Positions 1 to 43,544 of a DNA stretch of 43,544 nucleotides are shown here, in pieces; the first letter of the stretch is position 1; every line of letters starts with the position of its first letter. Both the position numbers and the translations under genes were made by a program. Origin of the DNA: Paludibacteraceae bacterium (GTDB lineage: Bacteria > Bacteroidota > Bacteroidia > Bacteroidales > Paludibacteraceae); the NCBI GenBank assembly GCA_017628395.1, contig JAGBZD010000053.1:1-43544 (forward strand). Direction: 5' to 3'. The notes under the pieces are model-generated. The model made no database searches, was not told the origin of the DNA, and saw only the letters and a list, made by a program, of their open reading frames with translations.

Positions 1-2
1 CA

Positions 3-2153
3 AAGCACTTGCCAGCAGACCACATCCTGAATGGCAATAAGCACGATAACTTCTGGGAGATGGGCGATACAGGTCCTTGCGGTCCTTGCTCCGAGATCCA
101 TGTGGATAGCCGTAGCGAAGAGGAGAAAGCCGCCGTTTCTGGTCGTGAACTCGTCAACAAAGACCACCCACAAGTGATTGAGATTTGGAACCTCGTGTTC
201 ATGCAATATAACCGCAAAGCCGATGGCTCGCTCGACTCGCTGCCATACAATGTAATCGATACGGGTATGGGCTTTGAGCGTCTGGTGCGCACCATGCAAG
301 GCAAACAATCCAACTACGACACCGATGTCTTCCAACCTATGCTGAAGAAAATCGGCGAGATTTGCGGTGCTGAATACGGCAAAGAGGAGAAAGTGGATGT
401 GGCCATGCGCGTGATTGCAGACCATATCCGTACCATTGCCTTTGCTATTGCCGATGGTCAGTTGCCAAGCAACGAGAAGGCAGGTTATGTGATTCGCCGA
501 ATCCTCCGCCGTGCCGTGCGTTATGGCTACACTTTCCTCGGTCAACGCGAGGCGTTTATGTACAAACTCGTGCCACAACTCATTGCAGACATGGGCGCTG
601 CATATCCAGAACTCGTGAAGCAAGAGGGACAAATCACTCCTGTGATCAAGAGCGAGGAGGACGGCTTCCTTCGTACCTTGGACAAGGGTATCAGTCTGCT
701 CGACAAACTCATGAAAGAGGCCAAAGGCAAAGAGATTTCAGGTGTGGATGTATTCACATTGAAAGATACTTACGGTTTCCCACTTGACCTTACTCAGTTG
801 ATTCTCAGCGAGAATGGTTTTACTACCAACGAGGAGGAGTACAACAAGGCACTTGAGCACCAAAAGGAGATGGGTCGCCAAGCTAACAAACAAGAACTCG
901 GCGACTGGAATGTGTTGGCAGAAGGCGATAGCGAGTTTGTGGGTTACGACGAACTCAGCTGCGAGACCAAGGTGCTTCGCTACCGCAAGGTAGAGCAAAA
1001 AGGCAAGAGCTTGTACCAAGTGGTACTCAGCAAAACTCCTTTCTACGCCGAGATGGGTGGTGAGGTAGGCGATACGGGTACCTTGGGCAATGTCCGAGTA
1101 CTCGACACCAAGAAAGAGAACAACCTCGCAGTTCACCTCTTGGCTGAATTGCCAGCAGATATAGAAGGTACATTGGTGGCTACCGTAGATACATCTCGTC
1201 GTCAAGCTATTGCTTGCAACCACACTGCTACCCATATCGTACACTACGCATTGCGCCAAGTACTGGGCGAGCATGTGGAGCAAAAGGGTAGTTTCGTCAA
1301 CGCCGATAGCTTGCGCTTTGACTTCTCACACTTCCAAAAAGTGACGCCAGAAGAACTCCGCCAAGTGGAGATCCTCGCCAACGAAATGATTCGTCAGGAC
1401 TTGCCACTTGAGGAAAGTCGCAATACTCCTATTGCCAAAGCCAAAGAAATGGGTGCGATGGCGCTCTTCGGCGAGAAATACGGCGATGAGGTGCGTGTCA
1501 TCAAGTATGGTCCATCAGCAGAGTTGTGCGGTGGTTGCCATGTGGGTAGCACGGGCAAGATCGGTGCCGTGCGCATAGTGATGGAGACCAGCGTAGCTGC
1601 AGGTGTGCGTCGTATTGAGGCTGTGACTGCGGCTAAGGCAGACGAACTCTACTATAAACAAGTAGATTTGCTGGGTAATCTGCGCGGACTATTGAATAAC
1701 CCACAAGACCTCGAGGGTGCTATCCGCAAGGCATTGGATGAGAACGCTGCGCTGAAGAAGCAAATCGAGACCTTCATGGCAGAGAAAGTGGAGCGCTATT
1801 GCGACGAACTCATCGCCAAGGCAGAGGAGCAAAATGGTGTAGAACTCGTTCGCCTCACAGGCAATGTGGATCCAACCCTGCTACGCAATATGCCACTCAT
1901 CCTCAAGAATAAGATTGCTCACAAACACTTCGCTCTGGTAGCTGCTACCGAGTGGGAAGGCAAACCTATGATTGCTGTGGTGCTTTCTCCATCGATGGTA
2001 GAGGCGGGCAAGAACGCTGGACAAATCATCAAGTCTGCTGCCAAGAATATCCAAGGTGGTGGCGGCGGTCAGCCATGGATGGCTACTGCAGGTGGTCGCA
2101 ACGCTGAAGGATTGGCTGCGGCTATGGAGGAGATGCTGGGTGCGGTAGTGTAA
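3..2153 (+). CDS. alaS: Alanyl-tRNA synthetase, 5'-truncated by the window edge
   Basis: Charges tRNA-Ala with alanine in the cytoplasm and edits mischarged Ser/Gly-tRNA. The reading frame is open from the first bases, so about 160 N-terminal residues (motif 1 region) lie outside the window; 716 residues are visible against a usual ~870. Visible landmarks are the class II motif-2 region [10 protein letters not shown], a [12 protein letters not shown] helix, the editing-domain zinc ligands HTATH and CGGCH, and the glycine-rich C-Ala segment [14 protein letters not shown] near the end. First gene of a plus-strand run with the GtrA-like, guanine deaminase and lipoate ligase genes. The family call is secure. 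Confidence 0.97.
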
Positions 2154-2205
2154 AGTCATTAAGGTCGTTAAAGACTTTAAGGACCTTAAGGTTATTACAA
2201 AGAAA
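2154..2205 (+). repeat. Degenerate TTAAGG-type tandem/inverted oligomer between alaS and the next gene
   Basis: The 52-nt spacer is almost entirely built from variants of TTAAGGnC, in both orientations (TTAAGGTCGTTAAAGAC, TTTAAGGACCTTAAGG), so it can fold on itself. It contains no U-tract and no TAnnTTTG promoter. It may be a spacer grown by slippage, like other oligomer spacers in this window, or a weak attenuator. Confidence 0.5.
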
Positions 2206-2631
2206 ATGAAAACTCTAACAGGGCGTTTGCCCATGAAATATCGTTCTGCAGTCCGTTTCATGCTCGTGGGAGCATTGGGAACGGGCTTGCAGTATGGTGT
2301 GTATTATTTGCTGTTAGAGTGTTTTCAACGCCAGTGGGGAGATGTTGCGATTCTTACATCCGTAGCATTTACCACAGGTTTTGTCGTAGAAATGATATGC
2401 AATTATTTCTTGACAAGTTATTATACCTTTCGTGTCAAGCCTTCGTTAAAGAGTATCGGAGGATTTCTTATGGGGCGAGCGCTGAATTATGTGATACAGC
2501 TGCTGTTCCTGCATATCTTGATTTGGTTGCATATATCCGAGGAATGGGCTGGCATCGTGGCGATATTACTGGCAGGTGTGATTAACTATTTTGTACTATT
2601 GCCATTTTTCCGTGCAAAAAAGAAGGAATAA
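2206..2631 (+). CDS. GtrA-family small integral membrane protein
   Basis: A 141-residue protein with four predicted membrane helices (about residues 15-35, 42-65, 80-100 and 108-130) and a short basic C-terminus. The pattern RFMLVGALGTGLQYGVYYLL in the first helix and the polar, aromatic second helix match the GtrA family, whose members move lipid-linked sugars across the inner membrane or assist glycosyltransferases. The chosen ATG gives MKTLTGRLP; an in-frame ATG ten codons later (MKYRSAVRF) would be the more usual GtrA start. No glycosyltransferase is adjacent, so the substrate is unknown. It lies 3 nt upstream of the guanine deaminase gene. Confidence 0.8.
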   Translation: MKTLTGRLPMKYRSAVRFMLVGALGTGLQYGVYYLLLECFQRQWGDVAILTSVAFTTGFVVEMICNYFLTSYYTFRVKPSLKSIGGFLMGRALNYVIQLLFLHILIWLHISEEWAGIVAILLAGVINYFVLLPFFRAKKKE

Positions 2632-2634
2632 GTT

Positions 2635-3912
2635 ATGAAGATATACAAAGCCAATATTCTTCACACGCCATCGCCTGAATGTTTTGAGGTATATCGGGAT
2701 GGGTATATTGTGGTGGATGATGAGGGATTCATTCTTGGGTTGCATGATACATTGCCTGCTGATATGGAAGGCATGCCGATTGTAGATTTTGGTAATCGTT
2801 TGCTGATACCTGCGATGAATGATATGCATGTGCATGCTCCACAATATGCGAATATGGGTGTGGCGATGGATATGGAATTGATACCATGGCTGAATACCTA
2901 TACCTTTCCAGAGGAAGAGAAGTTCTCCAACGAGGAATATGCACAGACTGTATATCACGCTTTTGTAGCGGAATTATGTCGTCAGGGTACGATGCGCGCT
3001 GCGGTATTTGCTACTACGCACTTGCCAGCTACGCTATGCTTGGCAAAAACATTTGACGAGACAGGTATGGGGGCATTGATAGGACTGGTCGGAATGGATC
3101 GTCATTCACCCGAGTCCTTGACAAATACTGCCCAGTCTTGGAAGGCGGACATGCAACAACTGATACAGTCATTGACCAATAAGGCAATGGTCAAACCAAT
3201 AATCACCCCCCGTTTTATTCCCTCTTGCACGCCCGAAATGTTGCAAAGGATGGGAGAGATGGCCGCGCAGTACGACTTACCAGTGCAATCGCATTTGAGC
3301 GAAAACAAACAAGAGATAGCCTGGGTGCAACAGCTCGAGCCACACTCCACATGCTATGGCGATGCCTATCATCGCTATGGACTATTCGGACAAACGCCTA
3401 CGCTAATGGCGCATTGCTGCTATACCGAGGGCGAAGAATTGCAACTGATGCGGGATAATGATGTGTGCGTGGTACACTGTCCTACCTCCAATTGCAATCT
3501 GGCATCGGGCATTGCTCCCATACGACAATTCTTGCAGGTGGGTCTGCGCGTAGCATTGGGTTCGGATGTGGCAGCAGGACATCATCTCAGTATCTTCCGA
3601 GTGATGCAATATGCTGTGCAGATGAGCAAATTGCAATATGCTTTGTCGGACGGCAAATACCCCTTCTTAACACTGTCGGAGGTGTTTCATATGGCAACCA
3701 AGCAGGGTGGTAGTTTCTTTGGCAAAGTGGGTAGTTTTGAAGTAGGTTATGCTTTTGATGCCTTAGTGATAGACGATTCGGATATCAATGGCATGTGTCC
3801 TCAGATGAATTGCCAACAACGCTTGGAGCGATTTATCTATTTGGGCGATGACCGCCATATCACACATCGCTTCTGCCAAGGAAAAGAAATATCTCTAAAC
3901 TCCAAACACTAA
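2635..3912 (+). CDS. guaD: Guanine deaminase (amidohydrolase superfamily)
   Basis: Predicted to hydrolyse guanine to xanthine and ammonia, a cytoplasmic purine salvage/catabolism step. The 425-residue chain shows the amidohydrolase metal-site motif HVH at residues 65-67 in the context NDMHVHAPQY, typical of guanine deaminases; then PRFIPSCTPEML, SHLSEN (third metal His), HCCYTEGEE, HCPTSNCNL and GSDVAAGHH (metal Asp). Length fits the ~430-450 residue family. It starts 3 nt after the GtrA-like gene and ends 7 nt before the lipoate ligase, so all are probably co-transcribed. Related chlorohydrolase/SsnA proteins are the main alternative, but HAPQY favours guanine deaminase. Confidence 0.88.
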   Translation: MKIYKANILHTPSPECFEVYRDGYIVVDDEGFILGLHDTLPADMEGMPIVDFGNRLLIPAMNDMHVHAPQYANMGVAMDMELIPWLNTYTFPEEEKFSNEEYAQTVYHAFVAELCRQGTMRAAVFATTHLPATLCLAKTFDETGMGALIGLVGMDRHSPESLTNTAQSWKADMQQLIQSLTNKAMVKPIITPRFIPSCTPEMLQRMGEMAAQYDLPVQSHLSENKQEIAWVQQLEPHSTCYGDAYHRYGLFGQTPTLMAHCCYTEGEELQLMRDNDVCVVHCPTSNCNLASGIAPIRQFLQVGLRVALGSDVAAGHHLSIFRVMQYAVQMSKLQYALSDGKYPFLTLSEVFHMATKQGGSFFGKVGSFEVGYAFDALVIDDSDINGMCPQMNCQQRLERFIYLGDDRHITHRFCQGKEISLNSKH

Positions 3913-3919
3913 AACGCCT

Positions 3920-4630
3920 ATGCTTCACATCCTACCACCGACTAATCGCCGTCTTGTATGGTATCTCGCCATGGAGGAGTATCTTGCCCAAAATGTACAA
4001 GAGGATATGTTCGTGACATGGGTAGTCTCGCCAACGGTGATTTTTGGTCGTCATCAGGTAATGGAAGCCGAGGTAAACATGGCGTACTGCCAAGCCAATG
4101 GCATAGCCATGTATCGCCGCAAAAGTGGTGGAGGATGTGTGTATGCCGATGAGGGCAACCTAATGATGAGCCTCGTCTCGCCCAATAAGCATAGCGAACA
4201 AGTATTCCAATCATTTTTAGATAGCGTATCGGGTGTTTTGCGTGACTTAGGTTTCGCTGCGGTAAAGTCGGAACACAATGATATTATGGTGGAGGGATAT
4301 AAGGTGTCGGGTAATGCCTGCTACGCCTTGCCTACAGGTACGATTGTGCATGGCACGCTGCTGGTGAATGTGGATTTCGATGCATTGCAACATGCCATCA
4401 CGCCTTCGGTGGAGAAACTGGCGAAGCACGGCGTTAAGTCGGTGCGCCAACGAGTAGCCAACTTAGCCCAATATGCTGCATTTGATTCTATAAAAACGAT
4501 AGAAGGAGTTAATGTACACCTTATAAATACGCTGTGTGCGCGTACGCGCACGCTCACGCGCGAAGAAATAGCTGCAATAGATGAGATAGAAAAGGATTAT
4601 CTGAATCCACAATTTATTGCAGGGAAATAA
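3920..4630 (+). CDS. lplA: Lipoate-protein ligase A, catalytic domain only
   Basis: Predicted to attach lipoate (or octanoate) to the lysine of E2/GcvH lipoyl domains via a lipoyl-AMP intermediate. The 236 residues carry the cofactor-transferase signature RRKSGGG at 66-72, the catalytic lysine K128 in GYKVSGNACY, and HGTLLVN. E. coli LplA is ~338 residues because of a C-terminal accessory domain; that domain is absent here, as in short bacterial ligases that use a separate partner or act as transferases. Its stop codon directly abuts the stop of the convergent ZIP gene (no gap), so the two transcripts must overlap. Confidence 0.87.
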   Translation: MLHILPPTNRRLVWYLAMEEYLAQNVQEDMFVTWVVSPTVIFGRHQVMEAEVNMAYCQANGIAMYRRKSGGGCVYADEGNLMMSLVSPNKHSEQVFQSFLDSVSGVLRDLGFAAVKSEHNDIMVEGYKVSGNACYALPTGTIVHGTLLVNVDFDALQHAITPSVEKLAKHGVKSVRQRVANLAQYAAFDSIKTIEGVNVHLINTLCARTRTLTREEIAAIDEIEKDYLNPQFIAGK

Positions 4631-5410
4631 TCATAACGCACAATCAAGAATCATCATCAGTACAAAACCAGCGGTAAATCCAAGAGTAGGAATATTGCTG
4701 TGCGGTTCGGCTTGTGATTCGGGAATCAATTCTTCCACTACAACATACATCATTGCACCCGCTGCAAATGCCAATAAATAAGGCAATGCGGGCGAGATAA
4801 ATGAGATAAGCACAATCGTCAATATACTGGCTATAGGTTCTACTATGCCCGATAATGCTCCTATGGAAAAGGCTTTCTTCTTGCTGATGCCTTCGGCATG
4901 GAGAGGCAGCGAAAGAATAGCGCCCTCGGGAAAGTTTTGCAATGCAATACCTATTGCCAATGCCCATGCTGCCGACATTGGGATAGTAGCGCTCTCTGTC
5001 ATAGCGGATGCCAAAATCACTCCAACTGCCATTCCTTCGGGAATGTTGTGCAAGGTGACAGCAACTGAGAGCATGGTGGTGCGTTTCCACTGTTTTTTAG
5101 GGGATAGACCTTCTGGTGTGTTCGCTCCTATATGCAAGTGAGGAATCAGCGTGTCCAGCAAAAGCAAAAACAAGATACCCAATACAAAACCTACTGCTGC
5201 GGGTATCCATTCGCTTCCTCCCGCAGCCATTGACATCTCCATGCTGGGTAGAATCAACGACCATATGCTGGCTGCTACCATTACGCCCGATGCAAAACCC
5301 AATAGGGTTTTATGGGCAATGGGCGAAGATGCTATTAGGCGACTTGGCAAAAATACCATGGCTGCACCAAGGAGAGTTCCTAAGAATGGGAGAAGAAGAA
5401 TCGGTAGCAT
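4631..5410 (-). CDS. ZIP-family divalent metal transporter
   Basis: Predicted inner-membrane uptake system for Zn2+/Fe2+/Mn2+ of the ZIP family (ZupT-like), 259 residues. Eight membrane helices can be read; the metal-binding helices IV and V carry HNIPEG at 121-126 and NFPEG at 159-163 followed by H171. The start is set at ATG 5410 (MLPILLLPF), which begins directly with helix I; the frame is open another 44 codons upstream, but that extension covers the promoter and looks non-coding. A promoter is visible at 5459-5490. Metal specificity cannot be told from sequence alone. Confidence 0.9.
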   Translation of the reverse strand: MLPILLLPFLGTLLGAAMVFLPSRLIASSPIAHKTLLGFASGVMVAASIWSLILPSMEMSMAAGGSEWIPAAVGFVLGILFLLLLDTLIPHLHIGANTPEGLSPKKQWKRTTMLSVAVTLHNIPEGMAVGVILASAMTESATIPMSAAWALAIGIALQNFPEGAILSLPLHAEGISKKKAFSIGALSGIVEPIASILTIVLISFISPALPYLLAFAAGAMMYVVVEELIPESQAEPHSNIPTLGFTAGFVLMMILDCAL

Positions 5411-5458
5411 AATTTGGATAGGTAATGGTTGATAGTAGATAATAATACAATAACCATG

Positions 5459-5490
5459 CAAAGGTAATTCAAAATCCCCAAACGCACAAG
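5459..5490 (-). promoter_or_regulatory. Bacteroidota-type promoter for the ZIP gene
   Basis: On the minus strand: CTTG (5490-5487), 20 nt, then TACCTTTG (5466-5459). This matches the -33/-7 consensus TTTG-N20-TAnnTTTG with one mismatch in the -33 box. It lies about 50 nt upstream of the ATG at 5410. Confidence 0.7.
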
Positions 5491-5547
5491 TTCGCTCGCG
5501 CAAAAATGAAGAATGATAAAGATTTTTTATAAAAAAATGCAAAAAGA

Positions 5548-5579
5548 TTTGGTGGAGTGAAAAAAAAATAGTAACTTTG
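5548..5579 (+). promoter_or_regulatory. Promoter of the rpmB-rpmG-DUF4295 operon
   Basis: TTTG at 5548-5551, a 20-nt spacer, then TAACTTTG at 5572-5579: a full match to the Bacteroidota sigma-ABfr consensus. Transcription should start near 5585, leaving a ~100-nt leader before rpmB. Confidence 0.85.
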
Positions 5580-5584
5580 CACGA

Positions 5585-5684
5585 TTTTTCGCGTATAGTA
5601 GGGATTGCTATGGGGAATTGAAATGCGAAAATGAGGATGAAAAAATGGGTAACTGCTTAGAAATAAACTAAATACAAAAATAAA
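5585..5684 (+). promoter_or_regulatory. Structured leader of the ribosomal-protein operon (candidate)
   Basis: The ~100-nt untranslated leader starts almost exactly at a perfect 7-bp stem: TTTTCGC (5586-5592) pairs with GCGAAAA (5625-5631), enclosing ~32 nt. Ribosomal-protein operons are often autoregulated through such leaders. I cannot see similarity to a named leader family, so the function is inference. Confidence 0.4.
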
Positions 5685-5918
5685 ATGTCAAAGATTTGTC
5701 AAATTACAGGCAAGAAAGCCATGGGTGGATGCAATGTGTCTCACTCAAAGCGTCACACAAAGAGGACGTTTGATGTGAACCTCTTCCACAAGAAGTTCTA
5801 CTGGGTAGAACAAGATACATGGATCATGCTGAACGTGAGTGCAGCTGGTCTGAGAACTATTAACAAAATCGGATTGGATGCTGCGTTGAAACGCGCTTCT
5901 GAGAAAGGTTACATCTAA
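5685..5918 (+). CDS. rpmB: 50S ribosomal protein L28
   Basis: Structural protein of the large ribosomal subunit, 77 residues, within the usual 63-80. The N-terminus [11 protein letters not shown], the [14 protein letters not shown] segment and the C-terminal [14 protein letters not shown] are diagnostic for L28. First gene of a three-gene ribosomal operon behind a consensus promoter at 5548-5579. Confidence 0.98.
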
Positions 5919-5935
5919 ACAAAGGAGGATTCGTT

Positions 5936-6124
5936 ATGGCAAAGAAATCAAAAGAAGCGCGTGTCCAAGTAATCTTGGAGTGCATTGAGCACAAGGCCAG
6001 CGGTATGCCAGGTACATCACGCTACATTACCACAAAGAACCGCAAGAACACTCCTGATCGTTTGGAATTGAAAAAGTACAATCCAATTCTCAAGAAGTAC
6101 ACTATCCACAAAGAAATTAAGTAA
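5936..6124 (+). CDS. rpmG: 50S ribosomal protein L33, zinc-free type
   Basis: Large-subunit protein of 62 residues; [12 protein letters not shown] and [21 protein letters not shown] are typical of L33. Only one cysteine remains, so the CxxC pairs of zinc-binding L33 are missing and this is the C-minus form. It starts 17 nt after rpmB with an AAAGGAGG-like ribosome-binding sequence at 5921-5928, unusually strong for this phylum. Confidence 0.98.
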
Positions 6125-6154
6125 TTAACCCCTAATTAAGAAAGGCTTAGAACT

Positions 6155-6307
6155 ATGGCAAAGAAAGCGGTCGCTACCCTTCACACTGGTAACGCAGGTC
6201 GTAACCATACCAAGTGTATCAAGATGGTTAAGAGCCCTAAAACGGGTGCTTACATCTTCCAAGAAGAAATTGTTGAGAACGAAAAAGTTGCTGCTTATTT
6301 CAAATAA
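6155..6307 (+). CDS. DUF4295 family small basic protein
   Basis: A 50-residue, lysine-rich protein starting MAKKAVATLHTG and ending VAAYFK. The MAKK start, the IKMVKSPKTGAY core and the position directly after rpmB-rpmG match DUF4295, a small family found next to L28/L33 in Bacteroidota. The function is unproven; the basic composition and fixed position suggest a ribosome-associated protein. It is followed 25 nt later by a strong terminator, so it closes the operon. Confidence 0.9.
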   Translation: MAKKAVATLHTGNAGRNHTKCIKMVKSPKTGAYIFQEEIVENEKVAAYFK

Positions 6308-6332
6308 TCGAAAAAAACAGCATAAAATAATT

Positions 6333-6369
6333 AAAAATGCACACTTTTTTGGTAGTGTGCATTTTTTTT
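6333..6369 (+). terminator. Intrinsic terminator of the rpmB operon
   Basis: A perfect 13-bp inverted repeat: AAAAATGCACACT (6333-6345), loop of 8 nt, AGTGTGCATTTTT (6354-6366), running into a T-tract. The loop holds the TTTG that serves as -33 box of the next promoter. Confidence 0.9.
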
Positions 6370-6379
6370 TGTACCTTTG
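6348..6379 (+). promoter_or_regulatory. Promoter of the lipid kinase gene, overlapping the terminator
   Basis: TTTG at 6348-6351 (inside the terminator loop), 20 nt, TACCTTTG at 6372-6379. Full consensus match. The predicted start near 6386 leaves a ~60-nt leader before the ATG at 6447. Confidence 0.8.
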
Positions 6380-6446
6380 CAAACGATTAGTTGTAGTTTG
6401 GGCGGAATGTTTAATCATTAAATGGTGTAAATCACTGTGAAAGACT

Positions 6447-7388
6447 ATGTTAGGAATTATCATTAATCCAAAGTCGGGTAAACGCGCATTTCGTATGCAG
6501 CGCTTGTACCTATGGAAATTGCTGAAAGCAAGACATCAGCCTTTTATATATCGAGTGACTAAATATGCTAATCACGCTATTGAGTTAGCACGCGAATTGG
6601 TGGAGGAGAAGGGGTGTACGCAAATCCTTGTTCTGGGTGGAGATGGTACGCTTAGTGAGGTGATCAATGGTATTATGCGTGCAGAACTCACGCCCGAGCA
6701 ACGCGCTAAGATACAGTTCGGACTTATGCCTCGTGGTACGGGTAATGATTTTGCACGCCATTGGGGGCTGAACAAGGATTTCAAGCGCTCGTTGGATATT
6801 TTCTTTCAAGGACACAGTAAGCCAATTGATGTGGGGCGTGTGACTTATTGGCGTAATAATATCCCTCATCATCGTTATTTTATTAACTCGTTGGGTTTTG
6901 GTATTGAGCCTATGTGTTGTCGATACGCCGAGCAGTTGAAGTATTATATAGGTAGTCATCATGTGAACTATTTCTTTGCACTTCTTTGGTCGCTCACCAA
7001 ATACAAGAATCCACACTTGCGTTTGGAGGTGGATGGTAAGACCGTGGTGGAAGGAAAAATGTTTGTTACCAGTATTGCTAATGGCTCGTATGTGGGCGGT
7101 GGCATGAAACTCAATCCTGATGCCGACCCGTGCGATGGTGTATTGCATGCGATGTTCTTGACACCTCCGTCATTCAAAGAGATTTGTCAAGCGGTCCCTC
7201 GCTTGTTTGATGGTCGCTTGCATGAATTGCCATTTATCCATCCTGTAGTAGCGGATAATCTGCTGATGCATACCAAAAAGCACCAATCCTTTGAGGCTGA
7301 TGGCATCGTGATGGATGTGAGTGGTCCATGTCAAGTTAATTGTATGAAAGGTGCTTTGCAGATGATTGTACCAAAGGAGTTTGTGTAG
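6447..7388 (+). CDS. Diacylglycerol kinase-like lipid kinase (YegS/BmrU family)
   Basis: A 313-residue cytoplasmic/peripheral protein predicted to phosphorylate a lipid such as diacylglycerol. The nucleotide-binding motif GGDGTLSEVINGI begins at residue 64, followed by PRGTGNDFARHWG at 95-107, both hallmarks of the DAGK catalytic domain; the C-terminal half (residues ~130-313) is the beta-rich second domain with SYVGGGMKLNPDADPCDG. Single gene with its own promoter at 6348-6379, convergent with the nucleotidyltransferase gene. The substrate cannot be deduced. Confidence 0.9.
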   Translation: MLGIIINPKSGKRAFRMQRLYLWKLLKARHQPFIYRVTKYANHAIELARELVEEKGCTQILVLGGDGTLSEVINGIMRAELTPEQRAKIQFGLMPRGTGNDFARHWGLNKDFKRSLDIFFQGHSKPIDVGRVTYWRNNIPHHRYFINSLGFGIEPMCCRYAEQLKYYIGSHHVNYFFALLWSLTKYKNPHLRLEVDGKTVVEGKMFVTSIANGSYVGGGMKLNPDADPCDGVLHAMFLTPPSFKEICQAVPRLFDGRLHELPFIHPVVADNLLMHTKKHQSFEADGIVMDVSGPCQVNCMKGALQMIVPKEFV

Positions 7389-7454
7389 CGTTTGCCCGCT
7401 CGCACCGCACAATAACCACATAAATTATGGAGGGTGAGGTGCCTTTTGGGTGAT

Positions 7455-8222
7455 TTACAATGCTTGTGCAAATGCTTCAGCTTCGGATAGTTGGTTGATT
7501 TTTCCAACATCCATCATGCGATAATTCTCAGGGATAAATGCCCTGAGAATTTCTTTTTCAGCAATACTCAAGTATAGGTCAATCAACGAGAACTTCTCTC
7601 CTTTTTCAGCAACTACCTTTTCCATTACCTCAAAAATACGCGGATTAAGCACTTGCATACCAGAGAAGGCCAACTTTCGGGTATTGGCTATTGGATAGCG
7701 GTTGTCGGATAATGGACCTCGGACTTCGCCAGTGGCTATATTCGTCCAGCCGCGCAGGCGGCTATTGTCGTCAAAGAGCAAGTAGCGCTGTGTGTCGCGT
7801 GGATAGACAACTACTACGCCCATCTCCTCAGGGTTGTAGGCGTTGAGTAGGGCGGGGATGTCAATATTGGAGAGGATATCTACATTGCAGACCAATATCG
7901 GTGAGGAGGCGAGAGGTGAGAGGTTGGAGGTGAGGAGGGGGTGCGCTTTGCGCAATCCGCCTCCCGTTTCAAGTAGCATGTTGCGCTCATCGCTTACCTG
8001 TATGTAACAACCGAACTGGTTGTTCTCGCGGAGGTAGTCAATAATCTGGTCAGGAAAATGGTGTACATTGACCACAATGTCGGTAATCCCCGCTGCTTTC
8101 AGTTTTTCTATCTGCCATTGTAGTAATGTTTTACCAGCCAGAGGAACAAGTGCCTTTGGCATGGTGTCAGTTAGCGGTTTGAGTCGTGTACCCAGTCCCG
8201 CAGCAAAAATCATTGCTTTCAT
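7455..8222 (-). CDS. Sugar-phosphate nucleotidyltransferase (MurU-like)
   Basis: A 255-residue GT-A fold NTP transferase that should join a sugar-1-phosphate to a nucleotide. The signature GLGTRLKPLTD at 9-19, PKALVPLAGK at 22-31 and the metal-binding CNVDILSN are clear. The nearest well-known members by size are MurU and HddC-like enzymes. The linked AmgK-like kinase at 9385 would supply the sugar-1-phosphate, as in the AmgK-MurU cell-wall recycling route, which favours UDP-MurNAc/GlcNAc synthesis (inference). Two low-complexity stretches (near residues 92-108 and 169-182) come from oligomer repeats in the DNA. Its ATG overlaps the DUF975 stop by 1 nt (TAATG), indicating coupled translation. 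Confidence 0.85.
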   Translation of the reverse strand: MKAMIFAAGLGTRLKPLTDTMPKALVPLAGKTLLQWQIEKLKAAGITDIVVNVHHFPDQIIDYLRENNQFGCYIQVSDERNMLLETGGGLRKAHPLLTSNLSPLASSPILVCNVDILSNIDIPALLNAYNPEEMGVVVVYPRDTQRYLLFDDNSRLRGWTNIATGEVRGPLSDNRYPIANTRKLAFSGMQVLNPRIFEVMEKVVAEKGEKFSLIDLYLSIAEKEILRAFIPENYRMMDVGKINQLSEAEAFAQAL

Positions 8223-8890
8223 TATTCTGTTGTTGCGGTAGGTTCGTCGGTATCCTCAATGAGTTTTTCGCTCTTAAGATCCTCGTAGAAAGCGGCGCGA
8301 GCGGTTAGCATGTATGGTTGCACAAAGAGCATGCCCACACCTGCGGTACAAATTGCCAGCAGAATCCAACCGATGAAAGTGAGGTCAAGGACAAAGAGAT
8401 TCCACTTCTGTCCGCGCATCATCTCGCGGCTAATCTTCATAGCCTCGCGTGGAGTAAGTTCTGGATAATCGTGTAGCAAGTATGGTACCATGCTATATGC
8501 GTAACTGAGAATGATAGCACCAATACCTAATGTGACAACAGCCAGCAGCGAACTGAGGATTATGATGAGCAGACCAGCAACAAGGAAACGCATGTTGGCA
8601 TAGGCATGTTGGCGGGCGTAGGTGATGGTGTAATTTACGATGTTTGTTTCGTTGGTACGCACGCGGTCAAGCAATGAGATGTAGAATGCATATTGCAACG
8701 GCAACACCAATACTGAAAGTAGGGTGGTGATTGATCCTCCCCAGTCAGAACCTTCGAGCGAGGTGATGATAGAAGGAGTGGAAATAATCATAGCGATAAA
8801 GAGAATAATGAGTGATGCAATAGCAGCATCTCCCCATTGATTGCGAAGTGCTTCGCGCGCTTGCGCGCGATATTCATAAGGAGTCTTCAT
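8222..8890 (-). CDS. DUF975 family integral membrane protein
   Basis: A 222-residue inner-membrane protein with about five or six hydrophobic helices. The N-terminal YEYRAQAREALRNQWGDA, a conserved REAL-GNW type motif before helix one, is typical of DUF975, as is the acidic cytoplasmic tail. The biochemical role is unknown. The start is set at ATG 8890, just after the promoter leader; the 21-codon upstream extension would cover the promoter. First gene of a two-gene operon with the nucleotidyltransferase. Confidence 0.8.
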   Translation of the reverse strand: MKTPYEYRAQAREALRNQWGDAAIASLIILFIAMIISTPSIITSLEGSDWGGSITTLLSVLVLPLQYAFYISLLDRVRTNETNIVNYTITYARQHAYANMRFLVAGLLIIILSSLLAVVTLGIGAIILSYAYSMVPYLLHDYPELTPREAMKISREMMRGQKWNLFVLDLTFIGWILLAICTAGVGMLFVQPYMLTARAAFYEDLKSEKLIEDTDEPTATTE

Positions 8891-8922
8891 AATGATAATG
8901 TTAGAGTAATACAATTTGCATG

Positions 8923-8954
8923 CAAAATTACTATATTTTTTTGACATCTGCAAA
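8923..8954 (-). promoter_or_regulatory. Promoter of the DUF975-nucleotidyltransferase operon
   Basis: Minus strand: TTTG (8954-8951), 20 nt, TAATTTTG (8930-8923). Full consensus match; it lies directly downstream of the duplicated tRNA terminator. Confidence 0.82.
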
Positions 8955-8964
8955 TATTATACCA

Positions 8965-9013
8965 AAAAAAAGACACCCTAACGGATGTCTTTTTGTGTCC
9001 TCCCAGGTACTCG
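8965..9013 (-). repeat. Direct copy of the tRNA-Lys 3' end plus its terminator
   Basis: These 49 bp repeat 9146-9194 with two mismatches, at an offset of 181 bp. The copy holds the last ~18 nt of tRNA-Lys (acceptor and T-arm side) and a complete hairpin terminator (minus strand, 8992-8969). The remainder of the tRNA is missing. Confidence 0.85.
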
Positions 9014-9025
9014 CGTTCGGCAATC

Positions 9026-9126
9026 TCGCACATTGACTGTCGCTGTGCGACATTAGGGTGCTCGATGCCTCCGCTCTTCCCAAAATACTACAGCATTTTG
9101 GGAACCCTATAGTTAATAGTAGGGTT
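9026..9126. repeat. Three consecutive hairpins between the two tRNA-end copies
   Basis: Inverted repeats: TCGCACA/TGTGCGA (9026-9050), a 10-bp stem TTCCCAAAAT/ATTTTGGGAA (9077-9104) and AACCCTA/TAGGGTT (9103-9126), the last sharing two bases with the second. No reading frame with recognisable content is present. The stretch could encode a small RNA or be the remnant of an insertion. Confidence 0.5.
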
Positions 9127-9145
9127 CTCGTCCGCATAGGAGCAC

Positions 9146-9175
9146 AAAAAAAGACACCCTAATGGATGTCTTTTT
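9146..9175 (-). terminator. Terminator of tRNA-Lys
   Basis: Minus strand: a 10-bp stem AAAGACATCC/GGGTGTCTTT (one G-U pair), a 4-nt loop and a T-tract directly downstream of the tRNA 3' end. Confidence 0.85.
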
Positions 9176-9176
9176 G

Positions 9177-9249
9177 TGTCCTCCCAGGGACTCGAACCCT
9201 GGACCCACTGATTAAGAGTCAGTTGCTCTACCAACTGAGCTAGGAAGAC
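9177..9249 (-). tRNA. tRNA-Lys, anticodon CTT
   Basis: A 73-nt cloverleaf: acceptor stem GTCTTCC/GGAGGAC with one U-G pair, D-arm with GTTGGTAGAGC, anticodon loop CTCTTAA with anticodon CTT at plus-strand 9216-9214, T-arm CCAGGGTTCGAGTCCCTGG and discriminator A. CCA is not encoded. It has its own promoter (9273-9304) and terminator, so it is a single-gene unit. It reads AAG codons. Confidence 0.95.
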
Positions 9250-9272
9250 TTGCTCCTTTTCGAAAGCGAGTG

Positions 9273-9304
9273 CAAAGGTACTGCTTTTTTTTGAATTGAC
9301 CAAA
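9273..9304 (-). promoter_or_regulatory. Promoter of tRNA-Lys
   Basis: Minus strand: TTTG (9304-9301), 20 nt, TACCTTTG (9280-9273), ending 24 nt before the mature tRNA. Full consensus match. It is divergent from the 9329-9360 promoter. Confidence 0.85.
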
Positions 9305-9328
9305 TATTTTTACAAAAAAGTGCTTTTT

Positions 9329-9360
9329 TTTGCATATTTCATAAAAAAGTAGTAACTTTG
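9329..9360 (+). promoter_or_regulatory. Promoter of the kinase-RapZ/prfA/rsmE operon
   Basis: TTTG at 9329-9332, 20 nt, TAACTTTG at 9353-9360, 24 nt before the ATG at 9385. Full consensus match. Confidence 0.85.
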
Positions 9361-9384
9361 TAGCCTATTTTATGTTGGATAACT

Positions 9385-10833
9385 ATGGCACAATCATTAA
9401 GTCTATTATTTTTTGAAGCTACAGGCAAGAAAGCAGGTGAGCAAACGGCTTTGACTGCTTCGGGTAGCAATCGCAGATATTATCGCATTGAGAGTGAAGA
9501 TAAAACCACTTCGCTCATTGGGGTACAAGGTACTTCGCGTGATGAGAATCATGCTTTCCTCTATATGGCGGAGCACTTTATGCAAAAGGGGCTGAATGTA
9601 CCTAAGGTGTTGGCAGTCAGCGACGATGAGATGAACTATGTGCAGCAGGATTTGGGTAATGTGCTGCTGTTTGACTACATCGCAGAGGGTAGAAAGACGG
9701 GTGTGTTCAGTGCGAAGGAGAAAGATATGTTGCGTGAGACGATGCGTGCATTGGCTCGTTTTCAGGTGACTGGTGCGGAGGAGTTTGACTTCAACCAATG
9801 TTATCCACAGCCTGAGTTTAACTTGCGTTCTATACTTTGGGATCTCAATTATTTCAAGTATTGCTTCCTGAAAGCGACGGGACTTGACTTCCAAGAAGAT
9901 AAATTGGAGAATGAGTTTGAGCGTTTGGCATATATCCTCTTGCAAAATCGAATGAATGCTTTCATGTATCGCGATTTCCAATCACGCAATGTGATGGTGC
10001 ATAAGGAAGCAGACGGTACAGAAGTGCCATACTTTATTGATTTCCAAGGTGGAAGAAAAGGTCCTGTGTTCTATGATGTGGCATCATTCCTTTGGCAAGC
10101 CAAGGCGAATTTCCATCCCGACTTGCGGGAGGAATTGGTGGAGGTCTATCTCGAAGAATTGCAGAAGTATATGCCTGTAGATAGAGAAGTGTTCTATGAA
10201 ACACTGAAACACTTTGTGCTCTTCCGCACCATGCAAGTGCTTGGCGCATATGGCTTTAGAGGATATTTCGAAAAGAAACCCCACTTCTTGCAATCTATTC
10301 CATTTGCAATAGACAACTTGCGTCATCTATTGAAGCACGCGAGCGAGGATTATCCTTACTTGATAGAGGTGCTGCAGAAGATGACGGAGATGAAGCAGTT
10401 TAAGGATGTAGGGGTGCGCAAACCGCTGGTAGTGAGAGTGATGAGTTTCTCGTATAAGAAAGGTATCCCTGCTGACCCATCGGGCAATGGTGGCGGATTT
10501 GTGTTTGACTGCCGTGCGGTAAATAACCCTGGTAAGTACGAGCGTTATACGCACTTCACGGGCATGGACGAGCCTGTTATTAAGTTTCTGGAGGAGGATG
10601 GCGAGATTGCTCCATTCTTGCAGCAAGCGTATCAGTTGGTGGACTTCTCCGTGAAACGCTATATGGATCGTGGATTCCAAAACTTGATGGTTTCATTTGG
10701 TTGTACAGGCGGACAACACCGTTCGGTATATTCGGCGGAGAAGATGGCACAGCATATCAATGATAAGTTTGGCGTGGAGGTGCAACTCATTCACCGTGAG
10801 CAGAATATAGAGCGCGTGCTCAATGCGAAATAG
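9385..10833 (+). CDS. AmgK-like sugar kinase fused to a RapZ C-terminal domain
   Basis: Two domains in 482 residues. Residues ~1-330 are an aminoglycoside-phosphotransferase-fold kinase like AmgK (anomeric MurNAc/GlcNAc kinase): GSNRRYYRI near the N-terminus, catalytic loop YRDFQSRNVM with D197, and metal-binding IDFQ at 218-221. Residues ~348-477 match the C-terminal domain of RapZ: VRVMSFSYKKGIP, FVFDCRAVNNP, FTGMD and FGCTGGQHRSVYSAE (438-452). In E. coli that RapZ domain binds glucosamine-6-phosphate and small RNAs; RapZ's own N-terminal P-loop is absent. Together with the MurU-like enzyme across the tRNA this suggests amino-sugar recycling with a built-in sensor (inference). First gene of a seven-gene operon. 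Confidence 0.88.
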   Translation: MAQSLSLLFFEATGKKAGEQTALTASGSNRRYYRIESEDKTTSLIGVQGTSRDENHAFLYMAEHFMQKGLNVPKVLAVSDDEMNYVQQDLGNVLLFDYIAEGRKTGVFSAKEKDMLRETMRALARFQVTGAEEFDFNQCYPQPEFNLRSILWDLNYFKYCFLKATGLDFQEDKLENEFERLAYILLQNRMNAFMYRDFQSRNVMVHKEADGTEVPYFIDFQGGRKGPVFYDVASFLWQAKANFHPDLREELVEVYLEELQKYMPVDREVFYETLKHFVLFRTMQVLGAYGFRGYFEKKPHFLQSIPFAIDNLRHLLKHASEDYPYLIEVLQKMTEMKQFKDVGVRKPLVVRVMSFSYKKGIPADPSGNGGGFVFDCRAVNNPGKYERYTHFTGMDEPVIKFLEEDGEIAPFLQQAYQLVDFSVKRYMDRGFQNLMVSFGCTGGQHRSVYSAEKMAQHINDKFGVEVQLIHREQNIERVLNAK

Positions 10834-10838
10834 AAAAG

Positions 10839-11468
10839 ATGATATTTGCGATATTGTTTTCGGTATTGACTACGCTTTCGAATGGTATGTTTCATACCAC
10901 TTACGAAACAGAGGTAATGGCTACTGCTGATTCGTGCAATGCAGTTGTGGATGATATGATATATTGTCTGCAAACTAATCCCGAACTGCTATCAGAGCAG
11001 TATTTTGCAGGACTGGGCATGCAAGAGGACACGGACAAAAATGCCTTCTATTTGGAGTGGAAAGAGTCGTCTTATTACCCCGAAAAGCAGTATAGCAAGT
11101 TGGTGTTGGATGTGCTGGTGAATGAAAAACCTTTTCTCAAGGATGTGGTGATTGAGGCATATGTGACTGATAGTTTGGCAGGCGAACGCCGCGACATCCG
11201 AGTGGATATACGCTATGCAGGCATGCTGATAAAGGAAGCATATGGTTCGTTTCATGTGCAACCTACGGGAGAGAATACTTCGAGAATAGGTATGGATGTG
11301 CATGTGAAGTTCGGTTGGTTCTTCCGCATATTCATCTCACGCAAAGTGTATAGCGATACTATTGATTGGCGACTGGTGCGATTTGTACAAAACTTGAAAC
11401 TCCGTGCAGAAGGCATCGTGGCTGATGACGCGTATTGGAGTGCTGTTGATAAACAGCCCTGCCTTTAA
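10839..11468 (+). CDS. Unrecognised protein of 209 residues, possibly exported
   Basis: I do not recognise the family. The first ~17 residues (MIFAILFSVLTTLSNGM) are hydrophobic and could be a signal peptide, though without a clear basic start. The rest is soluble-looking, alternating beta-like strands (KLVLDVLVNEKPFLKDVVIEAYV, then a segment around DIRVDIRYAG) and ending in an amphipathic helix VRFVQNLKLRAEG, a layout reminiscent of small lipid- or ligand-binding folds. It begins 5 nt after the kinase-RapZ gene and ends 30 nt before prfA, so it is co-transcribed with both. Confidence 0.7.
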   Translation: MIFAILFSVLTTLSNGMFHTTYETEVMATADSCNAVVDDMIYCLQTNPELLSEQYFAGLGMQEDTDKNAFYLEWKESSYYPEKQYSKLVLDVLVNEKPFLKDVVIEAYVTDSLAGERRDIRVDIRYAGMLIKEAYGSFHVQPTGENTSRIGMDVHVKFGWFFRIFISRKVYSDTIDWRLVRFVQNLKLRAEGIVADDAYWSAVDKQPCL

Positions 11469-11498
11469 ACTTTCAACTTTAAACTTTCAACTAAAACA
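11466..11498 (+). repeat. Heptamer repeat spacer before prfA
   Basis: The 30-nt spacer is a tandem array of CAACTTT/AAACTTT units (TTTAAACTTTCAACTTTAAA, continued once more). It replaces any Shine-Dalgarno sequence directly ahead of the ATG at 11499. Confidence 0.75.
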
Positions 11499-12599
11499 AT
11501 GGATATATTAGAGAGAATAGATGGACTGGAGGCAAAGTTTCACGAGGTGAGTTTGCTCATCACTGACCCTTCGGTGATTGCCGATCAGGCGCGTTATGTG
11601 CGTCTCAATCGCGAGTACCGCGACTTGGAGCGTGTGTTGGCTTCTGCTGCGAAATACAAGAAAGCTGTAACTGATTTGGAGGAGGCAAAGTTCTTGTTTC
11701 ATAATGAGTCTGATAGCGATTTGCGCGAGATGGCTCGTGAGATGATAGATGAACTTGAACCACAAATCTCAGGTTTGGAGGAAGAGGTAAAACTCATGCT
11801 TTTGCCACAAGACCCAGAGGACGGCAAGAATGTGGTGATGGAGATTCGTGCAGGAACGGGTGGTGATGAGGCATCCATTTTTGCAGGTGACTTGTTCCGC
11901 ATGTACAGCAAATACTTTGAGACACACGGCATGAAGATGACCGTCAGTAGTTTCTCAGAAGGCGCTGTAGGTGGATTCAAAGAGATTATTTTCAATGTAT
12001 CGGGCGAGAATGTGTATGGTACATTGAAGTATGAATCGGGTGTGCACCGCGTGCAGCGTGTGCCTGTGACCGAGACCCAAGGTCGTGTGCATACATCGGC
12101 TGCGACAGTGGCGGTATTGCCAGAGGCAGACGAGTTTGAGGTGCATATCAACGAGGGTGAGATCAAATGGGAGACCTTCCGCTCAGGCGGTGCTGGTGGT
12201 CAGAATGTGAACAAGGTGGAGTCGGGTGTGCGCTTGCGCTACAACTGGAAGAACCCTAATACGGGTGAGGTGCAAGAGATACTCATTGAGTGTACCGAGA
12301 CCCGTGACCAGCCAAAGAACAAAGAGCGTGCGCTCGCACGATTGCGTACACAGATTTACGACAAGGAGCATCAGAAGTATATTGATGATATCGCTGCGCG
12401 CCGCAAGACGATGGTCAGCACAGGTGACCGCTCGGCAAAGATTCGTACCTATAACTATCCGCAAGGGCGTATCACCGACCACCGTATCGGCTATACGATT
12501 TACAACCTGACCGCCTTCATGGATGGCGAGATTCAAGGTGTGATAGATGCGCTGCAGGTAGCGGAGAACGCAGAGCGTATGAAGGAGAGCGAATTGTAA
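11499..12599 (+). CDS. prfA: Peptide chain release factor 1
   Basis: Reads UAA/UAG stop codons and triggers peptide release. The 366 residues show the RF1 layout: N-terminal helical domain, the codon-recognition tripeptide PVT at 189-191 (position of PAT/PxT in RF1), the GGQ catalytic loop at 233-235 in FRSGGAGGQNVNK, and GDRSAKIRTYNYPQGR typical of RF1. Presence of PxT rather than SPF and of the RTYNYPQGR motif separates it from the RF2 gene at 18976. Gene three of the operon starting at 9385. Confidence 0.97.
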   Translation: MDILERIDGLEAKFHEVSLLITDPSVIADQARYVRLNREYRDLERVLASAAKYKKAVTDLEEAKFLFHNESDSDLREMAREMIDELEPQISGLEEEVKLMLLPQDPEDGKNVVMEIRAGTGGDEASIFAGDLFRMYSKYFETHGMKMTVSSFSEGAVGGFKEIIFNVSGENVYGTLKYESGVHRVQRVPVTETQGRVHTSAATVAVLPEADEFEVHINEGEIKWETFRSGGAGGQNVNKVESGVRLRYNWKNPNTGEVQEILIECTETRDQPKNKERALARLRTQIYDKEHQKYIDDIAARRKTMVSTGDRSAKIRTYNYPQGRITDHRIGYTIYNLTAFMDGEIQGVIDALQVAENAERMKESEL

Positions 12600-12620
12600 G
12601 ATATTAATTATAAGTGTAAT

Positions 12621-13352
12621 ATGTGTAAACGAATAGTCGGATTGTTGTTGTTCATGGTACTACTCTGTATGCCGTTGCGTGCAGAGAGTATGTATCGTGA
12701 TACCTGCTATTCGTTGCGTACTGATGTTGGTTATGCATACAATATAGTTTATGGGCACCATGCGACATTCAATATGGGAGCCATGTTACCTATAAACCGC
12801 AATTTTGAGGGAGAAATTTCTGCTCGTGCGACGACGGCGAATACCTATACGATAGGATTGCGTATGCAACCTAAGTTTCCTATCAAAAGGAATGACAAAG
12901 ACTGTGGAGAAGTCTTGTTGGAAACACATGTGTTGTATAATCGATTTCAACGCAACCACATGCATGGACTTGCTGCAGCCTTTTCTGTGGGGTATCGTTG
13001 GGAATATGTCTATGCAAAGGTGGGGTACGGTATGAGTATGATGGCCGCAATGGTAATGTCGCAACATTCAACAGAGAATAGTATTTTTGAGCCCCATAAT
13101 TTGGTCTATTACTTGGAAATTTTTGCGCGTCCGCATACCTCTCCATGGAATATTTCGGCATGTATTACCGATATGACCGATTTCCAGATGGAGCGAATGT
13201 TTACGCCGATATTTATACTAAGGAGTTATGTGGATGTGGCAGAACATTGGCGTTTGTGTTTTAGTGGACAGTGCAAACCTGTGGGTATAGCGAATCAGGC
13301 GGCATCGTTTTTTGGTGCAGAAGTGAGTGCAGGGGCGTCTTATAGATTTTGA
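12621..13352 (+). CDS. Predicted outer-membrane beta-barrel protein, unknown function
   Basis: A 243-residue exported protein. A clear signal peptide (basic MCKR, hydrophobic IVGLLLFMVLLCM, cleavage after LRA) precedes about eight to ten amphipathic beta strands with alternating residues, and the chain ends in SAGASYRF, an aromatic C-terminus as in barrel proteins inserted by BamA. No enzyme motif is visible. It ends 4 nt before the lipoprotein phosphoesterase gene. Confidence 0.75.
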   Translation: MCKRIVGLLLFMVLLCMPLRAESMYRDTCYSLRTDVGYAYNIVYGHHATFNMGAMLPINRNFEGEISARATTANTYTIGLRMQPKFPIKRNDKDCGEVLLETHVLYNRFQRNHMHGLAAAFSVGYRWEYVYAKVGYGMSMMAAMVMSQHSTENSIFEPHNLVYYLEIFARPHTSPWNISACITDMTDFQMERMFTPIFILRSYVDVAEHWRLCFSGQCKPVGIANQAASFFGAEVSAGASYRF

Positions 13353-13356
13353 TGAT

Positions 13357-14244
13357 ATGAAAGGAAAAATATACATATTACTCTGTATTATGGCAGTTGT
13401 GGTGGGGTGCGATGAGAATTCAGGTGCGTTGTTCAGAAGTACTGCGCCCTCTGTTGATGAGAGGTTTTCTCTTTCGATGCAATATAATGATAGAGAGGGA
13501 TATACCACTATTCAAGCACGCGATGATGAATATTCGGTATATGTATGTACTGATACGCATGTAGCTACTGTGAACACTAAACTGCAAGCATTTATTCAAC
13601 TTTACCGCGATGACCGTACTTGTCCTGTAGCGGTGTGTTTGGGGGACTTGATTGAAGCAGATCACTCGTACATATGGTTTGTGGATGCATTCAAGCATAT
13701 AAAGACTAATCCGTCTAAACCCGATACGATGTTTGTTACGATAGGTAATCATGATGTGTTTTATGATCAATGGCATAATTATACACAATATTGGCCGACA
13801 TCTACCTACTATTTTGTGGTTGAAACCAATGGCAAGAATAAGGGGAAAGATTTGTTTATTTGTCTCGATACCGCGCAAGGAACATTGGGGAGAAAACAGT
13901 TGGCATGGCTAAAAGAGCTGTTGGAATGGGCGGATGGAGAACAATTTAGACATATCATCGTGTATTCACATATCAACATTTTCCGCCGTGATAATACATT
14001 TGCGGATATATCGACCGTTTCATTAGAAGAAACTTATGAGTTGATGTCCTTGTTTACGGAACATAATGTTGAGCAATTCTGGGCAGGACATGATCATGGT
14101 CGAGAGGAGTTTACACATGGAAATGTGAAATACATTATTGTGGATAGTATGAAAGAGGAAGAGGATAGTTCTGCATATATGATTCTACATGTTGGAAAAG
14201 AAATAAATAATACTTTTCATACGATAACTGTTGATTCTTTATAA
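13357..14244 (+). CDS. Lipoprotein metallophosphoesterase (calcineurin-like)
   Basis: A 295-residue lipoprotein: the start at ATG 13357 gives MKGKIYILLCIMAVVVGC with lipobox VVGC and Cys18. The mature part carries the five metallophosphoesterase blocks: CTDTH, GDLIE, GNHD, YSHINIF and GHDHGRE, so it should bind two metal ions and hydrolyse a phosphoester in the periplasm or at the cell surface. A longer frame begins upstream at 13327 but overlaps the preceding gene and lacks a signal. The substrate is unknown; the neighbouring beta-barrel suggests an envelope role. Confidence 0.88.
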   Translation: MKGKIYILLCIMAVVVGCDENSGALFRSTAPSVDERFSLSMQYNDREGYTTIQARDDEYSVYVCTDTHVATVNTKLQAFIQLYRDDRTCPVAVCLGDLIEADHSYIWFVDAFKHIKTNPSKPDTMFVTIGNHDVFYDQWHNYTQYWPTSTYYFVVETNGKNKGKDLFICLDTAQGTLGRKQLAWLKELLEWADGEQFRHIIVYSHINIFRRDNTFADISTVSLEETYELMSLFTEHNVEQFWAGHDHGREEFTHGNVKYIIVDSMKEEEDSSAYMILHVGKEINNTFHTITVDSL

Positions 14245-14246
14245 CG

Positions 14247-14957
14247 ATGTATTTGTTTTATACCCCCGACATAGAGACGAGTCATTTCCTCAGCGAGGAG
14301 GAGTCAGCGCACTGCGTGCGTGTGTTGCGTTATGACCGTGGCGATGAGATTTTGCTCACCGATGGGCGTGGTACGACCTACCATGCGCGTATCACCAATC
14401 CGCACCCAAGACATTGCGAGTTTGAGATTCTGAGCCAAGAGAAACAAGAGAAGACGCACAATATCTATTTGCATGTGGCGATTGCTCCTACGAAGAATAT
14501 CGAGCGATTGGAGTGGATGGTGGAGAAATGCACGGAGATAGGTGTAGATGAGATTACGCCTTTGCTGTGTCGTTTCTCGGAGCGTAAGAGTCTGCGCAAT
14601 GACCGATTGGAGAAGATTATTTTATCTGCTGCTAAACAGTCGTTGACGCCTTATCTGCCCAAACTCAATGAGTTGACGGACTTTGCCACACTAATGCAAC
14701 AATATGGTGGTAATGAGGATATAGACAAATATATTGCGCATTGCTACAAGGATGAGAAGCGCGAGTTGAAAGATGCGTTGCGAAAGGGTAGGGATGTGCT
14801 GATACTGATTGGACCCGAAGGCGATTTCTCGGAGCAAGAAGTGGAAATGGCTATCGCCAACGGATTTGTACCCGTTGGATTGGGACGCTCGCGCTTGCGC
14901 ACGGAAACGGCAGGCGTAGTGGCGTGCCATACGGCGGTGCTGCTGAATGAAGAATAG
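14247..14957 (+). CDS. rsmE: 16S rRNA (uracil-1498-N3)-methyltransferase
   Basis: SAM-dependent enzyme that methylates U1498 of 16S rRNA in the assembled 30S subunit. The 236 residues show an N-terminal PUA-like domain (HCVRVLRYDRGDEILLTDG) and a SPOUT knot with IAPTKNIERLEWMVEKCTE, LIGPEGDFSEQEV and LGRSRLRTETA, all RsmE hallmarks. It begins 2 nt after the phosphoesterase gene. Confidence 0.96.
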   Translation: MYLFYTPDIETSHFLSEEESAHCVRVLRYDRGDEILLTDGRGTTYHARITNPHPRHCEFEILSQEKQEKTHNIYLHVAIAPTKNIERLEWMVEKCTEIGVDEITPLLCRFSERKSLRNDRLEKIILSAAKQSLTPYLPKLNELTDFATLMQQYGGNEDIDKYIAHCYKDEKRELKDALRKGRDVLILIGPEGDFSEQEVEMAIANGFVPVGLGRSRLRTETAGVVACHTAVLLNEE

Positions 14958-14964
14958 GTTAGTA

Positions 14965-14986
14965 GATCGCCCTTTGGGCTGTAGAT
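14965..14986 (+). repeat. Palindromic GATCG-type repeat unit (intergenic copy)
   Basis: The sequence GATCGCCCTTTGGGCTGTAG followed by AT contains the hairpin GCCC-TTT-GGGC. It is nearly identical to a unit inside uvrA (31413-31433 region, GATCGCCCTACGGGCTGTAG on the coding strand). It sits between the rsmE stop and the PAP2 start. Confidence 0.65.
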
Positions 14987-14991
14987 AAGAG

Positions 14992-15603
14992 ATGATAGAT
15001 AAATTGATACATATTGACACGGAGATACTATTGGCTATTAATGGCTGGCATGCTCCTTGGGCGGATACACTGATGTGGATCATTTCAGCGAAGGCGACAT
15101 GGATTCCGCTGTATTTGCTATTGATTGGCTTGCTCGTTTGGCGTTACCGTCAACCTGCTCCTACGCCTATCAAGTGGCTACAGAAAGTGCCTGCTTGCGT
15201 GGTAATGATTGTTGCAATTGTAATGGCGGTGGGGCTTGCAGACTTCATCGCTTCGGGTATATTAAAAGACCTTGTGGCGCGTCCACGCCCTACGCGCGTA
15301 CCTGAATTAGAAGGTGTATTGCACTTGGTAAATGGGTATAAGAGTGGACGATATGGCTTTGTGAGTAGTCATGCAGCCAACACCATGGCGTGCGCGTTGC
15401 TCTTTTCGCTGATTTGGCGCAATAAAATAGCCACCTGTAGCTTGATGCTTTGGGTGGCTGCGAATTGCTATAGCAGAATGTATCTTGGGGTACATTATCC
15501 CACAGATATTATGGGTGGTCTTATTGTTGGTGCGCTGGTGGCGGTGGCAATGTATCAAGTCCTTCGGGCGTTGGGTGAGGTGTCGCGTGTTGGTGTGGAG
15601 TAA
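14992..15603 (+). CDS. PAP2-family phosphatase
   Basis: A 203-residue inner-membrane enzyme with five or six helices and the three PAP2 phosphatase motifs: KDLVARPRP (92-100), SSHA (125-128) and SRMYLGVHYPTD (161-172), facing the periplasm. Such enzymes dephosphorylate undecaprenyl pyrophosphate, phosphatidate or lipid A; substrate is not deducible, but an undecaprenyl pyrophosphate role would fit the cell-wall theme. Last gene of the operon from 9385; its final 83 bp overlap the antisense gene at 15521-15958. Confidence 0.92.
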   Translation: MIDKLIHIDTEILLAINGWHAPWADTLMWIISAKATWIPLYLLLIGLLVWRYRQPAPTPIKWLQKVPACVVMIVAIVMAVGLADFIASGILKDLVARPRPTRVPELEGVLHLVNGYKSGRYGFVSSHAANTMACALLFSLIWRNKIATCSLMLWVAANCYSRMYLGVHYPTDIMGGLIVGALVAVAMYQVLRALGEVSRVGVE

Positions 15604-15958
15604 GCCAATTGCAGGGGTGTTGAGGGGAACGAGGTGTGTGATTCAGTTGGCGATTCATAAAAGCTGAATACTGCTCGGGCGATAGGATGTTTTTCAGTTC
15701 CTCTTGCATTTGCACCATACGCTGTATAGCCTCGTTTCGAGTATGGCTAATGTTGTGTAGCATGGCATATTTGAGATGCATGCGAAACAATGTGTCGCAT
15801 AGGACACTGTCCGTAATATGCAACTCGCGAATGAGCATTGCTGTTTGCTTATGGGCAATGTCTTCCGCAGTACGACACGGAGGCATACTCCTTTGAGCTG
15901 CAAGAGAGAGTGCCAATATCACACCAACGAATATGAACCAAAAACGAATCATGCTCAT
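15521..15958 (-). CDS. Small secreted protein, Spy/CpxP-like (tentative)
   Basis: A 145-residue exported protein starting MSMIRFWFIFVGVILALSLA with a clear signal peptide (an ATG two codons later, at 15952, is equally possible). The mature part is helical; RMVQMQEELKNILSPEQYSAFMN resembles the LTxxQ-type helix of periplasmic Spy/CpxP-like chaperones and Bacteroidota proteins of that kind. The last ~40 residues are rich in Pro and His and are encoded antisense to the PAP2 3' end, so the tail may be a late extension. A longer frame reaches 16279 but runs through the divergent permease gene. Confidence 0.6.
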   Translation of the reverse strand: MSMIRFWFIFVGVILALSLAAQRSMPPCRTAEDIAHKQTAMLIRELHITDSVLCDTLFRMHLKYAMLHNISHTRNEAIQRMVQMQEELKNILSPEQYSAFMNRQLNHTPRSPQHPCNWLTPHQHATPHPTPEGLDTLPPPPAHQQ

Positions 15959-15991
15959 TTTAAGATAACTACAGAGATAACCACAAAAATT

Positions 15992-17233
15992 ATGCCAAAA
16001 GATATGTCTAAGTATCATACTGAATGGAAAATCGCAAATCGTTTGTATTTTTCTGCGGAGGGAAATACGCGTTCGTCGCGTCCTGCGGTGCGAGTTGCAT
16101 TGGGAGGAATTGTGATTGGTGTAGTGGTGATGATAGTGGCGATTAGTGTGGTTGTGGGATTCAAACAAGAGATTGTGCAAAAGGTGGCTGGCTTCGGTAG
16201 CCATATTCAAGTAGTGAATTTCGACAATAACTCCACCTACGAACTGCAACCTATTTATGTTTCCGATTCGTTGCTTCAAGTGCTACAAGCCATTCCGCAT
16301 GTAACGCATGTGTCCAGTTTCGCTTCTAAGCCTGGTATTATAAAGACAGATAGTGCTTTTCAGGGTATTGTGTTCAAGGGTACGGATTATTGGGCGTATT
16401 TCACGCAGAACTTGACCGAGGGTACTCTGCCCCAAGCCAGCAATGAAGTGCTGATTTCTACTACCTTGGCAAGGCAGTTGCAATTGCATGTGGGAGATAA
16501 CTTCTTATGCTATTTTATTCAAGAGGACTTGCGCGTAAGGCGTTTGTATGTAGCTGGTTTGTACAATACATGTATGAGCGAACTTGACCAACTATTCATT
16601 TTGGGCGATATTGCTTTGGTTCGCCAACTCAATGGGTGGAAAGACAACCAAGTGTCTGGAATCGAGATTTTGGTAGAAGATTTGCAATACTTAGACCAGA
16701 CCACTCATTCCGTGTATTTTGCCACCGCCAATCGATTGGATGATAATGGTAATGCGTTATATACACAGAACTTGCAGCAACTCAATCCTAATATCTTTGG
16801 TTGGCTTGATTTGTTGGACATGAATGTGTTGATTATTATTGTGTTGATGCTTGCGGTATCGGGATTTAGTATTGTTACGGGGTTGATTATCTTGATTTTA
16901 GATAGTGTGTCGTTCATAGGAACGCTAAAAGCACTTGGAGCGAATAACCTATTTATTAGGCGTATTTTTATTTATCAAGCTATTTTATTGATAGGAAAAG
17001 GAATGTTTTTGGGAAATCTCATAGGTTTGGTTATTTGTGCCTTGCAGTATTTCACTCGTATTATACCTTTGGATGCCGCATCCTATTATGTCAGTTATGT
17101 GCCAATGGCTTTCCCTTGGGGCTGGTGGATTTTGCTCAATGTGGGTACACTTGTGGTGTCGTGGCTAATTCTTTTGGCTCCGTCTGCTATTGTTACGCAG
17201 ATTAGTCCTGCCAAAGTCATGCATTTTGAATAA
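15992..17233 (+). CDS. ABC transporter permease of the LolC/LolE (FtsX) type
   Basis: Inner-membrane permease of 413 residues. One N-terminal helix (RVALGGIVIGVVVMIVAISV) is followed by a ~220-residue periplasmic MacB-like domain and three C-terminal helices of the FtsX domain, with the coupling sequence LIILILDSVSFIGTLKALGA and a terminal ISPAKVMHFE. This layout is shared by LolC/E, which pull lipoproteins out of the membrane. No ATPase lies nearby; the partner must be encoded elsewhere. Start ATG 15992 gives MPKDMSKYH; an ATG at 16004 is also possible. Only 33 bp separate it from the divergent small secreted protein. Confidence 0.87.
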   Translation: MPKDMSKYHTEWKIANRLYFSAEGNTRSSRPAVRVALGGIVIGVVVMIVAISVVVGFKQEIVQKVAGFGSHIQVVNFDNNSTYELQPIYVSDSLLQVLQAIPHVTHVSSFASKPGIIKTDSAFQGIVFKGTDYWAYFTQNLTEGTLPQASNEVLISTTLARQLQLHVGDNFLCYFIQEDLRVRRLYVAGLYNTCMSELDQLFILGDIALVRQLNGWKDNQVSGIEILVEDLQYLDQTTHSVYFATANRLDDNGNALYTQNLQQLNPNIFGWLDLLDMNVLIIIVLMLAVSGFSIVTGLIILILDSVSFIGTLKALGANNLFIRRIFIYQAILLIGKGMFLGNLIGLVICALQYFTRIIPLDAASYYVSYVPMAFPWGWWILLNVGTLVVSWLILLAPSAIVTQISPAKVMHFE

Positions 17234-17260
17234 AGACATTGTCTGTTAGAAAGTAGAAGA

Positions 17261-18199
17261 ATGAAAGACTTGTTGACAAAAGTAGTAGTTCCTAATTCGG
17301 GAAAGAAGATAGGGTACGATGACAAACTATTGTTGTTGGGGTCGTGCTTTGCAGATAATATTGGTGAGAAGTTTGGCGCGCATTATTTTCAGATGCTTTC
17401 CAATCCTTATGGCACACTCTACAATCCTGCCTCTATTGCCGCTATTCTTTCCCCCATTGCCAATAGCCAATCTCCAATATCCAATCCCCCAATCATAGAG
17501 TGGGGTGGCTTGTGGCATTCTATGCTGCATCATGGTTCTTTCTCACATTCCGACAGAGCTCAGGTGTTGCTGCGTTGTGAGCAGAGTAGAGAATTGTTGC
17601 ATGCTTTTTTGCAAGAGGCAACAGTTGTGATAGTTACTTTTGGCACAGCATGGGTGTATGAGTACGAGGGAAAGGTGGTGTCTAATTGCCACAAGATGCC
17701 TGCTAATCGTTTTGTCCGCAGGCGCTTGAGTGTGGATGAGATTGTGGCAATGTGGCGACCTCTGTTGCAGGCCATGCCCGATAAACACTGGATTTTTACG
17801 GTTAGCCCGATTCGCCATATCAAAGATGGACTGCATGAGAACCAACTCAGCAAAGCTATTCTGCTGCAAGCGGTAGAAGAATTGGTAAATAAGGCGAATA
17901 GCGATAAGGTGGGGTATTTCCCTTCGTATGAGATACTATTGGATGAACTGCGCGATTATCGCTTTTTTGCAGAGGATATGGTACACCCTTCACCCGTAGC
18001 GGTCGAGTATATTTGGCAGCGATTTGTAGATACCTACATGACTGCTGACACGCAAAACGAGATGCGTACTTTGTATCAATTGTGGCGTGATCGTCATCAT
18101 CGTTTCTTGCATCCTGAATCCGATGAAGCACAGCTCTTTACACAGCAAATAAAAACGCGACTGCAACTCTTGCAATCGCGCTATCCATGGTTGGAATAA
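17261..18199 (+). CDS. GSCFA family protein
   Basis: A 312-residue cytoplasmic protein with the defining motif GSCFADNIG at residues 27-35 and further family blocks NPYGTLYNPASI, VTFGTAWVY, SPIRHIKDGLHENQLSKA and FPSYEI, plus AEDMVHPS. GSCFA proteins have an SGNH-hydrolase-like fold (Ser in GSCF, Asp/His in DMVHPS), so an esterase or acetyl-transfer role is plausible but unproven. Residues 63-80 are low-complexity, encoded by a CCAATA-type repeat. The C-terminal codons also form the terminator of the opposite operon (18151-18180). Confidence 0.87.
   Translation: MKDLLTKVVVPNSGKKIGYDDKLLLLGSCFADNIGEKFGAHYFQMLSNPYGTLYNPASIAAILSPIANSQSPISNPPIIEWGGLWHSMLHHGSFSHSDRAQVLLRCEQSRELLHAFLQEATVVIVTFGTAWVYEYEGKVVSNCHKMPANRFVRRRLSVDEIVAMWRPLLQAMPDKHWIFTVSPIRHIKDGLHENQLSKAILLQAVEELVNKANSDKVGYFPSYEILLDELRDYRFFAEDMVHPSPVAVEYIWQRFVDTYMTADTQNEMRTLYQLWRDRHHRFLHPESDEAQLFTQQIKTRLQLLQSRYPWLE
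17447..17503 (+). repeat. CCAATA-type oligomer repeat inside the GSCFA gene
   Basis: Successive units CATTGCCAATAGCCAATCT and CCAATATCCAATCCCCCAAT encode the Ser/Pro/Asn-rich stretch at residues 63-80. The same CCAATAGCCAATA string appears (opposite strand) in the nucleotidyltransferase gene near 7683-7697. Confidence 0.65.
18151..18180 (-). terminator. Terminator of the prfB-SDR operon, inside the GSCFA coding sequence
   Basis: On the minus strand CGCGATTGCAA - GAG - TTGCAGTCGCG forms an 11-bp stem (one G-U pair) with a 3-nt loop, followed at once by TTTTT. It lies 26 nt past the SDR stop codon and within the last codons of the convergent GSCFA gene. Confidence 0.85.
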
Positions 18200-18206
18200 T
18201 CTTTGT

Positions 18207-18965
18207 CTAACTTCTGTAAACCAACGACCCACTGGCTTGGTGCGTTGCGAGAACCAGTACTTCGGCTATTTGCACATGTGCAGGTGCGCTGGCTGCGAAA
18301 TACACCACTTCGGCTATATCTTCGCCTGTCAGAGGTTTGATGCCTTGATATACTTTGTCTGCGCGCTCCTTGTCGCCCCCAAAGCGGGTCACGCTAAAAT
18401 TGGTTTCCACTAATCCTGGCTTCACATTTGTCACGCGCAGCGGGGTGTCCACTAAGTCCATACGCAATCCATCGCTCAGCACTTTCACCGCCGCTTTGGT
18501 AGCGCAATATACGCTTCCGCCAGGGTAGGCTGCATCGCCAGCCACAGAGCCGATATTGATGATATGCCCTTTGCCACGCGCCACCATGTTTGGGACGACA
18601 AGACGGGTCATCATGAGTAGGGCTGTGATGTTGGTTTCAATCATTGTATCGTAGTTCTCCTCGATACCCTCGTACTCTTTGTCAATGCCCAATGCTAATC
18701 CAGCGTTGTTGACAAGCACATCAATGGCTTGGTATTCTTCTGGAAGTTGTTTCAAGGCATGCGCTGCCGCTTCGCGGTCGCGTACATCAAAAGGTAGCAG
18801 AACAACCGATACACCATATGCCGCTTGCAATTCCTCTTGGAGTGCTTGCAATTTTTCTGTATTGCGCGCGTTGAGCAGCAAAGTATAACCATTTTGCGCG
18901 AATTTGCGTGCGCATGCTGCACCTATGCCTGATGATGCGCCTGTGATAAATGCTATTTGTGCCAT
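18207..18965 (-). CDS. Short-chain dehydrogenase/reductase (YdfG-like)
   Basis: A 252-residue cytoplasmic NAD(P)-dependent oxidoreductase: TGASSGIG at 8-15, NNAG at 86-89, and the catalytic S140, Y153 and K157 (YCATK). The ARN segment after strand two (LLLNARN) suggests NADP preference, and the C-terminal blocks VKPGLVETNF and PLTGEDIAEVVYFAAS resemble YdfG, a 3-hydroxy acid/serine dehydrogenase. Start set at ATG 18965, as the frame upstream overlaps prfB. It begins 10 nt after prfB and shares its promoter. Confidence 0.9.
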   Translation of the reverse strand: MAQIAFITGASSGIGAACARKFAQNGYTLLLNARNTEKLQALQEELQAAYGVSVVLLPFDVRDREAAAHALKQLPEEYQAIDVLVNNAGLALGIDKEYEGIEENYDTMIETNITALLMMTRLVVPNMVARGKGHIINIGSVAGDAAYPGGSVYCATKAAVKVLSDGLRMDLVDTPLRVTNVKPGLVETNFSVTRFGGDKERADKVYQGIKPLTGEDIAEVVYFAASAPAHVQIAEVLVLATHQASGSLVYRS

Positions 18966-18975
18966 ATCGTATGGA

Positions 18976-20082
18976 TTAATCTGGGAACTCCATGAGGTAT
19001 GCTTTGATAAACTCATCAATGTCGCCGTCCATCACAGCATTCACATTGCTGGTCTGGTAGTTGGTACGGTGGTCTTTCACACGGCGGTCATCAAAGACAT
19101 AACTGCGTATTTGGCTTCCCCATTCGATTTTCTTTTTGCCTGCTTCCACTTTCGCTTGTGCTTGGCGGCGTTTTTCGAGTTCGAGTTCGTAGAGTTGGCT
19201 ACGCAAGTGGCGGAGTGCATTCTCGCGGTTCTTTGGCTGGTCGCGGGTCTCGGTGTTCTCAATCACAATCTCATCGGGTTGGTTGGTGAGAGGGTTGATA
19301 AACTTATAGTGCAGACGCACACCCGATTCCACTTTGTTCACATTCTGTCCACCCGCACCCGATGAGCGGAAAGTATCCCATGATATGCCTGCTGGATCTA
19401 CATGTATGTCAATCGTATCGTCAATGAGTGGCACCACAAATACGGAGGCGAAGGAGGTCATACGCTTGCCTTGTGCGTTGTATGGACTCACGCGCACGAG
19501 GCGGTGTACGCCGTTTTCGGATTTGAGGTAGCCGTATGCCATGTCGCCTTCGATATTGAAAGTCACGGTTTTGATACCCGCTTCATCGCCTTCTTGGAGG
19601 TTGGCGATGGTCACTTTGTAGTCGTGTTTCTCGCAGTAGCGTTGATAGAGGCGCATGAGTTGTTCCGCCCAGTCTTGTGCTTCGGTGCCGCCTGCTCCAG
19701 AAACGATTTTCAGCACGGCTGGCATCTGGTCTTCTTCGTGCGAGAGCATGTTTTTCATTTCGAGGGCTTCTACCTCTTTGACAGCGTGGGCGTATGCGGT
19801 ATCTACTTCGTCTTCGGTCACGAGTTCTTCTTTGCAGTAGTCGAAGGCGAGTTGCAGTTCTTCGGTGGCAGCGCGCACACCTTCGTAGCCTTCGATCCAT
19901 GCTTTGATGCCTTTCACTTTGCGCATTTGTGCTTCAGCGGCTTTGGCGTCTTCCCAGAATCCAGGGTCTTGTGTGCGGAGTTCTTCTTCTTCGAGTTGTA
20001 CGCGCTTCTCATCAATAGCCAAGTATTGCTTGAGCTTGTCCGCGCGTTGTTGAAGCTCCTTAAGTTGTTCTATAGTTATCAT
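18976..20082 (-). CDS. prfB: Peptide chain release factor 2, without frameshift site
   Basis: Recognises UGA/UAA stops. The 368 residues carry the RF2 layout with the recognition tripeptide SPY at 199-201 (SPF in E. coli), HTSFASV-like KRMTSFASV, and GGQ at 244-246 in FRSSGAGGQNVNK. The frame is continuous from ATG 20082: the place of the E. coli in-frame UGA (after LRGYL) reads LKQYLAIDEK with codons TAC TTG GCT ATT, so no programmed +1 shift is needed. An in-frame TAG lies just upstream of the ATG. Promoter at 20109-20140. Confidence 0.97.
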   Translation of the reverse strand: MITIEQLKELQQRADKLKQYLAIDEKRVQLEEEELRTQDPGFWEDAKAAEAQMRKVKGIKAWIEGYEGVRAATEELQLAFDYCKEELVTEDEVDTAYAHAVKEVEALEMKNMLSHEEDQMPAVLKIVSGAGGTEAQDWAEQLMRLYQRYCEKHDYKVTIANLQEGDEAGIKTVTFNIEGDMAYGYLKSENGVHRLVRVSPYNAQGKRMTSFASVFVVPLIDDTIDIHVDPAGISWDTFRSSGAGGQNVNKVESGVRLHYKFINPLTNQPDEIVIENTETRDQPKNRENALRHLRSQLYELELEKRRQAQAKVEAGKKKIEWGSQIRSYVFDDRRVKDHRTNYQTSNVNAVMDGDIDEFIKAYLMEFPD

Positions 20083-20108
20083 ATATTTCTAATTTGTCAA
20101 TTTGGGCA

Positions 20109-20140
20109 CAAAGGTACTAAAAATATTGCACATATGCAAA
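20109..20140 (-). promoter_or_regulatory. Promoter of the prfB-SDR operon
   Basis: Minus strand: TTTG (20140-20137), 20 nt, TACCTTTG (20116-20109), about 27 nt before the prfB ATG. Full consensus match. Confidence 0.85.
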
Positions 20141-20159
20141 TCTTTTGTGTAATTCCTCA

Positions 20160-20330
20160 CACGCATGCGAGCAATTACGGGTTCATGATGGGTTTTTGAC
20201 GGGTTGATAGTGGCACATCGTTTGCCTATCGGTGGCATATCCCTATCTTGTGTATGTCTTTTTTGTGGAGGGGGGCAGGTGTTTGATCTCTTCGGAAACC
20301 ACTCGGTTACCACTCTGATGTTCACTGTAC
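20160..20330. repeat. Intergenic stretch with 11-nt-period degenerate repeats
   Basis: Between the prfB promoter and the next terminator no gene is convincing. The DNA contains GGGTT three times at 11-nt spacing (20179-20206 area: GGGTTCATGAT, GGGTTTTTGAC, GGGTTGATAGT) and a second 11-mer pair CACTCGGTTAC/CACTCTGATGT near 20300-20325. A weak minus-strand frame across it has no recognisable content. Confidence 0.45.
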
Positions 20331-20336
20331 CCCCAT

Positions 20337-20380
20337 GAAAAAATCCGCATAACCGATTTGTCTTTCGATTGTGCGGATTA
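20337..20380 (-). terminator. Terminator of the small lipoprotein operon
   Basis: Minus strand: AATCCGCA (20379-20372) pairs with TGCGGATT (20349-20342) around a ~22-nt loop and runs into TTTTTT. It lies just after the stop of the gene at 20405. Confidence 0.8.
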
Positions 20381-20404
20381 TTTTGTCATTGCAACTAACA
20401 CTTT

Positions 20405-20896
20405 TTATTCTTGATAATAAGAAAGGAAAATCTGTATTTCTTCTTGCATAGAAGAAGCGTTTTGGAGCTGATTCACAAGATTAGTATATATATTTTCTTT
20501 ATCCTCTAAATAAGTTAATACAACATGCTGAATTTGTTGTAATTGTAGAAACTCATCTTGTGTTTTTTTAGAAGATTGATATATCTTTATATATACATCC
20601 ACCACAATGCTTTTAAAAGTAGAGTTGCCTGTCAAATTATTTATTAATTGTATAATTTTTTTGTGCGTTGTCAATACTTTTTGCTCATTTTTATTGGTGA
20701 CTTTGTTTTGTGCAGGTTGAGTGTTTACCATCTCATTATTGCTCTTAACAACTTGTGACATTCCATGTTGATTCGCATAAAGTGTTTCATATGCAAAAGA
20801 TTGCTTTTGCTTTCCCAAATTATAACTCTGAGCAACGATATTTTGTTGGCATATCAGTAACATGCACAACACAATTAAATTATATACTCTTTTCAT
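20405..20896 (-). CDS. Unrecognised secreted protein of 163 residues
   Basis: Not a family I know. A signal peptide is clear (MKRVYNLIVLCMLLICQQNIVAQ, cleavage after VAQ or IVA). The mature part is polar, rich in Asn, Gln, Lys and Ser, and its C-terminal half is predicted helical (IIQLINNLTGN; a long helix from KKTQDEFLQLQQI). Base composition is clearly more AT-rich than in neighbours, hinting at recent arrival or relaxed selection. Its ATG overlaps the stop of the upstream lipoprotein gene (ATGA), so the two are translationally coupled. Confidence 0.75.
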   Translation of the reverse strand: MKRVYNLIVLCMLLICQQNIVAQSYNLGKQKQSFAYETLYANQHGMSQVVKSNNEMVNTQPAQNKVTNKNEQKVLTTHKKIIQLINNLTGNSTFKSIVVDVYIKIYQSSKKTQDEFLQLQQIQHVVLTYLEDKENIYTNLVNQLQNASSMQEEIQIFLSYYQE

Positions 20897-21393
20897 TTTA
20901 CGGACGAATTAATAGATTGATTAACAGACTGCACAGAAGTTGTGTTGCGAACAGATGTTTTGTTAATAGTAACATTTTCAGGATATAATTTGGTTGGTGC
21001 CCAAATGGAATCATTTAAATTGCGGAAGTTTTTGTACTTTGCAGGATAACCAGACACGGTTACTTCGTGAATTGTACTTCGACCCCAACCTGATTTTTTA
21101 CATACAGTGATATATTCTAAATTCACTAATATATCTCCACCACCGTTTACGCGCAATGCTTCACGAATAGCAGTTTTAATTACATTTAGGTCTCCACCAA
21201 GTCTTACTTCCATACTTGGTTGAAATGTAAATGAAATGCGTTCATCGGAAACCTCTAAATCTGCTACGGTTGCTGTGTTGATGTAAGTAGATGGTTGTTG
21301 GCAAGTTGCACTAACATCTGTAATTGTAAATGTTTTGCAAGATGTTGCAACCAAAGCAATAAACATTAATGACAGAAAAAGAATCTTTTTCAT
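20893..21393 (-). CDS. Unrecognised lipoprotein of 166 residues
   Basis: Starts at ATG 21393 (MKKILFLSLMFIALVATSC), a textbook lipoprotein signal with lipobox VATSC and acylated Cys19. The mature domain holds a beta-rich segment including ISFTFQPSMEVRLGG, a helix KTAIREALRVNGGGDILVNLEY and a motif VTVSGYPAKYKNFR that suggests a conserved but unnamed family; the tail is Ser/Asn/Thr-rich. A longer frame to 21639 runs into the structured RNA and is rejected. I see no TAnnTTTG promoter between the RNA and this gene, so it may be read from the RNA promoter at 21772-21803. Confidence 0.75.
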   Translation of the reverse strand: MKKILFLSLMFIALVATSCKTFTITDVSATCQQPSTYINTATVADLEVSDERISFTFQPSMEVRLGGDLNVIKTAIREALRVNGGGDILVNLEYITVCKKSGWGRSTIHEVTVSGYPAKYKNFRNLNDSIWAPTKLYPENVTINKTSVRNTTSVQSVNQSINSSVK

Positions 21394-21485
21394 AACTTTT
21401 CTTGCTCGCTTATATCCCATTGAGCATCGGTTTTGAATAATGCTTTTTAGGAAGTCGGCTCCAAACCTCCCGTTGGTATAGATAC

Positions 21486-21770
21486 AAAAAAAGCGTGGAA
21501 CCTTACCTTTGCTTATTCTCTCTATAGAGGTTCCTGCAAGACCCTGCCAACAAGAATAAGCAAGCAACGCCCACGCCGAATATGAAATGCCACCAAACAG
21601 AGCAGTCCACGCATGGACGCTCTGCGGCAGGATATACATATCCCAACGGGCGTTTACTGCCTTCTTGCTTTGGGCTGGCGAAATTTTGCAGGATTCCTAT
21701 AGACCAAAACAAGCGCTAATAAACGCTTTTTATAATATGTCTGCCAAACCGATTGCTCGGCTTTGCGACT
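21486..21770 (-). ncRNA. Large structured RNA, 6S-RNA-like
   Basis: Transcribed from the promoter at 21772-21803 toward a T7 tract at 21492-21486. Pairings read on the minus strand: AAAAAGCGT (21731-21723) with ACGCTTTTT (21496-21488); CTATAG plus TCCTGCAA (21702-21686 area) with TTGCAGGA plus CTATAG (21539-21522); AACGCCC (21654-21648) with GGGCGTT (21572-21566); then GGATATG with CATATTC, TGCC with GGCA, CAGAGC with GCTCTG, and an apical GTCCA-TGCG-TGGAC hairpin (21618-21605). The result is one long rod with a large internal bubble between the closing and apical stems, the architecture of 6S RNA, which binds RNA polymerase. A 5' CCGA-GCAA-TCGG hairpin precedes it. Open frames across it are too structured to be real genes. 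Identity as 6S or Bacteroidales-1 type RNA is inferred from shape only; a leader role for the lipoprotein gene is the alternative. Confidence 0.7.
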
Positions 21771-21771
21771 G

Positions 21772-21803
21772 CAAAGGTACTGAAAAAAATGTATATGTAC
21801 AAG
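21772..21803 (-). promoter_or_regulatory. Promoter of the structured RNA
   Basis: Minus strand: CTTG (21803-21800), 20 nt, TACCTTTG (21779-21772). One mismatch in the -33 box, as in the ZIP promoter. Predicted start near 21765. Confidence 0.78.
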
Positions 21804-21843
21804 AAAAATTTACTTTTTTTTGTCATAGGCTACATTTTTTTCT

Positions 21844-21889
21844 GTAGCTTCGAGGATAAAGGTGCCCTCGAAGGTACTACATTTTTTTT
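21844..21889 (+). terminator. Terminator-like hairpin on the plus strand without an obvious gene
   Basis: GTAG-CTTCGAGG (21844-21855, one extra base between) pairs with CCTCGAAG...CTAC (21866-21880) and is followed by eight T residues (21882-21889). On the minus strand the flanks are A-rich, so it would only work for plus-strand transcripts. No plus-strand gene ends here. Confidence 0.5.
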
Positions 21890-21910
21890 CATTCCTGCAA
21901 GTACATACAC

Positions 21911-21951
21911 AAAAAAAATCGCCATTCATGTCCGAAAACATAAATGGCAAT
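21911..21951 (-). terminator. Terminator of the recQ-to-acyltransferase operon
   Basis: Minus strand: ATTGCCATTTATGT (21951-21938), 6-nt loop TTTCGG, ACATGAATGGCGAT (21931-21918), with two G-U pairs (14-bp stem), followed by T8. It is about 100 nt past the acyltransferase stop. Confidence 0.9.
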
Positions 21952-22055
21952 CTTAATAAAATGCACTTTTTCAGTTTGGTGTTCTTTTGGAGTTCTCTCG
22001 GCGTTCTCTCGGTCGTCGGTCGGTAGAACAAAGAAAGGTAAAAAGAACCGAAATC

Positions 22056-23057
22056 TTAATAATCGTACTTTTTTACCGCTTTCTCGTAGTTCAATACAGG
22101 GTAATTATACATCTCATACAAGCGGTCGCGGAGGAAGTCCGTGTCCTTATTGGAGAGATGTATAAGCTGCAAGCGGCTATCAATATACGCGTCAAACTCC
22201 GTGCCGCGAGGGTAAATCTCATACGCCGCATGGATATGTTGGTCAATGATTTGGCATACAAACTGAATCTGCTCGTTGCGGCTCAGTTCGCGCAACTCTG
22301 GATGCTCAACCAAGGCGCGGTCGATATCGTGATTAATCGATGGCGTGAGGCGATAGACAATACGCCCCTTCTGTCCCTTGATACCCACCGACATGGACAC
22401 CAAGTCGTCCTTGCGCGATTTTTTCCACTTTGGATTATCGCGTTTGAGTTGCATCTCACGCGCTTTGAGATAGTCGCATGGATCGAACTCATAGGAGATA
22501 CTGACGGGGCAGATATTGAGCTCCTTCACGCTCTCGAAAAAGTCTTCGGCATCAATCGTGAGCATCTTCAGCACACCCGGTTGGGTGAGATCGTTGCCGT
22601 CCTTGGCGCGTCCCTCGCGTTGAGCTAACCATATGGATTTATGGCGTTTACGCAAATGACGAATATACTGCGAGAGGGTGATGGCATTCTCGCGTTGGTC
22701 GTGAAAACTGCCATTACGAATCACCACAAAAGCGCGCAAGAAACGCACCACATGCTCGATCCACCATTTGCCGAACAGATTATTTCCAATACCGAAAAAC
22801 GGATGAATAAAGTAGCGGGTACGCAGCAGGAAAGTGAGCCATGCAGCGTCCATGACAATATCTCGATGGTTGGTTATAAAGAACGCACCATGACGGATAT
22901 CCCGCTCAATCAGTTTCTTATCGCCGTGGTATTGCAACTGGATTCCTTTCGTGGTCTTGCGGCGCATGATTAGCAGAGCAGGGTATAGGATAAGGAAATC
23001 TACCAACGGCAGAATCCACCCTGAGTAATATGCTCGAATATGTTTGAATTTCTTCAT
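22056..23057 (-). CDS. Phospholipid/glycerol acyltransferase-like protein (PlsC superfamily)
   Basis: A 333-residue membrane-associated protein expected to move an acyl chain from acyl-ACP/CoA to a lipid precursor. An N-terminal hydrophobic helix (ILPLVDFLILYPALLIM) precedes the catalytic block NHRDIVMD at 63-70 and the substrate block QREGRAKDG. The first block has five residues between His64 and Asp70, where the canonical motif has four (HX4D), so it belongs to a divergent subfamily; D66 might be an alternative. Last gene of the long minus-strand operon, 14 nt after the CyuA-like gene. Confidence 0.78.
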   Translation of the reverse strand: MKKFKHIRAYYSGWILPLVDFLILYPALLIMRRKTTKGIQLQYHGDKKLIERDIRHGAFFITNHRDIVMDAAWLTFLLRTRYFIHPFFGIGNNLFGKWWIEHVVRFLRAFVVIRNGSFHDQRENAITLSQYIRHLRKRHKSIWLAQREGRAKDGNDLTQPGVLKMLTIDAEDFFESVKELNICPVSISYEFDPCDYLKAREMQLKRDNPKWKKSRKDDLVSMSVGIKGQKGRIVYRLTPSINHDIDRALVEHPELRELSRNEQIQFVCQIIDQHIHAAYEIYPRGTEFDAYIDSRLQLIHLSNKDTDFLRDRLYEMYNYPVLNYEKAVKKYDY

Positions 23058-23071
23058 CGTGTTGTGTTAAA

Positions 23072-24361
23072 TTATTGCTTATGTGTCATAATATCAAGAA
23101 TGAGGTCGTCGGTGACCTTCATGCCGTCGTGTCCGATGCGTGTGAGATTGCGGATAGTGCGGTCAATATCGTCCTCCACGATACCTTCGGTAGAATCGGC
23201 ATACGAGTGTTGCATCGCCAAATACGCACTGAAAATTGCCGTAGCCACACCGCTGGTGACCTTCAACGCACAGCCCGGTTTAGCACCGTCGCAAATCATA
23301 CCTGAAATGTTGGCAATCATGTTCTTGATAGCATAAGTAATCTCCTCGTAGTTGCCGCCCATGAGGTAAGTGATACCCGCTGCTGAACCTGTGGCTGCCA
23401 CCACGCAACCGCATAATGCTGACAATCTTCCAAGCGACTGCTTGATATAAATAACGGTGAGATTGCTCAGCGCCAGCGCGCGAAGCGTTCGCTCTTCGTT
23501 GCAATTATTCTCCTTCGCATACAAATACACAGGAATTGAACATGAAATGCCTTGATTACCCGAGCCAGAGTTGCTCATCACTTGCACCATGGCACCCGAC
23601 ATACGCGCATCGCATGCGCCACAGGTGTAACTGATAATCTTGGTGAAGAGGGTATTGCCAAAGAGCTTTTTCATTTCGGGCGTTGCAGTCAGTGTATTTG
23701 CTCGCAACAGTCGCCCCAGACCGTGACCGTATTGTTCGGCAAAGGATGTTTCGGCGGCAGCGGTGTTCATTTGTGCTCCCTCTAAGAGAAAAGCCAACTC
23801 TGAGGTATTCACGCTGGTCGCAAAATCATATACGCGGCGGAGGTTTAAGCCCTGTGGGCTATGGGACGCTTCGCTATTGGACGCTGGGCTAAGGGACGCT
23901 TCGCTAAGGGATATGGGCGAGGTAACAAAATGGGTATGCTCATCCATGATAGTGGCTTGCGCCGTTTGCTCGCCTTTGCGCACTTCGGCATGGATATAGA
24001 GGATACTGGGTGCCTCGTAGTTGATATGAATCTGTGCAGGCACGCGCAACATGTAGTCTTTGGCATACGCAACGGATTCAGGAGTAGCATCGCGCAAGAC
24101 TTCCAACAGATACGCAGACTTGCCCACCGTAGCACCCAGCGCAATCGCGATTGGCAATCCCGTCATACCCGTATTGGGAATACCCACAGCAAGGGCATTC
24201 TTATAGACATTCTTTGAGAGGTAAACCGTTATCTCATCGGGTTCGCAGCCAAGGAGTTCTTTGGCGCGAGCCACACACAATGCCACTGCAATTGGCTCTG
24301 TACAACCAATAGCAGGGATAACCTCGCGGCGGAGTAGTTGAAGAAGTTCTGGATTAGTCAT
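23072..24361 (-). CDS. L-cysteine desulfidase / UPF0597 family (CyuA-like)
   Basis: A 429-residue cytoplasmic protein of the serine dehydratase alpha-like family (UPF0597, CyuA/YhaM), which releases sulfide, ammonia and pyruvate from L-cysteine using an iron-sulfur cluster. Family marks are IGCTEPIAVALCVARA at 18-33, VYKNALAVGIPNTG at 52-65, YTCGACDARMSGAMVQVMSNSGSGNQG and GMICDGAKPGCALK, which contain the conserved cysteines. Residues ~147-172 (Ser/Pro/Glu/Ala-rich) are a low-complexity insertion produced by a CGCTTCGCT-type repeat. Its start overlaps the glycosyltransferase stop by 8 nt. Confidence 0.87.
   Translation of the reverse strand: MTNPELLQLLRREVIPAIGCTEPIAVALCVARAKELLGCEPDEITVYLSKNVYKNALAVGIPNTGMTGLPIAIALGATVGKSAYLLEVLRDATPESVAYAKDYMLRVPAQIHINYEAPSILYIHAEVRKGEQTAQATIMDEHTHFVTSPISLSEASLSPASNSEASHSPQGLNLRRVYDFATSVNTSELAFLLEGAQMNTAAAETSFAEQYGHGLGRLLRANTLTATPEMKKLFGNTLFTKIISYTCGACDARMSGAMVQVMSNSGSGNQGISCSIPVYLYAKENNCNEERTLRALALSNLTVIYIKQSLGRLSALCGCVVAATGSAAGITYLMGGNYEEITYAIKNMIANISGMICDGAKPGCALKVTSGVATAIFSAYLAMQHSYADSTEGIVEDDIDRTIRNLTRIGHDGMKVTDDLILDIMTHKQ
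23850..23915 (-). repeat. CGCTTCGCT-type repeat inside the cyuA-like gene
   Basis: On the plus strand three or four 18-20-nt units follow one another: GGGACGCTTCGCTATT, GGACGCTGGGCTAAG, GGGACGCTTCGCTAAG. They encode the in-frame stretch around SLSEASLSPASNSEASHSP (residues ~150-169). Confidence 0.75.
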
Positions 24362-25082
24362 ATCGCATGAAATGAAGTTTTAATCGGATGATGGTATAAA
24401 GAATCTGCACTTTGTCGAAGTGCGTGTTCGCGCTTTTTAGTCGATGGCGTAAGAGCTGAAAGAGTCTTTTTTTGTCTTCCTTGTGCGAAGTAGCTGTGCT
24501 GGAAGCCTCGTGTTGGCGATAGTAGTAACCCAAACAGTTGACTACGATGTATTCTGGATGAGCTAACCAATGGTCAATGGTGAATATGACATCCTCGTAG
24601 TACATGCGTTCAGGGAAAGTGATAGCATTCTTCTGTAGCCACTCATGTCTAAATATCCGTACCCATGGCGTGGTATATTTGAAGTGGTGGGGTTTGTGTA
24701 GGCTGATGCGTTCGCCTGTGCTGGAAACGCGTTGAAAACCATGCAAGATAACATCAGCTTTGTCAGCGAGAGGCAGTATATCGGAATACAGGTTAGGGGC
24801 TATATAATCGTCGGCATCTACGAAGGCAATCCACTCGCCAGTAGCATACTTGATGGCATTGTTGCGCGCAACCCCCTGTCCTTGATTGGGTTGGGTGTAG
24901 ATCTCGATGCGCGAGTCGCGCTGGGCGAAATCTTGCGCTATGGATAGGCTGCTATCGGTAGAACCATCGTTGATGAGCAGGATCTGCAAATCGCGATGGG
25001 TCTGGTGTATGATGGACTCAATACACTGTGCCAAGTATTTCTCGGCATTGTATATGGGCACTATGACGCTTATTTTTGCCAT
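24354..25082 (-). CDS. Family 2 glycosyltransferase
   Basis: A 242-residue GT-A enzyme starting at ATG 25082 with MAKISVIVPIYNAEKYLAQC, followed by LLINDGSTDSS (nucleotide binding) and the DxD-type metal motif FVDADDYIAPN, all typical of GT2 enzymes that transfer sugars onto lipid-linked or surface polysaccharides. No membrane helix is visible. The extra 36 codons upstream lie inside the GT4 gene and are rejected. It overlaps the GT4 gene by 13 nt and the cyuA-like gene by 8 nt. Confidence 0.9.
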   Translation of the reverse strand: MAKISVIVPIYNAEKYLAQCIESIIHQTHRDLQILLINDGSTDSSLSIAQDFAQRDSRIEIYTQPNQGQGVARNNAIKYATGEWIAFVDADDYIAPNLYSDILPLADKADVILHGFQRVSSTGERISLHKPHHFKYTTPWVRIFRHEWLQKNAITFPERMYYEDVIFTIDHWLAHPEYIVVNCLGYYYRQHEASSTATSHKEDKKRLFQLLRHRLKSANTHFDKVQILYTIIRLKLHFMRYD

Positions 25083-26188
25083 GTCTGAACGCAATAGGTG
25101 AATAGTTGTTCGAATTGCTGGGCTTGTTTCTCGCGCGAGAATTGTTCTTTGTTGATGACTGCTTGACGAGTAAAACCTTTCTTTTGCCACTCGTGGTATT
25201 TGTCTAAAATAAATTCTTTAATATCATTTATATCAGATGAAGCCAATCCCGCGTTGGTCTCCCGAATAGTTTTTGCTAATAATCCGTTGTCGGATGGTAC
25301 ACATAGTATAGGCTTCTCGCAGCCCAATGCTTCATAGAACTTAGTAGTCATCATGCCGCGTGTTTCAGGATTGGTGAGTACGATGGCTATGCTACTTTGA
25401 CGTAATTCATCACCCACTCGGTCAAGCGGAATAGGTAGATGATCTGGAGTGTGGAGGTTCAGTTTGATATTAGGCAAATTCAATTCTCGAATAGCCTGTT
25501 CAATAAGATATGTATTTTGAAATTCGTAAATTTTACCTATATACGAAATTTGAAATGTGTTCGTCGCTATATCCTGTGCATAAAACTGCGCGGGATCATA
25601 TCCATTATAAATCAGTTCTACATTCTTGTTCAATGGGCGAATAAAATCCACATGCCATGGCGAGATCGTTGTAACTGCATCGGCAGCATGTAATACGCGG
25701 TTGCGGCGGCGGATGTTTGTCCATTTGTACCAATGACTAAATGGGCGTGCCCACCATTGACGATGGCTTTGATACTGAGCCCCAGGCACTTGCTCATCCA
25801 AATCGCGAATATCCGTGATAAGTGGAATGTGCTTCTCGCGAGCCACTTCGTATGCCGCGCGCAGGGGGAAGGTGGAGAATGTGGTGCAGAAAACCAAGTC
25901 AAACTGGTGCTCCTTCACTTGCTCTTTCACCCATTGTGAGAAGCGACGATTGCGCCAGTCGGTCAGTAATGACCAGAGCGATTGCCATGCCCACTCCCAA
26001 GTGTTGTGGTAGGCGATGGGCTTCTCAATGATGGGGTAGGCATGTGGAAAATCGTAGGACTGAAACTGCTCCGTATAGACCACAATTTGGTGTCCCTGAC
26101 GAACGAGATAATCGCACAAATAGCGCAATCTCGGTGCGTAGGATGGCTTGCCAAAAGGGTCTGCTACTATCAGAATATTCAGTGTCAT
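25070..26188 (-). CDS. Family 4 glycosyltransferase
   Basis: A 372-residue GT-B enzyme. The N-terminal half has LIVADPFGKPSYAPRLRYLCDYL (acceptor domain, Gly-rich start) and TDIRDLDEQVPG; the C-terminal half has ISYIGKIYEFQNT and the nucleotide-sugar motif MTTKFYEALGCEKPILCV with its conserved Glu. It probably acts at the cytoplasmic side in surface glycan assembly along with the neighbouring GT2 and deacetylase. A heptamer-repeat spacer (26190-26217) precedes its ATG. Confidence 0.9.
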   Translation of the reverse strand: MTLNILIVADPFGKPSYAPRLRYLCDYLVRQGHQIVVYTEQFQSYDFPHAYPIIEKPIAYHNTWEWAWQSLWSLLTDWRNRRFSQWVKEQVKEHQFDLVFCTTFSTFPLRAAYEVAREKHIPLITDIRDLDEQVPGAQYQSHRQWWARPFSHWYKWTNIRRRNRVLHAADAVTTISPWHVDFIRPLNKNVELIYNGYDPAQFYAQDIATNTFQISYIGKIYEFQNTYLIEQAIRELNLPNIKLNLHTPDHLPIPLDRVGDELRQSSIAIVLTNPETRGMMTTKFYEALGCEKPILCVPSDNGLLAKTIRETNAGLASSDINDIKEFILDKYHEWQKKGFTRQAVINKEQFSREKQAQQFEQLFTYCVQTWQK

Positions 26189-26189
26189 A

Positions 26190-26217
26190 TATCTCTCGCC
26201 TTTAACCTCTAACCTAT
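26190..26217 (-). repeat. Heptamer repeat spacer before the GT4 gene
   Basis: The coding-strand sequence TAGGTTAGAGGTTAAAGGCG fills the gap between the deacetylase stop and the GT4 start. The same string occurs before uvrA (32249-32276). Confidence 0.75.
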
Positions 26218-27461
26218 AAACTACAAATAATCTCCAATAACTTCGGATACAAACTGCGATGGTATATATTGCCCGCAGGGCTATTATTATGCCACAAAAT
26301 TACCACTTCCCCTGCGTTCTGATGTATCTTTTCAAACAATCGCTGGCACTCAAAATATGCCTCATCCTCGCTGAGATTCATATATTGGGGATTACTCAAA
26401 GTACAATCCATCACCGTCAGTGGGTGGAGTACCAGATCGGTCAGTGTCATCGTCTTAGGATTAATCCAGCGTACTGGTCGGGTGGTCTGCAAACGGAAAC
26501 CAACTTGGTCCGGGAACATCATTGTGAAGTCATCGGTTATTCCTATATTTACTAACATTTGCATGTCATCTATTGAGCAACGAAGATAATGACTACGATG
26601 GTACAAATCCTTAATTTTTATACTATCTCCGTCTCTAACACCCTCTTTGTTTACTATATGTGTGAATACAACCACATTGGTCATTTTTTCCCCATAGTAA
26701 CTCGAATGTAATCCTATTTTGGCACCACTGTTTTCTATCAACATTTCTGCGGTCTCAAAGTCCTTGCCATCAAGTTTATATTGCGGATAATCATATCCTT
26801 TTCCCATGGTGTCTTTGACAAAGTAGATACATTCTGCTCTTTCCACTGTCTTGTCTTGCGCAATCAGCCACGAGAAGGTGAAGGCTGGATCATTGTGAAT
26901 ATCCTTTAATGAAGCCAATACTTTGCGCCATTGACCGCGCAATATGCCTCCCATAGCTCCGCGCCAATGACGATACTGGGCAACAGAATCCACATCATGT
27001 GTCAGATAGATTTGGCTAAACGATGGGGTAGGCAGCGGCAAATCCAGTAGTTTCATCAGCATGCGTGCATACTCGTCCACCGTAGGAATCATCAAACGGT
27101 TGTTTTGACCCAAAATGGAATACTTAGCAGCAAATCGCCCGTGCTCATCGCGCTGCGTGTTAATCAATTCCTCCGCCCGCGAGATAAAGAAGAAGGTGTT
27201 ATAGACAATATCCGTGCGAATAACATAGCGTGTAATCGCTTCATCTTCAGGCGAAGCCGATCCACCAACTACAGCGTAGCGTTCTACAGCGCAGCGATCT
27301 AATTCTGGCATCACAATCTTTTTCCCAAATTGTCCATTAGGCACAATCACCACGCGGTAGTTCTGCCACTCCGTCTCGTCAGCCGTATAACCTACTTGCT
27401 TGGCAGCCTCTGCGTTGCCATAAAGCAAGAATTGGATAATGTAATCAATAATCTCTTTCAT
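26214..27461 (-). CDS. Polysaccharide deacetylase-like protein
   Basis: A 415-residue cytoplasmic protein starting at ATG 27461 (MKEIIDYIIQF). The first ~120 residues are an accessory region; from ~155 the NodB-like fold begins with YLTHDVDSV (catalytic Asp and metal-binding Asp), then IGLHSSYYGE (metal His), HYLRCSIDDMQMLVNIGITDDFTMMFPDQVGFR and a final VVILWHNNS. Members hydrolyse N-acetyl groups from glycans, or modify polysaccharides under synthesis. Residues 54-73 are a repeat-encoded insertion. One base separates it from the ABC-F stop codon. Confidence 0.8.
   Translation of the reverse strand: MKEIIDYIIQFLLYGNAEAAKQVGYTADETEWQNYRVVIVPNGQFGKKIVMPELDRCAVERYAVVGGSASPEDEAITRYVIRTDIVYNTFFFISRAEELINTQRDEHGRFAAKYSILGQNNRLMIPTVDEYARMLMKLLDLPLPTPSFSQIYLTHDVDSVAQYRHWRGAMGGILRGQWRKVLASLKDIHNDPAFTFSWLIAQDKTVERAECIYFVKDTMGKGYDYPQYKLDGKDFETAEMLIENSGAKIGLHSSYYGEKMTNVVVFTHIVNKEGVRDGDSIKIKDLYHRSHYLRCSIDDMQMLVNIGITDDFTMMFPDQVGFRLQTTRPVRWINPKTMTLTDLVLHPLTVMDCTLSNPQYMNLSEDEAYFECQRLFEKIHQNAGEVVILWHNNSPAGNIYHRSLYPKLLEIICSL
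27246..27300 (-). repeat. Palindromic GATCG-type repeat inside the deacetylase gene
   Basis: Coding strand: ATCGCTGCGCTGTAGAACG, CTACGCTGTAG, then GATCGGCTTCGCCTGAAG. It aligns unit by unit with the copy in uvrA at 31394-31445. It encodes residues 54-73 in frame. Confidence 0.75.
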
Positions 27462-27462
27462 A

Positions 27463-29331
27463 TTATTCTTCTTCACTCAAGATTTCCCATTCATATAGGC
27501 GTTGTTCCATCTCGCGTTTGATATGTTCATATCGTTGGAAGTTCTCCGCCGTTTGTTGTGCGACATCGGTCAGTAGTGCTTCTATCTCTTGTTGCTCCTG
27601 TTCCAACTTTGCAATAGCTGCTTCCACATCGGCAATCTGTTTCTCTTTCTTGCGACGCGCTGCTGCGGCGGCCTTCTGCGCCGCATAATCCTGTTTCGCA
27701 GAAGAGCTCTCGCCTTTCGCCTCATCGCCTTTTCGCCTCATCGCCTCATCGGTCTTCCTCTCCAATTCTTGGAGATTATCAATTCGCTTGCTGCGCAAGA
27801 AATCATAGATGCCGCCAAGGTGTTCTTTCACTTTTCCGCCGCCAAACTCATACACCTTGTCCACCAGTCCGTCCAAGAAATCGCGATCGTGGCTCACACA
27901 AATCACTGTGCCGTTAAACTCCTTCAACGCCGCTTTCAGCACATCCTTCGACTGCATGTCGAGGTGGTTAGTTGGCTCGTCAAGAATCAACAAGTTACAT
28001 GGTTCCAGCAGCAAACGAATCATCGCCAAACGACTTCTCTCGCCACCCGATAGCACTTTCACTTTCTTCTCCGATGCTTCGCCACCGAACATAAACGCAC
28101 CCAATATATTGCGTATCTGTGTGCGAATATCGCCCACCGCTACATTGTCAATCGTCTGGAATACAGTTAGTTCACCGTCCAACAATGCCGCTTGGTTCTG
28201 CGCAAAGTACCCAATCTTCACATTATGCCCAATTTTCAACTGACCCATATAATCCAACTGCCCCATGATACAGCGCACCAGTGTCGTCTTGCCTTCGCCG
28301 TTCTTACCCACAAACGCCACTTTCTCGCCTCTACGAATCGTGAAGGTCGCGTCTTGAAACACCGTATGCTCGCCAAAATCCTTGCGCAAATCTTCCACTA
28401 TCACGGGGAAGTCGCCGCTGCGTGGCGCAGGTGGAAAACGCAAACTCAAGCGCGAGTTGTCTTCTAGATCCACCTCCAATCGCTCCAACTTCTCCAGTTG
28501 CTTAATGCGCGACTGCACTTGCACCGCTTTGGTGGCTTTATATCGGAAGCGCTCAATGAATTCCTCCGTCTCCTGAATCATTTTCTGTTGATTCATATAG
28601 GCGCGAACCTGTTGCTCATGACGCTCTTGGCGGAGTACCTTGAACTGTGAGTAAGGCGCATTGTAGTCGTATATGCGTCCAAGCGTAATCTCAATCGTTC
28701 GTGTCGTCACATTGTCCAAAAAAGCGCGGTCGTGACTCACCAATACCAGCGCACTACCATTGTTCTTGAGGAACTCCTCCAGCCATTGTATTGACTCTAT
28801 ATCCAAGTGGTTAGTCGGCTCATCAAGTAGCAGCAAGTCAGGGTGTTGCAAGAGTATCTTTGCCAACTCAATACGCATACGCCAGCCACCCGAGAACTCC
28901 GAACAAGGGCGGTCGAAATCCTTCCTTTCAAAGCCCAAACCAATAATCGTCCTGTCCATCTCCGCGATAAATCGTGCCTCCTCGCCTGATATTCCTGCCT
29001 CTAAACTGTAGGCGCTTGCGCCGTCCTGTAGCGAAGCGTTCTCTACACTATCGCTCTTGTGAGCGATGACTGACATCACATCCTCCCTCAGCGTTTTCCC
29101 GTCCACATGCATCATCACCTGTGGCAAGTAACCGATGGTCAGGTCGCCCATCTTGCTGATGCGACCCGATGTAGGAGTCTCCACTCCCGCCAACAATCGG
29201 AGCAGAGTCGTCTTACCCGCACCGTTCTTGCCTACCAACGCCACTCTGTCGCGCGGGTTAATCAAAAAAGTAATATCGTCCAATATCGGACGCGAGGAGT
29301 ATTCTATGCTGAGATGTTCTACGCTTATCAT
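27463..29331 (-). CDS. ABC-F family ATPase (Uup/EttA-like)
   Basis: A soluble 622-residue protein with two ABC ATPase domains and no membrane part, so a ribosome-acting ABC-F factor rather than a transporter. Domain 1: Walker A GKNGAGKTT at 34-42, signature FSGGWRMRIELA, Walker B LLLLDEPTNHLD. An interdomain linker (RQERHEQQVRAYMNQQ) follows. Domain 2: GKNGEGKTT, LSGGERSRLAM, LLILDEPTNHLD. The C-terminus is a charged coiled coil as in Uup. Residues ~91-112 and a linker near 530-545 are repeat-encoded. Its ATG overlaps the uvrA stop (ATGA). Confidence 0.93.
   Translation of the reverse strand: MISVEHLSIEYSSRPILDDITFLINPRDRVALVGKNGAGKTTLLRLLAGVETPTSGRISKMGDLTIGYLPQVMMHVDGKTLREDVMSVIAHKSDSVENASLQDGASAYSLEAGISGEEARFIAEMDRTIIGLGFERKDFDRPCSEFSGGWRMRIELAKILLQHPDLLLLDEPTNHLDIESIQWLEEFLKNNGSALVLVSHDRAFLDNVTTRTIEITLGRIYDYNAPYSQFKVLRQERHEQQVRAYMNQQKMIQETEEFIERFRYKATKAVQVQSRIKQLEKLERLEVDLEDNSRLSLRFPPAPRSGDFPVIVEDLRKDFGEHTVFQDATFTIRRGEKVAFVGKNGEGKTTLVRCIMGQLDYMGQLKIGHNVKIGYFAQNQAALLDGELTVFQTIDNVAVGDIRTQIRNILGAFMFGGEASEKKVKVLSGGERSRLAMIRLLLEPCNLLILDEPTNHLDMQSKDVLKAALKEFNGTVICVSHDRDFLDGLVDKVYEFGGGKVKEHLGGIYDFLRSKRIDNLQELERKTDEAMRRKGDEAKGESSSAKQDYAAQKAAAAARRKKEKQIADVEAAIAKLEQEQQEIEALLTDVAQQTAENFQRYEHIKREMEQRLYEWEILSEEE
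27703..27755 (-). repeat. GGCGAAA/GATGAGG heptamer repeat inside the ABC-F linker
   Basis: Coding strand: GATGAGGCGATGAGGCGAAA, AGGCGATGAGGCGAAAGGCG. It encodes the Glu/Ala/Lys/Arg-rich stretch DEAMRRKGDEAKGE in frame ahead of the C-terminal coiled coil. Confidence 0.7.
29001..29075 (-). repeat. Palindromic repeat inside ABC-F domain 1
   Basis: Coding strand units ATCGCTCACAAGAGCGAT, AACGCTTCGCTACAG and GGACGGCGCAAGCGCCTACAG, each containing a short hairpin (GCTC/GAGC, GGCGC/GCGCC). They encode residues ~91-112, SDSVENASLQDGASAYS. Confidence 0.7.
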
Positions 29332-32243
29332 ATAAAACTGTCTTTCAATTCGTTTAATGCTCTACCTGTATAACTATCCGCACACTCCATAATCTGCTCT
29401 GGCGTGCCTTCTGCCACTATCCTTCCGCCTTCATCGCCTCCCTCTGGTCCTAAGTCTATAATATGGTCGGCTGCCAATATCACCGATGGATTATGCTCAA
29501 TCACCAACACCGAGTGTCCTCTGCTAATCAGCGCATTCAGCGCTTTCAACAGCACTGCCACATCGTGGTGATGCAAGCCCGTTGTGGGCTCATCAAAGAT
29601 GAAGAGGGTAGGTGTTGCGTTCTCTTGTGCCAAGAACGATGCCAACTTCACGCGCTGACTCTCGCCACCCGATAAGGTACTACCTGCTTGACCCAACTTC
29701 ACATAGCCTATACCTACATCCTGCAACGGCTTCAACCTGTTGACAATCTTCTTGCACGCCGCATCCTCCGCAAAGAACTCTATCGCCTGATTGACTGTCA
29801 TCTCCAGCACATCGTATATGTTCTTTTCGCGGTATAGCACATCCAGCACATCCTGCTTGAAGCGTTTGCCCTTGCAGTGCTCGCACTCCAACACTATATC
29901 CGCCATAAACTGCATCTCTATCCGTATCGTTCCTTCACCTTGGCAGGCTTCGCACCTACCACCTGGCGTGTTAAACGAGAAATGCGATGGCGTGAAGCCC
30001 AACTGTTTGCTCAATTGCTGCTCCGCGTACAATTTGCGTATCTCGTCGTATGCCTTCAGATAGGTCACAGGGTTCGAACGCGATGATTTGGTCAATGGGT
30101 TCTGATCCACAAACTCCACATTATGAATCAATTGCAGACTGCCCCTTAGACTACCAAAGTCGCCCGTTCGTTCGGCTATACCGCCGTAATGCTTCTTCAG
30201 CGCAGGGTATAGCACCTTCGTAATCAGCGACGATTTGCCGCTGCCGCTGACACCCGTCACCACAGTCATCACATTCAGCGGGAAGCGAACATTGATATTC
30301 TTCAAGTTGTTTTCAGTTGCACCGATAACCTCGATGTAGTTATTCCATTGGCGTCTATAAGGCGGAATAGAGTAGGTGAATTTCTCTATTTTCGGTGCGC
30401 CCGCATATACCAGTTCGCCGCCATGGCGACCTGCTTTCGGACCAATCTCTATCGAATAATCCGCTGCTTTCTGTATCTCATCATCGTGCTCTACGACCAC
30501 TATCGTATTGCCCAAATCGCGCAACTGCTTCAGCACATGTATCAGCCGTTGTGTATCTCTTGGGTGCAAACCGATACTGGGTTCGTCCAGTACATACAAT
30601 GAACCTACCAAACTACTACCCAACGACTTAGCCAAGTTGATTCGCTGTCCCTCGCCACCCGATAAGGTGCTGGACATACGACTCAAGGTCAAATAACCCA
30701 AGCCCACATCCTGCATAAACTGAAGCCGCGAACGAATCTCCGTTAAAAGAGGTTCAAAAGGAGAGAGTTTTCCATCACCTCCTGCAGGGACAGCACTTCG
30801 CCCATCGGGCGACACTACAGCTGCTGTGCAGTCTTTAAACCACTCCGCTAATTGCGTGATCGGCATCTGACTCAACTCCGTAATCGACTTTCCGCCTACC
30901 AACACATACTCTGCCTCTTTCCTCAATCGCTTGCCCAAGCAGTCAGGACATATCGCCTTACCGCGATAGCGACTAAGCATCACGCGATACTGTATCTTGG
31001 CGTATTGTTTGCTCTCCAGTTCGTGGAAAAAGTCGTTCAATCCGTGAAAATGTTCGTTGCCTATCCATAGCAACTGCTTCTGTTCTGCTGTCAGTTCGTA
31101 GTAGGGTGTGTGTATTGGAAAGTCAAACTTATCCGCCGCATAAATCAGTGCTTCGTTCCAAAGCCCCATCTTTTCGCCTTTCCAGCATGCTATGGCTCCT
31201 TCGTATATCGTTTTTGTCTTGTCTGGAACGACCAAGTCTGGGTCTATACCAATCACATTGCCGTACCCGCCGCAGGTTGGACAAGCCCCCAATGGACTAT
31301 TAAAATCAAACAGGTGTTCCGTGGGCTCCATAAATGTAATCCCGTCTGCCTCAAAGCGTTGCGAGAATGTAATAATCTTAGATTCTCTGCCACCTTCAGG
31401 CGAAGCCGATCTACAGCCCGTAGGGCGATCTTCAGCGCAGCAATCTATATTTGGTAACTCCATCACCAACCTGCACTCGCCTTTTCCCTCAAAGAACGCC
31501 GTCTGCACCGAGTCCGCAAAGCGGTTCAGCGTACTCTCCTCGCCATCGGCTATGACGCGGTCAACCAGCAGATAGGTCTTGGCAAGCGCAATGTTGGCGC
31601 ATGCAGGTGTTGTTGAATTTTGTTGTTTATGTTGTTGGATTAAAGCATCTCTGTTGTTTGTCAGCACTTGATTCAGTCGCAGCACTTCCCCCGTTCCATC
31701 CTCTTTGAATTGGTACAAACGAGCAAAGCCCTGTTGCTGCCAAATACCCAATTGTTCCTCAATATTCTCCGCTACGATAGGCGACAATAGCAGCACTTTA
31801 GTCCCTATAGGTTGCTTTCTGAGGCACTCCACCACATCATGCACGCTATGGCGCTTCACCTCCATGCCGCTCACAGGCGAAATGGTTTTTCCTGCGCGCG
31901 CAAACAACAATTTGAGATACTCGTGTATCTCCGTCACTGTTCCCACCGTACTGCGTGGGTTGCGGTTGGTCACTTTCTGTTCAATAGCTATGGCAGGGGG
32001 AATACCGTCAATGAAGTCCACATCGGGTTTCTGCATGCGCCCAAGGAACTGCCGTGCATACGAACTCAGGCTCTCTACATAACGCCGTTGACCTTCGGCA
32101 AACAATGTGTCGAAGGCCAATGATGACTTACCGCTACCGCTGACACCCGAGATAACGACCAACTTGTTGCGTGGAATATCTACGGTTATGTCCTTCAGGT
32201 TATGCGTCCGTGCCCTGTGAATATGTATTACATCTTCGTTCAA
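29328..32243 (-). CDS. uvrA: Excinuclease ABC subunit A
   Basis: Damage-recognition ATPase of nucleotide excision repair, 971 residues against ~940 usual. Walker [10 protein letters not shown] at 33-41 and again [15 protein letters not shown] in the second half; signatures [12 protein letters not shown] and [12 protein letters not shown]; zinc modules [22 protein letters not shown] and CEHCKGKR. Two stretches (residues ~267-285 and ~471-489) are Ser/Pro/Gly/Asp-rich, encoded by palindromic repeat units, and lie outside the conserved motifs, explaining the extra length. A heptamer spacer precedes the ATG. Part of the long minus-strand operon. Confidence 0.97.
30778..30832 (-). repeat. Palindromic repeat inside uvrA, copy 2
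   Basis: Coding strand: CTGTAGTGTCGCCCGATGGG, then CGAAGTGCTGTCCCTGCAGG. It contains the hairpin TCGCCC-GAT-GGGCGA and encodes residues ~471-489 in frame. Confidence 0.65.
31394..31445 (-). repeat. Palindromic repeat inside uvrA, copy 1
   Basis: Coding strand: ATTGCTGCGCTGAAG, GATCGCCCTACGGGCTGTAG (preceding G shared), GATCGGCTTCGCCTGAAG. Three 15-20-nt units, each a small hairpin flanked by GATC and TGAAG/TGTAG. It encodes residues ~267-283 ([16 protein letters not shown]). Confidence 0.78.
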
Positions 32244-32248
32244 ATTTT

Positions 32249-32276
32249 CTTGCCTTTAACCTTTAACCTCTAACCT
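32249..32276 (-). repeat. Heptamer repeat spacer before uvrA
   Basis: Coding strand: TAGGTTAGAGGTTAAAGGTT, then AAAGGCAAG. It fills the gap between the HU-LysM stop and the uvrA start and takes in the upstream stop codon TAG. Confidence 0.75.
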
Positions 32277-33315
32277 ATTTCTTCAAGTATTCCACCGCCA
32301 AACTATCCACCAGTTGCTTCAGTTCGGGGTTATACAGGTTTCTATATTCCTCGCTCAGTTCGGGGATACGAATCACCTGACCTTCACGCACTTGTGCAGG
32401 GTGTTTAATAATGTCTCTATTCGCTTCGTAGATAAACACCCACAAGTCTTTTTGTGCGTAATACTTGTAGGCTATCCATGCCAATCGACTATCTTTTCCC
32501 ACGCGCTCTATGCCGATAAAATTCACATACTCGCGTGGTTTCTCTGCTAATGTCAGTTCTTTCACCTCTACCACTTCTACCACTTCTACCACTTCTTCCA
32601 CTACCTCTGTGGTTGGCTGACAGTCTTGCATACATTGCCACCACTGAATCAATGTTGCACGGAAATACACGCCCGTTCCCACTATACCCAACAGCAACAG
32701 CGCACCAATCACCCAACACACCCACTTGTGGCACTTGCATGTAGGTTCTTGTGTTGGTTCTTCCTTAACAGGTTCCTCCACTGGTTCCTCGATAGGCTCT
32801 TCCACAACTTCTTCTATGGGTTCCTCTACTGGCTCTTCCATTGGTTCCTCTGCAACTTCTTCTATAGGTTCCTCTGCGGGGAGGGGTTGGGGGGAGGCTT
32901 CTGCATTCACCGCTTGTCCTAATTCTGCCAATATATCCACGATTTCATCGGCTTGTTCGCCAAGTTTCTTGATAGGATCGTTGTTGATTTCAGCCATTAC
33001 AGTTTCTGTTTTTGGGTGTTCCATGCGCTTCTCCACGCTCTCTTTGAGCATAGACTCGGCATTGAATATCAGTTTGTTATATCCATCTATGACAAACTCT
33101 TCGCCTGTCGCAATATTTACACTTTTGCGTGGTGCTATGGCTTTCAAAGCGAAAGTGCCAATCCCTTTGATTTTCACTTGCTTATCCTTCTCTAACCCGT
33201 TTAGGGTTGCGTCCACCAAAGCGTTCAAAAATTGCTCAGACTCTTGTTCCGACACATTGGCTATTTGTGCCACGGCCTTGCGCAGTTCTGCCCATGTCAA
33301 TTTTTCGTTTGCCAT
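32275..33315 (-). CDS. Membrane-spanning HU-domain protein with a C-terminal LysM-like domain
   Basis: A 346-residue four-part protein. Residues 1-~100 are an HU/IHF-fold DNA-binding domain (LRKAVAQIANVSEQESEQFLNALV, VKIKGIGTFALK, APRKSVNIATGEEF, FNAESMLKESV). Residues ~145-192 are an acidic Glu/Pro/Val repeat linker (EEPIEE, EEPVEEP units). Residues ~199-218 (VCWVIGALLLLGIVGTGVYF) are one membrane helix. After a second Glu/Val-rich stretch, residues ~271-318 resemble LysM (GKDSRLAWIAYKYY, GQVIRIPEL). The likely topology places the HU domain in the cytoplasm and LysM in the periplasm. It starts 3 nt after a normal HU gene. Confidence 0.85.
   Translation of the reverse strand: MANEKLTWAELRKAVAQIANVSEQESEQFLNALVDATLNGLEKDKQVKIKGIGTFALKAIAPRKSVNIATGEEFVIDGYNKLIFNAESMLKESVEKRMEHPKTETVMAEINNDPIKKLGEQADEIVDILAELGQAVNAEASPQPLPAEEPIEEVAEEPMEEPVEEPIEEVVEEPIEEPVEEPVKEEPTQEPTCKCHKWVCWVIGALLLLGIVGTGVYFRATLIQWWQCMQDCQPTTEVVEEVVEVVEVVEVKELTLAEKPREYVNFIGIERVGKDSRLAWIAYKYYAQKDLWVFIYEANRDIIKHPAQVREGQVIRIPELSEEYRNLYNPELKQLVDSLAVEYLKK
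32755..32885 (-). repeat. GAACCx tandem repeat encoding the Glu-Pro linker
   Basis: On the plus strand GGTTCCTC and CTCTTCCAC-like units (GGTTCCTCTACTGGCTCTTC, GGTTCCTCTGCAACTTCTTC) alternate about ten times with period 12-30 nt. Slippage here would change linker length in steps of three to six residues. Confidence 0.7.
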
Positions 33316-33318
33316 ATC

Positions 33319-33609
33319 TTATTCCTCCTTATTATTTCTGTAAAAATGCTCTTTCACAGCCGCAGTGGGTTTGAAAGTCAATTGCATTTTTTCTGGTATT
33401 TCCGTGCGTTCTTTTGTTTTGGGGTGTACCACGATGCGCGCACTCTTGCGTGTCATTTCCAGCGTACCAAAATTCTGCAATTGTACACTTTTGCCTCCTA
33501 ATAGTTCTTTTTGCAGCACTGCCACGGTCGCATTCAACAACTCTTCCGTGTGTGTCTTAGTCATTGATGTGCTTGTTGCAATGTGTTGAATCAAGTCTTT
33601 CGTTTTCAT
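33319..33609 (-). CDS. HU family DNA-binding protein
   Basis: A 96-residue histone-like protein: helical dimerisation part LIQHIATSTSMTKTHTEELL, then VQLQNFGTLEMTRKSAR with the beta-arm VVHPKTKERTEIPEK and C-terminal FKPTAAVKEHF, the standard HU length. It should bend and compact DNA as a dimer. It sits 1 nt after rimO and 3 nt before the membrane HU gene; a heterodimer between the two neighbouring HU domains is possible (inference). Confidence 0.93.
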   Translation of the reverse strand: MKTKDLIQHIATSTSMTKTHTEELLNATVAVLQKELLGGKSVQLQNFGTLEMTRKSARIVVHPKTKERTEIPEKMQLTFKPTAAVKEHFYRNNKEE

Positions 33610-33610
33610 G

Positions 33611-34930
33611 TTATATTGTTTTTTCTATAACACCATACAAATCAAAGTCCTCTGATTTTATGATAGTTACCTCGTAATAATTTCCTGCCTCTAACCTTTC
33701 GCCTTTCGCCTCTTTCTCTATCAGCACCTCGCAATCCACTTCGGGGGAGTCGTATTGTGTGCGTCCTACATAGTATTCCTCTTCCTCTCTGTCTATCACC
33801 ACGCGTTGTGTTGTGCCCACCATTTGGCTCAAAATCTCCGATGAAATCGACTGTTGTATTGCCATCAGGGTGTCCACGCGTCGTTCTTTTTCCTCTTGCG
33901 GAATATCATCTTTGTAGTGGTTTGCTGCAAATGTCCCTTCTTCTTCGCTGTACGCAAAGGCTCCTAACCGCTCAAAACGCATTGTTTTCACCCACTCACA
34001 TAACTCGTTGAAATCCTCCTCCGTTTCTCCGGGGTGTCCTACCAACAGGGTAGTTCTGATACATATCCCCGGCACTTCGCGGCGTATGCGCGCGATTACT
34101 GCATCTTGTTCTTCGCGGGTGATATGGCGGTGCATTTTCTTCAGCATGTTGTCCGAACAATGTTGAAGCGCAATATCCATGTACTTGCACACATTCTTGT
34201 GTTTTGCCATCACGGGCAGCAGGTCGTATGGAAAATTTGTAGGGTAGGTGTAGTGCAATCGTATCCACTCCACGCCTTCTATCTGCGCCATTTCATCGAC
34301 CAATTGTGCCAATCGGTGTTCGCCATAGAGGTCCAATCCGTAGCTGGACAAGTCTTGTGCAATCACATTAAACTCTTTCACGCCTTCGCCAACCAACCAC
34401 CTCACTTCGTCCAGTATCTCTTCTTTGGGGCGTGATGTAAATTTCCCCGTAATCAACGGTATCGCGCAGTACGAGCAGTACCTATTACACCCCTCCGCAA
34501 TCTTCAGATACGCATAGTGCTTCGGTGTCGTGAGCTTCCTTTCATAATCCTTGCCTTTAACCTCTAACCTTTCGCCTTTAACCTCATTGACAATCCCCAT
34601 ATAATCGAACTTCCCAAACCACTTATCCACTTCGGGGATCTCCCCTGGCAGTTCTTCTCTGTAGCGTTGCGACAGGCAGCCCATTACATACAACTTGCGG
34701 AGTTTGCCTTTTGTTTTTCGCTCCGCAAATTGCAGAATGATGTCTATGCTTTCTTCTTTGGCATCGCCGATGAATCCGCAGGTATTGATGATAGCTATCT
34801 CGCCTTTGGGTGTAGCCGAATCGTGTACGCAGCGATACCCTGCCAATTCCAATTGGCGCATCAATCGCTCTGCGTCCACCAAGTTCTTCGAGCAACCCAA
34901 TGTGATTATGTCTATCTCTCCTTTTCTCAT
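33611..34930 (-). CDS. rimO: Ribosomal protein S12 methylthiotransferase
   Basis: Radical-SAM enzyme that adds a methylthio group to an Asp of ribosomal protein S12. The 439 residues show the UPF0004 domain cysteines (TLGCSKN, NTCGFI, VMGCLSQ), the radical-SAM cluster CNRYCSYC in AEGCNRYCSYCAIPL, and a C-terminal TRAM domain (YVGRTQYDSPEVD). The start is placed at ATG 34930 (MRKGEIDIITLG); ATG 34939 lies inside the palindromic repeat. Two VKGERLE/AKGERLE stretches are encoded by heptamer repeats at 34549-34590 and 33686-33712. Second gene of the recQ operon. Confidence 0.96.
   Translation of the reverse strand: MRKGEIDIITLGCSKNLVDAERLMRQLELAGYRCVHDSATPKGEIAIINTCGFIGDAKEESIDIILQFAERKTKGKLRKLYVMGCLSQRYREELPGEIPEVDKWFGKFDYMGIVNEVKGERLEVKGKDYERKLTTPKHYAYLKIAEGCNRYCSYCAIPLITGKFTSRPKEEILDEVRWLVGEGVKEFNVIAQDLSSYGLDLYGEHRLAQLVDEMAQIEGVEWIRLHYTYPTNFPYDLLPVMAKHKNVCKYMDIALQHCSDNMLKKMHRHITREEQDAVIARIRREVPGICIRTTLLVGHPGETEEDFNELCEWVKTMRFERLGAFAYSEEEGTFAANHYKDDIPQEEKERRVDTLMAIQQSISSEILSQMVGTTQRVVIDREEEEYYVGRTQYDSPEVDCEVLIEKEAKGERLEAGNYYEVTIIKSEDFDLYGVIEKTI
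33686..33712 (-). repeat. Heptamer repeat inside rimO, TRAM region
   Basis: Coding strand: GAGGCGAAAGGCGAAAGG, then TTAGAGGC. Encodes EAKGERLEA in frame. Confidence 0.7.
34549..34590 (-). repeat. Heptamer repeat inside rimO, between UPF0004 and radical-SAM domains
   Basis: Coding strand: GAGGTTAAAGGCGAAAGG, TTAGAGGTTAAAGGC. Encodes EVKGERLEVKGK in frame. Built of the same units as the intergenic spacers at 26190 and 32249. Confidence 0.75.
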
Positions 34931-34935
34931 ATCTT

Positions 34936-34981
34936 CCATCTTCAAGCGCAGCGAACTTCCATCTTCAAGCGAAGCGATCTA
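34936..34981 (-). repeat. Palindromic repeat at the recQ-rimO junction
   Basis: Coding strand: GATCGCTTCGCTTGAAGATG and GTTCGCTGCGCTTGAAGATG, two ~23-nt units joined by GAA. The first unit begins on the last base of the recQ stop codon TAG, so the repeat forms the whole intergenic gap. Confidence 0.78.
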
Positions 34982-37162
34982 ATTCCCCAACTCGCTATGG
35001 AACTTAATTCTCACCAGTCGGACATTGATCTCGTCGTAGTCATCTTCGCCCAGCTCTTCCATAGCCAATTTGATGCTGTCATTGTCGGCGTGGCGGAAGT
35101 AGTCGTAGATGTCAAATTCCTCATCGGGATCCACTACTTCGTCAATAAAGTATTTGATATTCAGTCGTGTACCTGAATATACGATAGCTTCTATCTCTTC
35201 CAGCATTTCTTCCATCGACATGCCTAATCGCTCAGCCAAGTCGTCCAGTGCCACGCGTCTATCAATTGCTTGAATGATAGCTATTTTTCGTGCCGAGTTC
35301 TTGGCTACGGTGCGAACGCGCAGGTCTTCGGGGCGGATAATATCGTTTTCTTCTACATACCCTTTGATTAGTTTGATGAACTCATCGCCGTAGCGTTTTG
35401 CTTTTCCTACGCCTACACCGGGAATGTTTTGCAATTCTTCCATTGTGATTGGATAGCTGGTTGCCATGGCTTCCAAACTTCCGTCTTGGAATATCACGAA
35501 TGGTGGCACATTCATGCGTTTGCTGAGTTTCTTGCGCAGGTCTTTCAGTATGGAGAACAGCACATCGTCTGCTGCGGCGCATGCGCCTATACCTGATTCC
35601 ATGTCGGCATCTTCATCCTCGTTGTGTACTTCAATGGGCACTTCGAATTTCGTTGGGCGTTTCATGAATTTCTTGCCTTCGGGGGTCAGTTTCAGGTCGC
35701 CGTAGGACTCGATGTCTTTTTTGATGTATCCTTTCAGCAGGGCTTGACGGATGATAGCGTGTAGTGTTGCTTCATCTTCGTCTTCGCCCGAACCGAAGTT
35801 CTCCAGTTCGTTGTGCTTGTATGAAATGACGGTTGATGTCTCGTTGCCTCGGATAATATCCACCACATGGCGCGAGCGGAATTTCTCGTTGAGTTGGTGA
35901 ATAGTTTCCAATATCAGTCCCAAGAGTTCGGTTGCGTCCATCATGCGATAGGTCTTACGACAGTTGTCGCAGTTGCCACATTTGTCTTGGTTGTATTCTT
36001 CGCCAAAGTAGTTCAGCAGTAGTTTTCTGCGGCATATTGGGCTTTCTGCATACGATTGTGTTTCAAACAGTAGCAAGTTGCTAATCTCTTGTTCTGCAAC
36101 GGGTTTGCCTTGTTGAAATTTCCGTAGTCGTTCGATGTCTTTGGGCGAGTAGAAGCATATGCACTGTCCTTCTCCGCCGTCGCGACCCGCGCGACCAGTC
36201 TCTTGGTAGTAGCCTTCCAGTGATTTTGGAATGTCGTAGTGTATCACAAAGCGCACATCGGGTTTGTCAATACCCATACCAAACGCGATGGTTGCTACTA
36301 TCACTTGCACTTTCTCCATCAGGAAGGCGTCTTGGTTTGCGCTACGCGTAGCGGCGTCCATGCCTGCGTGATAGGGGAGAGCGGGAATATTGTTTACATT
36401 CAGGGTTGCGGCCAATTCTTCTACGGTTTTTCGGCTCAAGCAATAGATGATACCTGACTTTCCGCTCATGGTGCGGATGTATTTCACGATGTCTTTATCC
36501 ACCTCATCGTTCTTTTCGCGTACCTCATAATATAGGTTAGGGCGGTTGAATGATGATTTGAATACCGTTGCGTGTAGCATGTCCAAGTTTTTCTGTATGT
36601 CGTGCTGCACTTTGGGTGTTGCGGTAGCGGTCAGGGCTATGATTGGTGCTTTGCCGATGCGTTCCACGATGGGGTGAATGCGTCTGTATTCAGGTCGGAA
36701 GTCATGTCCCCATTCCGAGATACAATGGGCTTCGTCCACTGCGTAGAAAGATATTTTTACTTCTCTCAGGAAGTCCACATTCTCATCTTTGGTCAGTGAT
36801 TCGGGAGCCACATATAGTAGTTTGGTTTTGCCTGATAGTACATCTGCTTTCACTGCATGGATTTCTGGGCGTGAGAGGGAAGAGTTTAGGAAGTGTGCTA
36901 CGCCGTCTTCTTCCGAGAAGTTGCGCATGGCATCCACTTGGTTTTTCATCAGGGCTATCAGTGGTGAGATGACGATGGCTACACCCTCCATCAGCAGTGA
37001 TGGCAGCTGATAGCATAGACTTTTACCTCCGCCTGTTGGCATCAATACGAAGGTATCTTTGCCGTCCATGAGGTTGTTAATGATTGCTTCTTGGTTTCCT
37101 TTGAATGAGTCGAAACCAAAGTTTTGTTGTAGTGCTTTAATTAGTTGTTCATGTCGTGTCAT
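34979..37162 (-). CDS. recQ: ATP-dependent DNA helicase RecQ
   Basis: 3'-5' superfamily 2 helicase of recombination and fork repair, 727 residues (E. coli 609; Bacteroidota forms are longer). Walker A MPTGGGKS at 41-48, DEAH at 143-146 in AVDEAHCISEWGHDFRPEYR, motif VI TGRAGRDG, the RQC zinc module with CRRK...CGNCDNC, and an HRDC-type domain (MTSYPITMEELQNIPGVG-like region near 575-590). A further ~110-residue C-terminal extension is acidic. First gene of the eleven-gene minus-strand unit, promoter at 37229-37260. Confidence 0.97.
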   Translation of the reverse strand: MTRHEQLIKALQQNFGFDSFKGNQEAIINNLMDGKDTFVLMPTGGGKSLCYQLPSLLMEGVAIVISPLIALMKNQVDAMRNFSEEDGVAHFLNSSLSRPEIHAVKADVLSGKTKLLYVAPESLTKDENVDFLREVKISFYAVDEAHCISEWGHDFRPEYRRIHPIVERIGKAPIIALTATATPKVQHDIQKNLDMLHATVFKSSFNRPNLYYEVREKNDEVDKDIVKYIRTMSGKSGIIYCLSRKTVEELAATLNVNNIPALPYHAGMDAATRSANQDAFLMEKVQVIVATIAFGMGIDKPDVRFVIHYDIPKSLEGYYQETGRAGRDGGEGQCICFYSPKDIERLRKFQQGKPVAEQEISNLLLFETQSYAESPICRRKLLLNYFGEEYNQDKCGNCDNCRKTYRMMDATELLGLILETIHQLNEKFRSRHVVDIIRGNETSTVISYKHNELENFGSGEDEDEATLHAIIRQALLKGYIKKDIESYGDLKLTPEGKKFMKRPTKFEVPIEVHNEDEDADMESGIGACAAADDVLFSILKDLRKKLSKRMNVPPFVIFQDGSLEAMATSYPITMEELQNIPGVGVGKAKRYGDEFIKLIKGYVEENDIIRPEDLRVRTVAKNSARKIAIIQAIDRRVALDDLAERLGMSMEEMLEEIEAIVYSGTRLNIKYFIDEVVDPDEEFDIYDYFRHADNDSIKLAMEELGEDDYDEINVRLVRIKFHSELGN

Positions 37163-37190
37163 ACGAACTGTATAATATTATAATAATGTT

Positions 37191-37221
37191 TCACCTCTCG
37201 CCTCATCGCCTTTCGCCTAAT
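37191..37221 (-). repeat. Heptamer repeat in the recQ leader
   Basis: Coding strand: TTAGGCGAAAGGCGATGAGG, CGAGAGGTG. Same unit types as in the ABC-F linker and rimO; lies between promoter and ATG. Confidence 0.65.
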
Positions 37222-37228
37222 TCAACTG

Positions 37229-37260
37229 CAAAATTACAACAAAAATTTCATATATGCAAA
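37229..37260 (-). promoter_or_regulatory. Promoter of the recQ operon
   Basis: Minus strand: TTTG (37260-37257), 20 nt, TAATTTTG (37236-37229). Full consensus match, about 66 nt ahead of the recQ ATG. Confidence 0.82.
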
Positions 37261-37394
37261 TCTTTTGCTTAAAAAAATAGTTATTTTTTCTTTTTGCATC
37301 TTTAATTCCCTGATATTCACTTTGTAACAGGAGCATAGTTGTTGTTATTGTCATCGTTATTGTTAGGGATTTATATACTTGTTGACACCATGAC

Positions 37395-37423
37395 TTGCCG
37401 CGGCAGGGAGTTGATTGCCGCGG
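37395..37423. repeat. Direct repeat TTGCCGCGG in the recQ-transporter intergenic region
   Basis: Two copies of TTGCCGCGG (37395-37403 and 37415-37423), two helical turns apart (period 20), in otherwise AT-rich DNA. It could be a regulator site for the sugar transporter operon, but it lies ~120 nt upstream of that promoter. The rest of 37261-37540 shows nothing else I can name. Confidence 0.35.
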
Positions 37424-37540
37424 AAGTTGTTTGAGTTGTTTTTTATAAATAATTCATTCTTCTTGATCCTTCTTTCATGGTTATTCTTCTTCCTCTTCTG
37501 GAAGCATTTGTGTGAAAAATTGCATTTTTTTTGTTTTTTG

Positions 37541-37572
37541 TTTGCGCGTGTGAAAAAAAAGTAGTACCTTTG
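37541..37572 (+). promoter_or_regulatory. Promoter of the symporter-susC-susD operon
   Basis: TTTG at 37541-37544, 20 nt, TACCTTTG at 37565-37572. Full consensus match, 46 nt before the ATG at 37619. Confidence 0.85.
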
Positions 37573-37618
37573 TGCCCGATTTTGAAAAAACGAAAATATT
37601 TTCGATAAAATACATGTC

Positions 37619-38968
37619 ATGACAGAAAAACGCAACTTGTCCTTCGGACAGCTTTTTAACCTCAGTTTTGGATTCTTTGGAGTCCAAATTGCTTATGCAC
37701 TTCAGAGTGCTAATATCTCTCGTATTTTTGCCACTTTAGGCGCTGATCCTCACCAACTTTCATTCTTCTGGGTACTCCCTCCATTGATGGGTATGATTGT
37801 ACAGCCATTGGTAGGTAAGTATTCCGACAAGACTTGGAATCGCCTTGGTCGTCGCAAACCTTATCTTATTGTAGGTGCGCTCATCGCAGTGGCAGTGATG
37901 TTGCTCTTGCCTAATGCAGGTAACTTCACTTTTGGACAATCCCTCTTCTTGGGTCTTAATGCAGCCATGTGGTTTGGATTGTTCTCACTCATGTTCTTGG
38001 ATACTTCTATCAATATTGCTATGCAACCATTCAAGATGATGGTCGGCGATATGGTGAACGAGGAGCAAAAAGGTCTTGCTTATTCTATCCAATCCTTCCT
38101 TTGCAACGCTGGTTCACTCGCAGGTTACATCTTCCCAATCCTCTTTACTTGGGTAGGTATCGCTAATACGGCTCCAGAAGGCGTTATTCCAGATTCTGTG
38201 AAGTGGAGTTTCTATATTGGTGCCGCTATTCTTATGCTTTGCGTACTCTATACCTTCGTGACTGTTAAGGAGTTGAATCCAGAGGAATATGCTAAGTTCC
38301 ACGGACTTGAGGCTAAGAAAGACGAGAAGAAAGAAGACCCAAGTTTCATCAAACTGCTCATCAATGCACCTTCTACCTTCTGGACAGTAGGTCTTGTTCA
38401 ATTCTTCTGCTGGGCAGCATTCCTCTTCATGTGGACATACTCCAACGGTGCCATCGCTACCCAATGCTTCAGTTGGGACGGTGTGAATACCGCTGCGGAA
38501 GCTTTCCAAACAGCAGGTAACTGGGTAGGCGTTTGCTTCGCTATCCAAGCCGTTGGTTCTATGCTTTGGGCGTTGATTATGCCAACGCTTGAGAAATACT
38601 TCCATAATAAGGGCGCATACGCTATCTCATTGATTGTAGGTGCGTTAGGCTTTATCTCAACCTTGTTTGTTACCAACCAATATGTGTTGCTCGTTTCTTA
38701 CGCATTTATTGGCGCGGCATGGGCAGCTATGTTGGCAGTGCCATTCACTATCTTGACCAATTCACTCAAGGGTGACAATATGGGGTATTATCTTGGCTTG
38801 TTCAATTGTACTATTTGTTTGCCTCAGATTGTGGCAGCGTTGATTGGTGGTGCAATCCTTAAGTATATATGCGCGGGCTCGCAGGTGGGCATGTTGGTTG
38901 CAGCAGGTGTGCTGCTTATCCTCGGCGCTATCAGCGTAGTCCTCATCAAAGAAGGCAAGAAGGCTTAA
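37619..38968 (+). CDS. Sugar/proton symporter of the MFS (SLC45/GPH-like)
   Basis: A 449-residue inner-membrane transporter with about twelve helices. Marks are FGFFGVQIAYALQSANISRIF in helix one, PLVGKYSDKTWNRLGRRKPYL (the RxGRR loop of SLC45-type disaccharide carriers) and a central cytoplasmic charged loop (LEAKKDEKKEDP). Relatives carry maltose, sucrose or similar sugars with protons. Located directly upstream of the susC/susD pair with no promoter visible in between, so it probably imports the oligosaccharide released in the periplasm by that system (inference). Confidence 0.88.
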   Translation: MTEKRNLSFGQLFNLSFGFFGVQIAYALQSANISRIFATLGADPHQLSFFWVLPPLMGMIVQPLVGKYSDKTWNRLGRRKPYLIVGALIAVAVMLLLPNAGNFTFGQSLFLGLNAAMWFGLFSLMFLDTSINIAMQPFKMMVGDMVNEEQKGLAYSIQSFLCNAGSLAGYIFPILFTWVGIANTAPEGVIPDSVKWSFYIGAAILMLCVLYTFVTVKELNPEEYAKFHGLEAKKDEKKEDPSFIKLLINAPSTFWTVGLVQFFCWAAFLFMWTYSNGAIATQCFSWDGVNTAAEAFQTAGNWVGVCFAIQAVGSMLWALIMPTLEKYFHNKGAYAISLIVGALGFISTLFVTNQYVLLVSYAFIGAAWAAMLAVPFTILTNSLKGDNMGYYLGLFNCTICLPQIVAALIGGAILKYICAGSQVGMLVAAGVLLILGAISVVLIKEGKKA

Positions 38969-39069
38969 TAAATTGACGATAATTGTCGTTTTAATTGACC
39001 TTAATTGTCGTAAAAACAATAAAAACAACTAAAAACAATAAATTAACAAATTCTAAAAACAAAAAAGTG
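38969..39069 (+). other. Intergenic spacer with AATTGTCG repeats
   Basis: The 101-nt gap holds repeated TTGACGATAATTGTCGT/TTGACCTTAATTGTCGT units followed by AAAACAA-type repeats. There is no TAnnTTTG promoter, supporting co-transcription of the symporter and susC-like genes. Confidence 0.5.
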
Positions 39070-42048
39070 ATGAAAAACAAGACATTTTTACTTGTTCTGT
39101 TCGCAGCATTCTCTTTGACAATGTCTGCGCAGATTACGGGTACCGTTTTGGAAGCATCGACTGATTTTCCTATTATTGGTGCCAGTGTCGTTGAAGTCGG
39201 CACTACCAATGGTGTGATTACAGATTTCGATGGTAATTTCGTTATTGATGTAGCTGAGGGTGCGCAAATCCAAATCAGTTACATGGGTTTCCAAGCACAA
39301 ACGCTTGCTGCCAAAGATGGTATGGTTGTAAAACTCGAAGAGGATACCTATGTCCTCCAAGAGGTAGTAGCAATCGGTTATGGTTCACAAAAGAAGAAAG
39401 AGGTTACTGGCTCTGTTGCTTCTGTAAAGGCAGAAGACTTCAATGCAGGTATTAAATCGAACCCTGTAGGTCTTCTACAAGGTAAAGTGGCTGGTTTGAA
39501 TATCAGCCGTACCACTTCTGACCCAACTTCTACGGGATACAATATCCAAATCCGTGGTTTCTCTACTCTTGGTCAAGGTACTGGTTCTGCTCCTCTGTAT
39601 ATCGTTGATGGAGTGCCAACAAGCAATATTGACAATATCGCTCCAGATGAAATCGCTTCTATGGATGTCCTCAAAGACGGTTCTGCTGCTGCTATCTATG
39701 GTACTCGTGGTACCAATGGTGTAATCTTGATTACTACCAAGCGCGGTGAAGGTAATAGCGATAAAGCCGAAACGCAATTGGAATATGCAGGATATATGAG
39801 TGTATCTTGGATTAATAGCCGTGTTGGTATGGCTAATGCGGAGGAATTCCGTAATTTGAGCACATATACTGGCGGCTTGTTGTCTGGTATAGATCACGGA
39901 GCAACTACCGATTGGACTAAGGCGTTGAGTCGTGATGCTGCTATTACACATAATCATAATGTAGCAATCTCTGGCTCACATAAGAATTTCAGCTATCGTG
40001 CTTCTATCAACTACAAGGATGCAGAAGGTATCGCAATCAATAATGGTCGTAATGAGATTACTGCTAAATTGGCTGCTGACCAAAAGTGCTTGAATGGTTG
40101 GTTGAAATTGCAATATGATATTTCGTACATGCACTATCGCAATGATTATTCATCTGCGGACTATACACTGGCGGCACAACTCAACCCTACAATGCCTATC
40201 TACGATGAAAACTCTCCTAATGGCTATTATTTGGTGTCTAATAGTGGTCAATCAAACCCAGTAGAGCGTCTGTATAATACTGAAAGTTATCAAGATGGTA
40301 ATTTCTTCCGTGGATCTATCAAGGCTACTGTTGATATTAAATCGCTTCCTGGTTTGAAAGTGAATGCTTTTGCTGCTATTGAAGAAGGTGATAACCGTAG
40401 TTATTCATATACTGGCGAATTGCTTTCTCCTAACTCTATTGGTAGTAGCGATTGGGCTAATCGCCAATATGACATGGGATTGAATCAATTGTATGAAGCT
40501 ACTATTGATTATGTAGGTCAATGGAACGAGCATAGTCTTGTTGCTGTAGCTGGTTTCTCATACCAACATTTTATGAATGATGGATTGAACGCTTCGAATA
40601 AAGGATTTGTAATGCCTTCTCTTAAATATTATTCAATTGGTGAAGGTGACGCATCTAAAGATAATCTTTCTGTCGGCTCTTGGCGTAATTCACACGCGTT
40701 GGCAGCAGGCTTCGCTCGTGTTAACTATAACTACGATGACAAGTACCTTCTCTCTGTTTCATTGCGTGCTGAAGGATCAAGCCGTTTCGGCGCAAACAAC
40801 AAATGGGGTTATTTCCCTGCTGCAAGTGCTGGTTGGCGCATTAAAGGTGAAGACTTTATGAGCGATGTAGAGTGGGTTGACGAATTGAAACTTCGCGCAG
40901 GCTTTGGTGTTACTGGTAACAATGTAGGCTCAAGCCTTATGTCTGTAGCACTTCTTTCTAAATCCGATGTGATTACTATTGGTGGAAAAGAGGTTAATAC
41001 ATACAAGGTAACTCAGAATGTCAATCCTGACTTGAAATGGGAGAAGAAATACGAGTACAACCTTGGCGTTGACTATGGATTCTTCAATAATCGTTTGACA
41101 GGTAGCCTTGAAGGTTATGTTCGTAATACCAAAGACCTCCTTTGGTGGTACGATGTTCCAACTCCTCCATATCAATACGACAAGTTGCTTGCTAACGCTG
41201 GTGAGATGCTTTCTTATGGTGTCGAACTCGCTGTTACTGGTGTAGCTGTTCAAAAGAAAGATGTAACTTGGACTTCTTCACTTACATTGGCTTGGAACGA
41301 GAACATCATTACTAAACTTTCTGATCCTGAAAAAGGTTTCAACTATACATCTTCTCCACAAGGTAACCTCTATGGTAACAAATTCAATGGTTCTGACTCT
41401 TATACACAAATCCTCTTGGAAGGTGGTAAGGTTGGTCAGTTCTATGGTTATAAGTTCTTGGGCTTTAATAACAAGGGAGAGTGGATGTACGAAGATCAAT
41501 ATGGTGGCGCTACTGCGAAGCCTACTGCTGCTGACAAGCAATATTTAGGTTCTGCACAACCTGCTATTACTTATGGTTGGAACAATACTGTTCGCTACAA
41601 GAATTTTGACGCTACTATATTCTTGCGCGGTGTTGTTGGTAATAAGGTGTTGAATGCAACACGCTTTATGTACACACCTGACGGTACTGACAAAACTACG
41701 GATTACAATTTCTTCGTGAAGGATATCGCTTCTGGTAATGGTCCTACGAAAACTAACGGTGCAGTATATGCTGATTACAACCACTTCTCAAGTTATTGGT
41801 TGGAGGATGGCTCATACTTGAAGTGTGATAATATTACTCTTGGATATACTTTCCATTTCAAGGATAATAAATATGCTCGTTCTTTGCGCCTCTATGCAAC
41901 TGGACAAAATCTCTTTACAATCACCTCTTATTCAGGTCTTGATCCAGAGATTAATACTTCTTGCATTGACTATCCTGGTATAGAAATCAATAACTTCTAT
42001 CCTAAGACTGCAACCTTCTTGTTCGGTGTAAATCTTAATCTCTTTTAA
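39070..42048 (+). CDS. SusC/RagA-family TonB-dependent outer-membrane transporter
   Basis: A 992-residue outer-membrane importer of glycans or peptides. ATG 39070 gives a signal peptide MKNKTFLLVLFAAFSLTMSA; then a carboxypeptidase-D-like regulatory domain (ITGTVLEASTDFPIIGASVV, residues ~22-105), the plug (LLQGKVAGLNISRT, IRGFSTLG, PLYIVDGVP, SAAAIYGTRGTNGVI) and a 22-strand barrel ending in LFGVNLNLF with terminal Phe. It forms a lidded channel with the SusD-like lipoprotein encoded 12 nt downstream. A longer frame from 38995 is non-coding spacer. The substrate is unknown. Confidence 0.95.
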   Translation: MKNKTFLLVLFAAFSLTMSAQITGTVLEASTDFPIIGASVVEVGTTNGVITDFDGNFVIDVAEGAQIQISYMGFQAQTLAAKDGMVVKLEEDTYVLQEVVAIGYGSQKKKEVTGSVASVKAEDFNAGIKSNPVGLLQGKVAGLNISRTTSDPTSTGYNIQIRGFSTLGQGTGSAPLYIVDGVPTSNIDNIAPDEIASMDVLKDGSAAAIYGTRGTNGVILITTKRGEGNSDKAETQLEYAGYMSVSWINSRVGMANAEEFRNLSTYTGGLLSGIDHGATTDWTKALSRDAAITHNHNVAISGSHKNFSYRASINYKDAEGIAINNGRNEITAKLAADQKCLNGWLKLQYDISYMHYRNDYSSADYTLAAQLNPTMPIYDENSPNGYYLVSNSGQSNPVERLYNTESYQDGNFFRGSIKATVDIKSLPGLKVNAFAAIEEGDNRSYSYTGELLSPNSIGSSDWANRQYDMGLNQLYEATIDYVGQWNEHSLVAVAGFSYQHFMNDGLNASNKGFVMPSLKYYSIGEGDASKDNLSVGSWRNSHALAAGFARVNYNYDDKYLLSVSLRAEGSSRFGANNKWGYFPAASAGWRIKGEDFMSDVEWVDELKLRAGFGVTGNNVGSSLMSVALLSKSDVITIGGKEVNTYKVTQNVNPDLKWEKKYEYNLGVDYGFFNNRLTGSLEGYVRNTKDLLWWYDVPTPPYQYDKLLANAGEMLSYGVELAVTGVAVQKKDVTWTSSLTLAWNENIITKLSDPEKGFNYTSSPQGNLYGNKFNGSDSYTQILLEGGKVGQFYGYKFLGFNNKGEWMYEDQYGGATAKPTAADKQYLGSAQPAITYGWNNTVRYKNFDATIFLRGVVGNKVLNATRFMYTPDGTDKTTDYNFFVKDIASGNGPTKTNGAVYADYNHFSSYWLEDGSYLKCDNITLGYTFHFKDNKYARSLRLYATGQNLFTITSYSGLDPEINTSCIDYPGIEINNFYPKTATFLFGVNLNLF

Positions 42049-42060
42049 TTTGTCGAAATA

Positions 42061-43544
42061 ATGAAAAAGATTCTAAAATACGCGCTGGTTTGCGCGATCG
42101 CATTACCAATCTTCTCTGCTTGTAATATGCTGGAGGAAGAAAACTTTGGTAAGCCAACTACTGACCAAATGCTTCAAAATGAGCAGAATGTGACTAATCT
42201 TGTTGGTCAAGCTTATGCGGATCTCCGTTTTATGCATGACCACTGGGGATATTGGGGAGTAAATACGCTGACATCAGATGAAGGTCTTTGCCCTATTCGA
42301 AAAGGTGGTGACTGGAACGATGGTGGTTATTGGAAATACCTCAATACTCACGAGTGGAATGCATACGGTGAAGCGTTCAAAAATATTTGGAACTGTACTG
42401 TATCAGGTTCAGTACTGTGTAACAACTTGTTGGAAACATTGTATTCGAATGAGGACAATATGTCACCAGAGTTGTATGCTATGTATGTAGGTGAGATGGA
42501 GGTTCTTCGTTCTTACTACTACTATCTTCTCTTTGACTCTTTTGGTCGCATTCCTTACATGGAGGACTATTCTGATCGTAACGAACAATTGCTTGACCCA
42601 TGGGTTACTTGGGCACACTTAGTTTCTTGTCTTGAGCGCAATGCGCCTAATATGGCTGTTGTAAATGATGCTAATCGCCAATTGTATTTGGGTCGTTGTA
42701 CACAAGGTGTTGCTTATACTTTGTTGGCTAAGTTATATCTCAATGCAGAGTCTTATGGATGTACTCCTGAGAATGTTATGGCTGCTAAACGCACATGCAC
42801 AGTGCAAAATGGTAAAGAGGGATCTGTTCTTTTGCAGGAGGTCGGTATCAATATCGCCAGCGCAGAGGATTTCTATACCAATGCGGTTCGTTGCCTCAAT
42901 AAAGTGATTAACTCTGGCGCTTATGCTATTGAGAGTAACTATTTCAATAACTTCCTGCTTGAGAACGGTGGTAGCAAGGAAAATATCTTTACTATCGTTG
43001 AGGATGGTACTACCAACAACGAGCGTGATCAATATTCTTGCAAAAACAAATTGCGTATTTGCTATCTCTCTTTGCACTACAAGTTCCAAACTCGTTTCAA
43101 TATGAAGCTTGATTGCTGGAATGGTTTCGTTGCGCGTCCTCAATTCATGGAAATTTACAACAATCGTGATGTGCGTGGTGCTGGTGATAGAAAGGGTACT
43201 ATGACTAACGAGCAATTTGCATGGTTCCTTGGTCCTCTCTGTACAGAGAAGGGCGATACAATCGCTGATAATGATGGCACTCCTATCGTTATTGTTCCAG
43301 AAATTGAATCGCTTGATGCTGCTAACCGTGTAGAAGGTGCTCGTATGTATAAATATGAGATTGACAAAACAGGTACATATACTTACATGGAGAACGACTT
43401 TGTACTCTTCCGCTATGCTGATGTTATCTTGATGAAGAAAGAAGCACTTTTGCGTGGTGGTCAAGACGATGCTCCTGGTATAGAAAATACTGCTGTAGAT
43501 GCTATAAAGAAGCGTGCTTTTGCTTATGAAGCTGATCCTATTGC
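42061..43544 (+). CDS. SusD/RagB-family surface glycan-binding lipoprotein, 3'-truncated by the window edge
   Basis: The frame from ATG 42061 stays open to the end of the window (494 codons). Signal MKKILKYALVCAIALPIFSAC has a lipobox FSAC; the mature part has the SusD/RagB pattern: NEQNVTNLVGQAYADLR, YVGEMEVLRSYYYYLLFDSFGRIPYM, RCTQGVAYTLLAKLYLNAE (TPR-like helices), and FVLFRYADVILMKKEALLRGG, the typical C-terminal motif. It caps the SusC-like transporter and binds its ligand. About 10-20% of the gene is probably missing. Confidence 0.95.
   Translation, partial: MKKILKYALVCAIALPIFSACNMLEEENFGKPTTDQMLQNEQNVTNLVGQAYADLRFMHDHWGYWGVNTLTSDEGLCPIRKGGDWNDGGYWKYLNTHEWNAYGEAFKNIWNCTVSGSVLCNNLLETLYSNEDNMSPELYAMYVGEMEVLRSYYYYLLFDSFGRIPYMEDYSDRNEQLLDPWVTWAHLVSCLERNAPNMAVVNDANRQLYLGRCTQGVAYTLLAKLYLNAESYGCTPENVMAAKRTCTVQNGKEGSVLLQEVGINIASAEDFYTNAVRCLNKVINSGAYAIESNYFNNFLLENGGSKENIFTIVEDGTTNNERDQYSCKNKLRICYLSLHYKFQTRFNMKLDCWNGFVARPQFMEIYNNRDVRGAGDRKGTMTNEQFAWFLGPLCTEKGDTIADNDGTPIVIVPEIESLDAANRVEGARMYKYEIDKTGTYTYMENDFVLFRYADVILMKKEALLRGGQDDAPGIENTAVDAIKKRAFAYEADPI

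Follow-up and report, generated by a model that had tools for sequence, protein, structure and literature searches.

Short hairpin repeats between genes and in frame within conserved genes of one bacterial clade

Background and summary

Small palindromic repeats are inserted both in conserved genes and in the gaps between genes in the window studied here (the whole stretch of DNA that was analysed, 43,544 nucleotides long) and in related genomes. Relatives free of inserts exist for ABC-F, MurF and the nagB-cysS gap. The hairpin stems vary while their pairing is kept, and sister species may fill a given slot with repeats that are unrelated to one another. The favoured explanation, with a probability of about 0.5, is that small modules make up REP-like arrays, which spread by copying, gain and lose units by slippage or recombination and are kept in permissive slots.

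A first-pass annotation of the window had proposed a single family of such repeats. Its observation is real in the main and partly confirmed, and its interpretation is partly supported. The core idea of in-frame palindromic insertion is supported because relatives without the insert exist. These lack the residues in question, and the number of units is above chance. One family does unite four stretches, but the phenomenon is wider than that, because unrelated repeats occupy the same slots in sister species. This refilling, and the variation of the stems, go beyond the annotation.

Small inserts in conserved proteins are normally observed long after insertion. Here, comparison of sister species shows slots in UvrA, RimO, MurF, RuvA and at gene junctions that are empty in some, filled in others, or else enlarged or refilled. 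Insertion rates and limits are therefore measurable, and the repeats form a natural record of the origin and tolerance of small DNA inserts. They are also a test case for how perfect hairpins arise and are kept up where an RNA function is not evident, and for whether a Y1 transposase is needed for the spread of REP-like repeats.

Repeat units in the window

A unit is short and consists of a spacer and a mini-hairpin. Units in the window measure 15-23 nt, and those of one related genome (G164; the window's own genome is G000) are longer. Many have a stem of only 2 bp. The sites are collected in Table 1, which also has slots with other short repeats that had been overlooked earlier (rimO 33669-33720 and 34535-34586).

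Table 1 Repeat units and insert-bearing slots in the window.
Feature	Position	Strand	Context
Single unit GATC-GCCC(TTT)GGGC-TGTAG	14965..14986	+	Gap separating two genes; G066 is longer by 44 nt, two whole units
Two units	34936..34981	-	Occupy the gap from recQ stop to rimO start; first base on TAG stop codon
Three units, in frame	27246..27300	-	DUF7033 deacetylase-like gene; different repeats in the slot of G099 and G066
Three units, in frame	31394..31445	-	uvrA, about aa 266-285
Second spacer type GAAC/GGAC-hairpin-TACAG, in frame	29001..29075	-	ABC-F, about aa 95-115, within first ABC domain match
uvrA slot, extra aa 476-489, palindrome CGCCCGATGGGCG	30778..30832	-	Candidate only; similarity to the family at chance level
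cyuA-like slot, CCCATAGCC-type repeat and GCGAAGC mini-palindromes	23850..23915	-	G099 different at slot
Additional uvrA slot, aa 198-217	31593..31652	-	Fewer than half of 41 sequences have it
rimO slot, about aa 121-133, purine-rich GGTTAGAGG/TTAAAGG repeat	34535..34586	-	Filled by hairpin units or by different repeats in sister species
Second rimO slot, about aa 412-425, purine-rich repeat of class GGTTAGAGG/TTAAAGG	33669..33720	-	Repeat class shared with the slot at 34535..34586

Pairwise alignments were compared with 300 shuffles, which puts the lowest possible p at 0.003. The stretches at 14965-14986, 34936-34981, 27246-27300 and 31394-31445 form one family, as had been claimed, with all six pairs beating the shuffles (p 0.003 to 0.023). 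The deacetylase copy was said to align unit by unit with uvrA, and so it does for the copy of 31394-31445, with a score of 55 where the best shuffle reached 20, but for the one at 30778-30832 the match is at chance level. The latter had been counted in the family. It resembles the other six stretches about as much as chance would give (p 0.047 to 0.66, uncorrected), which leaves an in-frame extra stretch with a palindrome.

The ABC-F stretch was rightly said to carry repeat units, but these are of the second spacer type. For the cyuA stretch, described as a related form, some weak matches to other stretches turn up when it is reversed (p 0.003 to 0.28 over five of them), and membership is not clear.

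Excess over chance

A search of the genome with the unit pattern GATCGCTTCGCTTGAAGATG (at most three mismatches) bears out the repeats, with 13 matches against 1 for the reversed pattern. Of 95 segments bounded by spacers, 24 form a perfect hairpin over their full length; when the flank words are permuted, the figure is 38 of 2331. For three spacer types the perfect hairpins number 48/221, 28/71 and 9/20, with controls at 15/2741, 10/1354 and 6/403; this count comes from 159 loci, including some fetched as array carriers, and the sample of 95 is less biased.

Looser scans were discarded. Any stem plus TG[AT]AG gives 86 matches against 80 in the reversed control, which is worthless as evidence. 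A looser unit expression gives 102 against 50, where the reversed control holds genuine tandem arrays. Scanning from spacer to spacer without a hairpin condition yields 76 perfect segments and 103 others, among which are overlaps of two units and sequence of no relation.

Distribution over the clade

In 14 genomes belonging to one clade the word SCTGTAGATCGS was counted 211 times; 10 further members of the genus have a single occurrence between them. Among the genomes searched, the TGTAGATC type is confined to a single clade. The spacer words are TTGAAGATC, TGTAGATC, TATAGGAC and TGAGAGACC, in proportions that vary by lineage. The tag at the foot of the hairpin varies too: TGTAG goes with one spacer type, TTGAAG is common in the window's genome, and TATAG/TACAG and TGAGAG are found elsewhere. 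Outside the clade, at the one locus read, G093 has an array of identical layout with a different spacer.

In a tree of 23 genomes, built on RuvA and MurF with slot columns excluded, G164 and G156 group with the clade at a support of 1.000; both had entered the clade set on account of their repeats, and G062 is missing from the tree. The genomes were assembled from metagenomes and are incomplete (81% for G000). The host genome is Paludibacteraceae-like, and the carriers of the repeats are akin to cattle-gut species.

Slots in sister species

Unrelated repeats fill one slot in different sister species in the deacetylase, RimO, UvrA and MurF, as well as in the recQ-rimO gap (compared in 10 of the 11 clade genomes searched) and the nagB-cysS gap (12 of 14 genomes). 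Clean empty sites are present among relatives. The ABC-F slot is short in G014 and the seven outgroup rows. MurF is without an insert in G143, G014 and G058, in an alignment of 22 rows where 7 have no slot residues owing to upstream frame choice. Of the 12 genomes compared at the nagB-cysS gap, 6 are without an array and others have dissimilar ones. In G164 the insert there is about 273 nt long, and repeated blocks distinguish its array from that of G014. Species also differ by entire units, as at 14965, where G066 has two more than the window.

Twelve of 18 stretches listed from 460 kb of sequence lie within long open frames, including those of UvrA, ABC-F, MurF, RuvA and YgiQ; the 18 were picked by hand, and without the uvrA stretch at 30778-30832 and the cyuA stretch the count is 10 of 16. 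The claim that intragenic copies keep the frame agrees with 12 out of 12, but it is by this very openness that they were recognised. The Ser/Pro/Gly/Asp-rich loops reported earlier are one reading only, as both orientations and several frames are in use among the copies. None of the 6 non-coding arrays interrupts an open frame of at least 110 aa. They sit in short gaps, each about 30 nt or less from at least one frame end, and arrays contribute TAG stop codons.

Stems and loops

There are 20 distinct stems of 3-6 bp in which pairing is retained, and 8 of them are reused with two or more spacer types. Orthologous units that were compared have constant stems and varying loops. The GCCC/GGGC stem of the RimO hairpin is whole in G099, G058, G061 and G062, with loops TGC, TGA, TAA and TGA, and the RuvA hairpin of G039 has a changed loop on a whole stem. 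Pairing also decays: the outer pair is broken in one of two sister copies in G164, the RimO stem is broken in G054, and G.T pairs are found in RuvA of G054 and in the third UvrA unit of G099.

Origin of the arrays

In the favoured explanation, each module is a short spacer word beside a mini-hairpin whose stem varies from unit to unit. New sites would be reached by copying of whole arrays or portions of them, and arrays may grow and shrink through slippage or recombination at identical spacers. They would last only where a protein loop, linker or gene junction is tolerant. Template switching during replication is the most likely way in which the hairpins become paired and have their pairing restored, and the pairing would not be retained for an RNA function; a function for the host is presumed to be weak or none. 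Template switching is described as able to generate and preserve perfect hairpins in the available text of PMC8794818. It remains a proposal here because, among the orthologous units compared, no compensatory stem change was seen at one orthologous position. Also against the favoured explanation, a search by eye for target-site duplications at arrays, including the nagB-cysS gap, found none.

A further reading is put forward tentatively. The arrays could be products of a mutational process, template switching and slippage at tolerant positions, and not descendants of mobile elements. If so, the layout would be conserved, spacer words and stems would drift into 'dialects' of each lineage, and slots would be refilled by unrelated repeats.

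It is rather unlikely that these are true REP/BIME elements whose mobility in trans depends on a Y1 tyrosine transposase (RAYT), or on some other transposase which has been lost, is missing from the assemblies or goes unrecognised. In favour, the foot of the hairpin carries GTAG or a related word, the arrays supply TAG stops, and there are arrays with inverted halves (loci L203, L208 and L214 of G164, and L194, L196 and L197 of G099), with ends AGATC...GATCT in G164 L214 and L203. Whole arrays are duplicated, as in twin arrays of about 170 nt in G164 that are nearly identical, lie 1.3 kb apart and have unlike flanks. The Y1 family PF01797 is over the Pfam cut-off in two array carriers, G156 (1.6e-5) and G093 (1.1e-7), the latter outside the clade; a match in G025 is below it. 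Yet the stem sequence is conserved within a REP family, whereas stems vary here. Moreover PF01797 has no match in G000 or in 12 of the 14 clade genomes, incomplete as the assemblies are, and the 68 of 178 genus genomes that do match are nearly all array-free by repeat pattern. A missing transposase is in itself compatible with REP status, because CGTC REPs reportedly have no dedicated one (PMC3733652, as far as its available text goes).

Loss of the hairpin nuclease SbcCD was considered as a cause and rejected. TIGR00619 is over cut-off in 2 of 24 genus members, with no difference between array-rich and array-poor genomes, and so does not discriminate.

Selected RNA elements at gene ends (terminators, mRNA stabilisers or attenuators), with the intragenic copies as by-products, are improbable. 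The closeness of non-coding arrays to frame ends speaks for them, and so does the nagB-cysS array of G164, which folds better than its shuffles (z -4.42, 0 of 100). Among four short arrays, three fold no better than shuffles (z 0.06, -0.23 and 1.57) and the fourth has a z of -3.03. Most of the listed stretches are however intragenic, and the nagB-cysS gap does without an array in half of the genomes compared and has dissimilar ones in others. The sole Rfam match of the window is a tRNA, which also disposes of a known structured RNA.

It is quite improbable that chance seeds in permissive loops simply grew where they stood as ordinary microsatellites, without any spreading from locus to locus. 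The tandem periods of 16, 22 and 23 nt would suit such growth, as would the linker slots of RuvA (matched in 22 of 24 genomes, with slot DNA read for 8) and RimO, which vary in length in outgroups as well. But multi-unit words recur at unrelated loci (YgiQ, a GH81-like gene and the recQ-rimO gap), and SCTGTAGATCGS is scattered over many contigs.

That coding copies might be bypassed in translation or excised from mRNA, as with the bypass elements that exist in some mitochondria, is very improbable: the copies are located within conserved enzymes, but all 12 coding stretches on the list have an uninterrupted frame, and slots hold other in-frame repeats too.

Comparison with known systems

The small dispersed repeats of cyanobacteria, treated by Elhai in 2008, are said to be of hairpin nature. 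Here they are likened by title only, as very small mobile repeated elements (cited in PMC3116915). REPINs (Bertels and Rainey 2011, PMC3116915) are likewise short dispersed palindromic sequences, but are described there as linked to RAYTs, a family unmatched in 12 of 14 clade genomes here.

Mitochondrial DNA has repetitive hairpin elements, double hairpin elements and yeast GC clusters, which according to the available part of PMC2800124 are inter- and intragenic, are retained in RNA and have no known adaptive function. By that description they are alike in having hairpins between and within genes, and differ in residing in organelle DNA.

No Bacteroidales family of such repeats is among the literature matches listed, a coverage that is mostly without subscription papers. 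The BrickBuilt MITE of Porphyromonas gingivalis, likened by description, is also a small named repeat of the Bacteroidales, but is reported as strictly intergenic in the accessible text of PMC10969869. A MITE would have terminal inverted repeats and target-site duplications derived from a parent transposon; the arrays of G164 L214 and L203 end in AGATC...GATCT, inspection by eye showed no duplication, and the parent was sought via PF01797 only.

GTAG and CGTC REPs are short foot-tagged palindromes that occur as dimers or groups and adjoin gene ends (Di Nocera et al. 2013, PMC3733652). In the accessible parts of that paper, the TAG of a GTAG REP serves as a stop codon, some REPs lie in genes, one uvrA having received two of them, and two Xanthomonas species have different REPs at roughly the same recB site. 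The arrays described here likewise have a tag at the foot, grouping, gene-end location, TAG stops and some intragenic copies. Unlike these REPs, they have stems that vary under one spacer, a tag that shifts by lineage (GTAG, GAAG, ATAG/ACAG, GAGAG), a majority of listed stretches within genes, and slots that also take unrelated non-hairpin repeats. Compared with GTAG REPs and REPINs (short palindromes of 20-40 bp in many copies), the 15-23 nt units conform in size and copy number, and inverted pairs or larger arrays are present in G164 and G099. A conserved family stem is not found, with 20 distinct stems, and neither is an associated RAYT in 12 of 14 clade genomes.

A likeness to Rickettsia palindromic elements (RPEs) had been suggested at first. 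These insert in frame in unrelated conserved genes, with several families per genome, and are about 150 bp long with a conserved encoded peptide, as the available text of the review PMC10969869 has it. In-frame insertion in unrelated genes is indeed shared, by 12 of 18 listed stretches, but the units here are far shorter and use several frames and both orientations. RPE-4 and RPE-6 are themselves classed among the CGTC repeats in PMC3733652, going by its available text. By analogy, the nearest known kinds appear to be GTAG-type REPs, followed by RPEs; the GTAG-tagged class is nearer than the long RPEs because short units stand in arrays, with a GTAG-like foot and TAG stops supplied by the array.

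The repeat units

The first-pass annotation had described short repeat units with mini-hairpins, and these are real: GATCGCTTCGCTTGAAGATG, at up to 3 mismatches, has 13 matches in the genome and its reversed control 1. In a 460,530-base sample (the window plus 31 stretches), 24 of the 95 segments of 7-18 nt between AG[AT]TC and TT?G[AT]AG are perfect end-to-end hairpins, against 38/2331 with permuted flank words. The same count yields 9/51 in genome G164 (control 36/1657) and 4/39 in G099 (control 54/1977), where G-numbers denote genomes of the same genus. It yields 0/25 in ten loci of 70% relatives, and 1/73 in twenty loci of other Bacteroidota.

The unit-by-unit alignment reported between the deacetylase and uvrA holds for one of the two uvrA stretches; the other is at chance level against all the remaining stretches. 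The stretch in the CyuA-like gene, put forward as a related form, has weak similarity to the rest.

A unit combines a spacer word with a hairpin. The spacers fall into the types TTGAAGATC (often TTGAAGATGGAAGATC), TGTAGATC, TATAGGAC/TACAGGAC and TGAGAGACC/TGATAGACC. Over 159 clade loci, partly fetched for having arrays, stems of at least 3 bp occur in 48/221, 28/71 and 9/20 segments for three spacer types (controls 15/2741, 10/1354 and 6/403). This set holds 20 distinct stems, 8 of which come with two or more spacers. A single array on L146, a stretch of the window's genome, has one spacer and three different hairpins. Many window units have just a 2-bp stem, GC-NNN-GC. Of the three-base loops, 29/58 are TNC, equivalent to GNA on the opposite strand; GNA loops give very stable DNA mini-hairpins. 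Several G164 arrays consist of two halves in inverted orientation; their outer ends are AGATC and GATCT in loci L214 and L203, and near variants of these in L208.

Other repeats were also seen. The 460-kb sample has strong excesses of GTACCTTTGCA-like words, of the kind found in Bacteroidota promoters, and of several short purine-rich repeats, among them GGTTAAAGG, GGCGAAAGG and GTGTAAAGG. The table includes further window repeats.

Coordinates of features in the window and in related stretches
Feature	Sequence	Position (strand)	Observation
uvrA stretch	window	31394-31445	aligns with deacetylase unit by unit
uvrA stretch	window	30778-30832	alignment at chance level
Array	L146	15374-15415	
Array in gap	window	14965	G066 longer by 44 nt, two whole units
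rimO open frame as listed	window	34945 (-)	begins at TTG within repeat array
49-nt repeat	window	8965-9013	copies 96% identical; terminator-like palindrome
49-nt repeat, second copy	window	9146-9194	overlaps end of tRNA gene
tRNA gene	window	9177-9249 (-)	
In-frame repeat-like stretch	window	~7900-7920	SPLASSPI, nucleotidyltransferase-like protein (named by eye)
In-frame repeat-like stretch	window	17450-17495	SPIANSQSPISNPPI, GSCFA-like protein (named by eye)
In-frame repeat-like stretch	window	32866-32895	SPQPLPAEEP, HU-like protein (named by eye)
~105-aa family	L196	6059-6382 (-)	
~105-aa family	L197	2033-2407 (-)	
~105-aa family	L194		
~105-aa family	L210		

Distribution among genomes

G000, the genome to which the window belongs as contig C41, has 2.41 Mb and is 81% complete. 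By UvrA, the nearest named relatives are L044, L045 and L058, with 83-85% over the best segment; they are metagenome assemblies of Paludibacteraceae recovered from the caecum of cattle or water buffalo. Among 151 genus genomes taken from a larger group, UvrA of G066 and G099 is 96% identical to that of the window, and that of G014, G058, G054, G143, G039, G061, G062, G136 and G025 87-88%; the remaining full-length matches are at 69-75%. G164 and G156 were added to the clade on account of their repeats. In a tree built from RuvA and MurF of 23 genomes, with the slot columns excluded, both fall into a single clade with the rest (support 1.000).

Across 178 genus genomes, GAWYGCTNCGCTTGAAG at up to 1 mismatch is found 20 times in G099, 14 in G000, 12 in G164, 7 in G066, 4 in G156, 3 each in G054, G143 and G014, and 0-2 times in the other 170 (reversed control: G099 4, G000 1, G066 2). 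SCTGTAGATCGS has 211 matches over the 14 clade genomes, 3 to 52 apiece (150 without G164 and G156), and 1 in ten other genus members; the reversed pattern has 0 in all 24. SCTAYAGGACGS peaks in G014 (85, control 3) and shows no excess in G058 (5 vs 6) or G054 (0 vs 2). In ten members outside the clade it occurs 0-3 times, except for G049 with 17 (control 15).

SCTGAKAGACCGS is found in G156 (15) and G164 (5), and outside the clade in G093 (16) and G113 (7). Six loci were read: those of G156 and G093 are hairpin arrays, those of G058 and G025 look like short arrays, and those of G113 and G009 are not hairpin arrays.

Arrays in genes and gaps

Long open frames contain 12 of 18 stretches chosen by the analyst from the 460-kb sample, or 10/16 without two doubtful members (CyuA and one UvrA stretch). 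The genes are CyuA-like, deacetylase, ABC-F, UvrA (twice), a GH81-like protein (twice), MurF, epimerase, YgiQ, RuvA and a 655-aa frame without Pfam match. Intragenic copies are read in either orientation and in more than one frame, so what was inserted is DNA rather than a peptide. The other 6/18 are in gene gaps, where they abut frame ends or stand 6 to 104 nt away; none interrupts an open frame of at least 110 aa.

The same slot can hold different content in sister species. Window UvrA residues 198-217, 266-285 and 476-489 are absent in more than half of 41 sequences, as are residues 1 and 180-182. At 266-285, a three-unit array is common to G000, G066 and G099, and an ESGVGN-type repeat to G058 and G025; in G143 a SPNGKGDVLAGGE stretch precedes further repeat-like residues, and G014 has one reversed unit-like 15-mer; G054, G039, G061, G062 and G136 have short unlike residues. 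The deacetylase slot holds hairpin units in G000, a PTPTPSLKGGE repeat in G099, an EAKGERLEAKG repeat in G066, and a short stretch in seven outgroups.

The first RimO slot has purine-rich repeats in G000 and G066, and in G039 with another word. The second hairpin type fills it in G099, G058, G061 and G062, where the GCCC/GGGC stem is intact and the loops are TGC, TGA, TAA and TGA respectively; in G054 it is decayed. G143 has a GGCGATTAGGCGATAAGG repeat, G136 two copies of a KPTPNPSLKGREF repeat, and G014 a mosaic including a palindrome.

In ABC-F, G000 has hairpin units in the slot, as do G099, G066 and G143 according to the protein alignment; the slot is short in G014 and in seven rows of the outgroup, of which L053 is masked in another part of the gene. 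MurF carries a hairpin array in G000 and G099 and lacks one in G143, G014 and G058; G164 has a different repeat there, which is doubled in G156. In the RuvA linker, the DNA of G000, G099, G066, G058 and G136 shows a single hairpin unit whose stem is intact, and the protein shows the unit in G143 and G014; G039 has an altered loop, G054 a G.T pair, and G025 another repeat. At one GH81-like site, five units in the window's genome are replaced in G099 by a purine-rich repeat.

Gaps behave likewise. The recQ-rimO gap, found in ten clade genomes, has unlike content in each: hairpin units with several spacer types in G000, G014, G143, G061 and G062, imperfect ones in G039, and other short repeats in G099, G054, G058 and G136. 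nagB and cysS meet in a bare TAATG overlap in G058, G061, G136, G099, G000 and G143. G164 has an insert of ~273 nt precisely between TAA and ATG, and G014 ~151 nt of this array; unlike arrays occur in G156 (~170 nt) and G054 (~197 nt), and short stretches without hairpin units in G039 (36 nt) and G025 (32 nt).

The true start of rimO is probably the ATG directly after its array. Separately, G099 and G066 have a multi-copy family of ~105-aa proteins with KYKTLYRYVFRQEW, in small variants, near the C-terminus; each of the four copies seen has a hairpin array at its stop codon.

Possible mechanisms

Units have spread over many loci, loci differ by whole units, slots are refilled with other repeats, and arrays persist in frame or in gaps. 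One array in G164 was likely copied whole, as two near-identical arrays lie 1.3 kb apart. It is inferred that arrays move by copying, that unit number changes by slippage between spacers, and that hairpin pairing comes from template switching.

Changed loops with intact stems at orthologous units fit template switching, but also selection on pairing. Among the orthologous units compared, no compensatory stem change was seen at any one position, and several broken pairs occur. Excerpts of PMC8794818 support template switching in principle as a source of such pairing.

A Y1 transposase has no match in G000 or 11 other clade genomes, whose incomplete assemblies could miss the gene; it is over the cut-off in G156 and below it in G025. 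G093, outside the clade and with an array, is also over the cut-off. Loss of SbcD (TIGR00619) cannot explain array richness in one clade, since SbcD passes the cut-off in just 2/24 genus members, G049 and G054, with weaker matches in 16 more.

Comparison with known elements

GTAG REPs have conserved stems and an association with RAYT, unlike the arrays here. According to excerpts of PMC3733652, they share dimers and groups, a location beside stop codons with TAG serving as stop, a double insertion in uvrA, a single same-site case, in recB, and to some extent a tag-like foot; CGTC REPs are described there as being without a dedicated transposase. Rickettsia elements share the in-frame insertion, but excerpts of PMC10969869 describe them as ~150 bp long with a conserved peptide. 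Mitochondrial hairpin elements share the habit, as far as excerpts of PMC2800124 go. Given these shared and differing features, the arrays work like REPs, yet are not assigned to a REP family.
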